Source: Arcuatula senhousia (Eukaryota; Mollusca; Bivalvia; Mytilida; Mytilidae). From it: a stretch of DNA of 64,000 nucleotides. A program made the position numbers and the translations under genes. Location: NCBI GenBank assembly GCA_963971305.1, contig OZ020305.1, positions 15,657,001 through 15,721,000 on the forward strand, read 5' to 3'. Shown here in pieces: positions 1 to 64,000 of the stretch. The notes beneath the pieces are model-generated. The model was not told the origin of the DNA and ran no database searches. It saw only the letters and a program-made list of their open reading frames with translations. The first letter of the stretch is position 1. Every line of letters starts with the position of its first letter.

Positions 1-12
1 GTTTAATTTCAG

Positions 13-117
13 AATTTAAGCTTGGTGACTTAGTTTTTACAGTGGAGCAGGGCGACATCCTGTCTAAAACTTGTGATGCTATTATCAATGGTTGTAGTGA
101 CGATATGAACCTCACAG
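13..117 (+). CDS. PARP14-like: PARP14-like exon a: start of macro domain
   Basis: The acceptor TTTCAG ends at 12 and the donor GT follows 117. The exon encodes the first strands and loop of a macro domain, with the conserved QGDI motif and then AIINGCSDD. In ADP-ribose-binding macro domains that loop usually reads V-N-A-A-N followed by GGGV. Here the last Asn is replaced and the glycine stretch is reduced, so ligand binding by this copy is uncertain. It ends in phase 1. Confidence 0.85.
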
Positions 118-3100
118 GTTTGTTATATGATATTTTTATAATTAAGTGGTTTAGTGTTTAAATGAATCAAGTCAGAATTTAACACTCAGTTTATTCTAAT
201 GTTAGGTTTGATTATTATACCCTCTGCAAACAAAGTTTTGGGGGCTATATAGAAATCACCCATCTGTTTGTCCGTCTGTCCACATACCTCGTCAGGGCAA
301 TTCCTCCTACTCTGCTTAATGGATTTGATGAATCTTTATATGAAGGAAGTACATGTATATCATATGGAGATGTGCATGAATAATTTGCATTACTGTCAGA
401 TATCATTCTGGGGAGAAAATTAGACTTAGAAATTTAAGATAAAGTGTTCAATGGGAGACCTCTTAAGCACACCTCCTCCTAAACGGCTCAATGGATTTTG
501 ATGAAACTTAACTTGAAGGAAGTACATCATACTTGAGATGTGCATAAAGAAATCTCACTCTGCTTGAAAATCATTCAGGGGAGATAATAGGACTTTTGGT
601 TTATTTGGCAGTATAGAGTCCAAAATGAAGAGGGGGTATCCTTTAGTTAGCTGGCTCACAATATTCCATGGTTACAGTATTTTCACAGACTCTTGATAAT
701 TTGTATGTTGTTTATTCTTGTAGTACTGTGTGGAATAAAGTGATTTTATTATTATAACTCATTTATTTCTGGTTTACCAAATAATGTTATAATTTAAAGA
801 TATTTTCAACTAAGAATTGAAAGTTTGTATTTTGATGTTTCATTGGCGTGTAAAACCATTGACCGTAGCACATTTTTAATGACGCACACTAAAAATGTGC
901 TGCCACGATCAACAGTTTTACTCGCCTTTGAAACATCAAAATACAAACATTCAATTCTTATAATTACATATTTAGCTCACTTTGACCAAAAGTCCATGTG
1001 AGCTATTGCAATCACTTGGCATCCGTCGTTGTCGTCATTAACTTTTCTTCAATCTTCTTCTCCTCTGAAACAGCTGCACTGATTCAAACCAAATTTGGTC
1101 TGGTGGTACTTAAGGATATTCCCCACAGAACTGATGTGGGGATTTTTGATTCAACAAAAAAAAAATGGCCGCCATTGCTAAAAACTGACCAGGGGGGTCA
1201 GACTACTGTTTTTATACCCCCCGCAAACAAAGTTTGGGGGGGTATATAGGAAACACCCTGTCTGTCTGTCTGTCCGTCTGTCCGTCCGTCCGTCTGTCCA
1301 CATTACTTGTAAGCGCTTCTCCTCCTAAACCGCTTGAAGGATTTTGCTGAAACTTAATATGAAGGAAGTACATCATATGTTGATGTGCATGAAGAATTTT
1401 CATCGCACTCTGACATCATTCAGGGAAGATAATATGACTTAGACTTTCTAAATGCATTATTCAATGGGAGACCCCGTAAGCGCAACTCCTCCTAAACCAC
1501 TTGATGGATTTTGATGAAACTTTACATGAAGGAAGTACATCATATGTAGATGTGCATGAGGAATTTGTATCACTCTTCATTATCATTCAGGGGAGATAAC
1601 TGGACTTGAGATTTAAGTCCAATATGAAGCGTGGGGTATCCTTTTGTGAGCTCGCTTACAGTATTACTTGTTGGCTTGAAAATCAAAAAGTGTAAGAGAT
1701 TGATGAAATCTGATGCCACGCTGCTGCTTTAGCATCAAAAGTTCTACAAAAGTCTCCATTTGGTCCAAGTTGTCAAATGACCCCTTATAGGGGTTACAGC
1801 CCCTTAAAGGTGATAAATAGCATTTTTTTTTCATGTTTTTGCCCTATGGTACGAATACTACTGCAGATAAAGAAAGGATGTTGCTTGCTTAAATGTTCAG
1901 CTCATTTAGCTCTATAAAAGTCTCCATAGGGTTGAAGTTGTCAGATGACCCCTTATAGAGGTTACGGCCCCTAAAATAACGATTTTTCATGCTTTTGGCC
2001 TATGGAATGAAAATATTGCAGATAGAGAGAAGCTGTTGCATGCTTAAATGTTCAGCTCATTTAGCTCTACAAAAGTCTCCATAGGGTCCAAGTCGTCAGA
2101 CAACTCCTTTTAGGGGTTATGGGCCCTAAAATATTGTTTTTTTCCTGTTTTTGGCCTTGGGAATGAAAACTATAGCAAACAGCTCTACAAAAGTCTCCAT
2201 AGGGATGAAGTTTTCAGATGACCTCTTATAGGGGTTATGGACCCTCAAATAACATTTTTTTATATTTTGGGCCTACAGAATGAAAACTAAAATAGAAAGA
2301 GAAAAGCTGTTGCTTGCTTAAATGTTCAGATCATTTTGGGCCTACAGAATGAAAACTAAAATAGATAGAGAAAAGCTGTTGCTTGCTTAAATGTTCAGAT
2401 CATTTTGGGCCTACAGAATGAAAACTAAAATAGATAGAGAAAAGCTGTTGCTTGCTTAAATGTTCAGATCATTTAACTCTACAAAAGTCTTTATAGGGGC
2501 GATATCAAGACCAGGTGAGTGATTCAGGCTCCTGGGAGCCTCTTGTAAAGGTTTTTTTATTTCTTTTTGATTTAAAATTTGTTTTATGGTGCATGTTTGT
2601 TTTTTTTTTCTTTTTGCGTATAAATATGCATTTGTAAGATCATGCCCTAATTTGGGTCATGTGATGCAAGTGACATTTCATCGACATATGAAAGACGATT
2701 AAATCGGGTATTTAACCAATAGAATTACTGCATTGTAATTGTATGCAAGGTAAATGTAATTATATGTGAATTAAGCAAATAGTATCTTATACAATTTTTA
2801 AAGGTGCTGTGTCCAATGCAATAAAGAAGAAATGTAACGCTAAACAGTTAGAAGCAGAATGTGCAAAGAAAAGTAAGTTAAACCTATTTAAATCAAACCT
2901 TAAACAAGTTGTAACCCATATTAATCAAATTAGTTTTCTTTTGATTTCAATGCATATTTAACCTGTATAAAGTGAACACCTGTCTATACCAAATTATTTC
3001 TTTAACAAGGTTCAGTTTTGACTGTATTTATACCCCCCTTGAAAAGTGGGGGGTATGTAATGATAGGGGTGTCCTTCCGTGTGTCTGTCTGTCCTTCTGT

Positions 3101-6100
3101 TACACCTCAGGGTAACCATCTCTTATCCGCAACTCCTCCTATACCCCTCAATGGATTTTTATGAAACTTTCATACAATCTTTGTGACATAATGAAGATGT
3201 GCACTTCTTACTTCAAAATTTGATAAAAATGATTTTGGGGGTTTCCCATGGCAAAACATGGACTTTAGCTGTTCGACTATAAGGGGGTACCCATCTCTTA
3301 TCCGCAACTCTTCCTAAATTCATGAAGCTTTCATACAATCTTTGTCCAATTGGAACCAAACTTGTTATTGTTGTTTATTAGCATTAGGTGTATAGAACTA
3401 AGGTGGGGTTTTTTAATTGGTTGTAAAACATGGCTGATGTGGCTAAAATAGAACATTTGGGTAAACTGCATTTTTTGCTTATAACTCAAAAAGGGTGACA
3501 GATTTTTAAATTTTGATTGAGAACAAAAGTGATCAGCACCTTAAGATCCACCAGATCTGAAATTTTGAAGATTATCCAACTACCAATGAATGAGTTATTG
3601 CCCTTTTATTTTAATTTTTTATGAATTTTGCAGTAACAAAAATGTTTTAAGCTCAATCTTAAAATCTATATGAGATATTTAAGAAATGTGAATTGCATAT
3701 TGTTAAGCACATTATGATGTACAAAATATGAAATAAGGTCGAATTAAAAAATTGCCAAAAATTCATCAAATCATATGATTTCCAGGCAAGTTTTCTCCAA
3801 GCTGCTGAATATTATGACCCTAGTTTTTGTTATTTCTTAAATTACAACATTTCAAAATATATTTGGCATTAATTTCATAAATTTTACACCGACTTGAAAA
3901 TTTGGGCCAATTTTGGTTCTAACCAAATCTACTCCTTTATACCTTTAATATCTTGGACAAGTTTGAAATTTAGTTCTGGTTAACAATTTTTGTGAGAGTT
4001 ATAGCCCTTTGGTCATAAGCGGAGGACCCAAAACTACCTTTTTTTCTGGCTCTAAGTCTTGAACATTTTTTAAACAAAATTGTATTAATGTTTAAGCTGT
4101 TATATTATACAATGTATCATTTCGTTACTTTCTTGATTTAAATAATGTACTCTTTATATTATAGAGGACGACATGAAGCAGTATTATGTGGTATCAACCT
4201 CGTCCTGTGGCCTCACCAACTGTAAACACATCATACATGTTGCTACTAAAAATAGTGCCCATGGATGGAAAAAGGTCATTAAATCAGCACTGAAGAAGGC
4301 TGAGAGGAAACAGTTCCAAAGTATTGCTTTTCCTGCTATAGGAACTGGTAATTTTACTTTTATTGACTGGAGCAGATTTATAGAGATGGATTTTTTATAG
4401 TGACTATGTTTTAGCTCTTGATATTAATACATCTTATATACTTGATATATTTATGATATTGTAAGTAAGGATAAATGACAATAGCATTTTCCCCGGGGGG
4501 TAACTTCCTATTCAAAGGTGTATGTGGATGTGCCAAAAATATGGGTAGGTTTTTTTTCGGAAAATTTATATAAAAATGGGTTTAGATTTAAGACAATTTT
4601 ATATAAAAATGGGTATGCTTTTTGATTTTCATTGAAAAAAATCTGGTCTATATAAGTATGGGTCATGTTTTGTCAATTTTTATATAAATATGCCGCATAA
4701 AATTTCTAAATCAGCAATAAGGTTTGAGAAATAATTTTTCATCCCTAATTATATTTGGTAATAATTTAATTTGGTATGTAACGCTCAATTTGATGGGTTG
4801 GACCAACCCATGTTATTATGTCGCCTGCAACGTGTTGCAGAAGCGACATATAGGGGTTACTTTGGCACTATCCGTCGTCTTGCGTCGTCCTGCGTCGTCG
4901 TCCTGCGTCGTCCTGCGGCGTCACAAAAAGCGTCACAAAAATTTCCGTCGCAGTTTTCCAGGCAACTACATGCCACAGCCTCTTGATATTTGGTATGTAG
5001 CTTCATTGCGTAGTACTGTAAGGTGTTAAGCAATTTTATGCCCGAAAAATAACTACTTCCTGTTTGACGAATACTTAATGTTTTATATATAATGGACATA
5101 GATGCCAAATTTTCGTCGCAGTTTTCCAGGCAACTACATGCCACAGCCTCTTGATATTTGGTATGTAGCTTTATTGCATAGTACTATAAGGTGTAAAGCG
5201 ATTTTATGCCCGAAAAATAACTACTTCCTGTTTGACGAATACTTAATGTTTTATATATAATGGACATAGATGCCAAATTTTCGTCGCAGTTTTCCAGGCA
5301 ACTACATGCCACAGCCTCTTGATATTTGGTATGTAGCTTTATTGCATAGTACTATAAGGTGTAAAGCAATTTTATGCCCGAAAAATAACTACTTCCTGTT
5401 TGACAAATACTTAATGTTTTATATATAATGGACATAGATGCCAATTTTTCGTCGCAGTTTTCCAGGCAACTACATGCCACAGCCTCTTGATATTTGGTAT
5501 GTAGCTTCATTGCATAGTACTATGAGGTGTAAAGCGATTTTATGCCCGAAAAATAACGACTTCCTGTTTGACGAATACTTAACGTTTTATATATAATGGA
5601 CATCGATGCCAAATTTTCGTCGCAGTTTTCCAGGCAACTACATGCCACAGCCTCTTGATATTTGGTATGTAGCTTCATTGCATAGTACTATGAGGTGTAA
5701 AGCGATTTTATGCCCGAAAAATAACGACTTCCTGTTTGACGAATACTTAACGTTTTATATATAATGGACATCGATGCCAAATTTTCGTCGCAGTTTTCCA
5801 GGCAACTACATGCCACAGCCTCTTGATATTTGGTATGTAGCTTCATTGCATAGTACTTTAAGGTGTGAGGAGATTTAATGCCCGAAAATTAACTGCTTCC
5901 TGTTTGGCGAACAAATATAGACACGCAGGCGACATATGCCTTCCGGGGAAGGCTCCATCTAGTTTTGTATAATATGGTTTGGTCTTGTGACGTCACTAAC
6001 ATCTTCATCCGCCACGGCATTTTCGAAATAGTCCCTATGATTTTATGTTGTTGAATATTTGATAGTTGATATAAATCTTACGGAATTAAATTATAAGGAA

Positions 6101-9100
6101 TGACTTTAATAGATGGTCATTTTATAGGGATATAAAATGGGTAGGGTCGTTTTACGCTCTACATAAAGCGCTTCGCGCTTTATTAAGCGTAAAACGACCC
6201 TACCCATTTTATACCCGTATAAAATGACCAACTATTAAAGTCATTCCTTAAACAAATAAGAGCTATAATATATAAATATTTAATGAATCATATGAAATAT
6301 GAAATGTATCTTTTCGGTTTACTGAGTATAAATATGGGTAATAGAAAATGTTGAATTTATATAGAAATGGTCACAATTTTTTTTTTTTTTTTTTTTATAA
6401 ATATGGGTATGAAAATTGAAAATTTTATATAAAAATTCAAATCGACCCGGGGTATTTTCATATTTTCATGTTTAAATCATGAAGTCATGCAATTTTTTCC
6501 AAGTATCTCCATTCAATTAGAATTATATGAAGTTTACTTTTGATATATTACAACATCGAGCTAATGATCTGTACATATGCTGCCACATCCTGATGAACTA
6601 CATTACATGAGTTTTAAAAAAGCAGGTTATAAAAATGTATATTTCAATTAAAGCTGATTTAGATTTCAGTTTTCTTGAATTGAATTTAAAAACTAAAAAA
6701 CATACATTTACATAGGTGATAAAGAAACTAAAGGTATTACTTTCTGTTATACAAAATCAATCTTAGATATGCTTTAGTCCTATGCAATGCCAGATAATAA
6801 TCTTTTCAAGCTTACTTTATATTATATTCTTAATTTGTCTGACACTCCAATTGATTCAAGAATGCTTAGGAGTCAAAGTCAAAATGCTCTAATAAATTCG
6901 CTAAAGCATGCTTCAAGACACTGAACAGTCCTATTTCCTCTACATTTATGTGAAAATATAGCCTACAACGCCCACCCCTCTCTCACAATTGTTTTCTTAA
7001 AGTGGTTAACTACTGTGTAAACTTTTTTAGACAATAGATGATGGTAAAATAAAGATTACAATATTGAGAGTGTATTCTATTAATATTTAACCTGAATTCC
7101 GTGCTCCTATTTGACATGATGTTGTATTTTGACCTTATTATAATGACTTTATATCTAGAAAGGGTGCCTCTCTAAAATTTTATCTTTTTTGCTGCTGGAA
7201 GAACATTGATTTTAAGATTTGAGTTATGTGAACAAAAAATATTCTCTATTCTTACCCATAGCTTTTCAATTTTGTCTTCTTTTTTTAATAATTTTTCTAT
7301 TCTGTAAGTACTACTTGATAAAATGTATGGGATTTTTTTTTTCAGATCGGGATTATATTAATGAATTTAATATCCTACAGATTTGATAAATGGGAAAAAA
7401 AAAATTACTAGTATTGACAATATTTAAAACTAATTTTTTTAAAGCTGTAAAAACTAAAGAAAATAAATCAAATTACTTATAAAAATATTTTTACAATAAT
7501 GTTAAAATATTTTTACAATAATGTTAAAAGAAATTGAAAGAAGTGATGTTGTAGTTGTCGTCGTCTGTAGACACTTTGGTTTCCGTGGAATAACTTTAGT
7601 TGTAGTGAACCAATTGTTATAAAATTTTGACATAGTGTTTGTAACCACTAAAGGAAGGTTGGTAAAGAATTTGGGGTTTCTGGCCCTTACTGTACCAGAG
7701 AAAAGGGCCAAAAGGGGCTAAAACAGGTGTATTGACAAAACTGCTATATAACGTTAATTTTTCATCCAACATGTTGTGGTGGTATCGGCGCAGCTTTTTA
7801 TTTATTTTTATAAGACTACAAAAAATTTGCAGATGTATTACCGTATGATGTGCTTTTTTGGCGGAAGCTAAATTTTGCTGATTTCTTAAAAAAATGATGG
7901 ATCTTTTTTATGCGGAATTCAATTTTAGTGATTACTTTTATTTGAGTATACATGTACAATTTACATATACTATTTACTATATTATTATTGCAGGTAGATT
8001 TTTATGTGAGTTGCCAAGTACTGCAAAAAAAGCAAAAATTAGATACCCGCGAAAAAAAAAAACTTATTCTGTATGGTATGAGGCTGTTGTCGTCATCTTA
8101 GTTGTCTGTTAACTTTATTTTACATTTCTTATATTCCTTAGGAGGGAACAGTTCCATTGATGAACAAATGGGGACCACAATAATGGAGGCATTGATAGAG
8201 TTTGCTAGGGAACGTAACTCCGCCCATTTACAGCATGTCTATCTTGTTATTTTCCAAGAGAAGATGGTCAAAAATATGTTGAAAGGTGTACGAGCTGGAG
8301 GTCAATCTTCAGGACATAAAGGTCAGTATCAGAATACTCCCTGAAAACTAAGTTTGTGGTGTATAAGAATCACCCTGTCTTTCTGTCTGCCAACATATCT
8401 GGTGAGTACAATTCCTCCTAAACCTCTTGATGGATTAAAATGAATACAAGGAAGGAAGTACATTAAATAAGTTTTATTGCTCTCAAATATCAATATCATT
8501 TATTTGAGATCATTGGACTAGAAATAAGGATTTAGAACAAGATATTTCTGTTTTTGAGACTTTGGTCAGATTTTTATTGGTATTTTCATCTTGGCCAATT
8601 TAATCCCCTCTTTGAAAAGTGGGGGGCATATAGTAATGGTGGTGTCTGTCTGTCCATCCTTCCGTTACACAGGTATGAATCTCTTATCTGCAAATCCTCC
8701 CTAACGCTCAATGGATTTTCATGAAACTTTCACACATTTTTTTTTATATAATGTAGATGTGCACCTACTTTTTAGCTCACCTAGACCGAAGGTCCATGTG
8801 AGCTATTGCCATCACTTGGCGTCCGTTGTCGTCCGTCGTCGTCGTTAACTTTTCTTTGAAAATCTTCTCCTCTGAAACCACTAAAGGGATTGCTTTGAAA
8901 CTTTGCACACTTCATCTATGAGATGTCCTCTACCAAGATTGCACAAATGGTGACCACCGTCCAAACAACATGGCCACCGTTACTAAAAATAGACCAGGGG
9001 GGTCAGACTACTGTTTTTGGCTTGTAAATCAAAAAGTATAAGAGATATATGAAATCTGATGCACATTAATGCTTCAGCATCAAAAGCTCTACAAAAGTCT

Positions 9101-12100
9101 CCACTGAGTCGAAGTTGTCAGATGACCCCTTATAGGAGTTACGGCCCCTTAAAGGTGAAAAATAGCATTTTTTCATGTTTTTGGCTTATAAAAGGAAAAC
9201 TAATACAGATAGAGAAAAGCTGTTGCTTGCTTAAATGTTCAGCTCAATTAGCTCTACAAAAGTCTCCATAAGGTCGAAGTTGTCAGATGACCCCTTATAG
9301 GGGTTACAGCCCCTTAAAGGTGAAAAATAGTGTTTTTGGCCAATAGAATGAAAACTATTGCAGATAGAGAAAAGCTTTTGCTTGCTTAAATGTTCAGCTC
9401 AATAAGCTCTACAAAAGTCTCCATAAGGTCCAGGTTGTCAGATGACCCCTTATAGGGGTTACAGCCCTTTAAAGGTGAAAAATAGTGTTTTTGGCCAATA
9501 GAATGAAAACTATTGCAGATAGAGAAAAGCTTTTGCTTGCTTAAATGTTCATCTCAATTAGCTCTACAAAAGTCTCCATAAGGTCAAAGTTGTCAGATGA
9601 CCCCTTATAGGGATTGCAGCCCCTTAAAGGCAAAAAATAGTGTTTTTGGCCTGTAGAATGAAAACTATTGCAGATAGAGAAAAGCTGTTGCTTGCTTAAA
9701 TGTTCAGCTCAATTAGCTCTACAGAATGAAAACTATTGCAGATAGAGAAAAGCTGTTGCTTGCTTAAATGTTCAGCTCAATTAGCTCTATAAAAGTCTTT
9801 AAAGGGTCGAAGTTGTCTGATGACCTTTTATAGGGGTTACAGCCCCATAAAGGCGAAAAATAGTGTTTTTGGCCTGTAGAATGAAAACTATTGCAGATAG
9901 AGAAAAACTGTTGCTAGTTTATATGTTCAGCTCATTTAGCTCAACAAAAGCATTCATTGGCTTATATAATGAAAACTATAGCAGAAAAAGAAAATTGGTT
10001 GCTTGCTTTAAATGTTCAGTTCATTAAGCTCTCAACAAAGGTCTCTATAGATTTTGGCCTACAGAATGAAAACTATTGCTGAAAGAGAAAAAGCTGTTGT
10101 TTGCTTAAATGTTCAGCTTATTTAGCTTAACAAAGTTCTTCATAGGGTTGACATCAAGACCAGGTGAGCGATTCAGGCTCCTGCGAGCCTCTTGTTCTAA
10201 TTTAATGATACTGTAAAATGAAATAATTTGTATATAAGTATTAGAATGTATAGTAAAACCATGTATTTTCTTTGTAGCTAAACCAGTAGTGGTAACATCA
10301 GATGAGAAAAAAAAGTCATCAGTTTCTTTTACGATCTTCTATCTAAAGGGGAATAATTTTATCAAAGCTAAAAAATTACTTGAAAAAGCCATCGAAGATA
10401 AATATACACCAGAAAAAATCCATGATAATGTCTTAACAGAGTGTGGGACTGCTGAGGTATATTTAAGATATAGTATTAACTTCCTTGGGGTGGGACTAAC
10501 ATAGCAGAGCCTCTTCCTAAGACATAATGGTCATTCAGTGACTTGTCCCAAGGATTTACTTACTTTTCACGGAAAAAAAAATGTTGGGTCAAACATAAGT
10601 CTTCCTTGAAAACTATACAACAATTCTAGAAGTGTAAACATTTGCATTGGTATTGTAGTTTTTTTGTTTGTTTTTATGTCCTTTAACTGTTGATTTGAAT
10701 GTCATTGGAATAGGCTTTTAAACTTTAAAGCTCACCTCATGAAAGAGAGGGGGGTTTATGTGATACCCCAAGCATCAACTTCAGCTTCCACATCCACTAA
10801 CAGAAGAATGGTTAAGGTCCACACCCAATTACTGACAGGTGCCACATCAACCATATTGGTATGATAGATGCACCTAGTGATGCTTAGCAAAATACATGCT
10901 TCGAATGCTGGCTGTGGCCTAAATTTTCTTTATGAAAGGCCACCTACAGAAGAATGGTTAAAGTCCATTCCTGCTTACTGACAGGTACCACATCAACCAT
11001 ATTGGTATGATAGATGCACCTAGTGATGCTTAGCAAAATACATGCTTCGAATGCTGGCTGTGGCCTACATTTTCTTTATGAAAGGCCACCTACAGAAGAA
11101 TGGTTAAAGTCCATTCCTGTTTACTGACAGGTACCACATCAACCATATTGGTTACTTATGCTTATATTTTGAAAGAAAAAGTTGTTTAAAAGGCTTATTC
11201 TGTAAGATAAACTAGGAAAATATGCTCTAATGAATGTCAATTCCCAAACATTTTTGTGGTTAAATATTCCTTATATTTTATAGCTCACCTCAACCAAAGG
11301 TCCATTTGCAGTGCTGTCAAGTCTCACGGATTTTGCGTGAGAATCATGCATTTTGATCTCAATTTGTTGGAAAATTCCTTTGATCTTTGTTTTTTCCCTT
11401 TGATCTTTGTTTTTTTTTTTACCAAATGTCACGCATTTTCGTGATGAAAACTTGGCAGCACTGCATGTGAGCTATTGCCATCACTTTGCATCTGTTGTTG
11501 TCTGTTAACAATTTTATAAAAATGTTCACTCCTAAACCTATGAACAGAAATTAATGAAACCTGGTATAATTAATTATTAGGTGTTCCTGAACAAAAGAAT
11601 GCTTCAATTTTTGATACATGTGTATTAAAAAACATGGCAGTTGTTGCTTAATATAGACAAGGGGGCGTGGCGTCAGACTTCTGGTTTTAGTTTGTAAATA
11701 AAAAAAAAGTATAAGAGGTAGGGAAAATCTAATGCAACTTCAACATCAAAATCTTTACTTTTGTGTCTCTTTTGGCTCAAATAGCTCATTAAAGAGATCC
11801 TTATAGCTTAAAGACCAAGTGAGCAGTGACTCTTTGGAGCCTTTTGTTTCACAGATTGAGTTTCTGAAGTCTATTGGAGATGGTTACCCAATCGAAATGA
11901 GCATAGACATATCTAGAGGTGATGTTATACTTGAAGGGCTGATTGATGAAGTCATGGCTGCCAAGCAGGAGGTTTATGATGCTCTGAGGAAGTTTGCTCA
12001 TGCCAGACATTGTAAGGCAGAGGCAGAAATTATACAAGATCAAGTCCAGTGGTTCTTTAAGGTAAAACATCTTTTTTGCACCACATGGAACAAAGTTGCA

Positions 12101-15100
12101 TGATTTTCTTCGAAGTACATAAAAAGAAAAGGTCTCAATTGAATTGTAAAATTTTGCTTCAGTTAATGTCTTGATTAGAAAGTGTTAGATAATTTATTAA
12201 AGGATATGGAGTAAATAAACATGAGACTACAAACATATGTTGACTGCAATTTTTGATTGATTTGTTTAACCATTAGCAAAGCAACGTTTTAGACATGCTT
12301 ATGACAATAAAATGGAGTTGTGGTTATCCCATACAGATAATAAAAAAAATTCTCACATTTTGATGATTATATGCATAAAATATCCCACTGAAGAAAAAAA
12401 GACTAATATTGTGTTTCTTCACTTGCACTCAAACTTAGAAATGAACAATATGACCTACTGTTTATCAATTAAAAGATTAATTTGGTGATGTAGATTGAGC
12501 CCATAACTCAATAATGATGTGCATTTCTACTCAAATAAAGGATACAAAATATTTACAGGGCAGATATTTTGCCACCTCCTTTTGAGCTGAATAAAATGTA
12601 ATAACTTGCCTATTTTTTGTAGGATATTGGAAATACAGGTCTACCTGAACTTGTTGCTTACCCTGTCTTGATAAATATGTACCTAGAAACAGCCTACAAA
12701 GGGGAATCCGGTAGAACTGAGGTGGAATTCAAAGATGATCAGGGAGAAGACTATGTCATTGTACTTAAAGATATGACAGAATGCCTTAAAAAAGACAGAA
12801 GTAACAAGGTTGATATCATTAGAAGAGAAAAATTGAAAGGTATATATGTTACACTTATAACAATGGATAATCTTGAATATGTTTTTTTGTGTGTCTGTTA
12901 AGGATGTTTGCTTCTATCATTGAAAATAAATAGGTTTTTAATTTGGATGTTTGCTCCTCATATTTTGGAATTTTTGTCAGATTTTCGAGATCCTCTGGTT
13001 TTATCCATCTAACATGCTTGACATTTTTTGCCCACGAACCCCCTATTTTCTTTCTTTATTCAAAAATAGGTTCACTGAATATGAAGTTAACAATTTTTGA
13101 AGAAATTCTATTTACTCTGTCATACATTTTAGAAGGTTTAAAGTTGCCAATCATATAGGCAATGTAAGAGTAAATGAAACTCTAAGAGAAAAAATTTTCT
13201 TGCCAAAACTTTAAGTGCTTATAGCATGAAAAAGAGCACATGAACTTCAATTTTTTAGTCCCCTACCGGCAAAAGCCGAAGGGGACTATAGGTTTGCTCT
13301 CTGTCCGTTTGTCACGCCACAGTTCTCCGAACTTTTTTTCTAAATGCTTATAGATAATGAACTGATTTTTAGCTCACCTGGACTGAAGGTCTAGGTGAGC
13401 TATTACCACTTGGCGTCCGTTGTCGTCGTCTTCTGTTAACAATTTTTAAAAAAGTCTCCTCTGAAACTACTGAACAGAATTTTATGAAACTTGGTATGAA
13501 TGATCCTTAAGGTGTCCTGCACCAAACTTGTGTTTTGATTTTTGATCCGCCAAAAAACATGGCCACTGTTACTAAAAATAGACCAGGGGGGTCAGACTAC
13601 CGGTTTCAGCTTGTAAATAAAAAAATATAAGAGATACATGAAATCTGATGTCAACCTACTGCTTCAGCATCAAAAGTTCTACAAAAGTCTCCATTTGATT
13701 GAAGTTGTCCCCTTGTAGGGGTTACAGCCCCTTAAAGGTGAAAAATAGCGTTTTTATACGACCGCAAATTTTTTGCGATTGTATTATGTTATGGCGATGT
13801 CGTTGTCGTTGTCGTCGTCTGTAGACACTTTGGTTTCTGTGCGATAACTTTAGTTGCAGTTAACCAATTGTTATAAAATTTTACAAGATGTTTATAACCA
13901 CTAAAGGAAGGTTGGTATTGCATTTGGGGTTTTTGGCCCCTACCGTTTTAGAAAAAAGGGCCAAAAGGGGCTAAAAGGGGTGTATTGACAAACGTCTGTA
14001 GAATGTTTAATTTTCATCCGATTTTGATCATTCTTTTTAGTGCCATCATTTGGCGTCCGTCGTCGTCGTCCTCTGTCGTTGTCCGTCGTTGTCGTCGTTA
14101 ACTTTTCTTTGAAAACCTTCTCCTCTGAAACGACTGAAGGGATTGCTTTGAAACTTTGCACACTTCATTTATGGGATGTCCTCTACCAAGATTGCACAAA
14201 TGGTGACCGCCATCCAAACAACATGACTGCCGTTACTAAAAATAGACTAGGGGGCTCAGACTACTGTTTTTGGCTTGTAAATCAAAAAGTTTAAGAGATA
14301 GATGAAATCTGAAGCCACGCTGCTGCTTCAGCATCAAAAGCTCTACAAAAGTCTCCATTGAGTCGAAGTTGTCAGATGACCCCTTATGGGGGTTACGTCT
14401 CCTTAAAGATGAAAAATATCATTTTTTTCATGTTTTGATACGACCGCAAAAAAATTGTGGACGTATAATGGTATGATGCTGTCGTCTGCGTCGGCATCGT
14501 TGTAGTCTGCGTTGTCTGTTAACTTTAGTGTTCCCACAATAACTTAAGTTCTAGTTTTCCGATTGCTATGAAATTTGACAATGATGTTCCTTACCATTTA
14601 AAGATGGATGGGATTGATTTTGGGGGTCCCCTATTTTTCGTTTATGAATTAGGGGCCAAAAATGCTACTTTTTATACAACCGCAAAAAATTTGCGGACGT
14701 ATTATGGTATGATGCTGTCGTTGTCGTCGTCGTCGGTGTATGTTAACTTTTTAGTGTTTCCACAATAACTTTAGTTCCAGTTATCCGATTGCTATGAAAC
14801 TTTACAATGATGTTCCTTACCATAAAAGAATGAATGGGATTGATTTTGGGGGTCCCCCCATTTTGGGTTTAGAAATTAGGGGCCAAAAAGGGCCAAAAAT
14901 ACTACTTTTTAGCTCACCTGAAGGGTCAGTCGAGCTATTGTCATCACTTGGCGTCCGTCGTCTGTCGTCCGTAAACTTTTTAAAACGTTAACTCCTCTGA
15001 CACCATAAGTCCAATTGCAACCAAACTTGGTATGGTTCTTTATTAGCATTCGGTGCTTAGAACTGATGTGGGGATTTTTGATTTATCGTAAAACATGGCC

Positions 15101-18100
15101 GCCATGGCTAAAAATAGAACATAGGGGTAAAATGCAGTTTTTTGCAAATAACTCAAAAACGGCTACAGATATCAAAATTCTGGCAAGGGTAAAAGTGATC
15201 AGCACCCCAAGATCTACCTACCCTGAAATTTTGAAGAAAATCCAACAACCCATGTAGGAGTTATTGCCCTTTTTGTGGATTTTTTGCAAATTTTGCACCT
15301 GTTTAGCTCAATATCTTGAAAACTATTCTAGATATTTGAGAAATTTAAATTGCATATTGTTAAGCACATCAAGATTTACAAAATATGTAACAGGGTCAAC
15401 GTTGTAGGACCTTTCCTTTTAGGAGTTATTGCCCTTAGAACGTCAAAATTTAGCATTTTAACAGCATTTCCTCATTACATTGAAAACGTTAACTCCTCTT
15501 ACACTTTAAGTCCAAATGGAACCAAACTTTGTATAGTTGTTTATTAGCATTAGGTGTATAGAACTGATGTGGGGATTTTCGATTGGTCATAAAACATGGC
15601 GGCTGTGGCTAAAAATAGAACATAGAGGTAAATGGCAGTTTTTTGCAAATAACTCTAAAACGGTGACAGATTTCAAAATTTTGAATGGGAACAAAAGTGA
15701 TCAGCACCTCAAGATCTACCAGCTCTGAAATTTTGAAGAAAATCCAACAATCCATGTAGGAGTTCTTGCCCTTTTTGTGGATTTTTTGCAAATTTTGCAC
15801 CTGTTTAGCTCAATATCTTGAAAACTATACTAGATATTTGAGAAATTTTAATTGCATATTGTTAAGCACATCAAGATCTACAAAATATGTAATAGGGTCA
15901 ACGTTGTAGGACCTTTCCTTTTAGGGGTTATTGCCCTTAGAATGTCAAAATTTAGCATTTTAACAGCATTTCCTCATTACATTGAAAACGTTAACTCCTC
16001 TGACACTTTAAGTCCAAATGGAACCAAACTTTGTATAGTTGTTGATTAGCATTAGGTGTATAGAACTGATGTGGGGATTTTTGATTGGTCGTAAAACATG
16101 GCCGCTGTGGCTGAAAATAGAACATAGGGGTAAATGGCAGTTTTTTGCAAATAACTCTAAAACGGTGACAGATTTCAAAATTTTGATAGGGAACAAAAGT
16201 GATCAGCACCTCAAGATCTACCAGCTCTGAAATTTTGAAGAAAATCCAACAACCCATGTAGGAGTTATTGCCCTTTTTGTGGATTTTTTGCAAATTTTGC
16301 ACCTGTTTAGCTCAATATCTAGAAAACTATACAAGATATTTGAGAAATTTAAATTGCATATTGTTAAGCGCATTAAGATCTACAAAATCTGTAACAGTGT
16401 CAACGTTGTAGGACCTTTCCTTTGAGGAGTTATTGCCCTTGGAACGTCAAAATTGAGCATTTTAACTGCATTTCCTTACTCCTCTAATACTTTAAGTCCA
16501 AATAGAACCAAACTTGGTATTATTGTTTATTATTATTTGGTGTATAGTACTGATGTGGGGATTTTTGATTGGTTGTAAAACATGGCCGCTGTGGCTAAAA
16601 ATAGAACATTAGGTTAAACTGCATTTTTTTGCAAATAACTCAAAAAGGGTGACAGATTTTTAGATTTTGATTGAGATTAAAAGTGATCAGCACCTTTAGA
16701 TCCACCATATTGTCAGATGACCCCCTTATTAATCTTATGACACTTTCAACGTTAAATAGATTTTGCCTTATAACCTTTACTTCAGGCACATTTGTCAGGT
16801 GAGCGATTCAGGCTCCTGGGAGCCTCTTGTTTGTTTGTTTCCACAATAACTTTAGTTCCAGTTATCCAATTGGTATGAAATTTGACAGTGATGTTCCTTA
16901 CCATACAAGGATGAATGGGATTGATTTAGGGGGTCCCCCCTTTTATTGTTTGGAAATTAGGGGCCCAAAAGGGGCAAAAAATTCAAATATTTTACTTGTT
17001 TCCACCATAACTTTGGTCCTAGCTGGCCTTTTGCTGTGAAATTTGTCAAGAATGTTACTTACAATAAAAGAATGAACCTGATGAAGTTTTGCGCCCTCTT
17101 TATCTCCGTTGTGTAATTAGGGGCCAAAAGGGGCCAAAATAAAAACTTTTTAGCTCACCTGGCCAAAGGCCATGTGAGCTATTGCCATCACTTGGCGTCC
17201 GTCGTCGTCGTCGTCCGTCGTCGTCGTTAACTTTTCTTCAAACTTCTCCTCTGAAACGGCTGCACAGATTCAAACCAAATTTGGTCTGGTGGTACTTTAG
17301 GGTATCCCCCACAGAACTGATGTGGGGATTTTTGATTCGTCAAAAAACATGGCCGCCGTTGCTAAAAATAGACCAGGGGGGTCAGACTACTGTTTTTGGC
17401 TTGTAAGAGATAGATGAAATCTGATGCCACGCTGCTGCTTCAGCATCAAAAGCTCTACAAAAGTCTCCTTTGAGTCGAAGTTGTCAGATGACCCCTTATG
17501 GGAGTTACGGCCCCTTAAAGGTGAAAAATAGCATTTTTTCATGTTTTTGGCCTATAGTATGAAAACTATTGCAGATAGAGAGAAGCTGTTGCTTGCTTAA
17601 ATGTTCAGATCATTTAGCTCTACAAAAGTCTCCATAAGGTCAAAGTTGTCAGATGACCCCTTATAGGGGTTATGGCCCCTTAAAGGCAAAAAATAGAGTT
17701 TTTGGCCTATAGAATGAAAACTATTGCAGATAGAGAAAAGCTGTTGCTTGCCTAAATGTTCAGCTCATTTAGCTCTACAAAAGTCTCCATATGGTCGAAG
17801 TTGTCAGATGACCCCTTATAGGGGTTACAGCCCCTTAAAGGCAAAAAATAGTGTTTTTGGCCTATGGAATGAAAACTATTGCAGATAGAGAAAAGTTGTT
17901 GCTTGCTTAAATGTTCAGCTCATTTAGCTCTACAAAAGTTTCCATAGGGTCAAAGTTGCCAGATGACCCCTTATAGTGGTTACGGCCCCTTAAAGACAAA
18001 AAATAGTGTTTTTGGCCTAAAGAAAGAAAACTTTTGCAGATAGAGAAAAGATGTTGCTTGCTTAAATGTTCAGCTTAATTAGCTCTACTAAAGTCTTTTT

Positions 18101-20684
18101 AGGGTCGAAGTTGTCAGATGACCCCTTTAAGGGGTTATGGCCCTTTAAAGGGGAAAAATAGTGTTTTTTGCTTTGGAATGAAAACTATTGCAGATAGAGA
18201 AAAGCTTTTTATTGCTTAAACATTCAGCTCATTTATCTATACAAAAGTCCTCAAAGGGTTGATATTAAGACCAGGTGAGCGATTCAGGCTCCTGGGAGCC
18301 TCTTGTTTATTTGTGGTCCGATTTTGAAAATTTTTTTTTGCATGTTTGTTCTTGTCAAATAGCGGATACAAAATTAAGAATTAATTTTTGCGACCCCCTT
18401 TTCCCCCTATTACGTAATAAGGGGCCAAATGGGGCCAAAATCAAAACTTTTTTTATTTGTGGTCCGATTTTGAAATTTATTTTGCAAGTTTATTTTTGTC
18501 AAGTAGTGAATCCAAATTTGAGAATTTATTTTTGCGACCCCCACCCCTTTTTCACCTGTTACGTAATGTGGGGCCAAAAGGGGCCAAAATCGAAACTTTT
18601 TTAATTCTTGTCCGATTTTGATAAATTTTTTTGCAAGTTTATTCTTGTCAAGTAGCAGATATATTTTTGTGTCCCCTTTTTTTACTGTTACGTTATTAGG
18701 GACCAAAAGGGGCCAAAATTGTAACTTTTTTATTTCTGGTCCGATTTTGAAATTTTTTTTTGCATGTTTGTTCTTGTCAAATAGCGAATACAAAATTAAG
18801 AATTAATTTTTGCGACCCCCCCCCCCGTTTTCCCCTTATTACGTAATTAGGGGCCAAATGGGGCTTTTTTATTTGTGGTCCAATTTTGAAAATATTTTTT
18901 GCAAATTAATTCTTGTCAGGTAGCGATTCTAAATTTAAGAATTTTTGGGGCTTTAATCATAATTTTAAGAAAATTCTGGTTCGATTTTTAATTTTTTCCC
19001 CCAAAATTATTCTTTTAAAGAGTAGAATACAATATTCAAAATTTATATTTTTACCCCCTGGGTCGAAAGTCCATCAGAGAAGCATGTGTCAAAAACCTTT
19101 GTCAGTCCACCATGGGCTGCATGTTTCCAGAACAATAGACTATCCATATTAGGCCTAAAACGTACAGGGTTCAACATGTTGCGGTCGTATCATGCTGCGC
19201 TTGGCGAAGCTTTTTATTGTTTGTTCCCACAATAACTTTTGTTCTGGTTAACCAAATGCTGTGAAATATTACAATATTGTTTCATACCATAAAAGGATGA
19301 ATGGGATTGATTTTGGGTGTCTCCCCTTTATTCGTTTTTAAATAAGGGGCCCAAAACGGGGCAAATAATTCAAATATTTTATTTGTTCCCACAATAACTT
19401 TGGTTCTGGTTGGTTAATTGTTATGAAATTTGACAATGATATGCCGTACAATTATACCATCAAAGGAATTAATTTTTGGGATCCCCGTTTTTAGCTCACC
19501 TGGCCAAAGACCATGTAAGCTATTGCCATCACTTGGCGTCCGTCGTCGTCGTCGTTAACTTTTCTTCAAACTTCTTCTCCTCTGAAATGACTGAACAGAT
19601 TCAAACCAAATTTGGTCTGATGGTACCTTAGGGTATCCTCCACAGATTCGTCAAAAAACATGGCCGCCATTGCTAAAAATCGACCAGGGGGGTCAGACTA
19701 CTGTTTTCGGCTTGTAAATCAAAAAGTATAAGAGATAGATGAAATCTGATGCCACCCTACTGCTTCAGCATCAAAAGTTCTACAAATGTCTCCATTTGGT
19801 CCAAGTTGTCAGATGACCCCTTATAGGGGTTACAGCCCCTTAAAGGTGAAAAATAGCGTTTTTAGCTCACCTGACCCTTCGGGTCGGTGAGCTATTGTCA
19901 TCACTTGGCGTCTGTCGTCCGTCCGTTGTCCGTCCGTAAACTTTTTAAAACGTTAACTCCTCTGACACCATAAGTCCAATTGCAACCAAACTTGGTATGG
20001 TTGTTTATTAGCATTCGGTGCTTAGAACTGATGTGGGGATTTTTGATTTATCGTAAAACATGGCCGCCATGGCTAAAAATAGAACATAGGGGTAAAATGC
20101 AGTTTTTTGCAAATAACTCAAAAACGGCTACAGATATCAAATTATGGCACGTGGTAAAAGTGATCAGCACCTCAAGATCTACCTACCCTGAAATTTTGAA
20201 GAAAATCCAACAACCCATGTAGGAGTTATTGCCCTTTTTGTGGATTTTTTGCAAATTTTGCACCTGTTTAGCTCAATATCTTGAAAACTATACTAGATAT
20301 TTGAGAAATTTAAATTGCATATTGTTAAGCACATCAAGATCTACAAAATATGTAACAGGGTCAACGTTGTAGGACCTTTCCTTTGAGGAGTTATTGCCCT
20401 TAGAACGTCAAAATTGAGCATTTAAAAAACATTTCCTCATTATATTGAAAACGTTACCTCCTCTGACACTTAAAGTCCAATTGGAACCAAACTTGGTATA
20501 GTTGTTTATTAGCATTAGGTGTATAGTACTGATGTGGGGATTTTTGATTGGTTGTAAAACATGGCCACTGTGGCTAAAAATAGAACATTAGGTTAAACTG
20601 CATTTTTTTGCAAATAACTCAAAAAGGGTGACAGATTTTTATACGACCGCAAAATTTTTGCGATCGTATAATGTTATGGCGATG

Positions 20685-20716
<32 letters not shown>

Positions 20717-23700
20717 GTCGTCGTCGTCGTCGTCGTCTGGGGACATTTGGTTTCCGTGCGATAACTTAGGTAAATATTGACCAATTGTTATGAAATTTTA
20801 ATATGATGTTTGTAACCACTAAAGGAAAGTTCCTATTGTATTTGGGGTTGGTGGCCCTTACCGTTTTGGAAAAAAGGACCAAAAGGGGCTAAAACGGGTG
20901 TATTGACAAAACTGTTGTAGAATGTTTATTATGTCTCCCAAACGAAGTTTGGAGACATTATGTTTTTGCTCAGTTCTTATTATTCTTATTATTATTATTA
21001 TTATTATTTTTCTTCTTTCCGGGCGCGATTTTTCGAACACTTGTGTGCACCTTTTCTCAGAAACCGTTTGACGGAATTGTTTGATATCATATGACTTGAT
21101 AGGCCCATATTCCTAGATGTGCCTCCCGAAAAAAAAATTTCAATATGTTGGAGGGAACATGGATTTTGGGGGTCTTAAAAGGGGGTGGGGTTTTGCAAAA
21201 TTTTACTATAGAAGTCTATGGGAAAAGTGATATAACTTTATAATATGTGATCTTAACTTTGAAATACTCTCTTAACTTGGATATCTAAGTAAATGTAGTG
21301 GCAAGGTATTATGGTAAACCTTCCATTTTATTGTCTTAAGTGGGGGGGGGGGTTAATGCCCCACCCCTTCAAATAACAAAACACTTAATATTTTGAAAAC
21401 CATTGAGATCCCCACCCTATAACTATATATATTATTACTCCTTATGATAAGACCAATCATATGGTATCGTGGGGGGGTCTGAGGGGGGTCATGCCCCACC
21501 CCCTCAAATGATAAAATACTGAATATTCTGAAAACTATTGATATCCCCACCCTATAACCATATATATTATTGCTCCTCATGATAAGACAAACCATTTGGT
21601 ACCAAAGGCGGGTTTGAGGGGGGTCATGCCCCACCCCCTCACATGATAAAATACTAAATATTCTGAAAACCATTGAGATCCCCACTCTATAATCATATAT
21701 ATTATTACTCTTTATGATAAAACAAACCATTTGGTACCACAGGGGGATTTGAGGGGGTTCATGCCCCACCCCCTCAAATATTAAAATACTAAATATTCTG
21801 AAAACCATTGAGATCCCCACCCTATAACCATATATATTATTATTCCTTATGATAAGGCAAATCATTTGGTACCATAGGGGGCTCTGGGGGTCATGCCCCA
21901 CCCCCTCAAATGATAAAATACTAATTTTTATGAAAACCATTGAAATCCCCACCCTATAACTATATATTATAACTTCTCATAATAAGACAAATCATTTTAT
22001 ATGAGAGAGTTGAATACCTTGTGAAAATAGGGAAACCCCTGCCCAATTTTTTTCCATGAGGTTCTAAATATGCATTTAAAGGCATTTCCAGGATTTTGCT
22101 TACCAGTGGGACTTTTGTAAAACTTGTCTTTTAGGGGAACCCCTGCCAAAAAGTTTTGCATGAGGTTCTAAAAATGCAATTAAAGGTATTTCCAGGATTT
22201 TGCTTACCCCTGGGATTTCTGTAAAACTTGTATTTTAGGGAACACCCTGCCCAAATTTTTCACATGAGATGAAAGAGACTTCGTTTGGGAGACATTCGAA
22301 ACTGCATCCAGTTTCAATTATACCTTGTTATTCAATAGATTTTGATAATTCTTTTTTTATTGAATTCCTCATTAAATTCTGTCAACAAAATGTGTCAATG
22401 GTTTTGATGTATATTGAACCGTTACATTGCTACAGGGGGTCGAAAAGGGGCCACACCCAAAAAATTGACTTTTTTATTTGTGGTCCGATTTTCAAAATCT
22501 TTTTTTCATTGGAATCCTTGTGAAAATCCCTGCCTGCATTTTTCAATCAGATTTGCAATATCTCTTACGGTTTTTGAGAAATTAGGGGTCAAAGGGGCCA
22601 AAAACACCATTTTTAAAAGTTTGTCAAGGCAAATAATTTTATACCAAAAATTTAGTTGTACTGGGCCAGCCAATTGTTATGAAGTTTTGATATGATGTTT
22701 GTAACCTTTAGAGGAAGGTTCCTATTGTATTTGGGGTTGGTGGCCCTTACCGTTTTGGAAAAAAGGGCCAAAAGGAGCTAAAACGGGTGTATTGACAAAA
22801 CTGTTGTAGAATGTTTATTGTTTTATAGATTTTGAAAATTCTTTTTTATTGAATTCCTCATTAAATTCTGTCAACAAAATGTGTCAATGGTTTTGATGTA
22901 TATTGAACCGTTACATTGCTACAGGGGGTCGAAAAGGGGCCACACAAAAAAAAATGACTTTTTTATTTGTGGTCCGATTTTCAAAATCTTTTTTTCATTG
23001 GAATCCTTGTGAAAATCCCTGCCTGCATTTATCAATCAGATTTGCAATATCTCTTACAGATTTTGAGAAATTAGGGGTCAAAGGGGCAAAAAACGCCATT
23101 TTTAAAAGTTGGTCAAGGCAAATGGTTTTACACAAGAAATTTAGCTGTAGTGGGCCAGCCAATTGTTATGAAGTTTAAATATGATGATTAAATACACTGA
23201 AGGTAGCTTTTTATTGCATTTGGGGTTTGTGGTCCTAACCTTTTTTTTTAAAAAGGGCCAAAAGGGGCTAAATTGTGTCAAAAATGTCAACAAATTTAGA
23301 AATAAGATTTTTTTTCTATTAAATGTTACTGTAAATATATATGTGTCAAATATGCATTTTAAAGTCCACCACAGGATGCATGTGTAAAAAAGGCTTTGTA
23401 AGTCCACCATGGGCTGCATGTGACCAAAGCAATAGACTATCCATATTGGGCCTCCAATGTACAGGATTCATCTTGTTGCGGTCGTATCATGCTGCGCTCG
23501 GCGTAGCTTTTTATTAGATTTTGATTGAGAACAAAAGTGATATGCACCTTAAGATCCACCATATTGTCAGATGACCCCCTTATTAATCTTATGACCCTTT
23601 CATCGTCAAATAGGTTTGCCTAATAACATTTACTTCAGGCACATATGTCAGGTGAGCAATTCAGGCTCCTGGGAGCCTCTTGTTTCATGTTTTTGCCCTA

Positions 23701-26700
23701 TAGTATGAAAACTATAGCAGATAGAGAAAAGCTGTTGCTTGCTTAAATGTTCAGCTCAATTAGCTCTACAAAAGTCTCCATAGGGTGGAAGTTGTCAGAT
23801 GACTCCTTATAGGGGCTACGGCCCCTAAAATGATGTTTTTTCATGTTTTTGGCCTATAGAAAGAAAACTATAGCAGATAGAGAAAAGCTGTTGCTTGCTT
23901 AAATGTTCAGTTCATTTAGCTCTACAAAAGTCTCAATAGGATCGAAGTTGTGAGATGACCCTTAATAGGGGTTATGGCCCCTAAAATAACCTTTTTCATG
24001 TTTTTGGCCCATAGAATGAAAACTATAGCAGATAGAGAAAAGCTGTTGCTTGCTTAAATGTTCAGTTTATTAACTCTACAAAAGTCTCAATAGGATCGAA
24101 GTTGTCAGATGAACCCTTATAGGGGTTACAGCCCCTAGAATAATGTTTTTTCATATTTTTGGCCTATGGAATGAAAACTATAGCAGATAGAGAGAAGCTG
24201 TTGCTTGCTTAAATGTTCAGCTCTTTAAGCTCTACAAAAGGCTCCATAGGATCAAAGTTGTCAGATGACCCCTATTAGGGGGAACACCCTGTAAAATGAC
24301 GTTTTTTCATGTTTTTGGCCTTTTGAATGAAAACTATAGCAGATAGAGAAAAGCTGTTGCTTGCTTAAATGTTGAGTTCATTTGGCTATACTAAAGTCTT
24401 CATAGAGTCAAAGTTGTCAGATGACCCCTTATAGGGGTTACGGCCCCTAAAATAACGTTTTTTCATGTTTTTGGCTTAGTGAATGAAAACTATAGCAGAT
24501 AGAGAGAAGCTGTTGCTTGCTTAAATGTTCAGCTCATAAAGCTCTACAAAAGTCTCCACAGGATCAAAGATGACCCCTTGTAGGGGTTATGGCCTCTAAA
24601 ATAACGTTTTTTTCATGTTTTTGGCTTATAGAATGAAACTATAGTAGATAGAGAAAAGCTGTTGCTTGCTTAAGTGTTCAGCTCATTTAGCTCTAGAAAA
24701 GTGATTGCATGTTTAGGGTTGACTCAGACAAGGTGAGCGATTCAGGCTCCTGGGATCCTCTTGTTTTATTGTATTCCTAAAAAAATTCTGTCAACAAAAT
24801 GTAACAACACCTTTGATGTATCTTGTACCGTTACATGGCTATAAGGGGTCAAAAAGCAGCCACACCAAAAAAATCGACTTTTTTATTTGTGGTCCGATTT
24901 TCAGAATCTTTTTTTCATTGGAATCCTTGTAAAAATCCCTGGCTGTGTTTTTCAATCAGATTTGCAATATCTATTACTGTTTTCGAGAAATTAGGGGTCA
25001 AAGGGGGCAAAAACACCGATTTTAAAAGTTTGTCAAGGCAAATAGTTTTATATTTAAAATTAAGTTGTAGTGTGCCAGCCAATTGTTATGAAGTTTAAAT
25101 ATGATGATTATATCCACCACAGGAATGTTGGTTTTGTATTTGGGGTTTGTGCCAATTGTGGCCCCTACTGTTTTAGAGAAAAAAGGGCCAAAGGGGCTAA
25201 AAGAGATGTATTGACAAAACTGTTGTAGAATGTTTATTATTCATTCAATTTTGAAAATTCTTTTTTTGTTGAAGTGTTCATAAAATTCTGTCTACCAAAT
25301 GTGTCAATGATTTTGATATGTATTTCACCATTACATTGCTACAGGGGGCTAAAGGCAGGCCACGCCCATAAAATCAACTTTTTAGCTCACCTGGACCGAA
25401 GGTCCATGTGAGCTATTGCCATCACTTGGCGTCCGTCGTCGTCCGTCGTCGTCGTCGTCGTCGTCGTCGTCCGTCGTCGTTAACTTTTCTTTGAAAATCT
25501 TCTCCTCTGAAACGATTGAAGGGATTGCTTTGAAACTTTGCACACTTCATCTATGGGATGTCCTTTACCAAGATTGCACAAATGGTGACCGCCATCCAAA
25601 CAACATGGCCGCCGTTACTAAAAATAGACCAGGGGGTCAGACTGCTGTTTTTGGCTTGTAAATCAAAAAGTATAAGAGATAGATGAAATCTGATGCCACG
25701 CTACTGCTTTAGCATCAAAAGCTCTACAAAAGTCTTCATTGAGTCGAAGTTGTCAGATGACCCCTTATAGGAGTTACAGCCCCTTAAAGGTGAAAAATAG
25801 CATTTTTTCATGTTTTTGGCTTATAGAATGAAAACTATGACAGATAGAGAAAAGTTGTTGCTTGCTTAAATGTTCAGCTCATTTAGCTCTACAAAAGTCT
25901 CCATAGGGTCGAAGTTGTCAGATGACCCCTTATAGGGGTTACAGCCCCTAAAATAACGTTTTTTCATGTTTTTGGCCTATGGATTGAAAACTATTGCAGA
26001 TAGAGAGAAGCTATTGCTTGCTTAAATGTTCAGCTTATTTAGCTCTACAAAAGTCTCCATAGGGTCAAAGTTGTCAGATGTCCCCTTATAGGGGTTACGG
26101 CCCCTAATATAACGTTCTTTCATGTTTTTGGCCTATGGAATGAAAACTATTGCAGATAGAGAGAAGCTATTGCTTGCTTAAATGTTCAGCTTATTTAGCT
26201 CTACCAAAGTCTCCATAGGGTCAAAGTTGTCAGATGTCCCCTTATAGGGGTTACGGCCCCTAATATAACGTTCTTTCATGTTTTGGCCTATAAAATGAAA
26301 ACTATAGCAGATAGAGAGAAGCAGTTGCTTGCTTAAATGTTCAGTTCATTTAGCTCTACAAAAGTTTTCATATGGTCGAAGTTGTCAGATGACACCTTAT
26401 AGGGGTTATGGCCCTTAAAATAACGTTTTTTCATGATTTGGGCCTACGGCTATACAGAATGGAAACTATAGTAGATAGGGAAAATCTGTTACTTGCTTAA
26501 ATGTTCAGCTCATTTAGCTCTAGAAAAGTCTTTTTAGGGTCGACATTCAGACCAGGTGAGCGATTCAGGCTCCTGGGAGCCTCTTGTTTATTTTTGGTCC
26601 AATTTTCAAAATCTTTTTTTATTAGATTCCTTGTGAAAATCCCTGCCTTATTTTTAAATGGGATTTGCAATATCTGTAATACTGTTTTTGAGAAATTAGG

Positions 26701-29700
26701 GGTCAAAGGGCCAAAATTGTAAATTATTACATGTATATGAATAAGGCTTTTTGTATTAGATGTTGATGTAAATAAATATGTGTCAAAAATGCATTTTTTA
26801 GTCCACCACAGGATGCATGTGTCAAAAAGCTTTGTAAGTCCACCATGGGCTTCATGTGACCAAAGCAATGGACTATCCATATTAGGCCTCCAACGTACAG
26901 GGTTAAACTTGTTGAGGTCGTATCATGCTGCGCTCGGCGTAGCTTTTTATTTCATGTTTTTGGCTTATAGAATGAAAACTATTGCAGATAGATAAAAGCT
27001 GTTGCTTGCCTGAATGTTCAGCTCTTTTAGCTCTACAAAAGTCTTCATATGGTCAATGTTGTCAGATGAAACCTAATAGGGGTTACAGCCCCTTAAAGGC
27101 GAAAAATAGTGTTTTTGGCCTTTAGAATGAAAACTATTGCAGATAGGGAAAAGCTGTTGCTTGCTTAAATGTTCAGCTCATTTAGCTCTAATAAATTCTT
27201 CATATGGTAGAAGCTGTCAAATGACCCCTTGTAGGGTTTGCAGCACCTTAAAGGTGAAAAATAGTGTTTATGGCCTGTAGAATGAAAACTTTTGCAGATA
27301 GAGAAAAGCTGTTGCTCGCTTAAATGTTCAGCTCATTTAGCTCTACAAAAGTTGTCTTAGGGATGAAGTTGTCAGATGATCCCTTATAGGGGTGACAGCC
27401 CCTTAAAGGTAAAAAATAGTGTTTTTGGTCTATAGCAGAGAGAGAAAAGCTGGTGCTTGCTTAAATGTTTAGCTCATTTAGCTCTACAAAAGCATTCATA
27501 GGGTTGAAGTTTTCAGATGACCCCTTATAGGGATTTCAGCCCCTAAATAAACATGTTTTCTTGTTTTTATACCCTGCCACACGAAGTGGCAGGGTATTAT
27601 GTTATACCCTCAGTTTTTTTCGGTGTCTCTCTGTCGGTCCGTCCGTCCATCTGTTGTTCCCCGAAGGTTTCTGACCAATAACTTGAAAACGCGTCAAAGG
27701 ATTTAAATGATATTTTGCACAGCTGTTTAGTACAATAAAATACAGGTCAAGTTTTATTTCCACCATGATCCAAAAAATAGTTTTTGAGATAGGCCACTTT
27801 GAAATCAAATTTTATGAACTTTTGATATTATAACGTGGCGGGGTATCATTTAATGTCCCATTACATGCCCTATTTTTGGCTTATATATAATGAAAACTAC
27901 AGCATATAAAGGAAAGTGGTTGCTTGCTTAAATGTTCAGTTCATTAAGCTTTCAACAAAACTCTCTTTAGAGTCAAAGTGTTCAAACGGCCCTTAGAATA
28001 ACATTTTGCACATTTTTGGCCTACAGAATGAAAACTATTGCAGAAAGAGAAAAGCTGTTGCTTGCTTAAATGTTCAGCTTATTCAGCTCTACAAAGTTCT
28101 TCATAAGGTTGACATCAAGACCAGGTGAGCAATTCAGGCTCCTGGGAGCCTCTTGTTGGTATGTGAGTTAACCTTGGTGAGTTACAGATCAAGTTTGAGT
28201 TTCTTGATGGTCCACAAATTTTTATGGGGGCCATTCACTAAATTTTTAGTTTTTGCACTTTTTTTCTGAACGCTTATAGATAATAGACTGATTTTTGGTA
28301 TGTGAGTTTACCTTGATGAGTAACAGATCAAGTTTGAGTTTCCTGCTGGTCCACAAATTTTTATGGGAGTTATGGCCCTTTGAACTTTGAAAATTCAATA
28401 AAATATCAGTTTTCTGCATTTTTTTTCTAAACGCTTATAGATAATGAACAGATTTTTGGTATGTCAGTTTACCTTGATGAGTTACAGATCAAGTTAGAGT
28501 TTCGTGCTAGTCCACAAATTTTTATTGGAGTTATGGCCCTTTGAACTTTGAAAGTTCAATAAATATCAGTTTTCTGCACTTTTTTTCTAAACGCTTATAG
28601 ATAATGAACTGGTTTTTGGTATGTGAATTTACCTTGATAAGTTACAGCTCAAGTTTGAGTTTCGTGTTGGTCCACAAATTTTGATGGGAGTTATGGCCCT
28701 TTGAAGTTTGAAAATTCACTAAAATATCAGTTTTCCATACTTTTTTTCTAAATGCTTATAGATAATGAACTGATTTTTGGTATGTCATTTTACCATGATG
28801 AGGTACAGATTAAGTTCGAGTTTGGTGCTGGTCCACAAATTTTTATGGGAGCTATGGCCCTTTGAACTTTGAAAATTCAATAAAATATCAGTTTTCTGCA
28901 CTTTTTTTCCAAACGCTTATAGATAATGAACTGATTTTTGGTATGTGAATTTACCTTAATGAGAAACAGATCAAGTTTGAGTTTCGTGCTGGTCCACAAA
29001 TTTTTATGGGAGTTATGGCCCTTTGAACTTTGAAAATTCAATAAAATATCAGTTTTCTGCATTTTTTTCCTTAACGTTTATAGATAATGAACTGATTTTT
29101 GGTATGTGAGTTTACCTTGATGAGTTACAGATCAAGTTTGAGTTTCGTGCTGGTCCACAAATTTTTATGGGAGCTATGGCCCTTTGAACTTTGAAAATTC
29201 AGTAAAATATCAGTTTTCTGCACTTTTTTTCTAAACGCTTATAGATAATGAACTGATTTTTGGTATGTGATTTTACCATGATGAGTTACAGATTAAGTTC
29301 CAGTTTCGTGCCGGTCCACAAATTTTAATGGGAGTTATGGCCCTTTGAAGTTTGAAAATCCATTGCAATTTTATTTTTAATTACACTTTTTTATTGTTTC
29401 TTGTAGATAATAAGGCACGGACCATATGATTTTCTGGGGGGGGGCCTGGGATTTTTTTGAAAAAAATTTCCTGGCCCTGATTTTTGTTAGAAAAAATAAT
29501 CTTGCCAGCAAATAGGTTGAAAAAAATAATCTGGCTTCAATCTTGCCAATTGAAAAAAAATAATCTTGCCAACAAAATTTCCTTGCTTAATATGTGTGTG
29601 AAAAAAATAATCTGGCCCGCAAAGCGGGCGAAAAAAATTTCCCGGCTCAAGGTAAAATCCCAGGCCCCCCCCAGAAAATCAAATGGTCCATGCCTAAACT

Positions 29701-32700
29701 GATCAAGTTTAGGTATTCATTTGTTTAATTGTTACCAGTGACTGAAATATGAGGCCAGTAGGAGACTATGTATTGTTTTGCAATACTCTCAGAATGCTTG
29801 TTCTTATTTAATTTGATCATTAGTTAATATTCTTAAATATAAATGCAAGTTTATCCATTTTTTTTAAAGACCACAAATAATTTGTGGTCGTATAATGTTT
29901 TTGCGATGTCGCCTTGGTTGTCTGTGTCCTCTGCATTTCTGCATCGTCTGGGGACATTTGGTTTCGTGCGATAACTTGAGTAGATGTTGACCGTTTATTA
30001 TGAAAATCAGATATGCAAATCTTACTGTTTTTGATAAATTAGGGGTCAAAGAGGCTAAAAATCTGCCAATTATGAGAGTTTTTGTTAAATGTTGATAAAC
30101 ATTGACTAAAAAAAATCTAAAATATGCATTGAAAATCCACCACAGAAGGCATGTGTCAAAATTTCTGTGTGATAATTTTAGTTGTGGTTGACCAATGTGT
30201 CAAAAGTAAAAAAACTTTGTGAGTCCACCATGGGCTGCATGTGTCTAAAGCATTTGATGATCCAAATGTGGGTCTCCAACCTACAGTGCTCAACATGTTG
30301 GGGTCATCTCATGCTGCGCTCTGGGTAGCTTTTTATTGACTTTGACAGATTATTTTATGTATTAGGTGGTGCTGGAAGTTTTGAGCCTCCTCCAGAATGG
30401 GATGAACAAGGCACTGACAATATCAAAGTTATCCCCCTTCAGCAATCATCACTTGAATTCCAATCTGTGCAGAAGAAGTTCATAGATTCCGTCTTCAGTG
30501 GTAGACCTGAATGGAGACAACAGTTCAATAAATCTACATTGACAGTTACCAAGGTAGTAGACTTATTTATTTGCAAGCTGACAAAGCAATGATCTCTGGT
30601 AGCATTGAAAGTTACTTGCTGTTTTATATTATAGGTTTTTTAATTGTTGTTTATTTATGTAGATTGTGTCAAATATACACTTATTTTACATATTATTATT
30701 TTAATAAAGGTTGTTTTGCCTTTTTGTCTCGCCTGCGACGAATGTCGCAAAAGGCGAGACTTAGGTATGGTGTTTCCGGCGGCGGCGACGGCGGCGGCGG
30801 CGACGGCGGCGGCGGCGGCGTCCACAATTGGTTAAAGTTTTTGCTTAAGTCTGTTTTGTGTGAACTAGTTATGTTACACCATTGATATTTGGTATGCAGT
30901 TGCATCAGCATCAGTACAGATCAGTTTTAAAAGGATTTCACCTGTATGCTCCTGCAGTCACGGTCTACTGACTTTGAAATTTTACACTGATTTGGCCGAG
31001 GTTAACCTTTTTTCTTAAGTCTGTTTAACATGAAGCAGTTATGTTACACCATTGATATTTGGTATGCAGTTGCATCAGCATCAGTACAGATCAGTTTTAA
31101 AAGGATTTCACCTGTATGCTCCTGCAGTCACGGTCTACTGACTTTGAAATTTTACACTGATTTGGCCGAGGTTAACCTTTTTTCTTAAGTCTGTTTAACA
31201 TGAAGCAGTTATGTTACACCATTGATATTTGGTATGCAGTTGCATCAGCATCAGTACAGATCAGTTTTATAAGGATTTCACCTGTATGCTCCTGCAGTCA
31301 CGGTCTACTGACTTTGAAATTTTACACTGATTTGGCCGAGGTTAACCTTTTTTCTTGAGTCTGTTTAACATGAAGCAGTTATGGTACATCATTGATATTG
31401 GGTATGCACTTGCATTAGCATCATTACAGATCAATTTCAAAAGTATTTTATCTGTATGATCCTGCAGTCACAGTCTACTGACTTTGAGATTTTACACTTT
31501 TTAACTTTTTACTTATGTCATGAGTGTTTTATATAAAGCAGTTATGGTCCATTTATATTTGGTATGCAGCTGCTTAAGCATCAGTTAAGATCAGTTTAAG
31601 GAGGATTTTTACTTCATTTTATACTGTGTCCAGTTGCGACAGGCGAGACATGTCTCTGTGTTAACAGTTTATTTAAACCACAAATCATTGTTGGGACATT
31701 TAAAAGTGTTTTTATGCCCCCGCAACGACATGTCGGGTGGGGGGCATTAAGTTTTACTTATGTCCATCTGTACGTAGGTACGAATTTCAGTCAAGTTTTT
31801 CTCAGAAACCCTACATGGGAATGATTTGATACTTGGTAGGATGGCTTAGTATTAAAAACTGTACATCCTAAGCTACTTTCAGACCTGTCAGATTTCTACT
31901 TTCTGTTATTGATATGGATGGACATTTGTATTTGTTTGTCTGAATTTCTGTCAAGCTGTTACTTCCTGCTTGGTACTGGTCCAGATGAATATTTACGTGA
32001 AAATTTCACTCAAGCATTTTTCAGAAACTGTATATAAGAATGATTTGAAACCTGGTACGATGGTTCAGTATGACAAAATGTACATGCTTAGCAACTTTCA
32101 TACCTATAAGACTTCTACTTCCAGTTTGCTGTACAAATGAACAGACATATGTTAGTATGTCTGTAAGAATTTGTGTCAAGCTTTTCTCAGAAACCGAACA
32201 TGAGAATGATTTGAAACTTGTTAGGAAGATTTTGTGTGACAAACTGTAGGTCCTAAGCAACTTTCAGACCTTTCAGATTTCTATCTCCTATTTTTATGTC
32301 ACCTGCAAGGTGTTGCAGAAGCGATGTCACCTGCAGGATGTTGCAGAAGCGACATATAGGGGTTATTTTGGCACTATCTTGCGTCCTGCAGCGTCACAAA
32401 AATTTCCATCGCAGTTTTCCAGGCAACTACATGCCACAACCTCTTGATATTTGATATGTAGCTTAATCACATAGTACTATATGGTGTAAAGCGATTTTAT
32501 GCCAGAAAAATAACTACTTCCTTTTTGACAAATACTTAACATTTTATATATAATGGACAAAGATGCCAAATTTTCATCGCAGTTTTCCAGGCAACTGTAT
32601 GCCACAGCCTCTAAATATTTGGTATGTAGCTTTATCGCATAGTACTATAAGGTGTAAAGCAATGTTATGCCCGAAAAATAACTACTTCTGTTTAACGAAT

Positions 32701-35212
32701 ACTGAACGTTTTATATATAATGGACATAGATGCCAAAATTTCGTCACAGTTTTCCAGGAAACTACATGCCACAGCCTCTTGATATTTGGTATGTAGCTTT
32801 ATTGCATAGTACTTTAAGGTGTAAAGCGATTTTATGCCCGAAAAATAACTTCTTCCTGTTCCTGTTTGACGAATACTTAACATTTTATATATAATTGACA
32901 TAGATGCCAAATTTTCGTCGCAGTTTTCCAGGCAACTACATGCCACAGCCTCTTGATATTTGGTATGTAGCTTCATTGCATAGTACTATAAGGTGTAAAG
33001 TGATTTTATTCCCGAAAAATAACTACTTCCTGTTTGACGAATACTTAACATTTTATATATAATGGACATAGATGCCAAATTTTCATCGCAGTTTTCCAGG
33101 CAACTTCATGCCACAGCCTCTTGATATTTGGTATGTAGCTTCATGGCATAGTACTATAAGGTGTAAGGCGATTTAATGCACGAAAATTAACGACTTCCTG
33201 TTGGGCAAACAAATATAGATACGCAGGCGACATATGCCTTCCGGGGAAGGCTCCATCAAGTTGATATGATTGGACAGACAGACATTCGTATTTGTTTGTT
33301 TTTCTAAATTTCTGTCAAGCTTTTATCAAAAACCATACATGAGAATTATTTGAAACTTGATAGGAGGGTTCAGTATGACAAACTGTACATCCTAAGCAAC
33401 TTTCTGAATTTTCAGACTTCTGCTTACACTTCCTGTTTGGGGTCAGTTGTGTCCCATTAATACATTCTTGCTTAATTCTTTTCATCAAATCAAAAATGTC
33501 TGAACTTCACCCTTTTCTGGATGAGATGTGTTGATTACCTACCTACCTACCTAACTACCTACCCTGACCCACCGAAATAACATGAAACTATGTATTAAGC
33601 TCACTTTTTCAAGATACTTAGATCTAATAAATTTTCAAAGAGTTATACCCCTTTATACAAATAAATAACCATTGTTCATTCCAGATTGAAAGGGTACAGA
33701 ATGCAAGTTTGTATCAAATGTATGCTGCAAAGAAAATGGAAATGGAATCCCAGAATCCAAGTGGCACAAAAAATGAAATACAGTTATGGCATGGTACACC
33801 AGAATCAGCAGTTGTTAGCATTAACTATTATGGTTTCAACAGAAGCTATTGTCGAGATAACAGCAGTAAGTCCTTTTGTATCTAGTCTTTGGGTTAAGGT
33901 AACGGTAGGGGTATAGTTTCAATGACTTTTTCAGAAACAACATGCAGTGGGATCTTGACACTATTATCCCAAGTCTATTAGTAGTGAAGCATTTTTCCTA
34001 TACCTGCTTTTATTTTATATTAAAACAACATACAGGGGTCAATTTGTCACTATATTTTGTCTTGGAGCATCTTGCATTGTTACAAAAATTTCCATTGCAT
34101 CTTTTTGCTATATTGTTTGTACCTTTGTCCTATAATATTAGAGGAAAGAGGTACCTACCTATAGGGCATTCAAATGGTAAAAGTCTGAAAGGGCCAAGAT
34201 AAAACCTGTTAACATGAACAACAACACAAAACATATAAACACAAAATCAATCAACAATGGGAACTCAAGTCAAAAAGAGAGTTAATTTAGGAACTCCAGA
34301 AGAGGAAGCAGTGCATAGCAATTTGATGTCCATAACTCTTCTATTTTAGCTAACCTTGTGAGCTATTGTAATCACTTGGTATCCGTCATCCCTCCGTGGT
34401 CTTTCGTCCGTAAACTTTTTAAAACTTTACCTCCTCTGACGCCATAAGTCCAATTTCAACCAAACTTGGTATGGTTGTTTATTAGCAATTGGTGCTTAGA
34501 AATGATGTGTTGATTTTTGATACGTCGTAGAACATGGCCTCCGTGGCTAAAAATATACCATAGGGGTAAATTGCAGTTATTTCCAAATAACTCAAAACCA
34601 GACAGTGACAGGATGCTATAAAATTGATCAATACAACATAAACAAATTATTTCCCATTTAGCACTGCTATCCAGTTATATATGCACCAATTTATGTAAAA
34701 CAAACCAATTGTAATATTTGCATATTTACAGGGCCAAATACGTGGGTTTCATGGCTCTGGTCCTTTTGTAGTGGTTTTCCAAGGAACTTAATTCTTGACA
34801 TAGAGGTCTGGCATGCTAATGTTCTTCCTGTTTACTAAGAAATACTTAGGGTTTTACACAAGGCATGGTATATTTAGATAATATAATATAAAAAGTAATC
34901 GATGTGAACTTTTTTTCAGAGGATGCATATTGGGGTGAAGGAGTTTACTTTTCAGCAGATGCTTCATATTCTGCACGAGGTTGGCTGGCATCAGGAAACC
35001 CTACCGGTGAACATAATATATATCTATGCAATGTACTCACAGGTGTCTCTACTAAAGGACAGAGAGGGATGCGCTACCTTCCCATGCGACCAGATGGAAC
35101 CATGTTAAACTATAACTCAGCTACTGATACTAATTACAACCCAACTGTGGAATATGTTATATTTAATGACACTCAAGCATATCCAAGTTACTGCATCAAA
35201 TTCAAGTATTAG
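13..35212 (+). CDS. PARP14-like: PARP14-like ADP-ribosyltransferase, 3' ten exons
   Basis: This is a host gene, spliced, with its 5' part lying upstream of the window. Coding exons are 13-117, 2804-2872, 4165-4347, 8142-8321, 10278-10456, 11855-12061, 12623-12839, 30366-30553, 33685-33865 and 34920-35212. All junctions are GT-AG and the reading frame passes through every one. Domains in order are a macro domain, a KH-like segment, a WWE-like domain and a PARP catalytic domain. This order matches vertebrate PARP14-type proteins (intracellular ADP-ribosylation, stress and innate immune signalling in vertebrates). The catalytic triad reads His (33790), Tyr (34946), Glu (35150). Introns are 0.5-17.5 kb and full of repeats. 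The family call is firm; exact orthology to PARP14 rather than PARP15 or an invertebrate paralogue is inferred. Confidence 0.9.
214..668 (+). repeat. F3 element, degenerate copy
   Basis: The head is an imperfect palindrome (ATACCCTCTGC and a GGGGGCTAT partner) followed by a GTCTGTCC tract. The tail resembles the F3 tail of the cleaner copy at 1214-1670. Ends are diverged. Confidence 0.6.
811..960. mobile_element. Hairpin MITE, 150 bp
   Basis: The first 65 bases, starting TAAGAATTGAA, are an imperfect inverted copy of the last 65, ending TTCAATTCTTA. The centre has the inverted pair TAGCACATTTTTA / TAAAAATGTGCT. No coding capacity; superfamily not assigned. Confidence 0.8.
974..2545 (+). mobile_element. 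F1 Helentron-like element with internal repeats
   Basis: The head AGCTCACTTTGACC pairs imperfectly with a downstream GTCCATGTGAGCT and is followed by CATCCGTCGTTGTCG. The body has several approximately 155-bp tandem units marked by TTGCTTGCTTAAATGTTCAG. The tail is GGTGAGTGATTCAGGCTCC, the hairpin GGCTCCTGGGAGCC and the terminal TCTTG. An F3 copy is nested at 1214-1670. Confidence 0.8.
1214..1670 (+). mobile_element. F3 element nested in F1
   Basis: The head ATACCCCCCGC pairs with GGGGGGGTAT and is followed by repeated GTCTGTCC. The tail has the hairpin TGTGAGC/GCTTACA and ends ACTTG. It splits the F1 string CTGTTTTT|GGCTTG, so the empty site is known from other F1 copies. Confidence 0.85.
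2804..2872 (+). CDS. PARP14-like: PARP14-like exon b: macro domain helix
   Basis: A 69-nt exon between AAG|GT and A|GTAAGT. It joins in frame to the previous exon to give TGAVSNAIKKKC, matching the G-V-A-x-A-I helix that follows the first macro-domain loop. It ends in phase 1. Confidence 0.8.
3030..4070 (+). repeat. Degenerate F3-like head followed by F1b-type body
   Basis: It starts with ATACCCCCCTTG and its inverse GTGGGGGGTAT, then GTCTGTCTGTCC. From about 3340 it switches to F1b body sequence (AACCAAACTTG, GTGTATAGAACT, CATCAAATCATATG). This is a chimera or nested remnant without a clean end. The rest of the intron up to exon c holds nothing else recognisable. Confidence 0.5.
4165..4347 (+). 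CDS. PARP14-like: PARP14-like exon c: central macro domain
   Basis: The acceptor is ATAG and the donor is G|GTAATT. It encodes the strand carrying HIIHVAT, a helix (VIKSALKKAERK) and the conserved FPAIGTG motif, the second ligand-binding loop of macro domains. That loop is well conserved, unlike the first. Confidence 0.88.
4818..5962 (+). mobile_element. F4 element with six 168-bp tandem units
   Basis: The head ATGTCGCCTGCAACGTGTTGC is a palindrome closing at GCGACAT. The marker CAGTTTTCCAGG recurs at 4951, 5119, 5287, 5455, 5623 and 5791, exactly 168 bp apart. The tail repeats GCAGGCGACAT, then the hairpin GCCTTCCGGGGAAGGC and CCATCTAG. No protein is encoded; short ORFs here come from the array. 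Confidence 0.85.
6094..6250. mobile_element. Hairpin MITE, about 157 bp
   Basis: A near-perfect foldback: TAAGGAATGACTTTAATAG at the left is inverted at the right, and GGTAGGGTCGTTTTACGCT pairs with AGCGTAAAACGACCCTACC. The loop holds the palindrome AAAGCGCGAAGCGCTTT-like core. Inserted in a CCCCGGGG element. Confidence 0.85.
7540..7806 (+). repeat. F2 fragment lacking its head
   Basis: It starts inside the GTCGTCGTCTGTAGACAC part of F2 and ends with the F2 tail (ATGTTGTGGTGGTATCGGCG, CAGCTTTTTATT). A second truncated F2-like stretch follows to about 8110, so the remainder of intron c-d is repeat-derived. Confidence 0.65.
8142..8321 (+). CDS. PARP14-like: PARP14-like exon d: end of macro domain
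   Basis: The acceptor is CCTTAG and the donor is G|GTCAGT. In frame it completes IGTGG and adds the last helix and strand (IMEALIEFARER, VYLVIFQEKM). The exon then leaves the macro fold for a Gly/Ser linker. Confidence 0.85.
8345..8773 (+). repeat. Two degenerate F3-type fragments
   Basis: 8345-8560 has the F3 pattern of GTCTTTCTGTCTGCC and CTCCTAAACC-CTTGATGGAT in decayed form. 8601-8773 begins with CCCCTCTTTGAAAAGTGGGGGG and a GTCTGTCTGTCC tract, then is cut by the F1 copy that follows. Confidence 0.5.
8774..10194 (+). mobile_element. F1 element, near complete
   Basis: The head AGCTCACCTAGACC pairs with GGTCCATGTGAGCT and leads into GTCCGTCGTCGTCG. At least six internal units of about 155 bp are visible through GCTTGCTTAAATGTTCAG. 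The tail has GGTGAGCGATTCAGG, the GGCTCCTGCGAGCC hairpin and CTTG. It fills most of the intron between exons d and e. Confidence 0.82.
10278..10456 (+). CDS. PARP14-like: PARP14-like exon e: KH-like segment, first half
   Basis: The acceptor is TTTGTAG and the donor is GAG|GTATAT. The encoded stretch has a beta strand (VSFTIFYLKG) followed by a charged helix (AKKLLEKAIEDKY). This resembles the degenerate KH-like repeats between macro and WWE domains of PARP9/PARP14 proteins. It lies 83 bp after the end of an F1 repeat. Confidence 0.75.
10799..11155 (+). repeat. 146-bp tandem repeat, about 2.4 copies
   Basis: The string CAGAAGAATGGTTAA recurs at 10801, 10947 and 11093, giving a 146-bp period. 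Each unit contains CCACATCAACCATATTGG and GCTTCGAATGCTGGCTGTGG. Copies are about 97% alike. No family recognised. Confidence 0.8.
11282..11847 (+). mobile_element. Short F1 element abutting exon f
   Basis: The head AGCTCACCTCAACC is split after GGTCCAT by a nested MITE and resumes with TGTGAGCTATTGCCATCAC at 11466. The tail is GTGAGCAGTGACTCTTTGGAGCC-like and ends CCTTTTG at 11847. Exon f starts at 11855, so the element supplies the sequence just before the acceptor. Confidence 0.7.
11306..11465. mobile_element. MITE with GCAGTGCTG inverted ends
   Basis: The inverted ends are TTGCAGTGCTGTCAAG and CTTGGCAGCACTGCA around a 130-bp core with two direct TTTGATCTTTGTTTTT copies. Removing it restores the F1 head GGTCCATGTGAGCT. 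Superfamily not assigned. The 540-bp intron between exons f and g holds nothing recognisable. Confidence 0.75.
11855..12061 (+). CDS. PARP14-like: PARP14-like exon f: KH-like second half, start of WWE
   Basis: The acceptor TTTCACAG and donor AAG|GTAAAA bound a phase-0 exon. It encodes an I-x-I strand, the motif VILEGLIDEVMAAKQEV and a helix, then VQWFFK, which opens the WWE-like domain. An F1 repeat ends only a few bases upstream of the acceptor. Confidence 0.82.
12623..12839 (+). CDS. PARP14-like: PARP14-like exon g: WWE-like domain
   Basis: The acceptor is TTTGTAG and the donor is AAAG|GTATAT. It continues from VQWFF with YPVLINMYLETAY, then a strand with VIVLKDMTEC and the terminal IIRREKL. 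This is the layout of WWE domains, which bind iso-ADP-ribose or terminal ADP-ribose. The second canonical Trp is not evident, so this is a degenerate WWE. Confidence 0.78.
14037..14437 (+). repeat. F1 fragment without head or tail
   Basis: It starts at TGCCATCATTTGGCGTCC, lacking the AGCTCACC palindrome, and is cut at CATGTTTTG by the next F2 head. No matching F1 tail remains in the stack, so a deletion is implied. Confidence 0.65.
14911..16829 (+). mobile_element. F1b element with three tandem body units of about 500 bp
   Basis: The head is AGCTCACCTGAAGGGTCAG, followed by GTCGTCTGTCGTCCG. The body repeats a long unit about every 500 bp (marker AACCAAACTT at 15024, 15523, 16025 and a shorter last one). 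The tail is GTCAGGTGAGCGATTCAGG, hairpin, CTCTTG. Open frames such as the one at 15991-16302 are repeat by-products. Confidence 0.75.
17152..18305 (+). mobile_element. F1 element, complete
   Basis: The head AGCTCACCTGGCCAAAGGCC pairs with GGCCATGTGAGCT and is followed by a GTCGTCGTCGTCCG tract. Five body units of about 155 bp carry GATAGAGAAAAG and TTGCTTGCTTAAATG. The tail ends GGGAGCCTCTTG. Confidence 0.85.
18306..18960 (+). repeat. Tandem array, about 130-148-bp period, F2 core
   Basis: GTGGTCCGATTTTGA-like strings recur at 18313, 18459, 18607, 18738 and 18876. Each unit has GCGACCCCC, a TTACGTAAT site and GGGGCCAAAAGG. ORFs on both strands of the array are coincidental. Confidence 0.75.
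20684..20743 (+). repeat. (GTC)n microsatellite
   Basis: Nearly pure GTC units, with one GTT change, inside the 5' part of an F2 copy. All F1, F2 and F4 copies carry a shorter version in the same place. Confidence 0.9.
20931..22327 (+). mobile_element. F7 element with 135-bp minisatellite
   Basis: The head ATGTCTCCCAAACGAAGTTTG folds with GGAGACAT. A partial copy of the head sequence returns inverted near 22275. The 3' end has the hairpin GAAACTG/CAGTTTC, then ATACCTTG. The flanks TTTATT and TTATTC rejoin to the uninterrupted F2 sequence seen at 25234. Confidence 0.78.
21275..21960 (+). repeat. Minisatellite, 135-bp period, five copies
   Basis: CCCCACCC recurs at 21410, 21545, 21680, 21815 and 21947 (steps 135, 135, 135, 132). 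Because the period is a multiple of three, the minus strand stays open for 199 codons. This is a repeat artefact, not a gene. Confidence 0.88.
25384..26586 (+). mobile_element. F1 element, complete
   Basis: The head AGCTCACCTGGACCGAAGG folds with GGTCCATGTGAGCT; a (GTC)n tract follows. It has six body units and ends with the hairpin and CTCTTG. It splits the F2 string GACTTTTTT|ATTTGTGG known uninterrupted at 22470. Confidence 0.85.
27569..27865 (+). mobile_element. F8 element, about 300 bp
   Basis: The head ATACCCTGCCACACGAAG pairs with GTGGCAGGGTAT, then GTCGGTCCGTCCGTCC. The tail GTGGCGGGGTATCATT is followed by the short hairpin TAATG/CATTA. It is the smallest palindrome-headed family here; its 3' boundary is uncertain by about 15 bp. 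Confidence 0.7.
28156..29396 (+). repeat. About eight tandem units of 160-161 bp (F6 core)
   Basis: TCCACAAATT recurs at about 28211, 28350, 28511, 28671, 28832, 28993, 29154 and 29315. The spacing is 160-161 bp except for one shorter step of 139. The unit length matches the bivalve BIV160-type core repeats. Short ORFs here are by-products. Confidence 0.85.
29413..29694. mobile_element. TIR MITE with TAA flanks
   Basis: The termini GGCACGGACCATATGATTTT and its inverse near 29655-29694 form a TIR of about 40 bp that includes the G-run GGGGGGGGCCTGGGAT. The core has repeats of GAAAAAAATAATCTGGC. TAA occurs on both sides, as expected for PIF/Harbinger-type 3-bp duplications; that assignment is inferred. 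Confidence 0.7.
29871..30338 (+). mobile_element. F2 element ending just before exon h
   Basis: The head AAGACCACAAATAATTTGTG is a palindrome reading into GGTCGTATAATG. The tail CATGCTGCGCTCTGGGTAGC is followed by TTTTTATT at 30338. Exon h starts 28 bp later. Confidence 0.7.
30366..30553 (+). CDS. PARP14-like: PARP14-like exon h: start of PARP catalytic domain
   Basis: It follows a 17.5-kb intron; the acceptor is GTATTAG and the donor AAG|GTAGTA. The phase-1 junction gives KGGAGSFEPPPEWDEQG, the usual entry into a PARP14-type catalytic domain. It continues with FQSVQKKFIDSVF, the helix that precedes the NAD fold. An F2 repeat ends about 28 bp upstream of the exon. Confidence 0.88.
30726..31667 (+). 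mobile_element. F5 element with 170-bp tandem units
   Basis: The head GTCTCGCCTGCGACGAATG folds with GTCGCAAAAGGCGAGAC, then a GGC/GAC-rich tract. TTATGTTACACC-type markers sit at 30871, 31041, 31211, 31381 and 31544 (170-bp steps, last 163). The tail repeats CGACAGGCGAGAC, then GAGACATGTCTC, and ends GTTAACAG. Confidence 0.82.
31714..33480 (+). mobile_element. F9 element split by an F4 copy
   Basis: The head ATGCCCCCGCAACGACATG folds with GTCGGGTGGGGGGCAT. The body repeats CAAGCTTTTCTCAGAAACC and ACTTTCAGACC about every 180 bp, before and after the nested F4 copy. The 3' end is not clear. Confidence 0.65.
32296..33260 (+). mobile_element. F4 element with five tandem units
   Basis: The head ATGTCACCTGCAAGGTGTTG is partly duplicated. 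CAGTTTTCCAGG-type markers lie at 32412, 32580, 32747, 32921 and 33089 (168, 167, 174, 168). The tail is GCAGGCGACATATG, hairpin GCCTTCCGGGGAAGGC, CCATCAAG. Confidence 0.82.
33536..33566 (+). repeat. (ACCT)n microsatellite
   Basis: About seven ACCT units with one CTAA interruption, 120 bp upstream of exon i. No further feature is seen between the F9 end and the exon. Confidence 0.8.
33685..33865 (+). CDS. PARP14-like: PARP14-like exon i: catalytic histidine exon
   Basis: The acceptor is TTCCAG and the donor A|GTAAGT. It encodes IERVQNASLYQMYAAKK and then LWHGTPE, with the first catalytic residue His at 33790-33792. It ends with the GFNRSYC motif typical of mono-ADP-ribosyltransferase PARPs. 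Confidence 0.93.
34348..34600 (+). repeat. F1b 5' fragment in the last intron
   Basis: It has a decayed head (AGCTAACCTTGTGAGCTATTG), GTCCGTAAACTTTTTAAAAC and AACCAAACTTGGTATGG. It stops without a tail. The rest of the intron is unassigned AT-rich sequence. Confidence 0.6.
34920..35212 (+). CDS. PARP14-like: PARP14-like last coding exon: catalytic Tyr/Glu and stop
   Basis: The acceptor is TTTTCAG and the stop TAG is at 35210. It encodes AYWGEGVYFSADASYSARG (catalytic Tyr at 34946-34948), the LTG strand and a C-terminal TVEYVIFNDTQAYPSYCI. In PARP1 the equivalent position to the Glu at 35150-35152 is the catalytic Glu; human PARP14-type enzymes carry a hydrophobic residue there. The protein ends five residues after the YCI strand, as usual for the family. 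Confidence 0.93.
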
Positions 35213-35312
35213 AAGATGAAACGCAATTGATATTTGGGCTTTAAGAGGACATTGTTTTGTATTAATCCAAGGTTGATGTTTTGTGTCTATATATTTTATT
35301 AAGATTATTATC

Positions 35313-35700
35313 AGTACCCCTAGCAAACAAAAGTCTGGGGGCTATATAGGAATCGCATTGTCTGTCTGTCCTCAAACCTCTTAAGCACAACTCCTCCTAA
35401 ACTGCTTGATGTATTTTGATAAAACCTCTTACATGAAGGAAGAACATCATATGGAAATTAGCATTTATTAATTCTAGGAATTTTTAGAAAGGGCAGTTTC
35501 ACAAACAGCTCACTGAGGACAAAAGGGGTAGTTCCAGACACCTAAATTTGCACTAATATAACATTTTTTTCTAACAAAAAGGGGATTCCAACTGAATTCA
35601 TTGCTCTTGGATATCATTCCATTAATTGTATTTGGTTTACCGTTAGAGAGTTCAATGTGAAGCAGGGGCATCCTTTGTGAGCTCACTTGCAGTATTAATA
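35313..35700 (+). repeat. F3 copy inside the 3' UTR
   Basis: It has ACCCCTAGCAAACAAAAGTC with an inverted GGGGGCTATATAGG partner, TGTCTGTCTGTCC, and the F3 tail GGGGCATCCTTTGTGAGC followed by CACTTGCAGTATTA. It would be transcribed in the PARP14-like mRNA. Confidence 0.65.
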
Positions 35701-37248
35701 GTTGTCAATTTATCACGATATTTCAGATTTATTGTTGTGTTGATGATTTGTTTAAATTGTTGATATAGAGCCATACATATTTTTTTAATTCATTGAAGTT
35801 CTAATTTAATTTTAATGCAGAAACAGATTATCAAAGTATGTCTATAACTTCCTCTGTCAGGGTGTGTGGCCATCATATTTTCTTTTAAAGCCATTTACAT
35901 GTCTGACTTCAATTCTTTGGTTGACACTTCCAAGATTTCCCAAAACTGGTGGACATTTGAAAAAAAAAATCCACAAATTTATTGTTTTATTTTTTTCTGA
36001 ATTTTTTTTGCGTAATTTTTTCAGCAACTACTTATCACAGCCTCTTAGAATTTAATATGCAGTATCAGCATAAAATCTCATATTGTGGAATTCAGTTTCA
36101 GGTCTGTGTCACACCCACTTCAAATCTCTGTTAAATGAAAACAGTCAAGTTTTGTCTTTGACACATATAAGAAATGTCCTGATATGTTTACTGTTGTCTT
36201 TTATTTGAATATGAATGAGAAATGGTTTCTCTAAAAGCTCATAGTGAGCTTACATATTAATTTAGCTCTTGTATTCACTGATTTATTACTTCTTATGTCA
36301 GTTTTTCCAAAAAATTGTTATCGACAAAAAAAGTATTTTGAATTTATACATGTTTTAACATATATTATAAAGCACTTGTTTCATTAGAGATGTCATTCCA
36401 ACTATAAAGCTTCTGTGATAGTCCAATAATCCTAGATAATTGTTGTTTATGATCATTCAAAAGCATTTGCAAAGAGTTTATGAATTTTATGTTTTTGATA
36501 TGCTTTGATTGATATGTGTTAGTTGTGTCTCAAATCTTTGATGATTGATATGAACCTTTGTCTGTATTTTTGGTCTTTTAATAATAGTGTCACCTGCAAC
36601 TGTTATTATTGGCTTTTAATAGTAGGTTATTATTTTTGTTTGTGTGGATAGAACTCATATTTGTCGTGCAAAATATATTTAGTAATTTTAATAATTGATG
36701 TATTTAATGGCAATTTATAAATGTTTGATACTTTAAAGCAGCTTGTTCTTTAAGTGGCTTTTTCTGAATGTCTTTGCTTGCTTACGCTTTCTTGTAGTAA
36801 AAAGTTAATTCTAATTTGCAATAACAGGAAGTAAGATTTGATGCTGTGAATTTGTCTTTAGACTAAAAATGTGTACTACCGCATAAATACATGCTTATAT
36901 ACTTCACTGTCACCGCTTAGAAATATTCTAAAACTCTTATTTTGATAATAAAATTAAATTGAGACAGTTTTAGCTATAGATGGTGTGTCTAATGATTTAC
37001 TACTAACAATGTCTTTCACTTGACCAAAAGCGCTTAGTAATAGGTCTATAACGTTTAGACCGGTACACTTATTTCAGATTTCATGTTATCTTTTAAATGT
37101 AATAATTTGAAAATAGATTTAAGAAATGTATTGTTAGTTGTGAATTTGTCAAGATGTTACAACTGGCACTCACTTTATTTTTTCAAAAAGCTTTATTAAA
37201 TAGCATATATGTATTTCTTTCATGTATTTGTGAATTATAAAAATAATC

Positions 37249-37254
37249 AATAAA
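37249..37254 (+). terminator. Poly(A) signal of the PARP14-like gene
   Basis: AATAAA within an AT-rich tail 2 kb after the stop codon. An earlier AATAAA is at 36947. Confidence 0.55.
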
Positions 37255-37327
37255 GAAATGTAACTTAAACATAATGTGTTACTCTACTATTTCTTAATTG
37301 CATTCATCAATCACGTACCCTATTTTT

Positions 37328-37440
37328 AGCTCAACTGGACCGAAGGTCCATGTGAGCTATTGCTATCTCCTGGCGTCAGTTGTCATCTGTTGTCTTTCAT
37401 TGTCTGTCATCCATTAACAATTTTTAGATTACCTGGACTA
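37328..37440 (+). repeat. F1 5'-end fragment
   Basis: AGCTCAACTGGACCGAAGG and its inverse GGTCCATGTGAGCT with a decayed GTC tract. It is cut off just before the next F1 copy. Confidence 0.65.
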
Positions 37441-37449
37441 GCGTTTTTT

Positions 37450-39351
37450 AGCTCACCTGACCCGAAGGGTCATGTGAGCTATTGTCATCGTTAGGCGTCC
37501 GTCGTCCGTCCGTCGTCCTTTAACTTTTCTTCAAAGATCTTCTTCTCTGAAACCACTGAAGGGATTGCATTGAAACTTGGTATACTTGATCTTTAGGATG
37601 TCCTCTACCAAGTTTGTGAATTATATACAACTCGACAAACCAACATGGCCGCCGTTGCTAAAAATAGAACAGGGGGGTCAGACCATTGTTTTTGGCTTAT
37701 AACTCGAAAAGTATAAGAGATAGAGAAAATCCGAAGCAACTTTCCTTGTTCAGCATCAAACGTTCTACAATTCTCTCCATTGAGTCGAAGTTGTGAAACG
37801 ACTCCTTATAGGAGTTATTGCCCTTTAATCGTCAAAATTGACCATTTTTGCAGTTTTTGGACTATATCTTTAAAACCGTTAGAGCTAGAGGAAAAGTTAG
37901 CATTGCAGAATTGTTGAGCTCATTGAGATCTACAAAAATGATTTCAGGGTCAAAATTGTCAGATCAGCCGTTTAAGAGTTATTCCCCTTTAACTGTTTTT
38001 TCCATTGATTTACACTGATTTTCAAAAATCTTCTTCTCTGAAACCACTGAAGGGATTGCATTGATACTTGGTATACTTGATCTTTAGGATGTCCTCTACC
38101 AAGTTTGTGAATTATATACACGTCAACATGGCCGCTGTTGCTAAAAATAGAACAGGTGGGTCAGACCAAAGTTTTTAGCTTATTGCTTAAAAGGTATAAG
38201 AGAAATTAAAATAGAAGAAAATGAGATGCGGAATAAATGTACGCGACACGACACAATCAACAATATAAACGTTAATTTAAAACATCCACAATGGAAAACA
38301 GCCAGCAGCCTTCAATGCGACCAGTGGTCGCTGATCGCTGTCTTTCAATTGGCCTCGGATTGAAAATCAAGCCCAATCCTAAAGTGTAATGAAAGACCAT
38401 CTTCTTGACAAAAAAAAACCAATTAACATAAATTCGACTAAATACAAACATAAGCTTTGATAAAGATTTCTGGCTAATGACAGGCACATTAAAAATGTGG
38501 CGAGGTTAAACTAATCTTTTGGCGCCAACCTTCCCCCTATTGATAATCAACAACAAAGCAGTAAAAATCAAATCGATAGAAGTTCAATTCAACAAGAGGG
38601 TATCTGAGACAAAAGGACAACAATTAATTAACAGGACGTAGAGATAAGCGTAGTTCTCTTGAGAACACTCGAAGTTACTTACAGCTAGCTAATAAGCATC
38701 CATCGACTGACGTAAAAAAACAAGTATGTCGATCTTAAATCCGACACAACACGTCAAACAATTCATAATTTGATGATGCAACCATTCTTCTTCAGCATCA
38801 AAAGCTCTACAAAATTCTCCATTGAGTCGAAGTTTTACGATTGAGGGGACATAACTCCTATACAAAAATCGTCCAACAATTTTGACTAAAAATTGAGGGA
38901 CGACTTTTTATAGGAGTTCTGTTCCCTTAGTCGTAAAAACTGGCTATTCTCACAGTTTTTTTTTCTTCTTTTAAAACTGTAAGTGCTAGAGGAAAAATTT
39001 GCATAGGAGAATTGTGAATTCATTAAGATCTACAAAAATTATTTCAGATGACCCTTTATAGGGGTTATTGTCCTTTAAAGGTGAACAATATTGTTTTTTC
39101 GTGTATATGACCCATAAGGCTGAAGCCCCTCCTTTTAAAAGGTATGGCCCCTAATTGCCAAGTTTTAGGTTATTGCCTTGCAGATTGAACCTATAAAAGA
39201 TTAAGAAAAGCTTTGGTTTGCTTGAATATTTAGCTATATGTGCTTTACACATCTTTGATGATCCTTTATTGGTGTTTTCACCTCAGGTATCCCAATTTCT
39301 TTTTCATTCAATAACGTCAGATGAGCGATTCAGGTTCCTGTGAGCCTCTTG
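37450..39351 (+). mobile_element. F1 element interrupted by Penelope UTR sequence
   Basis: The head AGCTCACCTGACCCGAAGGG folds with GGGTCATGTGAGCT. The body is a divergent F1 type with two 5' units (37520 and 38030). It is split at about 38210-38770 and ends TGAGCCTCTTG at 39351. Diverged F1 body sequence continues to about 39700; nothing is recognised from there to 40450. Confidence 0.72.
38210..38770 (-). mobile_element. Penelope-like element fragment, UTR only
   Basis: It aligns along its length with 62765-63340, sharing GTACGCGACAC, GCCAGCAGCCTTCAA, GTGGCGAGGTTAAACTA and ATCCGACACAACAC. The same sequence precedes Penelope reverse transcriptase coding sequence at 42112 and 45760 in the opposite orientation. 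It has no reverse transcriptase codons of its own. Confidence 0.7.
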
Positions 39352-40654
39352 TTTAATGTATTTAACGATTATGTTAATCATTATGTTAAAAGGTTTATAA
39401 ATATGTTCTTGCATAATGGAAAACTATTGCAGACAAAAAATTACATGTTCAGCTTTAGAAACTTTACAAAATTCCATTAAGTCGAGTTCATCAGACGTTT
39501 TTTAAAGGAATCACATTAAATTGGTTCATATGCAGATAGAGAAAAGTGTTTGCTAAACTTAAATGTTCAACCCTTAGAAGCTGTACAAATGTCGATTTCA
39601 CGGGTTCAACGTTGTCAGATTACCCTTGTTGAGGGTTAAGGCCCTTAGAATTCAAAATGTCTTTGCATTATTGAATGCAAACTAATTGAATCATGGTCAA
39701 AACGTTGTATAATACACCTTTACATTCGTTACAAAAGTCCCAATTTTTATACTAATAGGACGTGTAAAAGTAACATGATACATGTAAGTGCGCTCCGGAG
39801 ATAACTGATAAGATATGGCACTTTTCTTAGATATAAAACTGCTGCAAACAAAGAGAAGTCCTCGCTTACTTTTGTCTTAATCAAGCCCTGATTGTCATAT
39901 GAAAGAAGGTAAAACAAGAGTCTGAATCGCCAACCTGGACATAGTGGTGCTTTCTTTATAGGTCATAACACCTATACATGGAGTCTGACAACTCAGCAAG
40001 CCAAAATAAAATTATTTTTTCGATTTTTAGCATAACATGTTCTATCTGTATAAGTTATGATTCTGTGCCCCCCCCCCAAAAAAAATCCTGCACTATGTTT
40101 ACCTGTAGGAAGGTAAATAATTCCTACACTTGTGTCTATACAATAAACAGGTTGTCGATATTTAACTGTAATACTATAAGTTGTTTTCTATTGGCAAAAA
40201 CATGACCTATAAAGAGGTATCACCCCTACAAGTATAAGGTCGTCTAACTATTTCGTTCCAAGTAATTGTCTATCAGAATTCCGACCAGTACCACCAAACA
40301 GCTAATTGTAGGCTAAACTACAACATTTCATACATTTCATATTTTATTGCAAAATTGGTTGTCATATTTAAAGAGATTTTCAATAACACTAATCGCAATC
40401 TGTATGTTTTTGGTGTATAGTTTTTGGATTATTTGTATACTTTGGTCAACAAAACATGGAGAAAACCCCGGGGGGCTACTTCCTATATAATCAATGGTAT
40501 GAGTGTGCCGCAACATAGGGTCTACTTTTTCAGGCATCAAGTTGTAGAACAGGGTTACAGATTCAGACCAGCTGTTACCATGTTCCGGATCTATTTCACC
40601 TCAAAAAGTTATTCCCATTGTGAATTTCCTCTGAACGGCTATATATACAGTAAA

Positions 40655-41100
40655 ATATAATCGCTAATGCTATAGGGTCGTTCCGAAGGAGCGATTTCAC
40701 ATCTTTTTCAACCAGCGGACGCCCGTACAACAGAGTTTTTATAAATTGAAGTATCTAGGACTCCGTACGGCAACCCCGCCTAGCATATAATGCATGCTTG
40801 AAAAAGATGTGAAATCGCTCCTTCGGAACGACCCTTTAGCATTAGCGATTATACTATACTCAAAAATAGTAGATTCCGGGGTGTGTAATGCATGACGTTT
40901 ATATAAGGACGTTATAGGAACTCCTTTTTTAGGGAGTCATCGTAGCGTCAGGCTATAAGCGGCATGCATTATATTATGCTAGGCGGGGTTGCCGTACGGA
41001 GTCAATTTATAAAAACTCTGTTGTACGGGCGTCCGCTGGTTGAAAAAGATGTGAAATCGCTCCTTCGGAACGACCCTATAGCATTAGCGATTATACTATA
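40655..41100. repeat. Inverted repeat, arms about 145 bp, with a third half-arm
   Basis: 40655-40797 (TATAATCGCTAATGC... to ATAATGCATGC) is inverted at 40961-41100. A third, inverted copy of only the outer 60 bp (GATGTGAAATCGCTCC, GGAACGACCC, GCATTAGCGATTATA) follows directly at 40798-40857. This gives two alternative hairpins. Confidence 0.8.
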
Positions 41101-41360
41101 TTATATTCTCATGTAAAAATCTTTATTGTGATTCGCTAAGAGGTGGTCATGTGGCATGTGATATTTCGCTGGGTCAACTGGTAATCGTTGGGTCGCATGG
41201 TAAGGTCACCCTCTCGTGAGATTTTGCACGTGAGGTCCATGTTTGTTTTTCAACATTGTATGGGCTGGGGTTTTTCTAATGGAAAAGGGTTATAATATGT
41301 CCGAAATATGTTTCAAAAAATAATATTGAATAGTTTCATTAAAATATTCGATATAATATA

Positions 41361-41504
41361 ACAGTTATCACCCTAGATGATATGTGACCCGGTGGTTTCT
41401 TTCCCCTCAAAAAGTAAGGTCACCCGAGGGGCAAGCCCTCGGGTGACCTTACTTCCTCGGGGAAAGAAACCACCGGGTCACACACCAACTAGGGTGATAA
41501 TTGT
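41361..41504. mobile_element. Hairpin MITE with TTATCACCCTAG termini
   Basis: The termini are ACAGTTATCACCCTAG and CTAGGGTGATAATTGT. The arm GTGACCCGGTGGTTTCTTTC pairs with its inverse at 41463-41482. The loop is AAG between GGTCACCCGAGGGGC and its partner. Confidence 0.82.
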
Positions 41505-41665
41505 ATAATACTCAAAAATAGAAGATTCCGGGGTGTGATCAATGCATGACGTTTATAAGGACGTTATAGGAACTCCTTTCTCAGGGAGTCACTGTAGCGT
41601 CACGCTATAAGCTGCATGCATTATATGCTATACAGTAAAATATATAAAAAGCATTTTGATATTGT

Positions 41666-41776
41666 CATAACAGGGTATGATATAAAATGACGGCTGGCAT
41701 AACAGGGTATGATATAAAATGTCGGCTGGCATAACAGGGTATGATATAAAATGCCGGCTGGCATAACAGGGTATGT
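41666..41776 (+). repeat. 32-bp tandem repeat, about 3.5 copies
   Basis: CATAACAGGGTATG starts at 41666, 41698, 41730 and 41762. Units differ at a single base before CGGCTGG. The element right end follows after a poly-C run. Confidence 0.88.
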
Positions 41777-42289
41777 TTTTCGCAAATTTTTTGATATTAA
41801 CAGGGTCCAGTTCAGAACAGACCAACGGCACAGGTATACCCTAAATTATAGGCAGTAGCCCCCCCCCCCCCCGGGAGAAAACTACATATAAGCTTTAAAT
41901 TAAATTAAACCTGTTCTCTTCCTGGTCGACAACAGCGACAGTAGTAAGGTGTATATCTGCACAGTAAATACATTTGAGGCATTTTGTATCGTTTTCAAGC
42001 CAAATTTAGACAACACGAATCAATGTTTAGCAATGTATATGTATTTTTGATAAACTTGTTGTTATTGCAAAACGGGTTGTTACAAAACAACGCGTTTTTA
42101 CTGCAAAACGGTTTCAGGGCTGGATTTGAATTATATGCATTTATATAGACCATGCAGAACCGCGAGCCGCGCCTACTTGCCTCGTTGAAGGCTGCTGGCG
42201 GTTGTCCAATGTGGTTTTTGTCTCGCCTGCGAAGCAGAGCGGGACATAAGTGTTACTTGAAAATGCTGTTCATAAATGTCAATTTATAA

Positions 42290-45200
42290 TTGAAAATGCA
42301 ACAAAAAAGGTACTTCCATTCAAAGTTTCAAAAAGGAAGAAAACGAATAAAAATTTCTTTGAAAAGGACCTACAAAAAAAGAGAAAGATTTTAATTGATT
42401 AAGGTAAATTACTCTCAAAATTTCCACAGGATCCAATTATAAAAGGTTCATATTTTAAATGCTATAGAGAATACATGCAATAAACTAAGAAAAATAAAGA
42501 AAAGAGAGTTTAAACAAAAGATACTTAATTGATAGATTGGACAATCTAATGACAAATAACCCTAAGGAATATTGGGCTTTAGTTAAATCATTAAAAGAAG
42601 ACACTAATTCAGATAAACCAGAATGTGCCATTGATACAAATGTTTGGTACAAGTATTTTAACTCATTGAATCAGACCCCTGATAAGTTTTCATCAAGACA
42701 AGAAGAAATTCGTTCAATGGTCAGTACATTAGAGAAAACACAAACCTTCTGAGAACTTGATTATAGAATTGATAATAAAGAAATTTTACAATGTATAAAA
42801 AGCCTTAAAACAGGAAAGGCTGCTGGCCTAGATGGGTTGCCAAATGAAATTTTAAAATGTGGAGGTAGTATTTTAACTCCAATACTTAATAAATTATTCA
42901 ACCTAATATTCTCCTCAGGGTATTACCCTGCCAAATGGTCCACTGTATACATTTGTCCCATTTACAAGTCGGACGATCCAAAGAAACCTGAAAATTACAG
43001 GGGCATAGCTATTAATAATTGCATTGGAAAAGTGTTTAATTCTATTTTAAATAAAAGACTAGATAAATACATTGAAGCAAACAATATTTTTCATCCATCA
43101 CAGATTGGCTTCTGCAGTAAACGCAGGACATCAGACCACATGTTTGTTTTAAAAACCATTATTGACAAGTATACAAATTGCAAATTAAAGGTGATAGACT
43201 GTATGCATGCTTTGTCGACTTCCGTAAAGCGTTTGATAAGGTTGTACATGCCGGTATTCAATTTAAACTACTAAAAAATAACATTTCTGGGAAATTCTAT
43301 TCAATCTTAATAGATATGTACTCAAAATCAGACCTTTGTGTTAAGATAGACAGTATTTTGACTCCAAAGTTCAGCTCTGATATAGGAGTCAGACAGGGTG
43401 ATGTTCTGAGACCTAGTTTGTTTAAAATGTTTATAAATGATTTACCAATGCTATTTGAAAACTGCCAAGATGCTGTAAATGTAAATAATAGAAGATGTGA
43501 CTGTCTGATGTATGCAGATGACATTGTTATTTTATCAAATTCCAAAAAAGGTCTTCAATCAAGATTAGATAAATTGTCATATTTCTGTACACAATGGTGT
43601 ATGGAAGTTAATTTAAGTAAAACAAAAAGTTCTTATATTTAACAAGAGTGGCAAACATATAAAAGAAAGGTTTCTTTTTAATAAAGATGAAATTGAATGT
43701 GTCAATAGCTACAAATATCTTGGTATACCCTTTTCTGCCAGTGGCCTTTTCAATGTTGCAAAGGAAGAACTTTACAAAAAATCACTTAAGGCAATTTTTA
43801 AATTTCAAAGATCATTATCCTCAAGTAATCCAAGTGTCTTGACATCTCTCCATTTGTATGACCACACCATAAAACCTATTAGTATGTATGGTTGTGAAGT
43901 TACTGGTATGTTTAAGACCAACACTGTTACATGTAGCAGAGAAGGCGATTTCCTTCTGCAGTTGAACTATTTGAATAACTATTTAGACAGATCCCATATA
44001 AAATATTTAAAATATATTCTTGGGGTAAACAAAAAAGCCACCAACTTAGCTGTAATGGCTGAGGTAGGAAGATATCCTCTGTTCTTCTCTATAGTTGGTA
44101 GAGGACATCCTAAAGATCAAATGTACAAAGTTTGAAAGCAATCCAGTCACAAAGCGGGCACGAAGTGTCCGCTCGAGCGGAGAGCTCTACGGTATTTGTT
44201 TCCGCGAGAAATTTGCTAATGCTGATTTAGATTTTTTATGGTCCGGAAAGGGTTATTATTTTTACAGGGCCGGAGTGAATGTTAAAATAATTTATAAGAA
44301 AAGAAAAAATGCTTAAAAAATAATAAATTGCGCTTTTTACAAGAAAATGATATTCTTAAAATAATAAATACACATAAGCTGCTCGTTTCGTCTTGGTTAT
44401 ATGCACGTACGAAACTAACGTGTCTCGAAGCTTAATCGCCCCATACCATTTCGCCCCAAAATAAGCAAATGGAAATATTGGAAATTAAATGATATTCAAA
44501 GGAAAAGATAACAAATAAAACAGAACAAAACGTAGTCACTTTCAGCTGTGCTCGCATTTAGGCAAAGCCTACTCCATATTAACTTTAATCAAATATTGGT
44601 TTAGACTTGAAGAATTAAATGAGGGACTACTATATGATGCATATATATGCAACAAAACCATGTATCAAAATCACACCGATTGTTGGTATACCTCTATTGT
44701 TTATATTCTAGAGAAATTAGGTGTACAATCACATAATGTTAAATATACTACTCTAATTTACACTGTTAAAAGGAAACTTTGTGATAGTTACATCAATTTT
44801 TGGAACAAGAAAAGATCATCCATCTCACAAACTAAATTAGATACATATTTTAAATTTAAAGTAAACTACTTCTTTGAGACCTACCTTGATTTTGATTGAA
44901 AATTTTAACATTAGACGCACAATCTGTTAACTTAGAACTACAAATCGAGAGAAAAAGATATGATAAGAATAAAACAGAGAGGTCTGAAAGAAAGTGCTTA
45001 AATTGTTCACTAGATAAAGTAGAAGATGAAATTCATTTTCTAGTTGAATGCCCAAAATATAAAGAGGAGAGGGATATTTTATTTAAAGATATTTCCGCAA
45101 TGTGTCCAAATTTTATTAATCTCTCTACTGATGATAAATTTTTATGGTTAACTAGCAATGAAGATTTGCTTATATTAAAGAACTTGGGTAAATTTATAAT

Positions 45201-45451
45201 TAAAGGGTTTGAATTAAGACAAAACTGATCAACTGCTGAGGGAAATACCACCATTATTGTTCCACACATTTTACACTGTATATATATGTTCATAAGTTTT
45301 TGTACAGGCTCTGATTCTGTGACAACAAATTAAAGAACACCATTATTGTTGTAATGTCTTTGTACATGTTGTATTTTTATTGTTAGATCAATGTAACCTT
45401 TGCCCAGAAATGGGCCCAGTCACTGGTTAATAAAATTATTCTTATTCTTAT
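42290..45451 (+). pseudogene. Decayed L2/CR1-type LINE (reverse transcriptase remnant)
   Basis: A 5'-truncated non-LTR retrotransposon. Recognisable parts are the connector before the reverse transcriptase (YWALVKSLK), GLDGLPNEILKCGG, YRGIAINNCIGKVFN, the motif A region FVDFRKAFDKVV (frame-shifted), GVRQGDVLRPSLF, YADDIVIL (43509 on), and a C-terminal zinc knuckle with DEIHFLVECPKY. There is an early TGA at 42750, frameshifts near 43190 and 43640, and a foreign insert at about 44100-44585. The 3' end AATAAAATTATTCTTATTC matches the tail of the intact LINE downstream, so both are mobilised by the same kind of 3' end. Not active. Confidence 0.85.
44100..44585. other. Unclassified insert in the LINE remnant
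   Basis: The LINE frame stops at FFSIVG (44094) and resumes as IKYWFRLEELNEG (44595). The intervening 480 bp has GGGCACGAAGTGTCC, CTCGAGCGGAGAGC and GAAACTAACGTG but no protein or family that I recognise. Confidence 0.5.
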
Positions 45452-45774
45452 ACTTTAATGGCGGCAGGGGCGTTAACTTTTCGGGTAATGTTTTGGAAGC
45501 AGAACTATAGGTCCTAGGTTGATGAAACTTGGTATGCATATGCCCAAGTAGAAGCTTAGCACAGTTGCATCCCCATCTTTTGACCTTGACCTTGATTTTC
45601 CGGTTGAGTGACTTTGACGATTTTGAATACATATAATACGGCAAGGGTAAGGTTTTGCGAGCACCTCCATATCTCAAGAACTATAAGTCCTAGGTTGATG
45701 AAACTTGATATGCATATCCCCCGGCAGGCGAGACATACTTTAGTGTTAACTCTTGTTCTGATTTGCCGCATGAT

Positions 45775-46213
45775 TGTGGACTGTATCGCGTACACTTATT
45801 CCACATCTCATTATTTTCTATTGCAACTAAACCTCTTTCAATTCTGTTGACTTCAATACTTACGGCAATAAAATCCGGCCTCCAAAAATATTTCGATTGT
45901 TGTTATTCTAGAAATGGTGTCGATCAAATGTGGATCCTGAAGAATTCGAAAGAACTATTGGAGATTCTTAACTCAAAATCAGTTTCATCTTACAACAGCA
46001 TCAAAACTTTCGATTTCTCCACTCTTTACACTTCCATTCCTCATGAACAACTCAAATCACGAATGGCACAGCTGATTAAATGCAGCTTTTTCAAAAAGAA
46101 TGGAAAACGCAGGTACAAATATTTGGTAGTCGATTACAGCAAGACTTACTTTGTCATCAATGAGTCTAAGAAAAAGAACAAATATACAGAAGACCAAATA
46201 GTCGACATGCTAG
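45775..46213 (+). pseudogene. Penelope-like reverse transcriptase fragment
   Basis: The frame reads TKPLSILLTSILTAIKSGLQ, then QMWILKNSKELLE and the motif FDFSTLYTSIPHEQL, which is reverse transcriptase motif A of Penelope-type elements, followed by KRRYKYLVVDYSKTYFV. These strings are typical of mollusc Penelope-like enzymes. The fragment stops before motifs B and C (catalytic Asp pair). The open frame to 46308 continues only by chance into other sequence. It is not functional as it stands. Confidence 0.8.
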
Positions 46214-46434
46214 TAGTAATGTGTGCCACTCTAGAACACTTTGACCTCGATGACCCCGAGTTCATTCCCATAGGCTCCATGTTAAATCGTTGCTATTTTT
46301 GGTACTGAAATACCCACCCAAGATCTCTAGCAGTAAAGTCGTGTGCAGTCATGCGGAACGGCGACTCGTCCCTTTCTTTCGCCCCTTTTTAGTTCGTCAC
46401 CAGTTTCTATTTAGTATTATTATCTATTATCTTT
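46214..46434. other. Putative outer end of the left palindrome arm
   Basis: It begins AGTAGTAATGTG directly where Penelope similarity ends. No gene is recognised. A minus-strand frame from about 46281 (MEPMGMNSGSSR) could be an exon, but nothing supports it. Confidence 0.35.
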
Positions 46435-46486
46435 TACCCTAGCCCTAGCCCTAAACCTTACCCTAGCCCTAACCCTAATCCTAACC
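46435..46486 (+). repeat. Degenerate telomere-like CCCTAA array
   Basis: About eight units of CCCTAA or CCCTAG with variants (ACCCTAGCCCTAG, CCTTACCCTAG, CCTAATCCTAACC). The mollusc telomere repeat is TTAGGG, so this is an interstitial telomere-like tract. It lies between the polymerase 3' end and the outer edge of the element. Confidence 0.75.
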
Positions 46487-46559
46487 ATTTGTTTTGTTAG
46501 TGTCGCCCTGTATGGACTCCTGTGTTGTAATACTCTTGTATGGATTATTTGTTGTTGTA

Positions 46560-46770
46560 TAGTTTTATCCTTGTTTTCTTTCTTCCTCCTCCTCCACCTC
46601 CTCCTCTTCCTCCTCTTTTCCCTCATTTCCCTCCTCCCCCCTCCTCATTTCCTCATTTCCCCCTCATTTTCCCTCATTTTTTCCTCATTTCCCTTCTCAT
46701 TTTCCCTCATTTTCCTCATTTCCCTCCTCATTTTCCTCATTTCCCTCCTCATTTTCTCTTGTTTTTTTCG
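46560..46770 (+). repeat. Pyrimidine tract (CCTCATTTTCC repeats)
   Basis: Almost pure C/T on the + strand, with repeated CCTCATTTCCCTCC and CTCATTTTCC. Open frames across it on both strands are low-complexity artefacts. On the polymerase strand it is a purine tract 200 bp after the stop codon. Confidence 0.85.
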
Positions 46771-46928
46771 TCTTTTGAGCTTCTTTTGTTCATGTATGGC
46801 TTAACTCTAATTGGTTCTTCTTTTCGTTTTTTTTCCGCTCTTTATGGGCTCTTTTTTTTTGTCTATGTTATTGTATCGATACCTCTTTCCTTTAAGTTTT
46901 CAATAAAAACTCAAAATCGGGTACAACT

Positions 46929-46952
46929 TTTATTAACATTCTATGTTTTATT
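46929..46952 (-). terminator. Poly(A) signals of the left polymerase gene
   Basis: AATAAA on the minus strand at 46947-46952 and 46929-46934, 20-45 bases after the TAA stop at 46972. Confidence 0.6.
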
Positions 46953-46971
46953 TACATTCTATTTTACAAAT

Positions 46972-49900
46972 TTAATATCCATAGGGTCTGGTGGTTAAAT
47001 CGTTCATAATCACTCTTTTGTCAAATACAATTCGATAGTCTTTCTTTTGTGAAACGGTTAACAGTTTTTGATTGCTTCTTTGGATCTTATATTCGTCTCT
47101 CACTGTCCTGATATCGCTTCTGTTGATGGTGACCATCTCCTTGATGGTGTCAAAGTTGATGTCTAAAGCATTCTTATAGTTCAATGTTATTCCACGAACT
47201 TTACACATAGTTCTGTTTCCTCCTCTCTCTGGAACGGCTAGTTTATACGCATAGTTTTTTGGTCCTCCCGTGACAAACTGTGTGATGGTGTTTCCTGGAA
47301 CTTCGTCCGTCAAATCTCCCAAGTAGTCCCCTAGTTCTGGTTTCCATTGTCCAGGTTTCGAGGTAAATACAATAGAGTCGGTATCACAGTACAATGTTCT
47401 TGGTCCCAAATTCTCCAGATAAGAATACAGTTTAAGTCTGGCCTGTGCTGTAGTGTAGACGGCGATGACGACATTCTTTTTCTTTTGAGTTTCAACGAAT
47501 TCTTCTTTATATTTCCATCGTAATTCCACCATTTCATCGTTAACAAACTGCATCCCGGTGACTTCAATTTTATCGCTGGTTAACATGTCAAAGTATTTCT
47601 TTTGTTCTGTAATGTAAGTGGTCTGTTGCATGTTGTTTCTTTGCCCAAATTTGCCCCAAAAGCTGTTCAACATCAGTTTGGCTAAAGACCTGATGCCGAG
47701 GTTCTTTTCTACTTTGTTATAGTCTAACTGTATCCCTTCCTTTTCCTCGTAGTCCTTGATGTATTGCCGTTTAGCCTCTTCAGATTGACACCATTCTGGC
47801 CAGCCACTAGCTTCTTGTTTCATTTTCAAGAAGGTATTGATGTAGTCGGTGAAGAGTCCTCCAGATTTCCGTTCGGGATCGTACTGTTCTACGTCTTCGA
47901 AATGCCATACTTCGTACATGTTGATGATGGAATACCCCTTTACCAATGCTTTCTTCAGTTCGTCGGTTACCCAAGTTCCCGTTATAGCTCTATCTTTTTC
48001 AGTATGGTTACAAGTCTCCTGCTGGTAGGATTCGGTACAGGTACGACAGAGTGGGAACATCAGTTTGTTGTTTATTCTGACTGGTAAGACGGGAATGTAT
48101 AGGTTTCTGGGTGGTAGAACTTTACATTTCACCAAGCCTTCGTACTCGTGGATGTCACCAAAGTTTTCTGTGATGATGATGGGATGTCCTTTGGGTACTT
48201 TTCCGGTTTTGTTGACAAACGGATAGAGCGATGTGACATCATAGTAGTTGATACTGTTTTCTTCCGCCTCTTTGTATAGAGTGAGGGCCTCTGTTCTTCC
48301 ACCATAAAAGGCTTCTCGTGGTTCTAAAGCTGGGACCATCTCTAGGGAATTGACAAAGTCGCTCATGGTTGTATCAGTTTTCAACTCCCTCTCAAAGTCA
48401 CATTCCCATTTCTCTACGTAAGTGTACCCTTCTTGCTGCAGATAGGTCTTTTTCTCTTGGGTCCTTTGATGTAGATCGTACATGGACATGTTATTGACCG
48501 TATTGATGGTCTCTTTTGAGTAACATCTTGGGCATCCATGCCAGTAACAGCCGTGAAATTCATACACAGTTCCATCATGGTATCCGTCTACTCTGTAGGG
48601 ACCGATCTGTTTTTCTCCTTCGTTCTCTGCGTGTTGGATCTGTATGTCTTTTATTGCGGATACGTATTTTAACCATTTCATGGCTTTGATAGAGTGCTTG
48701 TGTTCTGGTCGATAGCCTTGCGCTGGGATGAGGCCAATGGTATTCCACCGTAGAAACTTGGATCGAAAGACCAGGTTGCAGGCAGAGGCAATGGTGATAC
48801 TGTTTTGGAAGGGGTCGATTGGAGTACCCTCTAAAGTGTCCATGAACAGTTGTCTAAAGGTTAAACAGGCTTTTCTCAGTATGTCTACGTCTGTGATGCA
48901 GTACTTTAAGAGTTCTTCTTGGACATCAAATGGGTCGTTCCTGTGATCTTCATACCATTTCATGAATGTTATTCGGTCTTCCGCTTTCATTCCATCAGGG
49001 TTGTAGTAACGAATCTCTGGAAGAGTTTCTAATCGGGTGTTCTGGTTTTCCTTTCTATTAAAAAGGTGTGGGAAGTATCCTTTGTGGAGTTCGTCGAATC
49101 CAAACATTTTCGGGAGGTTGGTTAAGGCAGTGGGTAGAAAGTTGAGAGAATCTATCATCCGTATGCTGCAGCGTGGAATAGTAACTGCCATGTTCTTGGC
49201 GCCGTTGGGGATTATCTTGGGTTGAATTCCATGATGAAACAGGTATTGTAGAACGGGGAAAGAGTCGTATCCTTTAAAGTTGTGGCAAATAACGGTGGAG
49301 TTGTTGTTGTTTCCGGAAAATAACCAGTTGCAAAAGTCGTTGTTGGCGTTGTGTCCCCTAAAAATGAGTTGATTCTGTCCACAGATCTTGCAGATACTCT
49401 CTTTAGTTACTTCCTCCTCCATGCATACGGTGCACACCTTATGGACCACGCATAAGTTAGGTCGGTGTTCCATGGCTCCGCAGGTACTGGCTTTGCAATG
49501 GAAACAAGTTCCATTAGAATCCGGTTGGTATCCCGTATCGCACTCTACGAGGTCGTCTTGTGTGCATTCAAAATCAAAGAAGATGTAAGTTTGCCCTTCG
49601 GGAGGTTCTTTGATTACTATAGGCATCATGTAACACTGGTGGCTTGGATCGCAGTACTGTTTACAGGATCGACAATACATCTCGTCACACTCATGGTCTG
49701 TTTCCCTTTTCTCCATGTTGACAGCGTGGCCACAGTCTTTACACTTGTAGTACCATTTACATGTTGAGTTGCCCTTCTTTGTCTGTTCCAAATGAAGTTG
49801 GAAGCACTCTTTTCCTCTAAAGTTTCTGTTACATTGGCTACAGTTGATCCAATCGTCTTCACAGGGCTCGTGTATCTTCTTGCAAAGGATGCATGGGTTG

Positions 49901-51027
49901 TTACAGACATGTCTGTCCTTGTTACTATATCCCTTTTTACACGTCTGACAGTAATAGTTTCTGGTCAAGAATCCTGTTACAGTGGTGATGACATCGTAAT
50001 GGTCGTCGTGGTGGTAAAGATAGATCTTCTTCTCTGCATCTGGTCCCTCATAGATAACCCCGTTAAAGTAGTCCTTAGAAAAAACGGTGATTTGGTATCC
50101 TGACAGAACAGCTTGGAATTGTTTCAGTTCCTCGATACCGCAGGGTCCTTTTGGTACTTTGGCTTTTTCGTGAAGTTTTTCTGCTAATTCCTGTTGAATA
50201 CATCTTCCTTGGCGGATAGTGTCCCACATTGAGTGCTTATCGATTCTTGCTTTAGCAGTAACAATGGCTCTAGCACAGCATAAAGCGTCTCGGTTTCGGA
50301 TCCTGATGAAACTTTGTTTGTCTTTCAGCATTCTCTCGAGATCAACGTAATTGCACCGTTTCCGCCCGCTTCCTTCGGGAATGGATACGTGAAGGACATC
50401 TAATTCTAAACTTCCATCCAATACAAACTCCTCATGAGATTGTAATACTCTCTCTATTTCCTTTAATAGTAGTTCCGTAGTCAAGTCCTTGAGTTGTAAT
50501 ATGGGAAGGGCAATCGGGAAGTCGAGGGAGTTGGTTTCAATTGACAGTTTAACGAGGTCGTGTTCTTTCATCTCTTCTCCAATGGTTTGCAGGATGGAGT
50601 CGAATAACCGATATAGTGTTCTTGAGATGGAAGGCAGGTCCGTGACTTCAAATGCCTTAAAAGTGACGGTATAATGATTTCTCGAAGTTCCAAACTTGAG
50701 TATTCTTTTCTTCTCCTGCCGTTTGATGGTGTAATAGGATTTCGGATCATCCATGTGGAACGGTTGCCCTGCTCCTCTTTGTCCATGTCTTTGCTGATGT
50801 AACTCTAAAAGGCGTTGGTTGGCAAAGGCCTGGTTGCATTGGGTACATTCGTAACCCATTTGGTGGCGGGTCATGTGAGCTTGTAGATTCTCCCGCCTTG
50901 TAAAAGTCTTGGTGCATCTCGTACACGAGTAAGTCTCTCGGTGGTTGGTCCATCGTCTATGACGATGTAGCTGACTCATCTTCTCAAAATTGGCTTCGCA
51001 TTGGTTGCAGGTAAATTGCTTAGCCAT
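46972..51027 (-). CDS. polB: Protein-primed-type family B DNA polymerase with C2H2 fingers
   Basis: An uninterrupted 1351-codon ORF. Residues 5-81 hold three C2H2 fingers (Cys7/10-His23/29, Cys35/38-His51/55, Cys61/64-His77/81). Residues of about 350-470 are a Cys/His-rich region. The 3'-5' exonuclease motifs are FDFE (484-487), HNFKGYD (582-588) and YCITDVD (709-715). Residues of about 805-840 carry DGYHDGTVYEFHGCYWHGCP, resembling Vsr-type nucleases. Polymerase motifs are YYDVTSLYP (Asp930), KLMLNSFWGKFG (about 1117) and YCDTDS (Asp1215, Asp1217). All catalytic residues appear present. The arrangement matches the PolB of Polinton/Maverick elements and related viruses, but no integrase, ATPase or capsid gene is adjacent. 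The ATG at 51025 is preceded by a TTTCAG acceptor, suggesting a 5'-UTR intron. Confidence 0.95.
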   Translation of the reverse strand: MAKQFTCNQCEANFEKMSQLHRHRRWTNHRETYSCTRCTKTFTRRENLQAHMTRHQMGYECTQCNQAFANQRLLELHQQRHGQRGAGQPFHMDDPKSYYTIKRQEKKRILKFGTSRNHYTVTFKAFEVTDLPSISRTLYRLFDSILQTIGEEMKEHDLVKLSIETNSLDFPIALPILQLKDLTTELLLKEIERVLQSHEEFVLDGSLELDVLHVSIPEGSGRKRCNYVDLERMLKDKQSFIRIRNRDALCCARAIVTAKARIDKHSMWDTIRQGRCIQQELAEKLHEKAKVPKGPCGIEELKQFQAVLSGYQITVFSKDYFNGVIYEGPDAEKKIYLYHHDDHYDVITTVTGFLTRNYYCQTCKKGYSNKDRHVCNNPCILCKKIHEPCEDDWINCSQCNRNFRGKECFQLHLEQTKKGNSTCKWYYKCKDCGHAVNMEKRETDHECDEMYCRSCKQYCDPSHQCYMMPIVIKEPPEGQTYIFFDFECTQDDLVECDTGYQPDSNGTCFHCKASTCGAMEHRPNLCVVHKVCTVCMEEEVTKESICKICGQNQLIFRGHNANNDFCNWLFSGNNNNSTVICHNFKGYDSFPVLQYLFHHGIQPKIIPNGAKNMAVTIPRCSIRMIDSLNFLPTALTNLPKMFGFDELHKGYFPHLFNRKENQNTRLETLPEIRYYNPDGMKAEDRITFMKWYEDHRNDPFDVQEELLKYCITDVDILRKACLTFRQLFMDTLEGTPIDPFQNSITIASACNLVFRSKFLRWNTIGLIPAQGYRPEHKHSIKAMKWLKYVSAIKDIQIQHAENEGEKQIGPYRVDGYHDGTVYEFHGCYWHGCPRCYSKETINTVNNMSMYDLHQRTQEKKTYLQQEGYTYVEKWECDFERELKTDTTMSDFVNSLEMVPALEPREAFYGGRTEALTLYKEAEENSINYYDVTSLYPFVNKTGKVPKGHPIIITENFGDIHEYEGLVKCKVLPPRNLYIPVLPVRINNKLMFPLCRTCTESYQQETCNHTEKDRAITGTWVTDELKKALVKGYSIINMYEVWHFEDVEQYDPERKSGGLFTDYINTFLKMKQEASGWPEWCQSEEAKRQYIKDYEEKEGIQLDYNKVEKNLGIRSLAKLMLNSFWGKFGQRNNMQQTTYITEQKKYFDMLTSDKIEVTGMQFVNDEMVELRWKYKEEFVETQKKKNVVIAVYTTAQARLKLYSYLENLGPRTLYCDTDSIVFTSKPGQWKPELGDYLGDLTDEVPGNTITQFVTGGPKNYAYKLAVPERGGNRTMCKVRGITLNYKNALDINFDTIKEMVTINRSDIRTVRDEYKIQRSNQKLLTVSQKKDYRIVFDKRVIMNDLTTRPYGY

Positions 51028-51270
51028 CTGAAATAAAAATAAAACAGGTAAGTATAAAGTTGTCTATTGTTTCCTCTTTTTTAATTGTATGCCTTTCAAA
51101 TTATATACTGTCTATTGATTCCTCTTCTTTTCATTGTATGCCTTTCAAAGTTAAGTTGGATATGTATGAGTCCTACCTTTTCTCCCGTCGTTAAAACACG
51201 TCTGAACTCTTTGGTGTCTAATCGTAAAATGATTTCATTTCAAATGGTTTACCTGTATAATGGATTGTAC

Positions 51271-51290
51271 CACGTGATCACGTCACGTGA
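51271..51290 (-). promoter_or_regulatory. E-box cluster, putative promoter of left polB
   Basis: CACGTGATCACGTCACGTGA contains two CACGTG E-boxes around a CACGT-type half site, 245 bp upstream of the polymerase ATG. It is mirrored at 55404-55423. USF/MITF/Max-type bHLH-zip factors bind such boxes; the promoter role is inferred from position. Confidence 0.5.
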
Positions 51291-51812
51291 CTTCTGGATC
51301 AAACCGGTTAGAACTGGTTTGGACTTGATTTTACGTTTTGAAAGTTTTAGTTCATCGAATTGCTTTTTTTTGTTGGAATCGGTTCTTTAAATTTTTATGT
51401 TTGTTGGTTTTTAATTTTGTAAGTGTGTTTTCGTAGTTTGATGTTTTTTCATCAACAGATTTTCTTAACGGTAAGATTTTGTAAGTTTGTTCTCGTAGTT
51501 TGTTGTTTTTTCATCAACAGATTTTCTTTTGTGGTAAGATTTTGTGAGTTTCTTTTTAAAGTGGAAGGTTTTTCGTCAATGCAATTTTGATTTTGTTTGA
51601 ATTTGATGTACCGATTTTCGTTTTTAAGTCAAATGTTTTGATCTCTGTCTTGTATTTTTTGTGTCGAAAACGCTTCAACAGGTATTTTTAAAGGGGGCAA
51701 ATGGCTTAAAATGGGCATTTTAGGGTGAAATGGGTAAAATGGGGCTAAATTGGGTGTTTTGGGGGTAAAATGAGTAAAATTGGGGGGGGGGGGGTTGTAA
51801 TGGGGGATATTG

Positions 51813-51852
51813 GGGCTGCTGCTGCTGCTGCTGCTGCGGCGGCGGCGGCGGA
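51813..51852 (+). repeat. (CTG)7(CGG)5 microsatellite, mirrored in the right arm
   Basis: Seven CTG and five CGG units. The right arm has exactly seven CAG and five CCG units at about 54850-54888, so the arms agree even at a mutable repeat. Confidence 0.85.
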
Positions 51853-51955
51853 GGGTAAATGGCTGCTATTGTTGCTCCAGTAGAGGTAGTTTAGGGGGGA
51901 GAGGGATTTTGCTGTTCCATGGGAAGAATGAAAACGCGTATACTAGTTCGGATAG

Positions 51956-51961
51956 TTTATT
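51956..51961 (-). terminator. Poly(A) signal of the left small-protein gene
   Basis: AATAAA on the minus strand, 30 bases after the last open codon (51991). Mirrored at 54732-54737. Confidence 0.6.
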
Positions 51962-51990
51962 GAGTTAAAACATTCTTCTTCATGTAGTCT

Positions 51991-52670
51991 TTAAACGATC
52001 GCTTCTTCTTTAATGGGTTGGTTGGTTTCTTTTGGATTTTCCTTTTTTGTCTTGGGCTTTCTTCCTCTTGAGGTCTTTGTAGGCTTGTGGTTCATGGGTT
52101 TCTTGGTCTTTACATCGTTGAGGTTCTTTACTTCCTTGGACTTTGCTAGTCTTCTTCTTGAGTTCTTTGTAGGCTTTACTGATTTTCCATTATGGTTCAT
52201 GGGCTTCTTGGCCTTTACAACGTTAAGGTTCTTTACATCCTTACATCGTTGAGGTTCTTTACTTCCTTGGACTTTGCTAGCCTTCTTCTTGAGTTCTTTG
52301 TAGGCTTTACTGATTTTCCATTATGGTTCATGGGCTTCTTGGCCTTTACAACGTTAAGGTTCTTTACATCCTTTGTCTTCTCAGACTTAATTGATCGCCG
52401 TGTCTTCTTTAACTTTGCCATCTGTTCTCTCTTTGAGTCTTGTAGCTTTGTCAAGTGTCTTATTTCCTTGTATATAGCTTTTCCCAAACTTTCAAGTCTA
52501 TGTTCCACACTCTTTGGACGTTTGGATTGTTCTCCCGGTGGTACAACGTGTCGAGTCTTAGTTTGCGTTGCCCTTTTCTCTTTCGAGTCTACATGTTTCA
52601 CCTTCTCGTGGCGTGTAACATCACTCGGCCATGAAAACCGTCTATTGCATTCGGAGCACTGATAAGCCAT
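51991..52670 (-). CDS. Lysine-rich small C2H2 protein, left copy (frameshifted tail)
   Basis: The ATG at 52668 opens a 145-codon frame ending at 52233. It has one C2H2 finger (YQCSECNRRFSWPSDVTRHE then KVKH) followed by a lysine/arginine-rich tail like a linker histone. A 131-bp tandem duplication changes frame, so the tail ends early as NDVRM. The original tail continues in another frame at 52200-51991 and ends KEEAIV. The finger resembles those at the N-terminus of the polymerase next door. A DNA-binding or packaging partner, or a replication accessory, is inferred; no family is recognised. Transcription would start from the central block. Confidence 0.7.
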
Positions 52671-52822
52671 GTTCTCTCTTCGGTGTCTAATGTAAAACTA
52701 ACTCAATCTCCACCTGTCAATCCTTATATCCATATTTCACTTTCTTAACCTTATATTCGTTATGTAAAGGTCTTTAGCTCTTTAACGCTATGTAACACAT
52801 CTACCCTCACTTAAAATGTGGA

Positions 52823-52993
52823 ATTGGTCACTTTGTGGTCAAGTCCTGACTGACCACTGACCATAACCACCCTTATAATTCCAGATTATGCCTCTAGACC
52901 TCTTAAGCTCTCTAACGATATACAACAACTCTATATTAGACCTAATTTAAGGATTGGTCACTTTGTGGTCAAGTCCTGACTGACCACTGACCA
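52823..52993. promoter_or_regulatory. Two iterons of TGGTCA/TGACCA boxes, left arm
   Basis: A block of about 41 bp beginning ATTGGTCACTTTGTGGTCAA and ending GACTGACCACTGACCA occurs at 52823-52863 and 52953-52993, 130 bp apart. Each holds two direct GGTCA and two inverted TGACC boxes. Both are repeated inverted in the right arm. Operator or replication-origin use is inference. Confidence 0.6.
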
Positions 52994-53060
52994 AAACACA
53001 GTACATCATCAGAAAGCCATTGTCCTAGAGAAGACAATGCAACAAACCGGAAGGAAATCG

Positions 53061-53585
53061 GTCAAGGAATAACAAAGTTAGGGCCCGTTAAACACTAGTA
53101 GTATAGATGCACCGATTAGCTCGGATATCTCGAATTCGAATTTTCGCGGTAAAATGAGATTCCAAAAGGACCGGATGTGGCGTCACCGGAAGCAAGATGG
53201 CCGACCGGAAGCAAAATGGCGGAGCCGGAAGCAAGATGGCCACCGGAACCGGTTGTGACGTCATAAACATGCGCAAAAGGGACATATCCACATATCCACC
53301 TGAGAAATAATAAATGATCGGTCAAGGAATAACAAAGTTAGGGCCCGTTAAACACTAGTAGTATAGATGCACCGATTAGCTCGGATATCTCGAATTCGAA
53401 TTTTCGCGGTAAAATGAGATTCCAAAAGGACCGGATGTGGCGTCACCGGAAGCAAGATGGCCGACCGGAAGCAAAATGGCGGAACCGGAAGCAAGATGGC
53501 CACCGGAACCGGTTGTGACGTCATAAACATGCGCAAAAGGGACATATCCACATATCCACCTGAGAAATAATAAATGATCGGTCCC
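53061..53585. promoter_or_regulatory. Central bidirectional promoter block, tandem 260-bp repeat
   Basis: The 260-bp unit starts at 53061 and repeats at 53321. Each unit has GACCGGATGTG and three CCGGAAGC ETS-type sites, three YY1-type sites (CAAGATGGCC twice, CAAAATGGCGG), TTTCGCGG and a perfect CRE TGACGTCA (53256-53263 in the first unit). It lies between two divergent small-protein genes whose starts are about 400 bp away on either side. The 53088-53291 and 53348-53551 open frames are artefacts of this repeat. Confidence 0.7.
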
Positions 53586-53699
53586 TCTATACTACTAGTG
53601 TTTAACGGGCCCTAACTTTGTTATTCCTTGACCGATTTCCTTCCGGTTTGTTGCATTGTCTTCTCTAGGACAATGGCTTTCTGATGATGTACTGTGTTT

Positions 53700-53870
53700 T
53701 GGTCAGTGGTCAGTCAGGACTTGACCACAAAGTGACCAATCCTTAAATTAGGTCTAATATAGAGTTGTTGTATATCGTTAGAGAGCTTAAGAGGTCTAGA
53801 GGCATAATCTGGAATTATAAGGGTGGTTATGGTCAGTGGTCAGTCAGGACTTGACCACAAAGTGACCAAT
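53700..53870. promoter_or_regulatory. Two iterons of TGGTCA/TGACCA boxes, right arm
   Basis: Inverted copies of the left-arm iterons, at 53700-53740 and 53830-53870. Together the palindrome has four blocks arranged symmetrically around the central promoter. Confidence 0.6.
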
Positions 53871-54022
53871 TCCACATTTTAAGTGAGGGTAGATGTGTTA
53901 CATAGCGTTAAAGAGCTAAAGACCTTTACATAACGAATATAAGGTTAAGAAAGTGAAATATGGATATAAGGATTGACAGGTGGAGATTGAGTTAGTTTTA
54001 CATTAGACACCGAAGAGAGAAC

Positions 54023-54702
54023 ATGGCTTATCAGTGCTCCGAATGCAATAGACGGTTTTCATGGCCGAGTGATGTTACACGCCACGAGAAGGTGAAACAT
54101 GTGGACTCGAAAGAGAAAAGGGCAACGCAAACTAAGACTCGACACGTTGTACCACCGGGAGAACAATCCAAACGTCCAAAGAGTGTGGAACATAGACTTG
54201 AAAGTTTGGGAAAAGCTATATACAAGGAAATAAGACACTTGACAAAGCTACAAGACTCAAAGAGAGAACAGATGGCAAAGTTAAAGAAGACACGGCGATC
54301 AATTAAGTCTGAGAAGACCAAGGATGTAAAGAACCTTAACGTTGTAAAGGCCAAGAAGCCCATGAACCATAATGGAAAATCAGTAAAGCCTACAAAGAAC
54401 TCAAGAAGAAGACTAGCAAAGTCCAAGGAAGTAAAGAACCTCAACGATGTAAGGATGTAAAGAACCTTAACGTTGTAAAGGCCAAGAAGCCCATGAACCA
54501 TAATGGAAAATCAGTAAAGCCTACAAAGAACTCAAGAAGAAGACTAGCAAAGTCCAAGGAAGTAAAGAACCTCAACGATGTAAAGACCAAGAAACCCATG
54601 AACCACAAGCCTACAAAGACCTCAAGAGGAAGAAAGCCCAAGACAAAAAAGGAAAATCCAAAAGAAACCAACCAACCCATTAAAGAAGAAGCGATCGTTT
54701 AA
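54023..54702 (+). CDS. Lysine-rich small C2H2 protein, right copy (frameshifted tail)
   Basis: The protein sequence is identical to the left-arm copy over 145 codons (54023-54460). The frame breaks through the same 131-bp duplication (units at 54322 and 54453). The continuation in another frame runs 54493-54702 and ends KEEAIV. An identical frameshifting duplication in both arms implies that the arms were copied or homogenised after it arose. A poly(A) signal is at 54732. A truncated 145-residue product with its zinc finger intact could still be made. Confidence 0.7.
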
Positions 54703-55403
54703 AGACTACATGAAGAAGAATGTTTTAACTCAATAAACTATCCGAACTAGTATACGCGTTTTCATTCTTCCCATGGAACAGCAAAATCCCTCTCCCCCCT
54801 AAACTACCTCTACTGGAGCAACAATAGCAGCCATTTACCCTCCGCCGCCGCCGCCGCAGCAGCAGCAGCAGCAGCAGCCCCAATATCCCCCATTACAACC
54901 CCCCCCCCCCCCAATTTTACTCATTTTACCCCCAAAACACCCAATTTAGCCCCATTTTACCCATTTCACCCTAAAATGCCCATTTTAAGCCATTTGCCCC
55001 CTTTAAAAATACCTGTTGAAGCGTTTTCGACACAAAAAATACAAGACAGAGATCAAAACATTTGACTTAAAAACGAAAATCGGTACATCAAATTCAAACA
55101 AAATCAAAATTGCATTGACGAAAAACCTTCCACTTTAAAAAGAAACTCACAAAATCTTACCACAAAAGAAAATCTGTTGATGAAAAAACAACAAACTACG
55201 AGAACAAACTTACAAAATCTTACCGTTAAGAAAATCTGTTGATGAAAAAACATCAAACTACGAAAACACACTTACAAAATTAAAAACCAACAAACATAAA
55301 AATTTAAAGAACCGATTCCAACAAAAAAAAGCAATTCGATGAACTAAAACTTTCAAAACGTAAAATCAAGTCCAAACCAGTTCTAACCGGTTTGATCCAG
55401 AAG

Positions 55404-55423
55404 TCACGTGACGTGATCACGTG
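55404..55423 (+). promoter_or_regulatory. E-box cluster, putative promoter of right polB
   Basis: TCACGTGACGTGATCACGTG, the mirror of 51271-51290. The LINE insertion now separates it from its polymerase gene by 6.6 kb. Confidence 0.45.
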
Positions 55424-55604
55424 GTACAATCCATTATACAGGTAAACCATTTGAAATGAAATCATTTTACGATTAGACACCAAAGAGTTCAGACGTGTTT
55501 TAACGACGGGAGAAAAGGTAGGACTCATACATATCCAACTTAACTTTGAAAGGCATACAATGAAAAGAAGAGGAATCAATAGACAGTATATAATTTGAAA
55601 GGCA

Positions 55605-55610
55605 TACAAT
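55605..55610 (+). repeat. LINE target-site duplication, left copy
   Basis: TACAAT, repeated at 62224-62229. The left palindrome arm has a single uninterrupted ATACAATTAAAAAAG at this place. Confidence 0.85.
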
Positions 55611-55625
55611 AAATACAAAAAAATA

Positions 55626-55656
55626 CACTTCCGGTGTAATGGCGGCACGCAGCTAA
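55626..55656 (+). promoter_or_regulatory. Internal LINE promoter sites: ETS plus YY1
   Basis: CACTTCCGGTG (inverted CCGGAAGTG, ETS type) is followed at once by TAATGGCGGCACG (YY1 type), 15-45 bases from the 5' end. Mammalian L1 elements carry a YY1 site near their 5' end that sets the start. The role here is inferred. Confidence 0.5.
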
Positions 55657-55823
55657 ATAAATTGAAGATGCAGAAAACCCAAATTCAGTGACAATTACCA
55701 TACATCAATGACATTTTGTGATAAATACACAATGTATATAAGTACATAAACGTTTTATGTACAAAATTGCCAGGTTTCATCCCTGAAAACACGCACATCG
55801 TCACCATTGACAATCTGTTCAAC

Positions 55824-57755
55824 ATGAGCGGCAGAGATCCAAAACCGCCGACCAAATTTTCTGATTGTGTTACCGGCGACGACCTAGACGATATCTTCGA
55901 TGAAACCATTATTGACCCAAATACCGATTATGAACGGCCTGTCAATCATGAACAAGTAAACGGGAAAATAAACAATGTTTCCTTTAAAACATCCCCAGAG
56001 CGCCTAGAAAGATGGAAGTCCGCCATTGTTTCATATTTTGGACATGAAAACACCACAATACTTAAAGATGGAACTACAATCAAAGTAGTCTGTGATTTAG
56101 AAAAATCCAAAAACTCTGTTATTAAAATAAACTTTTATAAATCAGGAGCAGTGGTCATTCAAGGTGCAAAGTGCTCACTATTTACAATCACATACTTCAA
56201 AAAGATCAAAGCAAGTATGGACAGTCAGACAATTTCACATGAACAAATTGATAATGTCAATCAAATACCCAAAAGTCTGCCCAAAGACAACACTCCAGAA
56301 AACTCGTTTGACTCCTCGATCACATTTGCCAAAGCCTTAGCAAATAATGACACTTCTACACCAACAAAAGTTACACCTAATATTAATGCAAATCCTGCTG
56401 GCATTAATATCACACCCAAAGAGAGAATACAACAGCATAGTCAGTCACTTTCTGCCAAAATCGAGAATGTAAATAACTCTCTTTTGATCATTGACTCAAC
56501 AATGAAATCATTCATCAATAAATTATCAGACATCAAGAGTGCAACTGATAACTTAATTCCTACCATGAAAACAGAATATTTAAATTCAAACAAAAAGATC
56601 TTACAAATTAGTGAAAACGTTGAAAATATCAACAATAAAATCAAACACTGCAATCAAGCAGTTGAATCAATCCACACCAAGCTTAACATTCTGGATACAC
56701 AGCTCAAACAGAGTGCCATGGAGAAAAATGAAACTCATGAGAAAATTAATACAAAACTTCAAAATATTGAAGGATACTGTAGCCAAAACCATGAATCCTT
56801 AGAATTAGTTTCTAACAAAATGAAAGACCTACAACACCGTCTTGAATCTTTAGAGAGAGAAATCAACCCAAATTGTGCAAAGTCTGAGGAAATCTTTGAT
56901 AACATGATAGGACCGAAAAACACCAATGAAAATAAACAAACCCATTCTGATACATTATCAAAAGAAGCAACACAATGTGACTACTTAATTCTGAGCGACT
57001 CAATATTAAGAAGGATAAATCCTGTTAAATTTACACCAAATGGGAAAACCTTGAAAAGATTCATACGTGGAGGAATAAACACATGCGAGTCGTTTATCAA
57101 CAAACATGGATCAAAACTGAAACCCAAAACTGTTTTGGTAAACATTGGAACAAGAGATCTCCGAGCACCAAAGGGAATCGAGAATAAGAGTGTTTCACAG
57201 TTATATCAAACCCTGACAAACACTTGGCCAGAAGCTACAATTTTTATCCTACCAATTATAAGAAGGAAGGACACACCATATGGACAAATTAAACAAGCCA
57301 ACTTTATACTCACAAATGAAAGCAAGAAGTTCCAAAAGATTACAATCTTGGATGTATTTGACCCCACAGAGGACATGTTTTACGATCAGGCACATTTAAA
57401 CAACAATAAAGGTCTACCCGCAGTTGTACGACACTTGAAAACCAAGATGAACATGTACCCCGGCAAAAGTGAAACATTTCAACAAGGGAATAGCTTTAAT
57501 AGAAGCAATTATGTACAATACCCTAGTTATTTTGACAAAGGAAAACAATATCCACAACCGTCTCAACCAAGCCCTCCGAGACCACCATGGATGTTTCCGA
57601 ACAACTTTGACAAAGGAAAACATTATCCACAACCGTCTCAACCAAATCCTCAGAGACCCCCGTGGATGTTTCCAAATGACCAAATTCCACCACAATGGCA
57701 ACCACCTTGGTTTTGGCCACCACTGAACAACTACATGTACAACCAAAAATATTGA
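55824..57755 (+). CDS. LINE ORF1 protein with coiled coil and SGNH-type domain
   Basis: It is 643 codons from ATG 55824 (CAACATGAGCG); the frame is open a little upstream but without an ATG. Residues of about 50-115 hold a compact domain with INFYKSGAVVIQGAKCSLF. Residues of about 205-355 are heptad-like coiled coil. From residue 388, LILSDSILRRI gives a nucleophile-type Ser391 or Ser393, GTRDL lies near 444, and DQAHLN gives Asp521/His524. These are the blocks of the SGNH/GDSL esterase domain found in ORF1 of CR1-like LINEs. The C-terminus has two repeats of FDKGK-YPQPSQP-RPPWMFPN and a Trp/Pro-rich end. Its presumed role is RNA-binding and RNP formation; esterase activity is untested. Confidence 0.85.
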   Translation: MSGRDPKPPTKFSDCVTGDDLDDIFDETIIDPNTDYERPVNHEQVNGKINNVSFKTSPERLERWKSAIVSYFGHENTTILKDGTTIKVVCDLEKSKNSVIKINFYKSGAVVIQGAKCSLFTITYFKKIKASMDSQTISHEQIDNVNQIPKSLPKDNTPENSFDSSITFAKALANNDTSTPTKVTPNINANPAGINITPKERIQQHSQSLSAKIENVNNSLLIIDSTMKSFINKLSDIKSATDNLIPTMKTEYLNSNKKILQISENVENINNKIKHCNQAVESIHTKLNILDTQLKQSAMEKNETHEKINTKLQNIEGYCSQNHESLELVSNKMKDLQHRLESLEREINPNCAKSEEIFDNMIGPKNTNENKQTHSDTLSKEATQCDYLILSDSILRRINPVKFTPNGKTLKRFIRGGINTCESFINKHGSKLKPKTVLVNIGTRDLRAPKGIENKSVSQLYQTLTNTWPEATIFILPIIRRKDTPYGQIKQANFILTNESKKFQKITILDVFDPTEDMFYDQAHLNNNKGLPAVVRHLKTKMNMYPGKSETFQQGNSFNRSNYVQYPSYFDKGKQYPQPSQPSPPRPPWMFPNNFDKGKHYPQPSQPNPQRPPWMFPNDQIPPQWQPPWFWPPLNNYMYNQKY

Positions 57756-58485
57756 TAATGTAATTGAAAGATGTACAATTGCTTTTTTGTTTTATTTTGC
57801 CATTTCTTTTTGTTTTTTTTGTGTTTTTGTATTCCCATATGCAGTTAATGTGAATAGATACATATACATGTAATCATGTACATTGTTAATCAAGAATTTC
57901 ATTTATTGATTAATACCATATTCTTCAACTTTTCATTTATTAACTATGTCTTATCTTTTCTAGTATTTTTTATTGATACATGTATTTACCAAATTTACAA
58001 ACTTCTTCCAACCATTTAACTGGTGACAGCAAATACTTGTACACCTCTTTCAATACATTTAATTAACTTTTGTGTAAACATTTTGAAATTTAGAAAAAAA
58101 CAACATTTTTGTTAGACCTCAAGATACATGTTATATATGTAGATACGTTACTTTAATGTTGACTAAACATTTTTCATTTAATTATTATTTTTTTTAACTG
58201 TAGTTTATTTACCGCGTACATTTCCTGTCTCTTGTCGATTGATTAAGATTTACTTATATCTTAATCTTTTCTAAAATTTTGTTATTCCTATTGTTATCAT
58301 TGTCATGATTGTAGTTAATTTACTGCTTACATTTCATGTTTTATAACCTTACATATGCATTATTTATCATTGATAAACATACATGTATTTTAACTTAGTA
58401 ATGTAAGTTAGATCTAATATACTCTTTAGACATTTACAAGTCTAAAAAACAATTCACTGATTTTTGGGTTTTCCACAATTCTTTC
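57756..58485 (+). other. LINE inter-ORF spacer
   Basis: A 730-bp AT-rich stretch between the two LINE ORFs with many stops and no recognisable gene. It is long for a bicistronic LINE. Whether ORF2 is reached by reinitiation, an internal promoter or splicing cannot be told. Confidence 0.6.
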
Positions 58486-61400
58486 ATGAAACCAAAAGAA
58501 AACATTCTTACTAAACCACTTAAATCAGCCTTATGGAATATTGAAGGCTTTACTGTAGATAAAATTAATGATCCTTATTTTTTATCAGTCATTTCTGATT
58601 TTTATTTAATAGGCCTTATTGAAACCTGGACCAATGATACAGACTTAAATTTAGATATTTCTGGTTTTCAGATGATAGGAAAAAGTAATAGAACCAAACA
58701 TAAAAAAGCCAGAAGAAACTCAGGCGGCATTATTTTATATGCAAAAAACGCCATAGCTAAAGGAATCAGTAAACTAAAAAAATCACATTCAGACATCCTT
58801 TGGGTTAAGCTTGACAAAACCTTTTTTCATTTAGATAAAGATTTATATATTGCTACTATTTACATTTCTCCAGAAAGTTCTTCTTATACTAATGTATCTG
58901 GTATTGAACCAATCTATGAACAGCTACTTTCTGATGTCACTAAATACTCAGCTTTGGGGCACATTCTGGTCCAGGGTGATTTTAATGCCTATACTAATAA
59001 GAAACCTGATTTTGTTTTTAATGATAATCATTCAAATCAAGATGATTTGCTTTATGTTTCTGATGAAAATATGCCAAGGAATAATCTTGATCTCAAACTT
59101 GTCAACAATAGTGGTAAAATTTTACTGAATTTATGTAAAGAGTCTGGCCTCAGAATTTTAAATGGTAGAACTGTAGGTGATTTACAAGGAAAATTCACAT
59201 GTTTTACATACAATGGATGTAGTGTAGTAGATTATATGCTTGCTTCTAAAGATTTGATTAATGTAATTTCTGAATTTAATGTACACAACTTAACTTCATT
59301 ATCAAATCACTGTATTTTAAGCTGTTCATTACTTGCTTGCTTTATTCCACAGAATAAACAACAACTGCCACTGGATCCGATACCCAATAAATTTATATGG
59401 TCCCCTGAAGCTATTCAACTCTATAGTAAGAATACTAACAGTAAGGAAAGTATTTCCAAATTGAAAAGTTTTTTAGAAACAAATTTTAACAGCATTGACA
59501 ATGCATTATCAACCTTTAACTCAATTCTATATGATAATGCATCAAAATCTGCTAAGTTGGTGCAGAGACCCCAGACCCACAATAAAAAAGCTAAAAAATC
59601 AAATAGAAAACCTTGGTTTTCTGAATCTTGCAGAGAACTTCGAGTATCTGTCAAAAACTATGAAAAACTAGTCAACAAATATCCCTATAATGCAGAATAT
59701 AGAAAAAAATTCTACAGTCTGAGATCTAAACTTAGACGCTTAAACAAATATGAAGAGAAAAAATACTATCAATCTACAATCTCACAACTGAACTCATATG
59801 AAAAAGACCCCAAAACGTTTTGGAATATTATAAACAAACTCAACAACCAAAAACTTAGAAATAATAATTCTGATGAATTTCTGCCCCGAGAAGATTTTTT
59901 AAACTTTTACAAAAAATTAAACACAGATGACAATAACCATAACAATTTTCAAGCACAAGTAATGAGAGAATTCAACAATATTAAAAATAATAGCTCTAAT
60001 AGAAATCAATCAAATATTCTCAATTCTGAAATAACATGTGAAGAAATCTTGTCAGCTATTAAATCTGTAAAAAATGGTAAAAGTACCTCTGCTGACATGA
60101 TTTCTAATGAGATGCTTAAAAATGCTACTTCAGCTTTATTGAAACCACTTCATAAGTTATTTAATTTGATTTTTAGCTCAGGTCAATTTCCTGGAGCATG
60201 GAACGAAAGTTTCCTTGTTCTTATACATAAAAAAGGAGAAAAAATAGATCCTGGAAACTATAGAGGTATTTCAATAAGTTCAAACTTAGGTAAATTATTC
60301 AATAAAGTCTTGTATTATAGACTTGTTAAATTCATGGATAATGAAAATCTTATGAGCAAAAACCAAATAGGATTCAAAGAGAAATGTCGCACAAGTGATC
60401 ATATTTTTACTCTTAAATCTGTTATAGACCAATATAAAAACAACAAACAAAAAGTCTTTACTGCTTTCATAGATCTAAAGAAAGCATTTGATACTGTATG
60501 GAGAACTGGATTATTTTTTAAACTAATTAAAGGTAATATACCTCAAAATATATTCAACATTATTCAATCAATGTATACTAATACAACTACTCGAATCAAA
60601 TTCTCTGATGGATTAAGTCCATCCTTTCCATCAGAGAGGGGAGTCAAACAAGGCGATGTTCTAAGTCCCCTGCTTTTTAACTTTTTCATAAATGACCTGG
60701 TAAATAAGCTTGACAACTGTTCAACAGATCCAGTGGTTGTTGGTGATATACCTTTAAATATTTTATTATACGCTGATGACATTGTTATACTGTCAAAGAG
60801 CCAAGAAGGCTTACAGAAAAGTCTTGATATTTTAAATGAATATTGTATATCATGGAAATTACAAGTCAATACTGACAAATCAAAAATTATGGTATTTAAT
60901 TCAAACGGTAAAACATTTTTAAAACATTTTACATTTAATGAAACACTGCTTGAAACTGTTACAAGTTATTGCTACTTGGGTATAACTTTAAAGTATAATG
61001 GAAACTTTTGCCTTGCTGTAGACAGTCTTATGGAAAAGGCGAGAAAGGCATATTTTAAAATTAAGAAAACAATTGGTCTTAACAATGCATGTAAACTTTT
61101 AGAAAAACTTTTTGATAGTCTAGTTACCCCAATCCTTTTATATGGATGCGAAGTATGGGGTATTGACTTCAAATTTAAAGATTCAGATTCCTTTGAAAAA
61201 TTACATATAAAATTCATAAAAGAAATCTTAGGAGTTCACTGCAGAGCATCAAATGATGCATGCCGTGCTGAACTCAACAGAGTACCACTAAAAAACAAGA
61301 TAATATTTTCATCAATAAATTTTCTTCAACATATTATCTCATCTGAACACTCATTAATAAATAATGTATTTAAAAAGTCTCAAAATTCAAGCCCTTGGTT

Positions 61401-61956
61401 TAAAAAAATTAAAAATATTTTAGATGATCTTGGAATGTCATTTATAGCAAATGATTTAAACTTTTTAAAGAGCAATCTAAACCAAATTAAACAAAGAATA
61501 AACGACCAATGTTTTCAAAATCAACAATCTAATATAAATAAATCTGAAAAATTAGATTTCTTCAGAAAAGTCTACAGCACAGGCAAGAGGGCACCATACG
61601 TAGATATTCTGCAAAATAGAAATGATAGAGCTGCAGTATGTAAGATACGAATAAGCTCTCACACATTAATGATTGAAAGAGGAAGACATCTCCAAATTCC
61701 CAAAAATTTAAGACTATGTAATTTGTGTAATTCTGACCAGATTGAAGATGAAAATCACTTTTTATTTTATTGTTCAAAATATAAACAATTAAGAGAAACA
61801 TTTCATGATAAGTTATTAAACATTTTTCAAACCAAGAAGCATTTTTATTCCAAAAAGGTATATGACATTAACTTTCTCTTAAATAACACTTCATATACAA
61901 TACTAAAATTAACTTCCTCTTTCATATCTGATGGATTAAATATGAGAAAAAACTAA
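58486..61956 (+). CDS. LINE ORF2: AP endonuclease and reverse transcriptase
   Basis: 1156 codons, open throughout. The N-terminal APE-type endonuclease has LIETWTN, VQGDFNAY (about residue 163) and LSNHCIL (about 272), where the usual SDH reads SNH. The reverse transcriptase has AFIDLKKAFDTV (motif A, about 661), GVKQGDVLSPLLF (motif B region) and YADDIVILS (Asp764/Asp765). A C-terminal zinc knuckle, CNLC then ENHFLFYC, lies near 1077. These features and the ATTCTT tail place it in the L2/CR1 group. It reverse-transcribes its own RNA at nicked chromosomal sites. All reverse transcriptase catalytic residues are present; the SNH change may weaken the endonuclease or be tolerated. Confidence 0.93.
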   Translation: MKPKENILTKPLKSALWNIEGFTVDKINDPYFLSVISDFYLIGLIETWTNDTDLNLDISGFQMIGKSNRTKHKKARRNSGGIILYAKNAIAKGISKLKKSHSDILWVKLDKTFFHLDKDLYIATIYISPESSSYTNVSGIEPIYEQLLSDVTKYSALGHILVQGDFNAYTNKKPDFVFNDNHSNQDDLLYVSDENMPRNNLDLKLVNNSGKILLNLCKESGLRILNGRTVGDLQGKFTCFTYNGCSVVDYMLASKDLINVISEFNVHNLTSLSNHCILSCSLLACFIPQNKQQLPLDPIPNKFIWSPEAIQLYSKNTNSKESISKLKSFLETNFNSIDNALSTFNSILYDNASKSAKLVQRPQTHNKKAKKSNRKPWFSESCRELRVSVKNYEKLVNKYPYNAEYRKKFYSLRSKLRRLNKYEEKKYYQSTISQLNSYEKDPKTFWNIINKLNNQKLRNNNSDEFLPREDFLNFYKKLNTDDNNHNNFQAQVMREFNNIKNNSSNRNQSNILNSEITCEEILSAIKSVKNGKSTSADMISNEMLKNATSALLKPLHKLFNLIFSSGQFPGAWNESFLVLIHKKGEKIDPGNYRGISISSNLGKLFNKVLYYRLVKFMDNENLMSKNQIGFKEKCRTSDHIFTLKSVIDQYKNNKQKVFTAFIDLKKAFDTVWRTGLFFKLIKGNIPQNIFNIIQSMYTNTTTRIKFSDGLSPSFPSERGVKQGDVLSPLLFNFFINDLVNKLDNCSTDPVVVGDIPLNILLYADDIVILSKSQEGLQKSLDILNEYCISWKLQVNTDKSKIMVFNSNGKTFLKHFTFNETLLETVTSYCYLGITLKYNGNFCLAVDSLMEKARKAYFKIKKTIGLNNACKLLEKLFDSLVTPILLYGCEVWGIDFKFKDSDSFEKLHIKFIKEILGVHCRASNDACRAELNRVPLKNKIIFSSINFLQHIISSEHSLINNVFKKSQNSSPWFKKIKNILDDLGMSFIANDLNFLKSNLNQIKQRINDQCFQNQQSNINKSEKLDFFRKVYSTGKRAPYVDILQNRNDRAAVCKIRISSHTLMIERGRHLQIPKNLRLCNLCNSDQIEDENHFLFYCSKYKQLRETFHDKLLNIFQTKKHFYSKKVYDINFLLNNTSYTILKLTSSFISDGLNMRKN

Positions 61957-62229
61957 GTTTATAATCTTTCTGTTTTATGCATATTATTATACTATAACTG
62001 TTATAAAGGTTATTGTAAACACAATGCTTATAAAATCAATTCAAATATTATATGTTGTCATATAAATATAACATATATATACAATAAGTAGACACATGTA
62101 ATGACATACATATTAATTGTCAGGTTAAACATGTATTGTATTCTTTATATGTCACTTTATATAGGCCTTAACCATCTATTGTAGTTGAGTTTGAGCTAAT
62201 AAAATTATTCTTATTCTTATTCTTACAAT

Positions 62230-62284
62230 TAAAAAAGAGGAAACAATAGACAACTTTATACTTACCTGTGTTCTTTTGTTTCAG
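62230..62284 (+). other. Right-arm remainder with polB 5'-UTR acceptor
   Basis: This is the end of the right arm between LINE and polymerase copy. It keeps TTATACTTACCTG and a TTTGTTTCAG acceptor directly before the ATG. The sequence CTTACCTG is a splice donor only on the opposite strand. Confidence 0.7.
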
Positions 62285-62764
62285 ATGCCTAAGCAATTTA
62301 CCTGCAACCAATGTGAAGCGAGTTTTGAGAAGATGAGTCAGCTACATCGTCATAGACGATGGACCAACCACCGAGAGACTTACTCGTGTACGAGATGCAC
62401 CAAGACTTTTACAAGGCGGGAGAATCTACAAGCTCACATGACCCGCCACCAAATGGGTTACGAATGTACCCAATGCAACCAGGCCTTTGCCAACCAACGC
62501 CTTTTAGAGTTACATCAGCAAAGACATGGACAAAGAGGAGCAGGGCAACCGTTCCACATGGATGATCCGAAATCCTATTACACCATCAAACGGCAGGAGA
62601 AGAAAAGAATACTCAAGTTTGGAACTTCGAGAAATCATTATACCGTCACTTTTAAGGCATTTGAAGTCACGGACCTGCCTTCCATCTCAAGAACACTATA
62701 TCGGTTATTCGACTCCATCCTGCAAACCATTGGAGAAGAGATGAAAGAACACGACCTCGTTAAT

Positions 62765-63775
62765 AGAAAATAAAGAGATGTGGAATAAGTGTACGCGACA
62801 CAGCCCACAATTAAACGGCAATTTAGAAAAACCACAATGGACAACCGCCAGCAGCCTTCAACGAGGCCATTTGGCACTGCTCGTGGTTATGCAATTGGCC
62901 CATGGTCTAAATAAGATGCATATAATTCAAATCCAGCCCTGAAATAGTCACAGATAGACCCCCTTCTTAAACAAGGAACAGAAAACATAAAAAAGACAAG
63001 TACAAACGAAAGCTTTGTCAAGGATTCCTGGCTTAGGACAGGCACATGTAATATGTGGCGGGGTTAAACTAGTTTTTTGGGCCCAACCTTCCCCCTATCA
63101 ATATTCCCAGACGAAGCACAAAAACTAAACACACAATAAAAATCAAATCGATCAAAGTCCAATTCTACTAGAGAGAACCTAAGACAAAAAACAAGAACAA
63201 ACAAAAGGACGGTAAAGGAACTCTCTATAGAACACTCGCTGTTACTGACAGCTAGCTGAGAATCATCAATCGACTGATGTAAAAAAATCAAACGTATCGA
63301 TTTTAAATCCGACACAACACTTCAAGCAATAATGATTTAGTGAAGTGTCATCACACAAAACCGACACGCTTGATCGCTATAATGCTTAAAAATGACAATA
63401 GTAAAAACGTTTATCGAAGTTTTAAAGCGAGTATTAAGTTTTCAATATTTCTGCCAAAAAACACTAAATTCAAAGATTTAACTAAGATATTCATTTCATA
63501 TCCTTTCCGTAATAAATTTTGAAGCCAATTTTTCATTTCTATTGGATTGTTTTTAAATTTGTGAGCTTTATAAAAAACATTACCATAAAATACAGGATGT
63601 GATATTCCTTTCACTATAAGAAAGTGACGTGTACAATTAAATTTTTCAATAAGAGATCGATACTTGTGGAAGAATTTAGAAAAAGATTTTACTAATTTGT
63701 GGTATCGATAACCTTGTTTTAATAATTTTTCAGTAATTAAACGGTTTTTATTATTAAAATCAGAAACTGTCCATT
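62765..63775 (-). mobile_element. Penelope-like element fragment inside the right polB
   Basis: Reverse orientation. It has reverse transcriptase C-terminal codons (63776 down to about 63411), then about 640 bp of non-coding sequence shared with 38210-38770 and 42112-42219. It is 5'-truncated. The left polymerase gene supplies the empty site. Confidence 0.8.
63411..63770 (-). pseudogene. Penelope-like reverse transcriptase C-terminus
   Basis: The minus-strand frame reads RLITEKLLKQGYRYHKLVKS, then FHKYRSLIEKFN and GISHPVFYGNVFYKAHKF. These are the thumb-region motifs of Penelope-like reverse transcriptases. The ATG at 63612 only marks an internal Met. No GIY-YIG endonuclease motif is visible before the stop at 63411. 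Truncated and inactive. Confidence 0.75.
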
Positions 63776-64000
63776 GAAACCAACTCCCTCGACTTCCCGA
63801 TTGCCCTTCCCATATTACAACTCAAGGACTTGACTACGGAACTACTATTAAAGGAAATAGAGAGAGTATTACAATCTCATGAGGAGTTTGTATTGGATGG
63901 AAGTTTAGAATTAGATGTCCTTCACGTATCCATTCCCGAAGGAAGCGGGCGGAAACGGTGCAATTACGTTGATCTCGAGAGAATGCTGAAAGACAAACAA

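Follow-up and report, generated by a model that had tools for sequence, protein, structure and literature searches.

Dispersed palindromic transposons of probable Maverick/Polinton origin in the genome of Arcuatula senhousia

The stretch of Arcuatula senhousia DNA considered here (64,000 nucleotides; hereafter, the window) carries two family B DNA polymerase genes (polB) lying head to head in long inverted arms, which raises the question of whether this is a single rearranged locus or the regular form of a mobile element. We favor, at a probability of about 0.75, the reading that the window element is a member of a dispersed transposon family, palindromic over the whole element, which derives from the Mavericks/Polintons, multiplies by fold-back replication and receives its integrase in trans. 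The features of this copy, in window coordinates, are the following:

46206-46211, no strand: target-site duplication CATGCT, left copy (right copy at window-equivalent 68077-68082, outside the window)
46212-46217, plus strand: left terminus, (AGT)2, the Maverick outer end motif
46218-46971, no strand: outermost part of the left arm, non-coding, containing one telomere-like tract (46434-46486) and one that is C/T-rich
46972-51027, minus strand: left polB, 1351 aa, with N-terminal C2H2 fingers and DNA_pol_B_2, no internal stop
52233-52670, minus strand: left small Lys-rich C2H2 gene, 145 aa as read, with a 131-bp tandem duplication (52107-52368)
53117-53576, no strand: central spacer, a non-palindromic core of ~200 bp enlarged by a 260-bp tandem duplication (53057-53316/53317-53576)
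53577-55610, no strand: inner right arm, inverted copy of ~51085-53116
54023-54460, plus strand: right small Lys-rich C2H2 gene, 145 aa as read, with a 131-bp tandem duplication (54320-54581)
55611-62223, plus strand: LINE, a later insertion outside the palindrome, with target duplication TACAAT (55605-55610/62224-62229)
62230-62761, plus strand: resumption of the right arm, with the right polB start at 62285 (codons 1-159)
62762-63763, minus strand: Penelope-like fragment of ~1 kb, inserted later and interrupting the right polB at codon 159
63764-64000, plus strand: resumption of the right polB (codons 160-238), which runs out of the window; the arm goes on to ACTACT at 68076

Self-BLAST pairs 51080-53116 with 55613-53577 (99.66% over 2038 bp), 50549-51089 with 62763-62224 (98.5% over 541 bp) and 50314-50550 with 64000-63764 (99.6% over 237 bp). 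These inverted matches are far above chance and confirm an earlier note on this DNA, which had described 51028-53107 as an inverted copy of 53586-55610 plus 62230-62284. That note was also correct in placing a small C2H2 gene in each arm and a polymerase gene running outward on both sides, open on the left and interrupted on the right by the ~1-kb insert, but its arm length of ~7.4 kb has to be corrected to ~6.9 kb. The same 131-bp tandem duplication truncates both small C2H2 genes at the same place. The LINE retains two open frames, 55767-57755 and 58486-61956, the second encoding endonuclease and reverse transcriptase. An initial impression of very few changes between the window arms was revised once the outer arm had been read, as left and right differ by 14 substitutions in 4102 bp of outer arm and by 11 in 2791 bp of inner arm. 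Seven substitutions fall within a single patch of 54 bp, which suggests that exchange between copies probably occurs too.

The window element extends from 46212 to window-equivalent 68076, beginning with AGTAGT and ending with ACTACT, so that its right end lies ~4 kb beyond the window. It sits within a Penelope-like element (PLE) and has the 6-bp CATGCT duplication on either side. The insertion boundary was reached in two ways: PLE homology ends at base 46212 in 95 of 120 homologues among the matches listed, and the right end reads ACTACT, CATGCT and resumed PLE, matching an expectation set in advance. The mirrored end that the earlier note had proposed to seek past 64000 therefore exists. The outer left-arm end matches the ends of other copies. 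The edge of the spacer has a further AGTAGT (53097), a possible second terminus, but the window holds 38 copies of this hexamer where 26 are expected.

Within the 1.04-Gb genome, 32 of 40 scored matches resolve into 16 head-to-head pairs. AGTAGT/ACTACT termini and perfect 6-bp target duplications are present in all ten palindromes read at both ends, namely the window copy and nine of the 15 other pairs; in two of the ten, the position of the ends came from a search for the motif adjoining a matching duplication. The element is ~14 kb long, and nine copies measured besides that in the window range from 13,533 to 14,229 bp. The mirror arm was present at the predicted place in 9/14 tests. Of another 20 spacers, sampled in the order of the list, 14 are flanked by inverted arms and six have no mirror arm. 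One-armed copies account for 3 of 27 polB elements. At five odd polB loci, the 5.3 kb upstream of polB yield no match to integrase, hexon or protease, and three of these loci have no arm sequence past the center. At locus L071 a second, shortened arm is represented past the center by its outer end, and one locus has its fold inside polB instead. A structure at C3:72.59M was considered as a nested insertion and rejected: its flanks lack a matching 6-bp duplication, and it is thus read as a 2.6-kb palindromic derivative beside a broken arm. The genome search therefore answers the earlier note's question of whether the palindrome is the standard form. It is the usual one and not a single rearranged locus. 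The note would have been refuted had the other copies proved to be single-armed Polintons carrying the usual genes; some copies are one-armed, but the five odd loci read gave no such gene match within the 5.3 kb covered. The distinct class of palindromic PolB transposon that the note had offered as one reading is borne out by these many dispersed head-to-head copies, which show Maverick ends and 6-bp duplications wherever both ends were read.

Six copies have a homologous spacer at the same junction, its orientation in other copies can be either one, and the spacer match between the arms is missing in 3/8 centers read. It contains ETS-, YY1-, CRE- and NRF1-like sites and may act as a divergent promoter serving both arms. 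The window has no Rfam match at gathering scores.

The polB product matches DNA_pol_B_2 (E 6e-52), the best match to its core fold is phi29 DNA polymerase (E 4e-21), and the residues of its exo and pol motifs are conserved in a 15-sequence alignment. From sequence and modeled fold, the enzyme is predicted to be of the protein-primed type. A model of its N-terminus (pTM 0.47) matches zinc-finger structures at E <= 0.001; nearly all of the best 50 matches are zinc fingers, with no OTU protein among them, and the best 60 of 130 matches in a PDB sequence search are likewise to zinc fingers. Its kin include the polB of an adintovirus-like contig, L001, which also encodes an rve integrase with a chromodomain. 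Comparison of three elements with the window over 655 codons gives a dN/dS of 0.18, showing purifying selection on polB from copy to copy, and 30 of 34 scored frames are free of stops. Taken together, these values imply that polB matters to the element. The small C2H2 gene has two database relatives (55-56% identity). Three scans of viral contigs (protein, alignment and degenerate motif) returned no relatives.

Several genes of an ordinary Maverick gave no match. In tblastn searches, the window matched neither the L001 integrase nor an integrase from the same genome (C4), the latter query recovering L043 at 96% as a control. Nor did it match packaging ATPase, hexon or protease queries drawn from L001/L002 and C4; Pfam gave these queries no name, and presumably they are ATPase-, hexon- and protease-like, as we have labeled them. 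This agrees with the earlier note, which saw no integrase, ATPase, protease or capsid gene in the left arm, and the right arm beyond the window is also devoid of tblastn matches to integrase, ATPase, hexon or protease. Integrase-bearing Mavericks are numerous in this genome, and Maverick-type integrases with open frames occur among its sequences. Past the AGTAGT, the ends of the integrase-bearing elements that were read differ by eye from those of the palindrome.

How such an element multiplies is suggested by its arms. Among ten copies compared, arm ends are 98.75-100% identical within a copy and 65.8-99.3% identical between copies, so that one arm was probably copied from the other at mobilization. 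In the mechanism we propose, the element's own protein-primed polymerase would start from the (AGT)2 ends; a single strand would fold back around the spacer into a duplex of ~7 kb with a spacer loop; and the polymerase would read one arm, the loop and then the other arm, giving each new molecule two fresh copies of one arm. Integration would be carried out in trans by the integrase of ordinary Mavericks in the same genome. More tentatively, the working form may be the ~7-kb hairpin itself, with a protein-primed open end and a looped spacer end, the 14-kb chromosomal palindrome being its unfolded duplex; this possible stable lineage, with arms remade identical at each cycle, would own its polymerase and borrow its integrase from other Mavericks.

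Contig C7 carries a separate, 7,127-bp integrase/ATPase palindrome of another Maverick family, with AGTAGT/ACTACT ends, an ATGTTT duplication and a 5-nt hairpin axis, and it is ~97% identical to an element on C14 up to the axis. This shows that fold-back makes palindromes from ordinary Mavericks, and the present family may have originated by the same snap-back of a Maverick strand. The earlier note's other reading, an inverted dimer made by joining two element ends, is plausible in invoking a product of protein-primed replication, but the spacer and the integrase palindrome favor fold-back of one molecule over end joining.

Fold-back would be unnecessary if gene conversion after insertion kept the arms alike, as in sex-chromosome palindromes. 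Such conversion is known from other large inverted repeats, and the window arms do differ patchily. However, the inner arms of some sampled copies are clearly diverged (83.5%, 95.9% and 95.9% identity), which means that not every insertion is maintained by conversion, and arm ends are near-identical in ten copies even though the copies differ from one another by up to a third; we regard this explanation as unlikely. About equally unlikely is a passenger role, in which a capsid-bearing Maverick or virus would be the helper that wholly amplifies and integrates the palindrome as its defective snap-back satellite, with polB kept by chance. In favor, integrase-bearing Mavericks are numerous in the genome, and neither the window nor the rest of the right arm has an integrase or capsid match. 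AAV snap-back satellite genomes are also described (PMC8235507). The purifying selection on polB and its mostly open frames speak against such chance retention.

The remaining accounts we consider highly improbable. The window arms do lie head to head, as they would had two ordinary Mavericks inserted in that orientation or had one chromosomal inverted duplication arisen here, but in 10/10 copies read one 6-bp duplication encloses the entire palindrome, and separate copies have a homologous spacer, so that this account is already contradicted. Fold-back chimeras are a known artefact of long reads; an assembly or read artefact of this kind is equally hard to reconcile with a non-palindromic spacer, LINE and PLE insertions confined to one arm, target duplications that match between the two outer ends, and the recurrence of this structure at many loci.

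Thus, the preferred reading remains a palindromic family of Maverick descent. No palindromic Maverick or Polinton was found in the literature searched. Foldback/Galileo elements likewise consist mostly of very long inverted repeats, but they belong to a different superfamily, with P-type transposase, that is not known to carry polB, whereas the palindrome has polB and Maverick ends. Elements of this group from Drosophila are named in PMC8504770. Vertebrate Mavericks, as described in PMC8097293, have (AGT)2//(ACT)2 ends, 6-bp target duplications, lengths of 12.7-24.6 kb and inverted repeats of 46-1,447 bp. The palindrome shares these ends, the duplication length, a protein-primed-type polB and a size within that range, but its inverted repeats of ~6.9 kb span nearly the whole element. 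It differs further in having two polB genes, the small Lys-rich C2H2 gene and the spacer core, and in yielding no match to integrase, ATPase, capsid or protease queries. Adintoviruses, by the definition in PMC11071296, have a PolB with an OTU-like N-terminal domain, a hexon and a chromodomain integrase; the palindrome has a related polB, yet its N-terminus bears C2H2 fingers and neither hexon nor integrase is matched. As in the AAV snap-back defective genomes of PMC8235507, one end of the genome is duplicated in inverted orientation over a long stretch. Snap-back adenovirus genomes are a further case, occurring in incomplete particles. Those forms are described as virus by-products or satellites, whereas the palindrome is inherited, multi-copy and integrated, with a shared junction. 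Teratorn (PMC6431247), in which a piggyBac-type transposon and a herpesvirus are fused into 41-182 kb, is also a large animal transposon with long inverted repeats but not a whole-element palindrome.

A Maverick lineage has here kept its ends, target duplication and polymerase while nearly its whole length became inverted repeats, and it still spread and diversified within one genome. To our knowledge, the replication of Mavericks has never been seen directly, and a palindromic lineage that still spread opens it to test. Copying of one arm predicts that arms are identical at birth and decay with age, that hairpin intermediates occur and that the element depends on a foreign integrase. Palindromic derivatives are present in two Maverick families of this genome, and one of them became a multi-copy element.

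Inverted arms in the window, claimed by the earlier note, are borne out by self-comparison, in which three segments align at 98.5-99.66% identity: 51080-53116 inverted against 55613-53577 (99.66% over 2038 bp), 50549-51089 inverted against 62763-62224 (98.5%), and 50314-50550 inverted against 64000-63764 (99.6%). The arms flank a spacer, and the right arm is interrupted twice.

53117-53576: central spacer, non-palindromic, enlarged by a 260-bp tandem duplication
55611-62223: LINE interrupting the right arm, target duplication TACAAT
62762-63763: 1-kb fragment interrupting the right arm, reading like a Penelope-like element (PLE), a family to which we presume it belongs

The LINE has two open frames (662 and 1156 aa), the second matching endonuclease and reverse transcriptase. 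A PLE reverse transcriptase fragment adjoins the left side of the left arm, and in 95 of the 120 PLE homologues listed, of 1087 found, the alignment ends exactly at residue 130, or base 46212, where element sequence begins with AGTAGT. PMC8097293 gives AGTAGT as the end motif most often seen in vertebrate Mavericks, elements that generate 6-bp duplications. The right end was predicted beforehand at about 68.1 kb, as (ACT)2, then CATGCT, then the PLE resuming. Sequence read past the window matches: the element closes with ACTACT at window-equivalent 68076, after which come CATGCT and the resumed PLE frame, so that the mirrored end sought beyond 64000 does exist and the element is a discrete insertion. 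A telomere-like tract (46434-46486; degenerate TTAGGG, G-rich strand pointing to the element end) sits some 220 bp inward of the left terminus, with a long C/T-rich tract next inward. Immediately left of the PLE fragment is a decayed LINE (42558-45225), related to that in the right arm at 33-41% at the protein level.

The left polB is a 1351-aa open frame that contains DNA_pol_B_2 and zf-C2H2, the latter in two stretches according to Pfam and three according to a pattern search; the right polB of the window copy is not open throughout. When the last 871 residues were modelled (pTM 0.82), phi29 DNA polymerase was the best match (E 4e-21). Database searching gave 112 matches, four of which cover zinc fingers only; those that are named come mostly from bivalves (Mytilus, Mya, Ruditapes, Mercenaria, Saccostrea), and 35 of the 59 matches that are at least 1250 aa long carry a C2H2 pattern in their first 140 residues. 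A tree of 33 rows puts the window protein in a 17-row group (support 100/100) containing all named bivalve rows, its position inside that group being weakly supported (83/70). The polymerase is conserved: comparing the window with three further elements (four loci) gives a dN/dS of 0.18 over 655 codons. For the small C2H2 gene, read as 145 aa, the database holds two relatives at 55-56% identity. The same 131-bp tandem duplication interrupts both window copies; in family copy L004 the small-gene relative aligns along all 169 of its residues in a single stretch.

Other copies were sought in the window's own assembly (1,036 Mb, 1803 contigs). A 490-bp polB probe gave 318 candidates, of which 40 were scored: 32 form 16 head-to-head pairs, window included, two form a pair in opposite order (C5:48.17M), with the palindrome folded inside polB, and six are unpaired within that list. 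The opposite pair (C5:48174000-48181000) is a tail-to-tail palindrome with arms 99.85% alike and spacer cores on the outer sides; C6:3635227/3639693 may resemble it. Both ends were retrieved for nine of the 15 non-window pairs (13,533-14,229 bp long), and in all nine, as in the window, the ends read AGTAGT/ACTACT and the 6-bp duplication is perfect (10/10). A polB protein search, with 34 loci scored of 2038 candidates, found 30 without a stop. By our own count the 34 represent 27 elements: seven pairs in the list, four with a partner from the probe search, 14 tested at the mirror place and two others. An inverted arm was present at the predicted mirror place in nine of the 14. Among the five failing, L071 has a second arm shortened to its outer end, and another adjoins a 2.6-kb palindromic derivative with family ends and spacer (C3:72593132-72595749; L067 1237-3854), which gave no polB match and in whose flanks a matching 6-bp duplication was not found; in three, arm sequence was not found in about 3 kb beyond the centre. 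The two elements outside this test are on contigs C762 and C1686, of which C762 is palindromic at its spacer (L088). The palindrome is the usual form, a point on which the earlier note had asked for a check. Some copies are one-armed, and at the five loci that failed the mirror test integrase, hexon and protease gave no match within 5.3 kb, unlike single-armed Polintons with the usual genes.

Spacers were searched with a 21-base core pattern (first base incorrect), allowing up to three mismatches, which gave 90 matches, or about 80 spacers, some in the same element, versus six with a reversed control. Of 20 retrieved in list order, skipping previously seen loci, 14 (181-237 bp) are flanked by inverted arms 83.5-100% alike and six are not between inverted arms. 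Among eight further centres examined, five hold a homologue of the window spacer at the same junction; in the other three no spacer match was found between the arms. Over the window and those five, orientation is three one way and three the other. Sites that we take to be ETS-, YY1- and CRE-like recur in spacers; a presumed E2F-like site shares bases with the search pattern, which biases its recurrence among the 20, and none is found by the same pattern in the window copy. We infer that the spacer is a divergent promoter.

Arms are near-identical within copies: over about the first 480 bp, ends are 98.75-100% identical within ten elements and 65.8-99.3% between elements. Such values are the pattern expected if arms were identical at the birth of each element and aged thereafter, as LTRs do. 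Permanent chromosomal conversion of the arms would be another way to keep ends alike, but the alike ends within elements, together with inner arms that have diverged in some sampled copies (83.5%, 95.9% and 95.9%), argue against it. In the window copy, inner arms differ by 11 substitutions in 2791 bp (indels and two mismatches bordering the spacer excluded) and outer arms by 14 in 4102 bp. Seven of the 11 lie in one 54-bp patch around the polB start (50990-51043), a clustering reached by none of 20,000 random placements, and this patch looks like a conversion or recombination tract from another copy.

The same genome holds ordinary, integrase-bearing Mavericks. A Maverick-type integrase query gave 129 matches, many with open frames (109 scored of 1313 candidates), and an ATPase-like frame lies beside the integrase in both loci inspected. 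Two elements of one family were delimited.

C4:20644032-20653367 (L031, L044): ordinary Maverick, 9,336 bp, 109-bp inverted repeats (96%), duplication CAGGTA
C7:55751572-55758698 (L043 1273-8399): palindromic Maverick derivative, 7,127 bp, AGTAGT/ACTACT ends, duplication ATGTTT

The compact C4 Maverick has integrase, ATPase-like and distant C2H2/polB-like frames, all on one strand; among the long frames inspected by eye, none stood out as capsid-like. End matches (40 of 69 candidates scored) suggest more elements of 9-10 kb. The C7 arms, 99.94% alike and each with integrase and ATPase-like matches, meet at a 5-nt hairpin axis, CCAGTGTC-CATAA-GACACTGG, and are about 97% identical to an element on contig C14, whose ends are 9.3 kb apart. 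The homology reaches the axis. The C7 element is good evidence that fold-back generates palindromes from ordinary Mavericks and that the product can integrate. Another pair of integrase matches in inverted orientation is located at C11:31959580/31964781. Outside the genome, an adintovirus-like contig with polB and integrase, filed under a Bacteroidia MAG (L001), encodes nearby a TATA-binding-protein domain (7189-7725; Pfam TBP, E 1.5e-27), and a contig from the MAG of a Bathymodiolus symbiont (L002) resembles mussel DNA, with an ATPase-like frame (Walker-A by eye) as well as a broken C2H2-polB accompanied by a divergent C2H2 frame.

For the palindromic family, the element's own polymerase would replicate it by protein priming, a fold-back (hairpin) stage would produce both arms from one, and integrase would be supplied in trans. 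Searches of the open-access literature found nothing similar to a palindromic element of this kind. Its ends, duplication and polymerase place it with the Mavericks; its gene content and inverted-repeat length fall outside the definition of a complete Maverick. We call the palindromic element a new variant among Mavericks.
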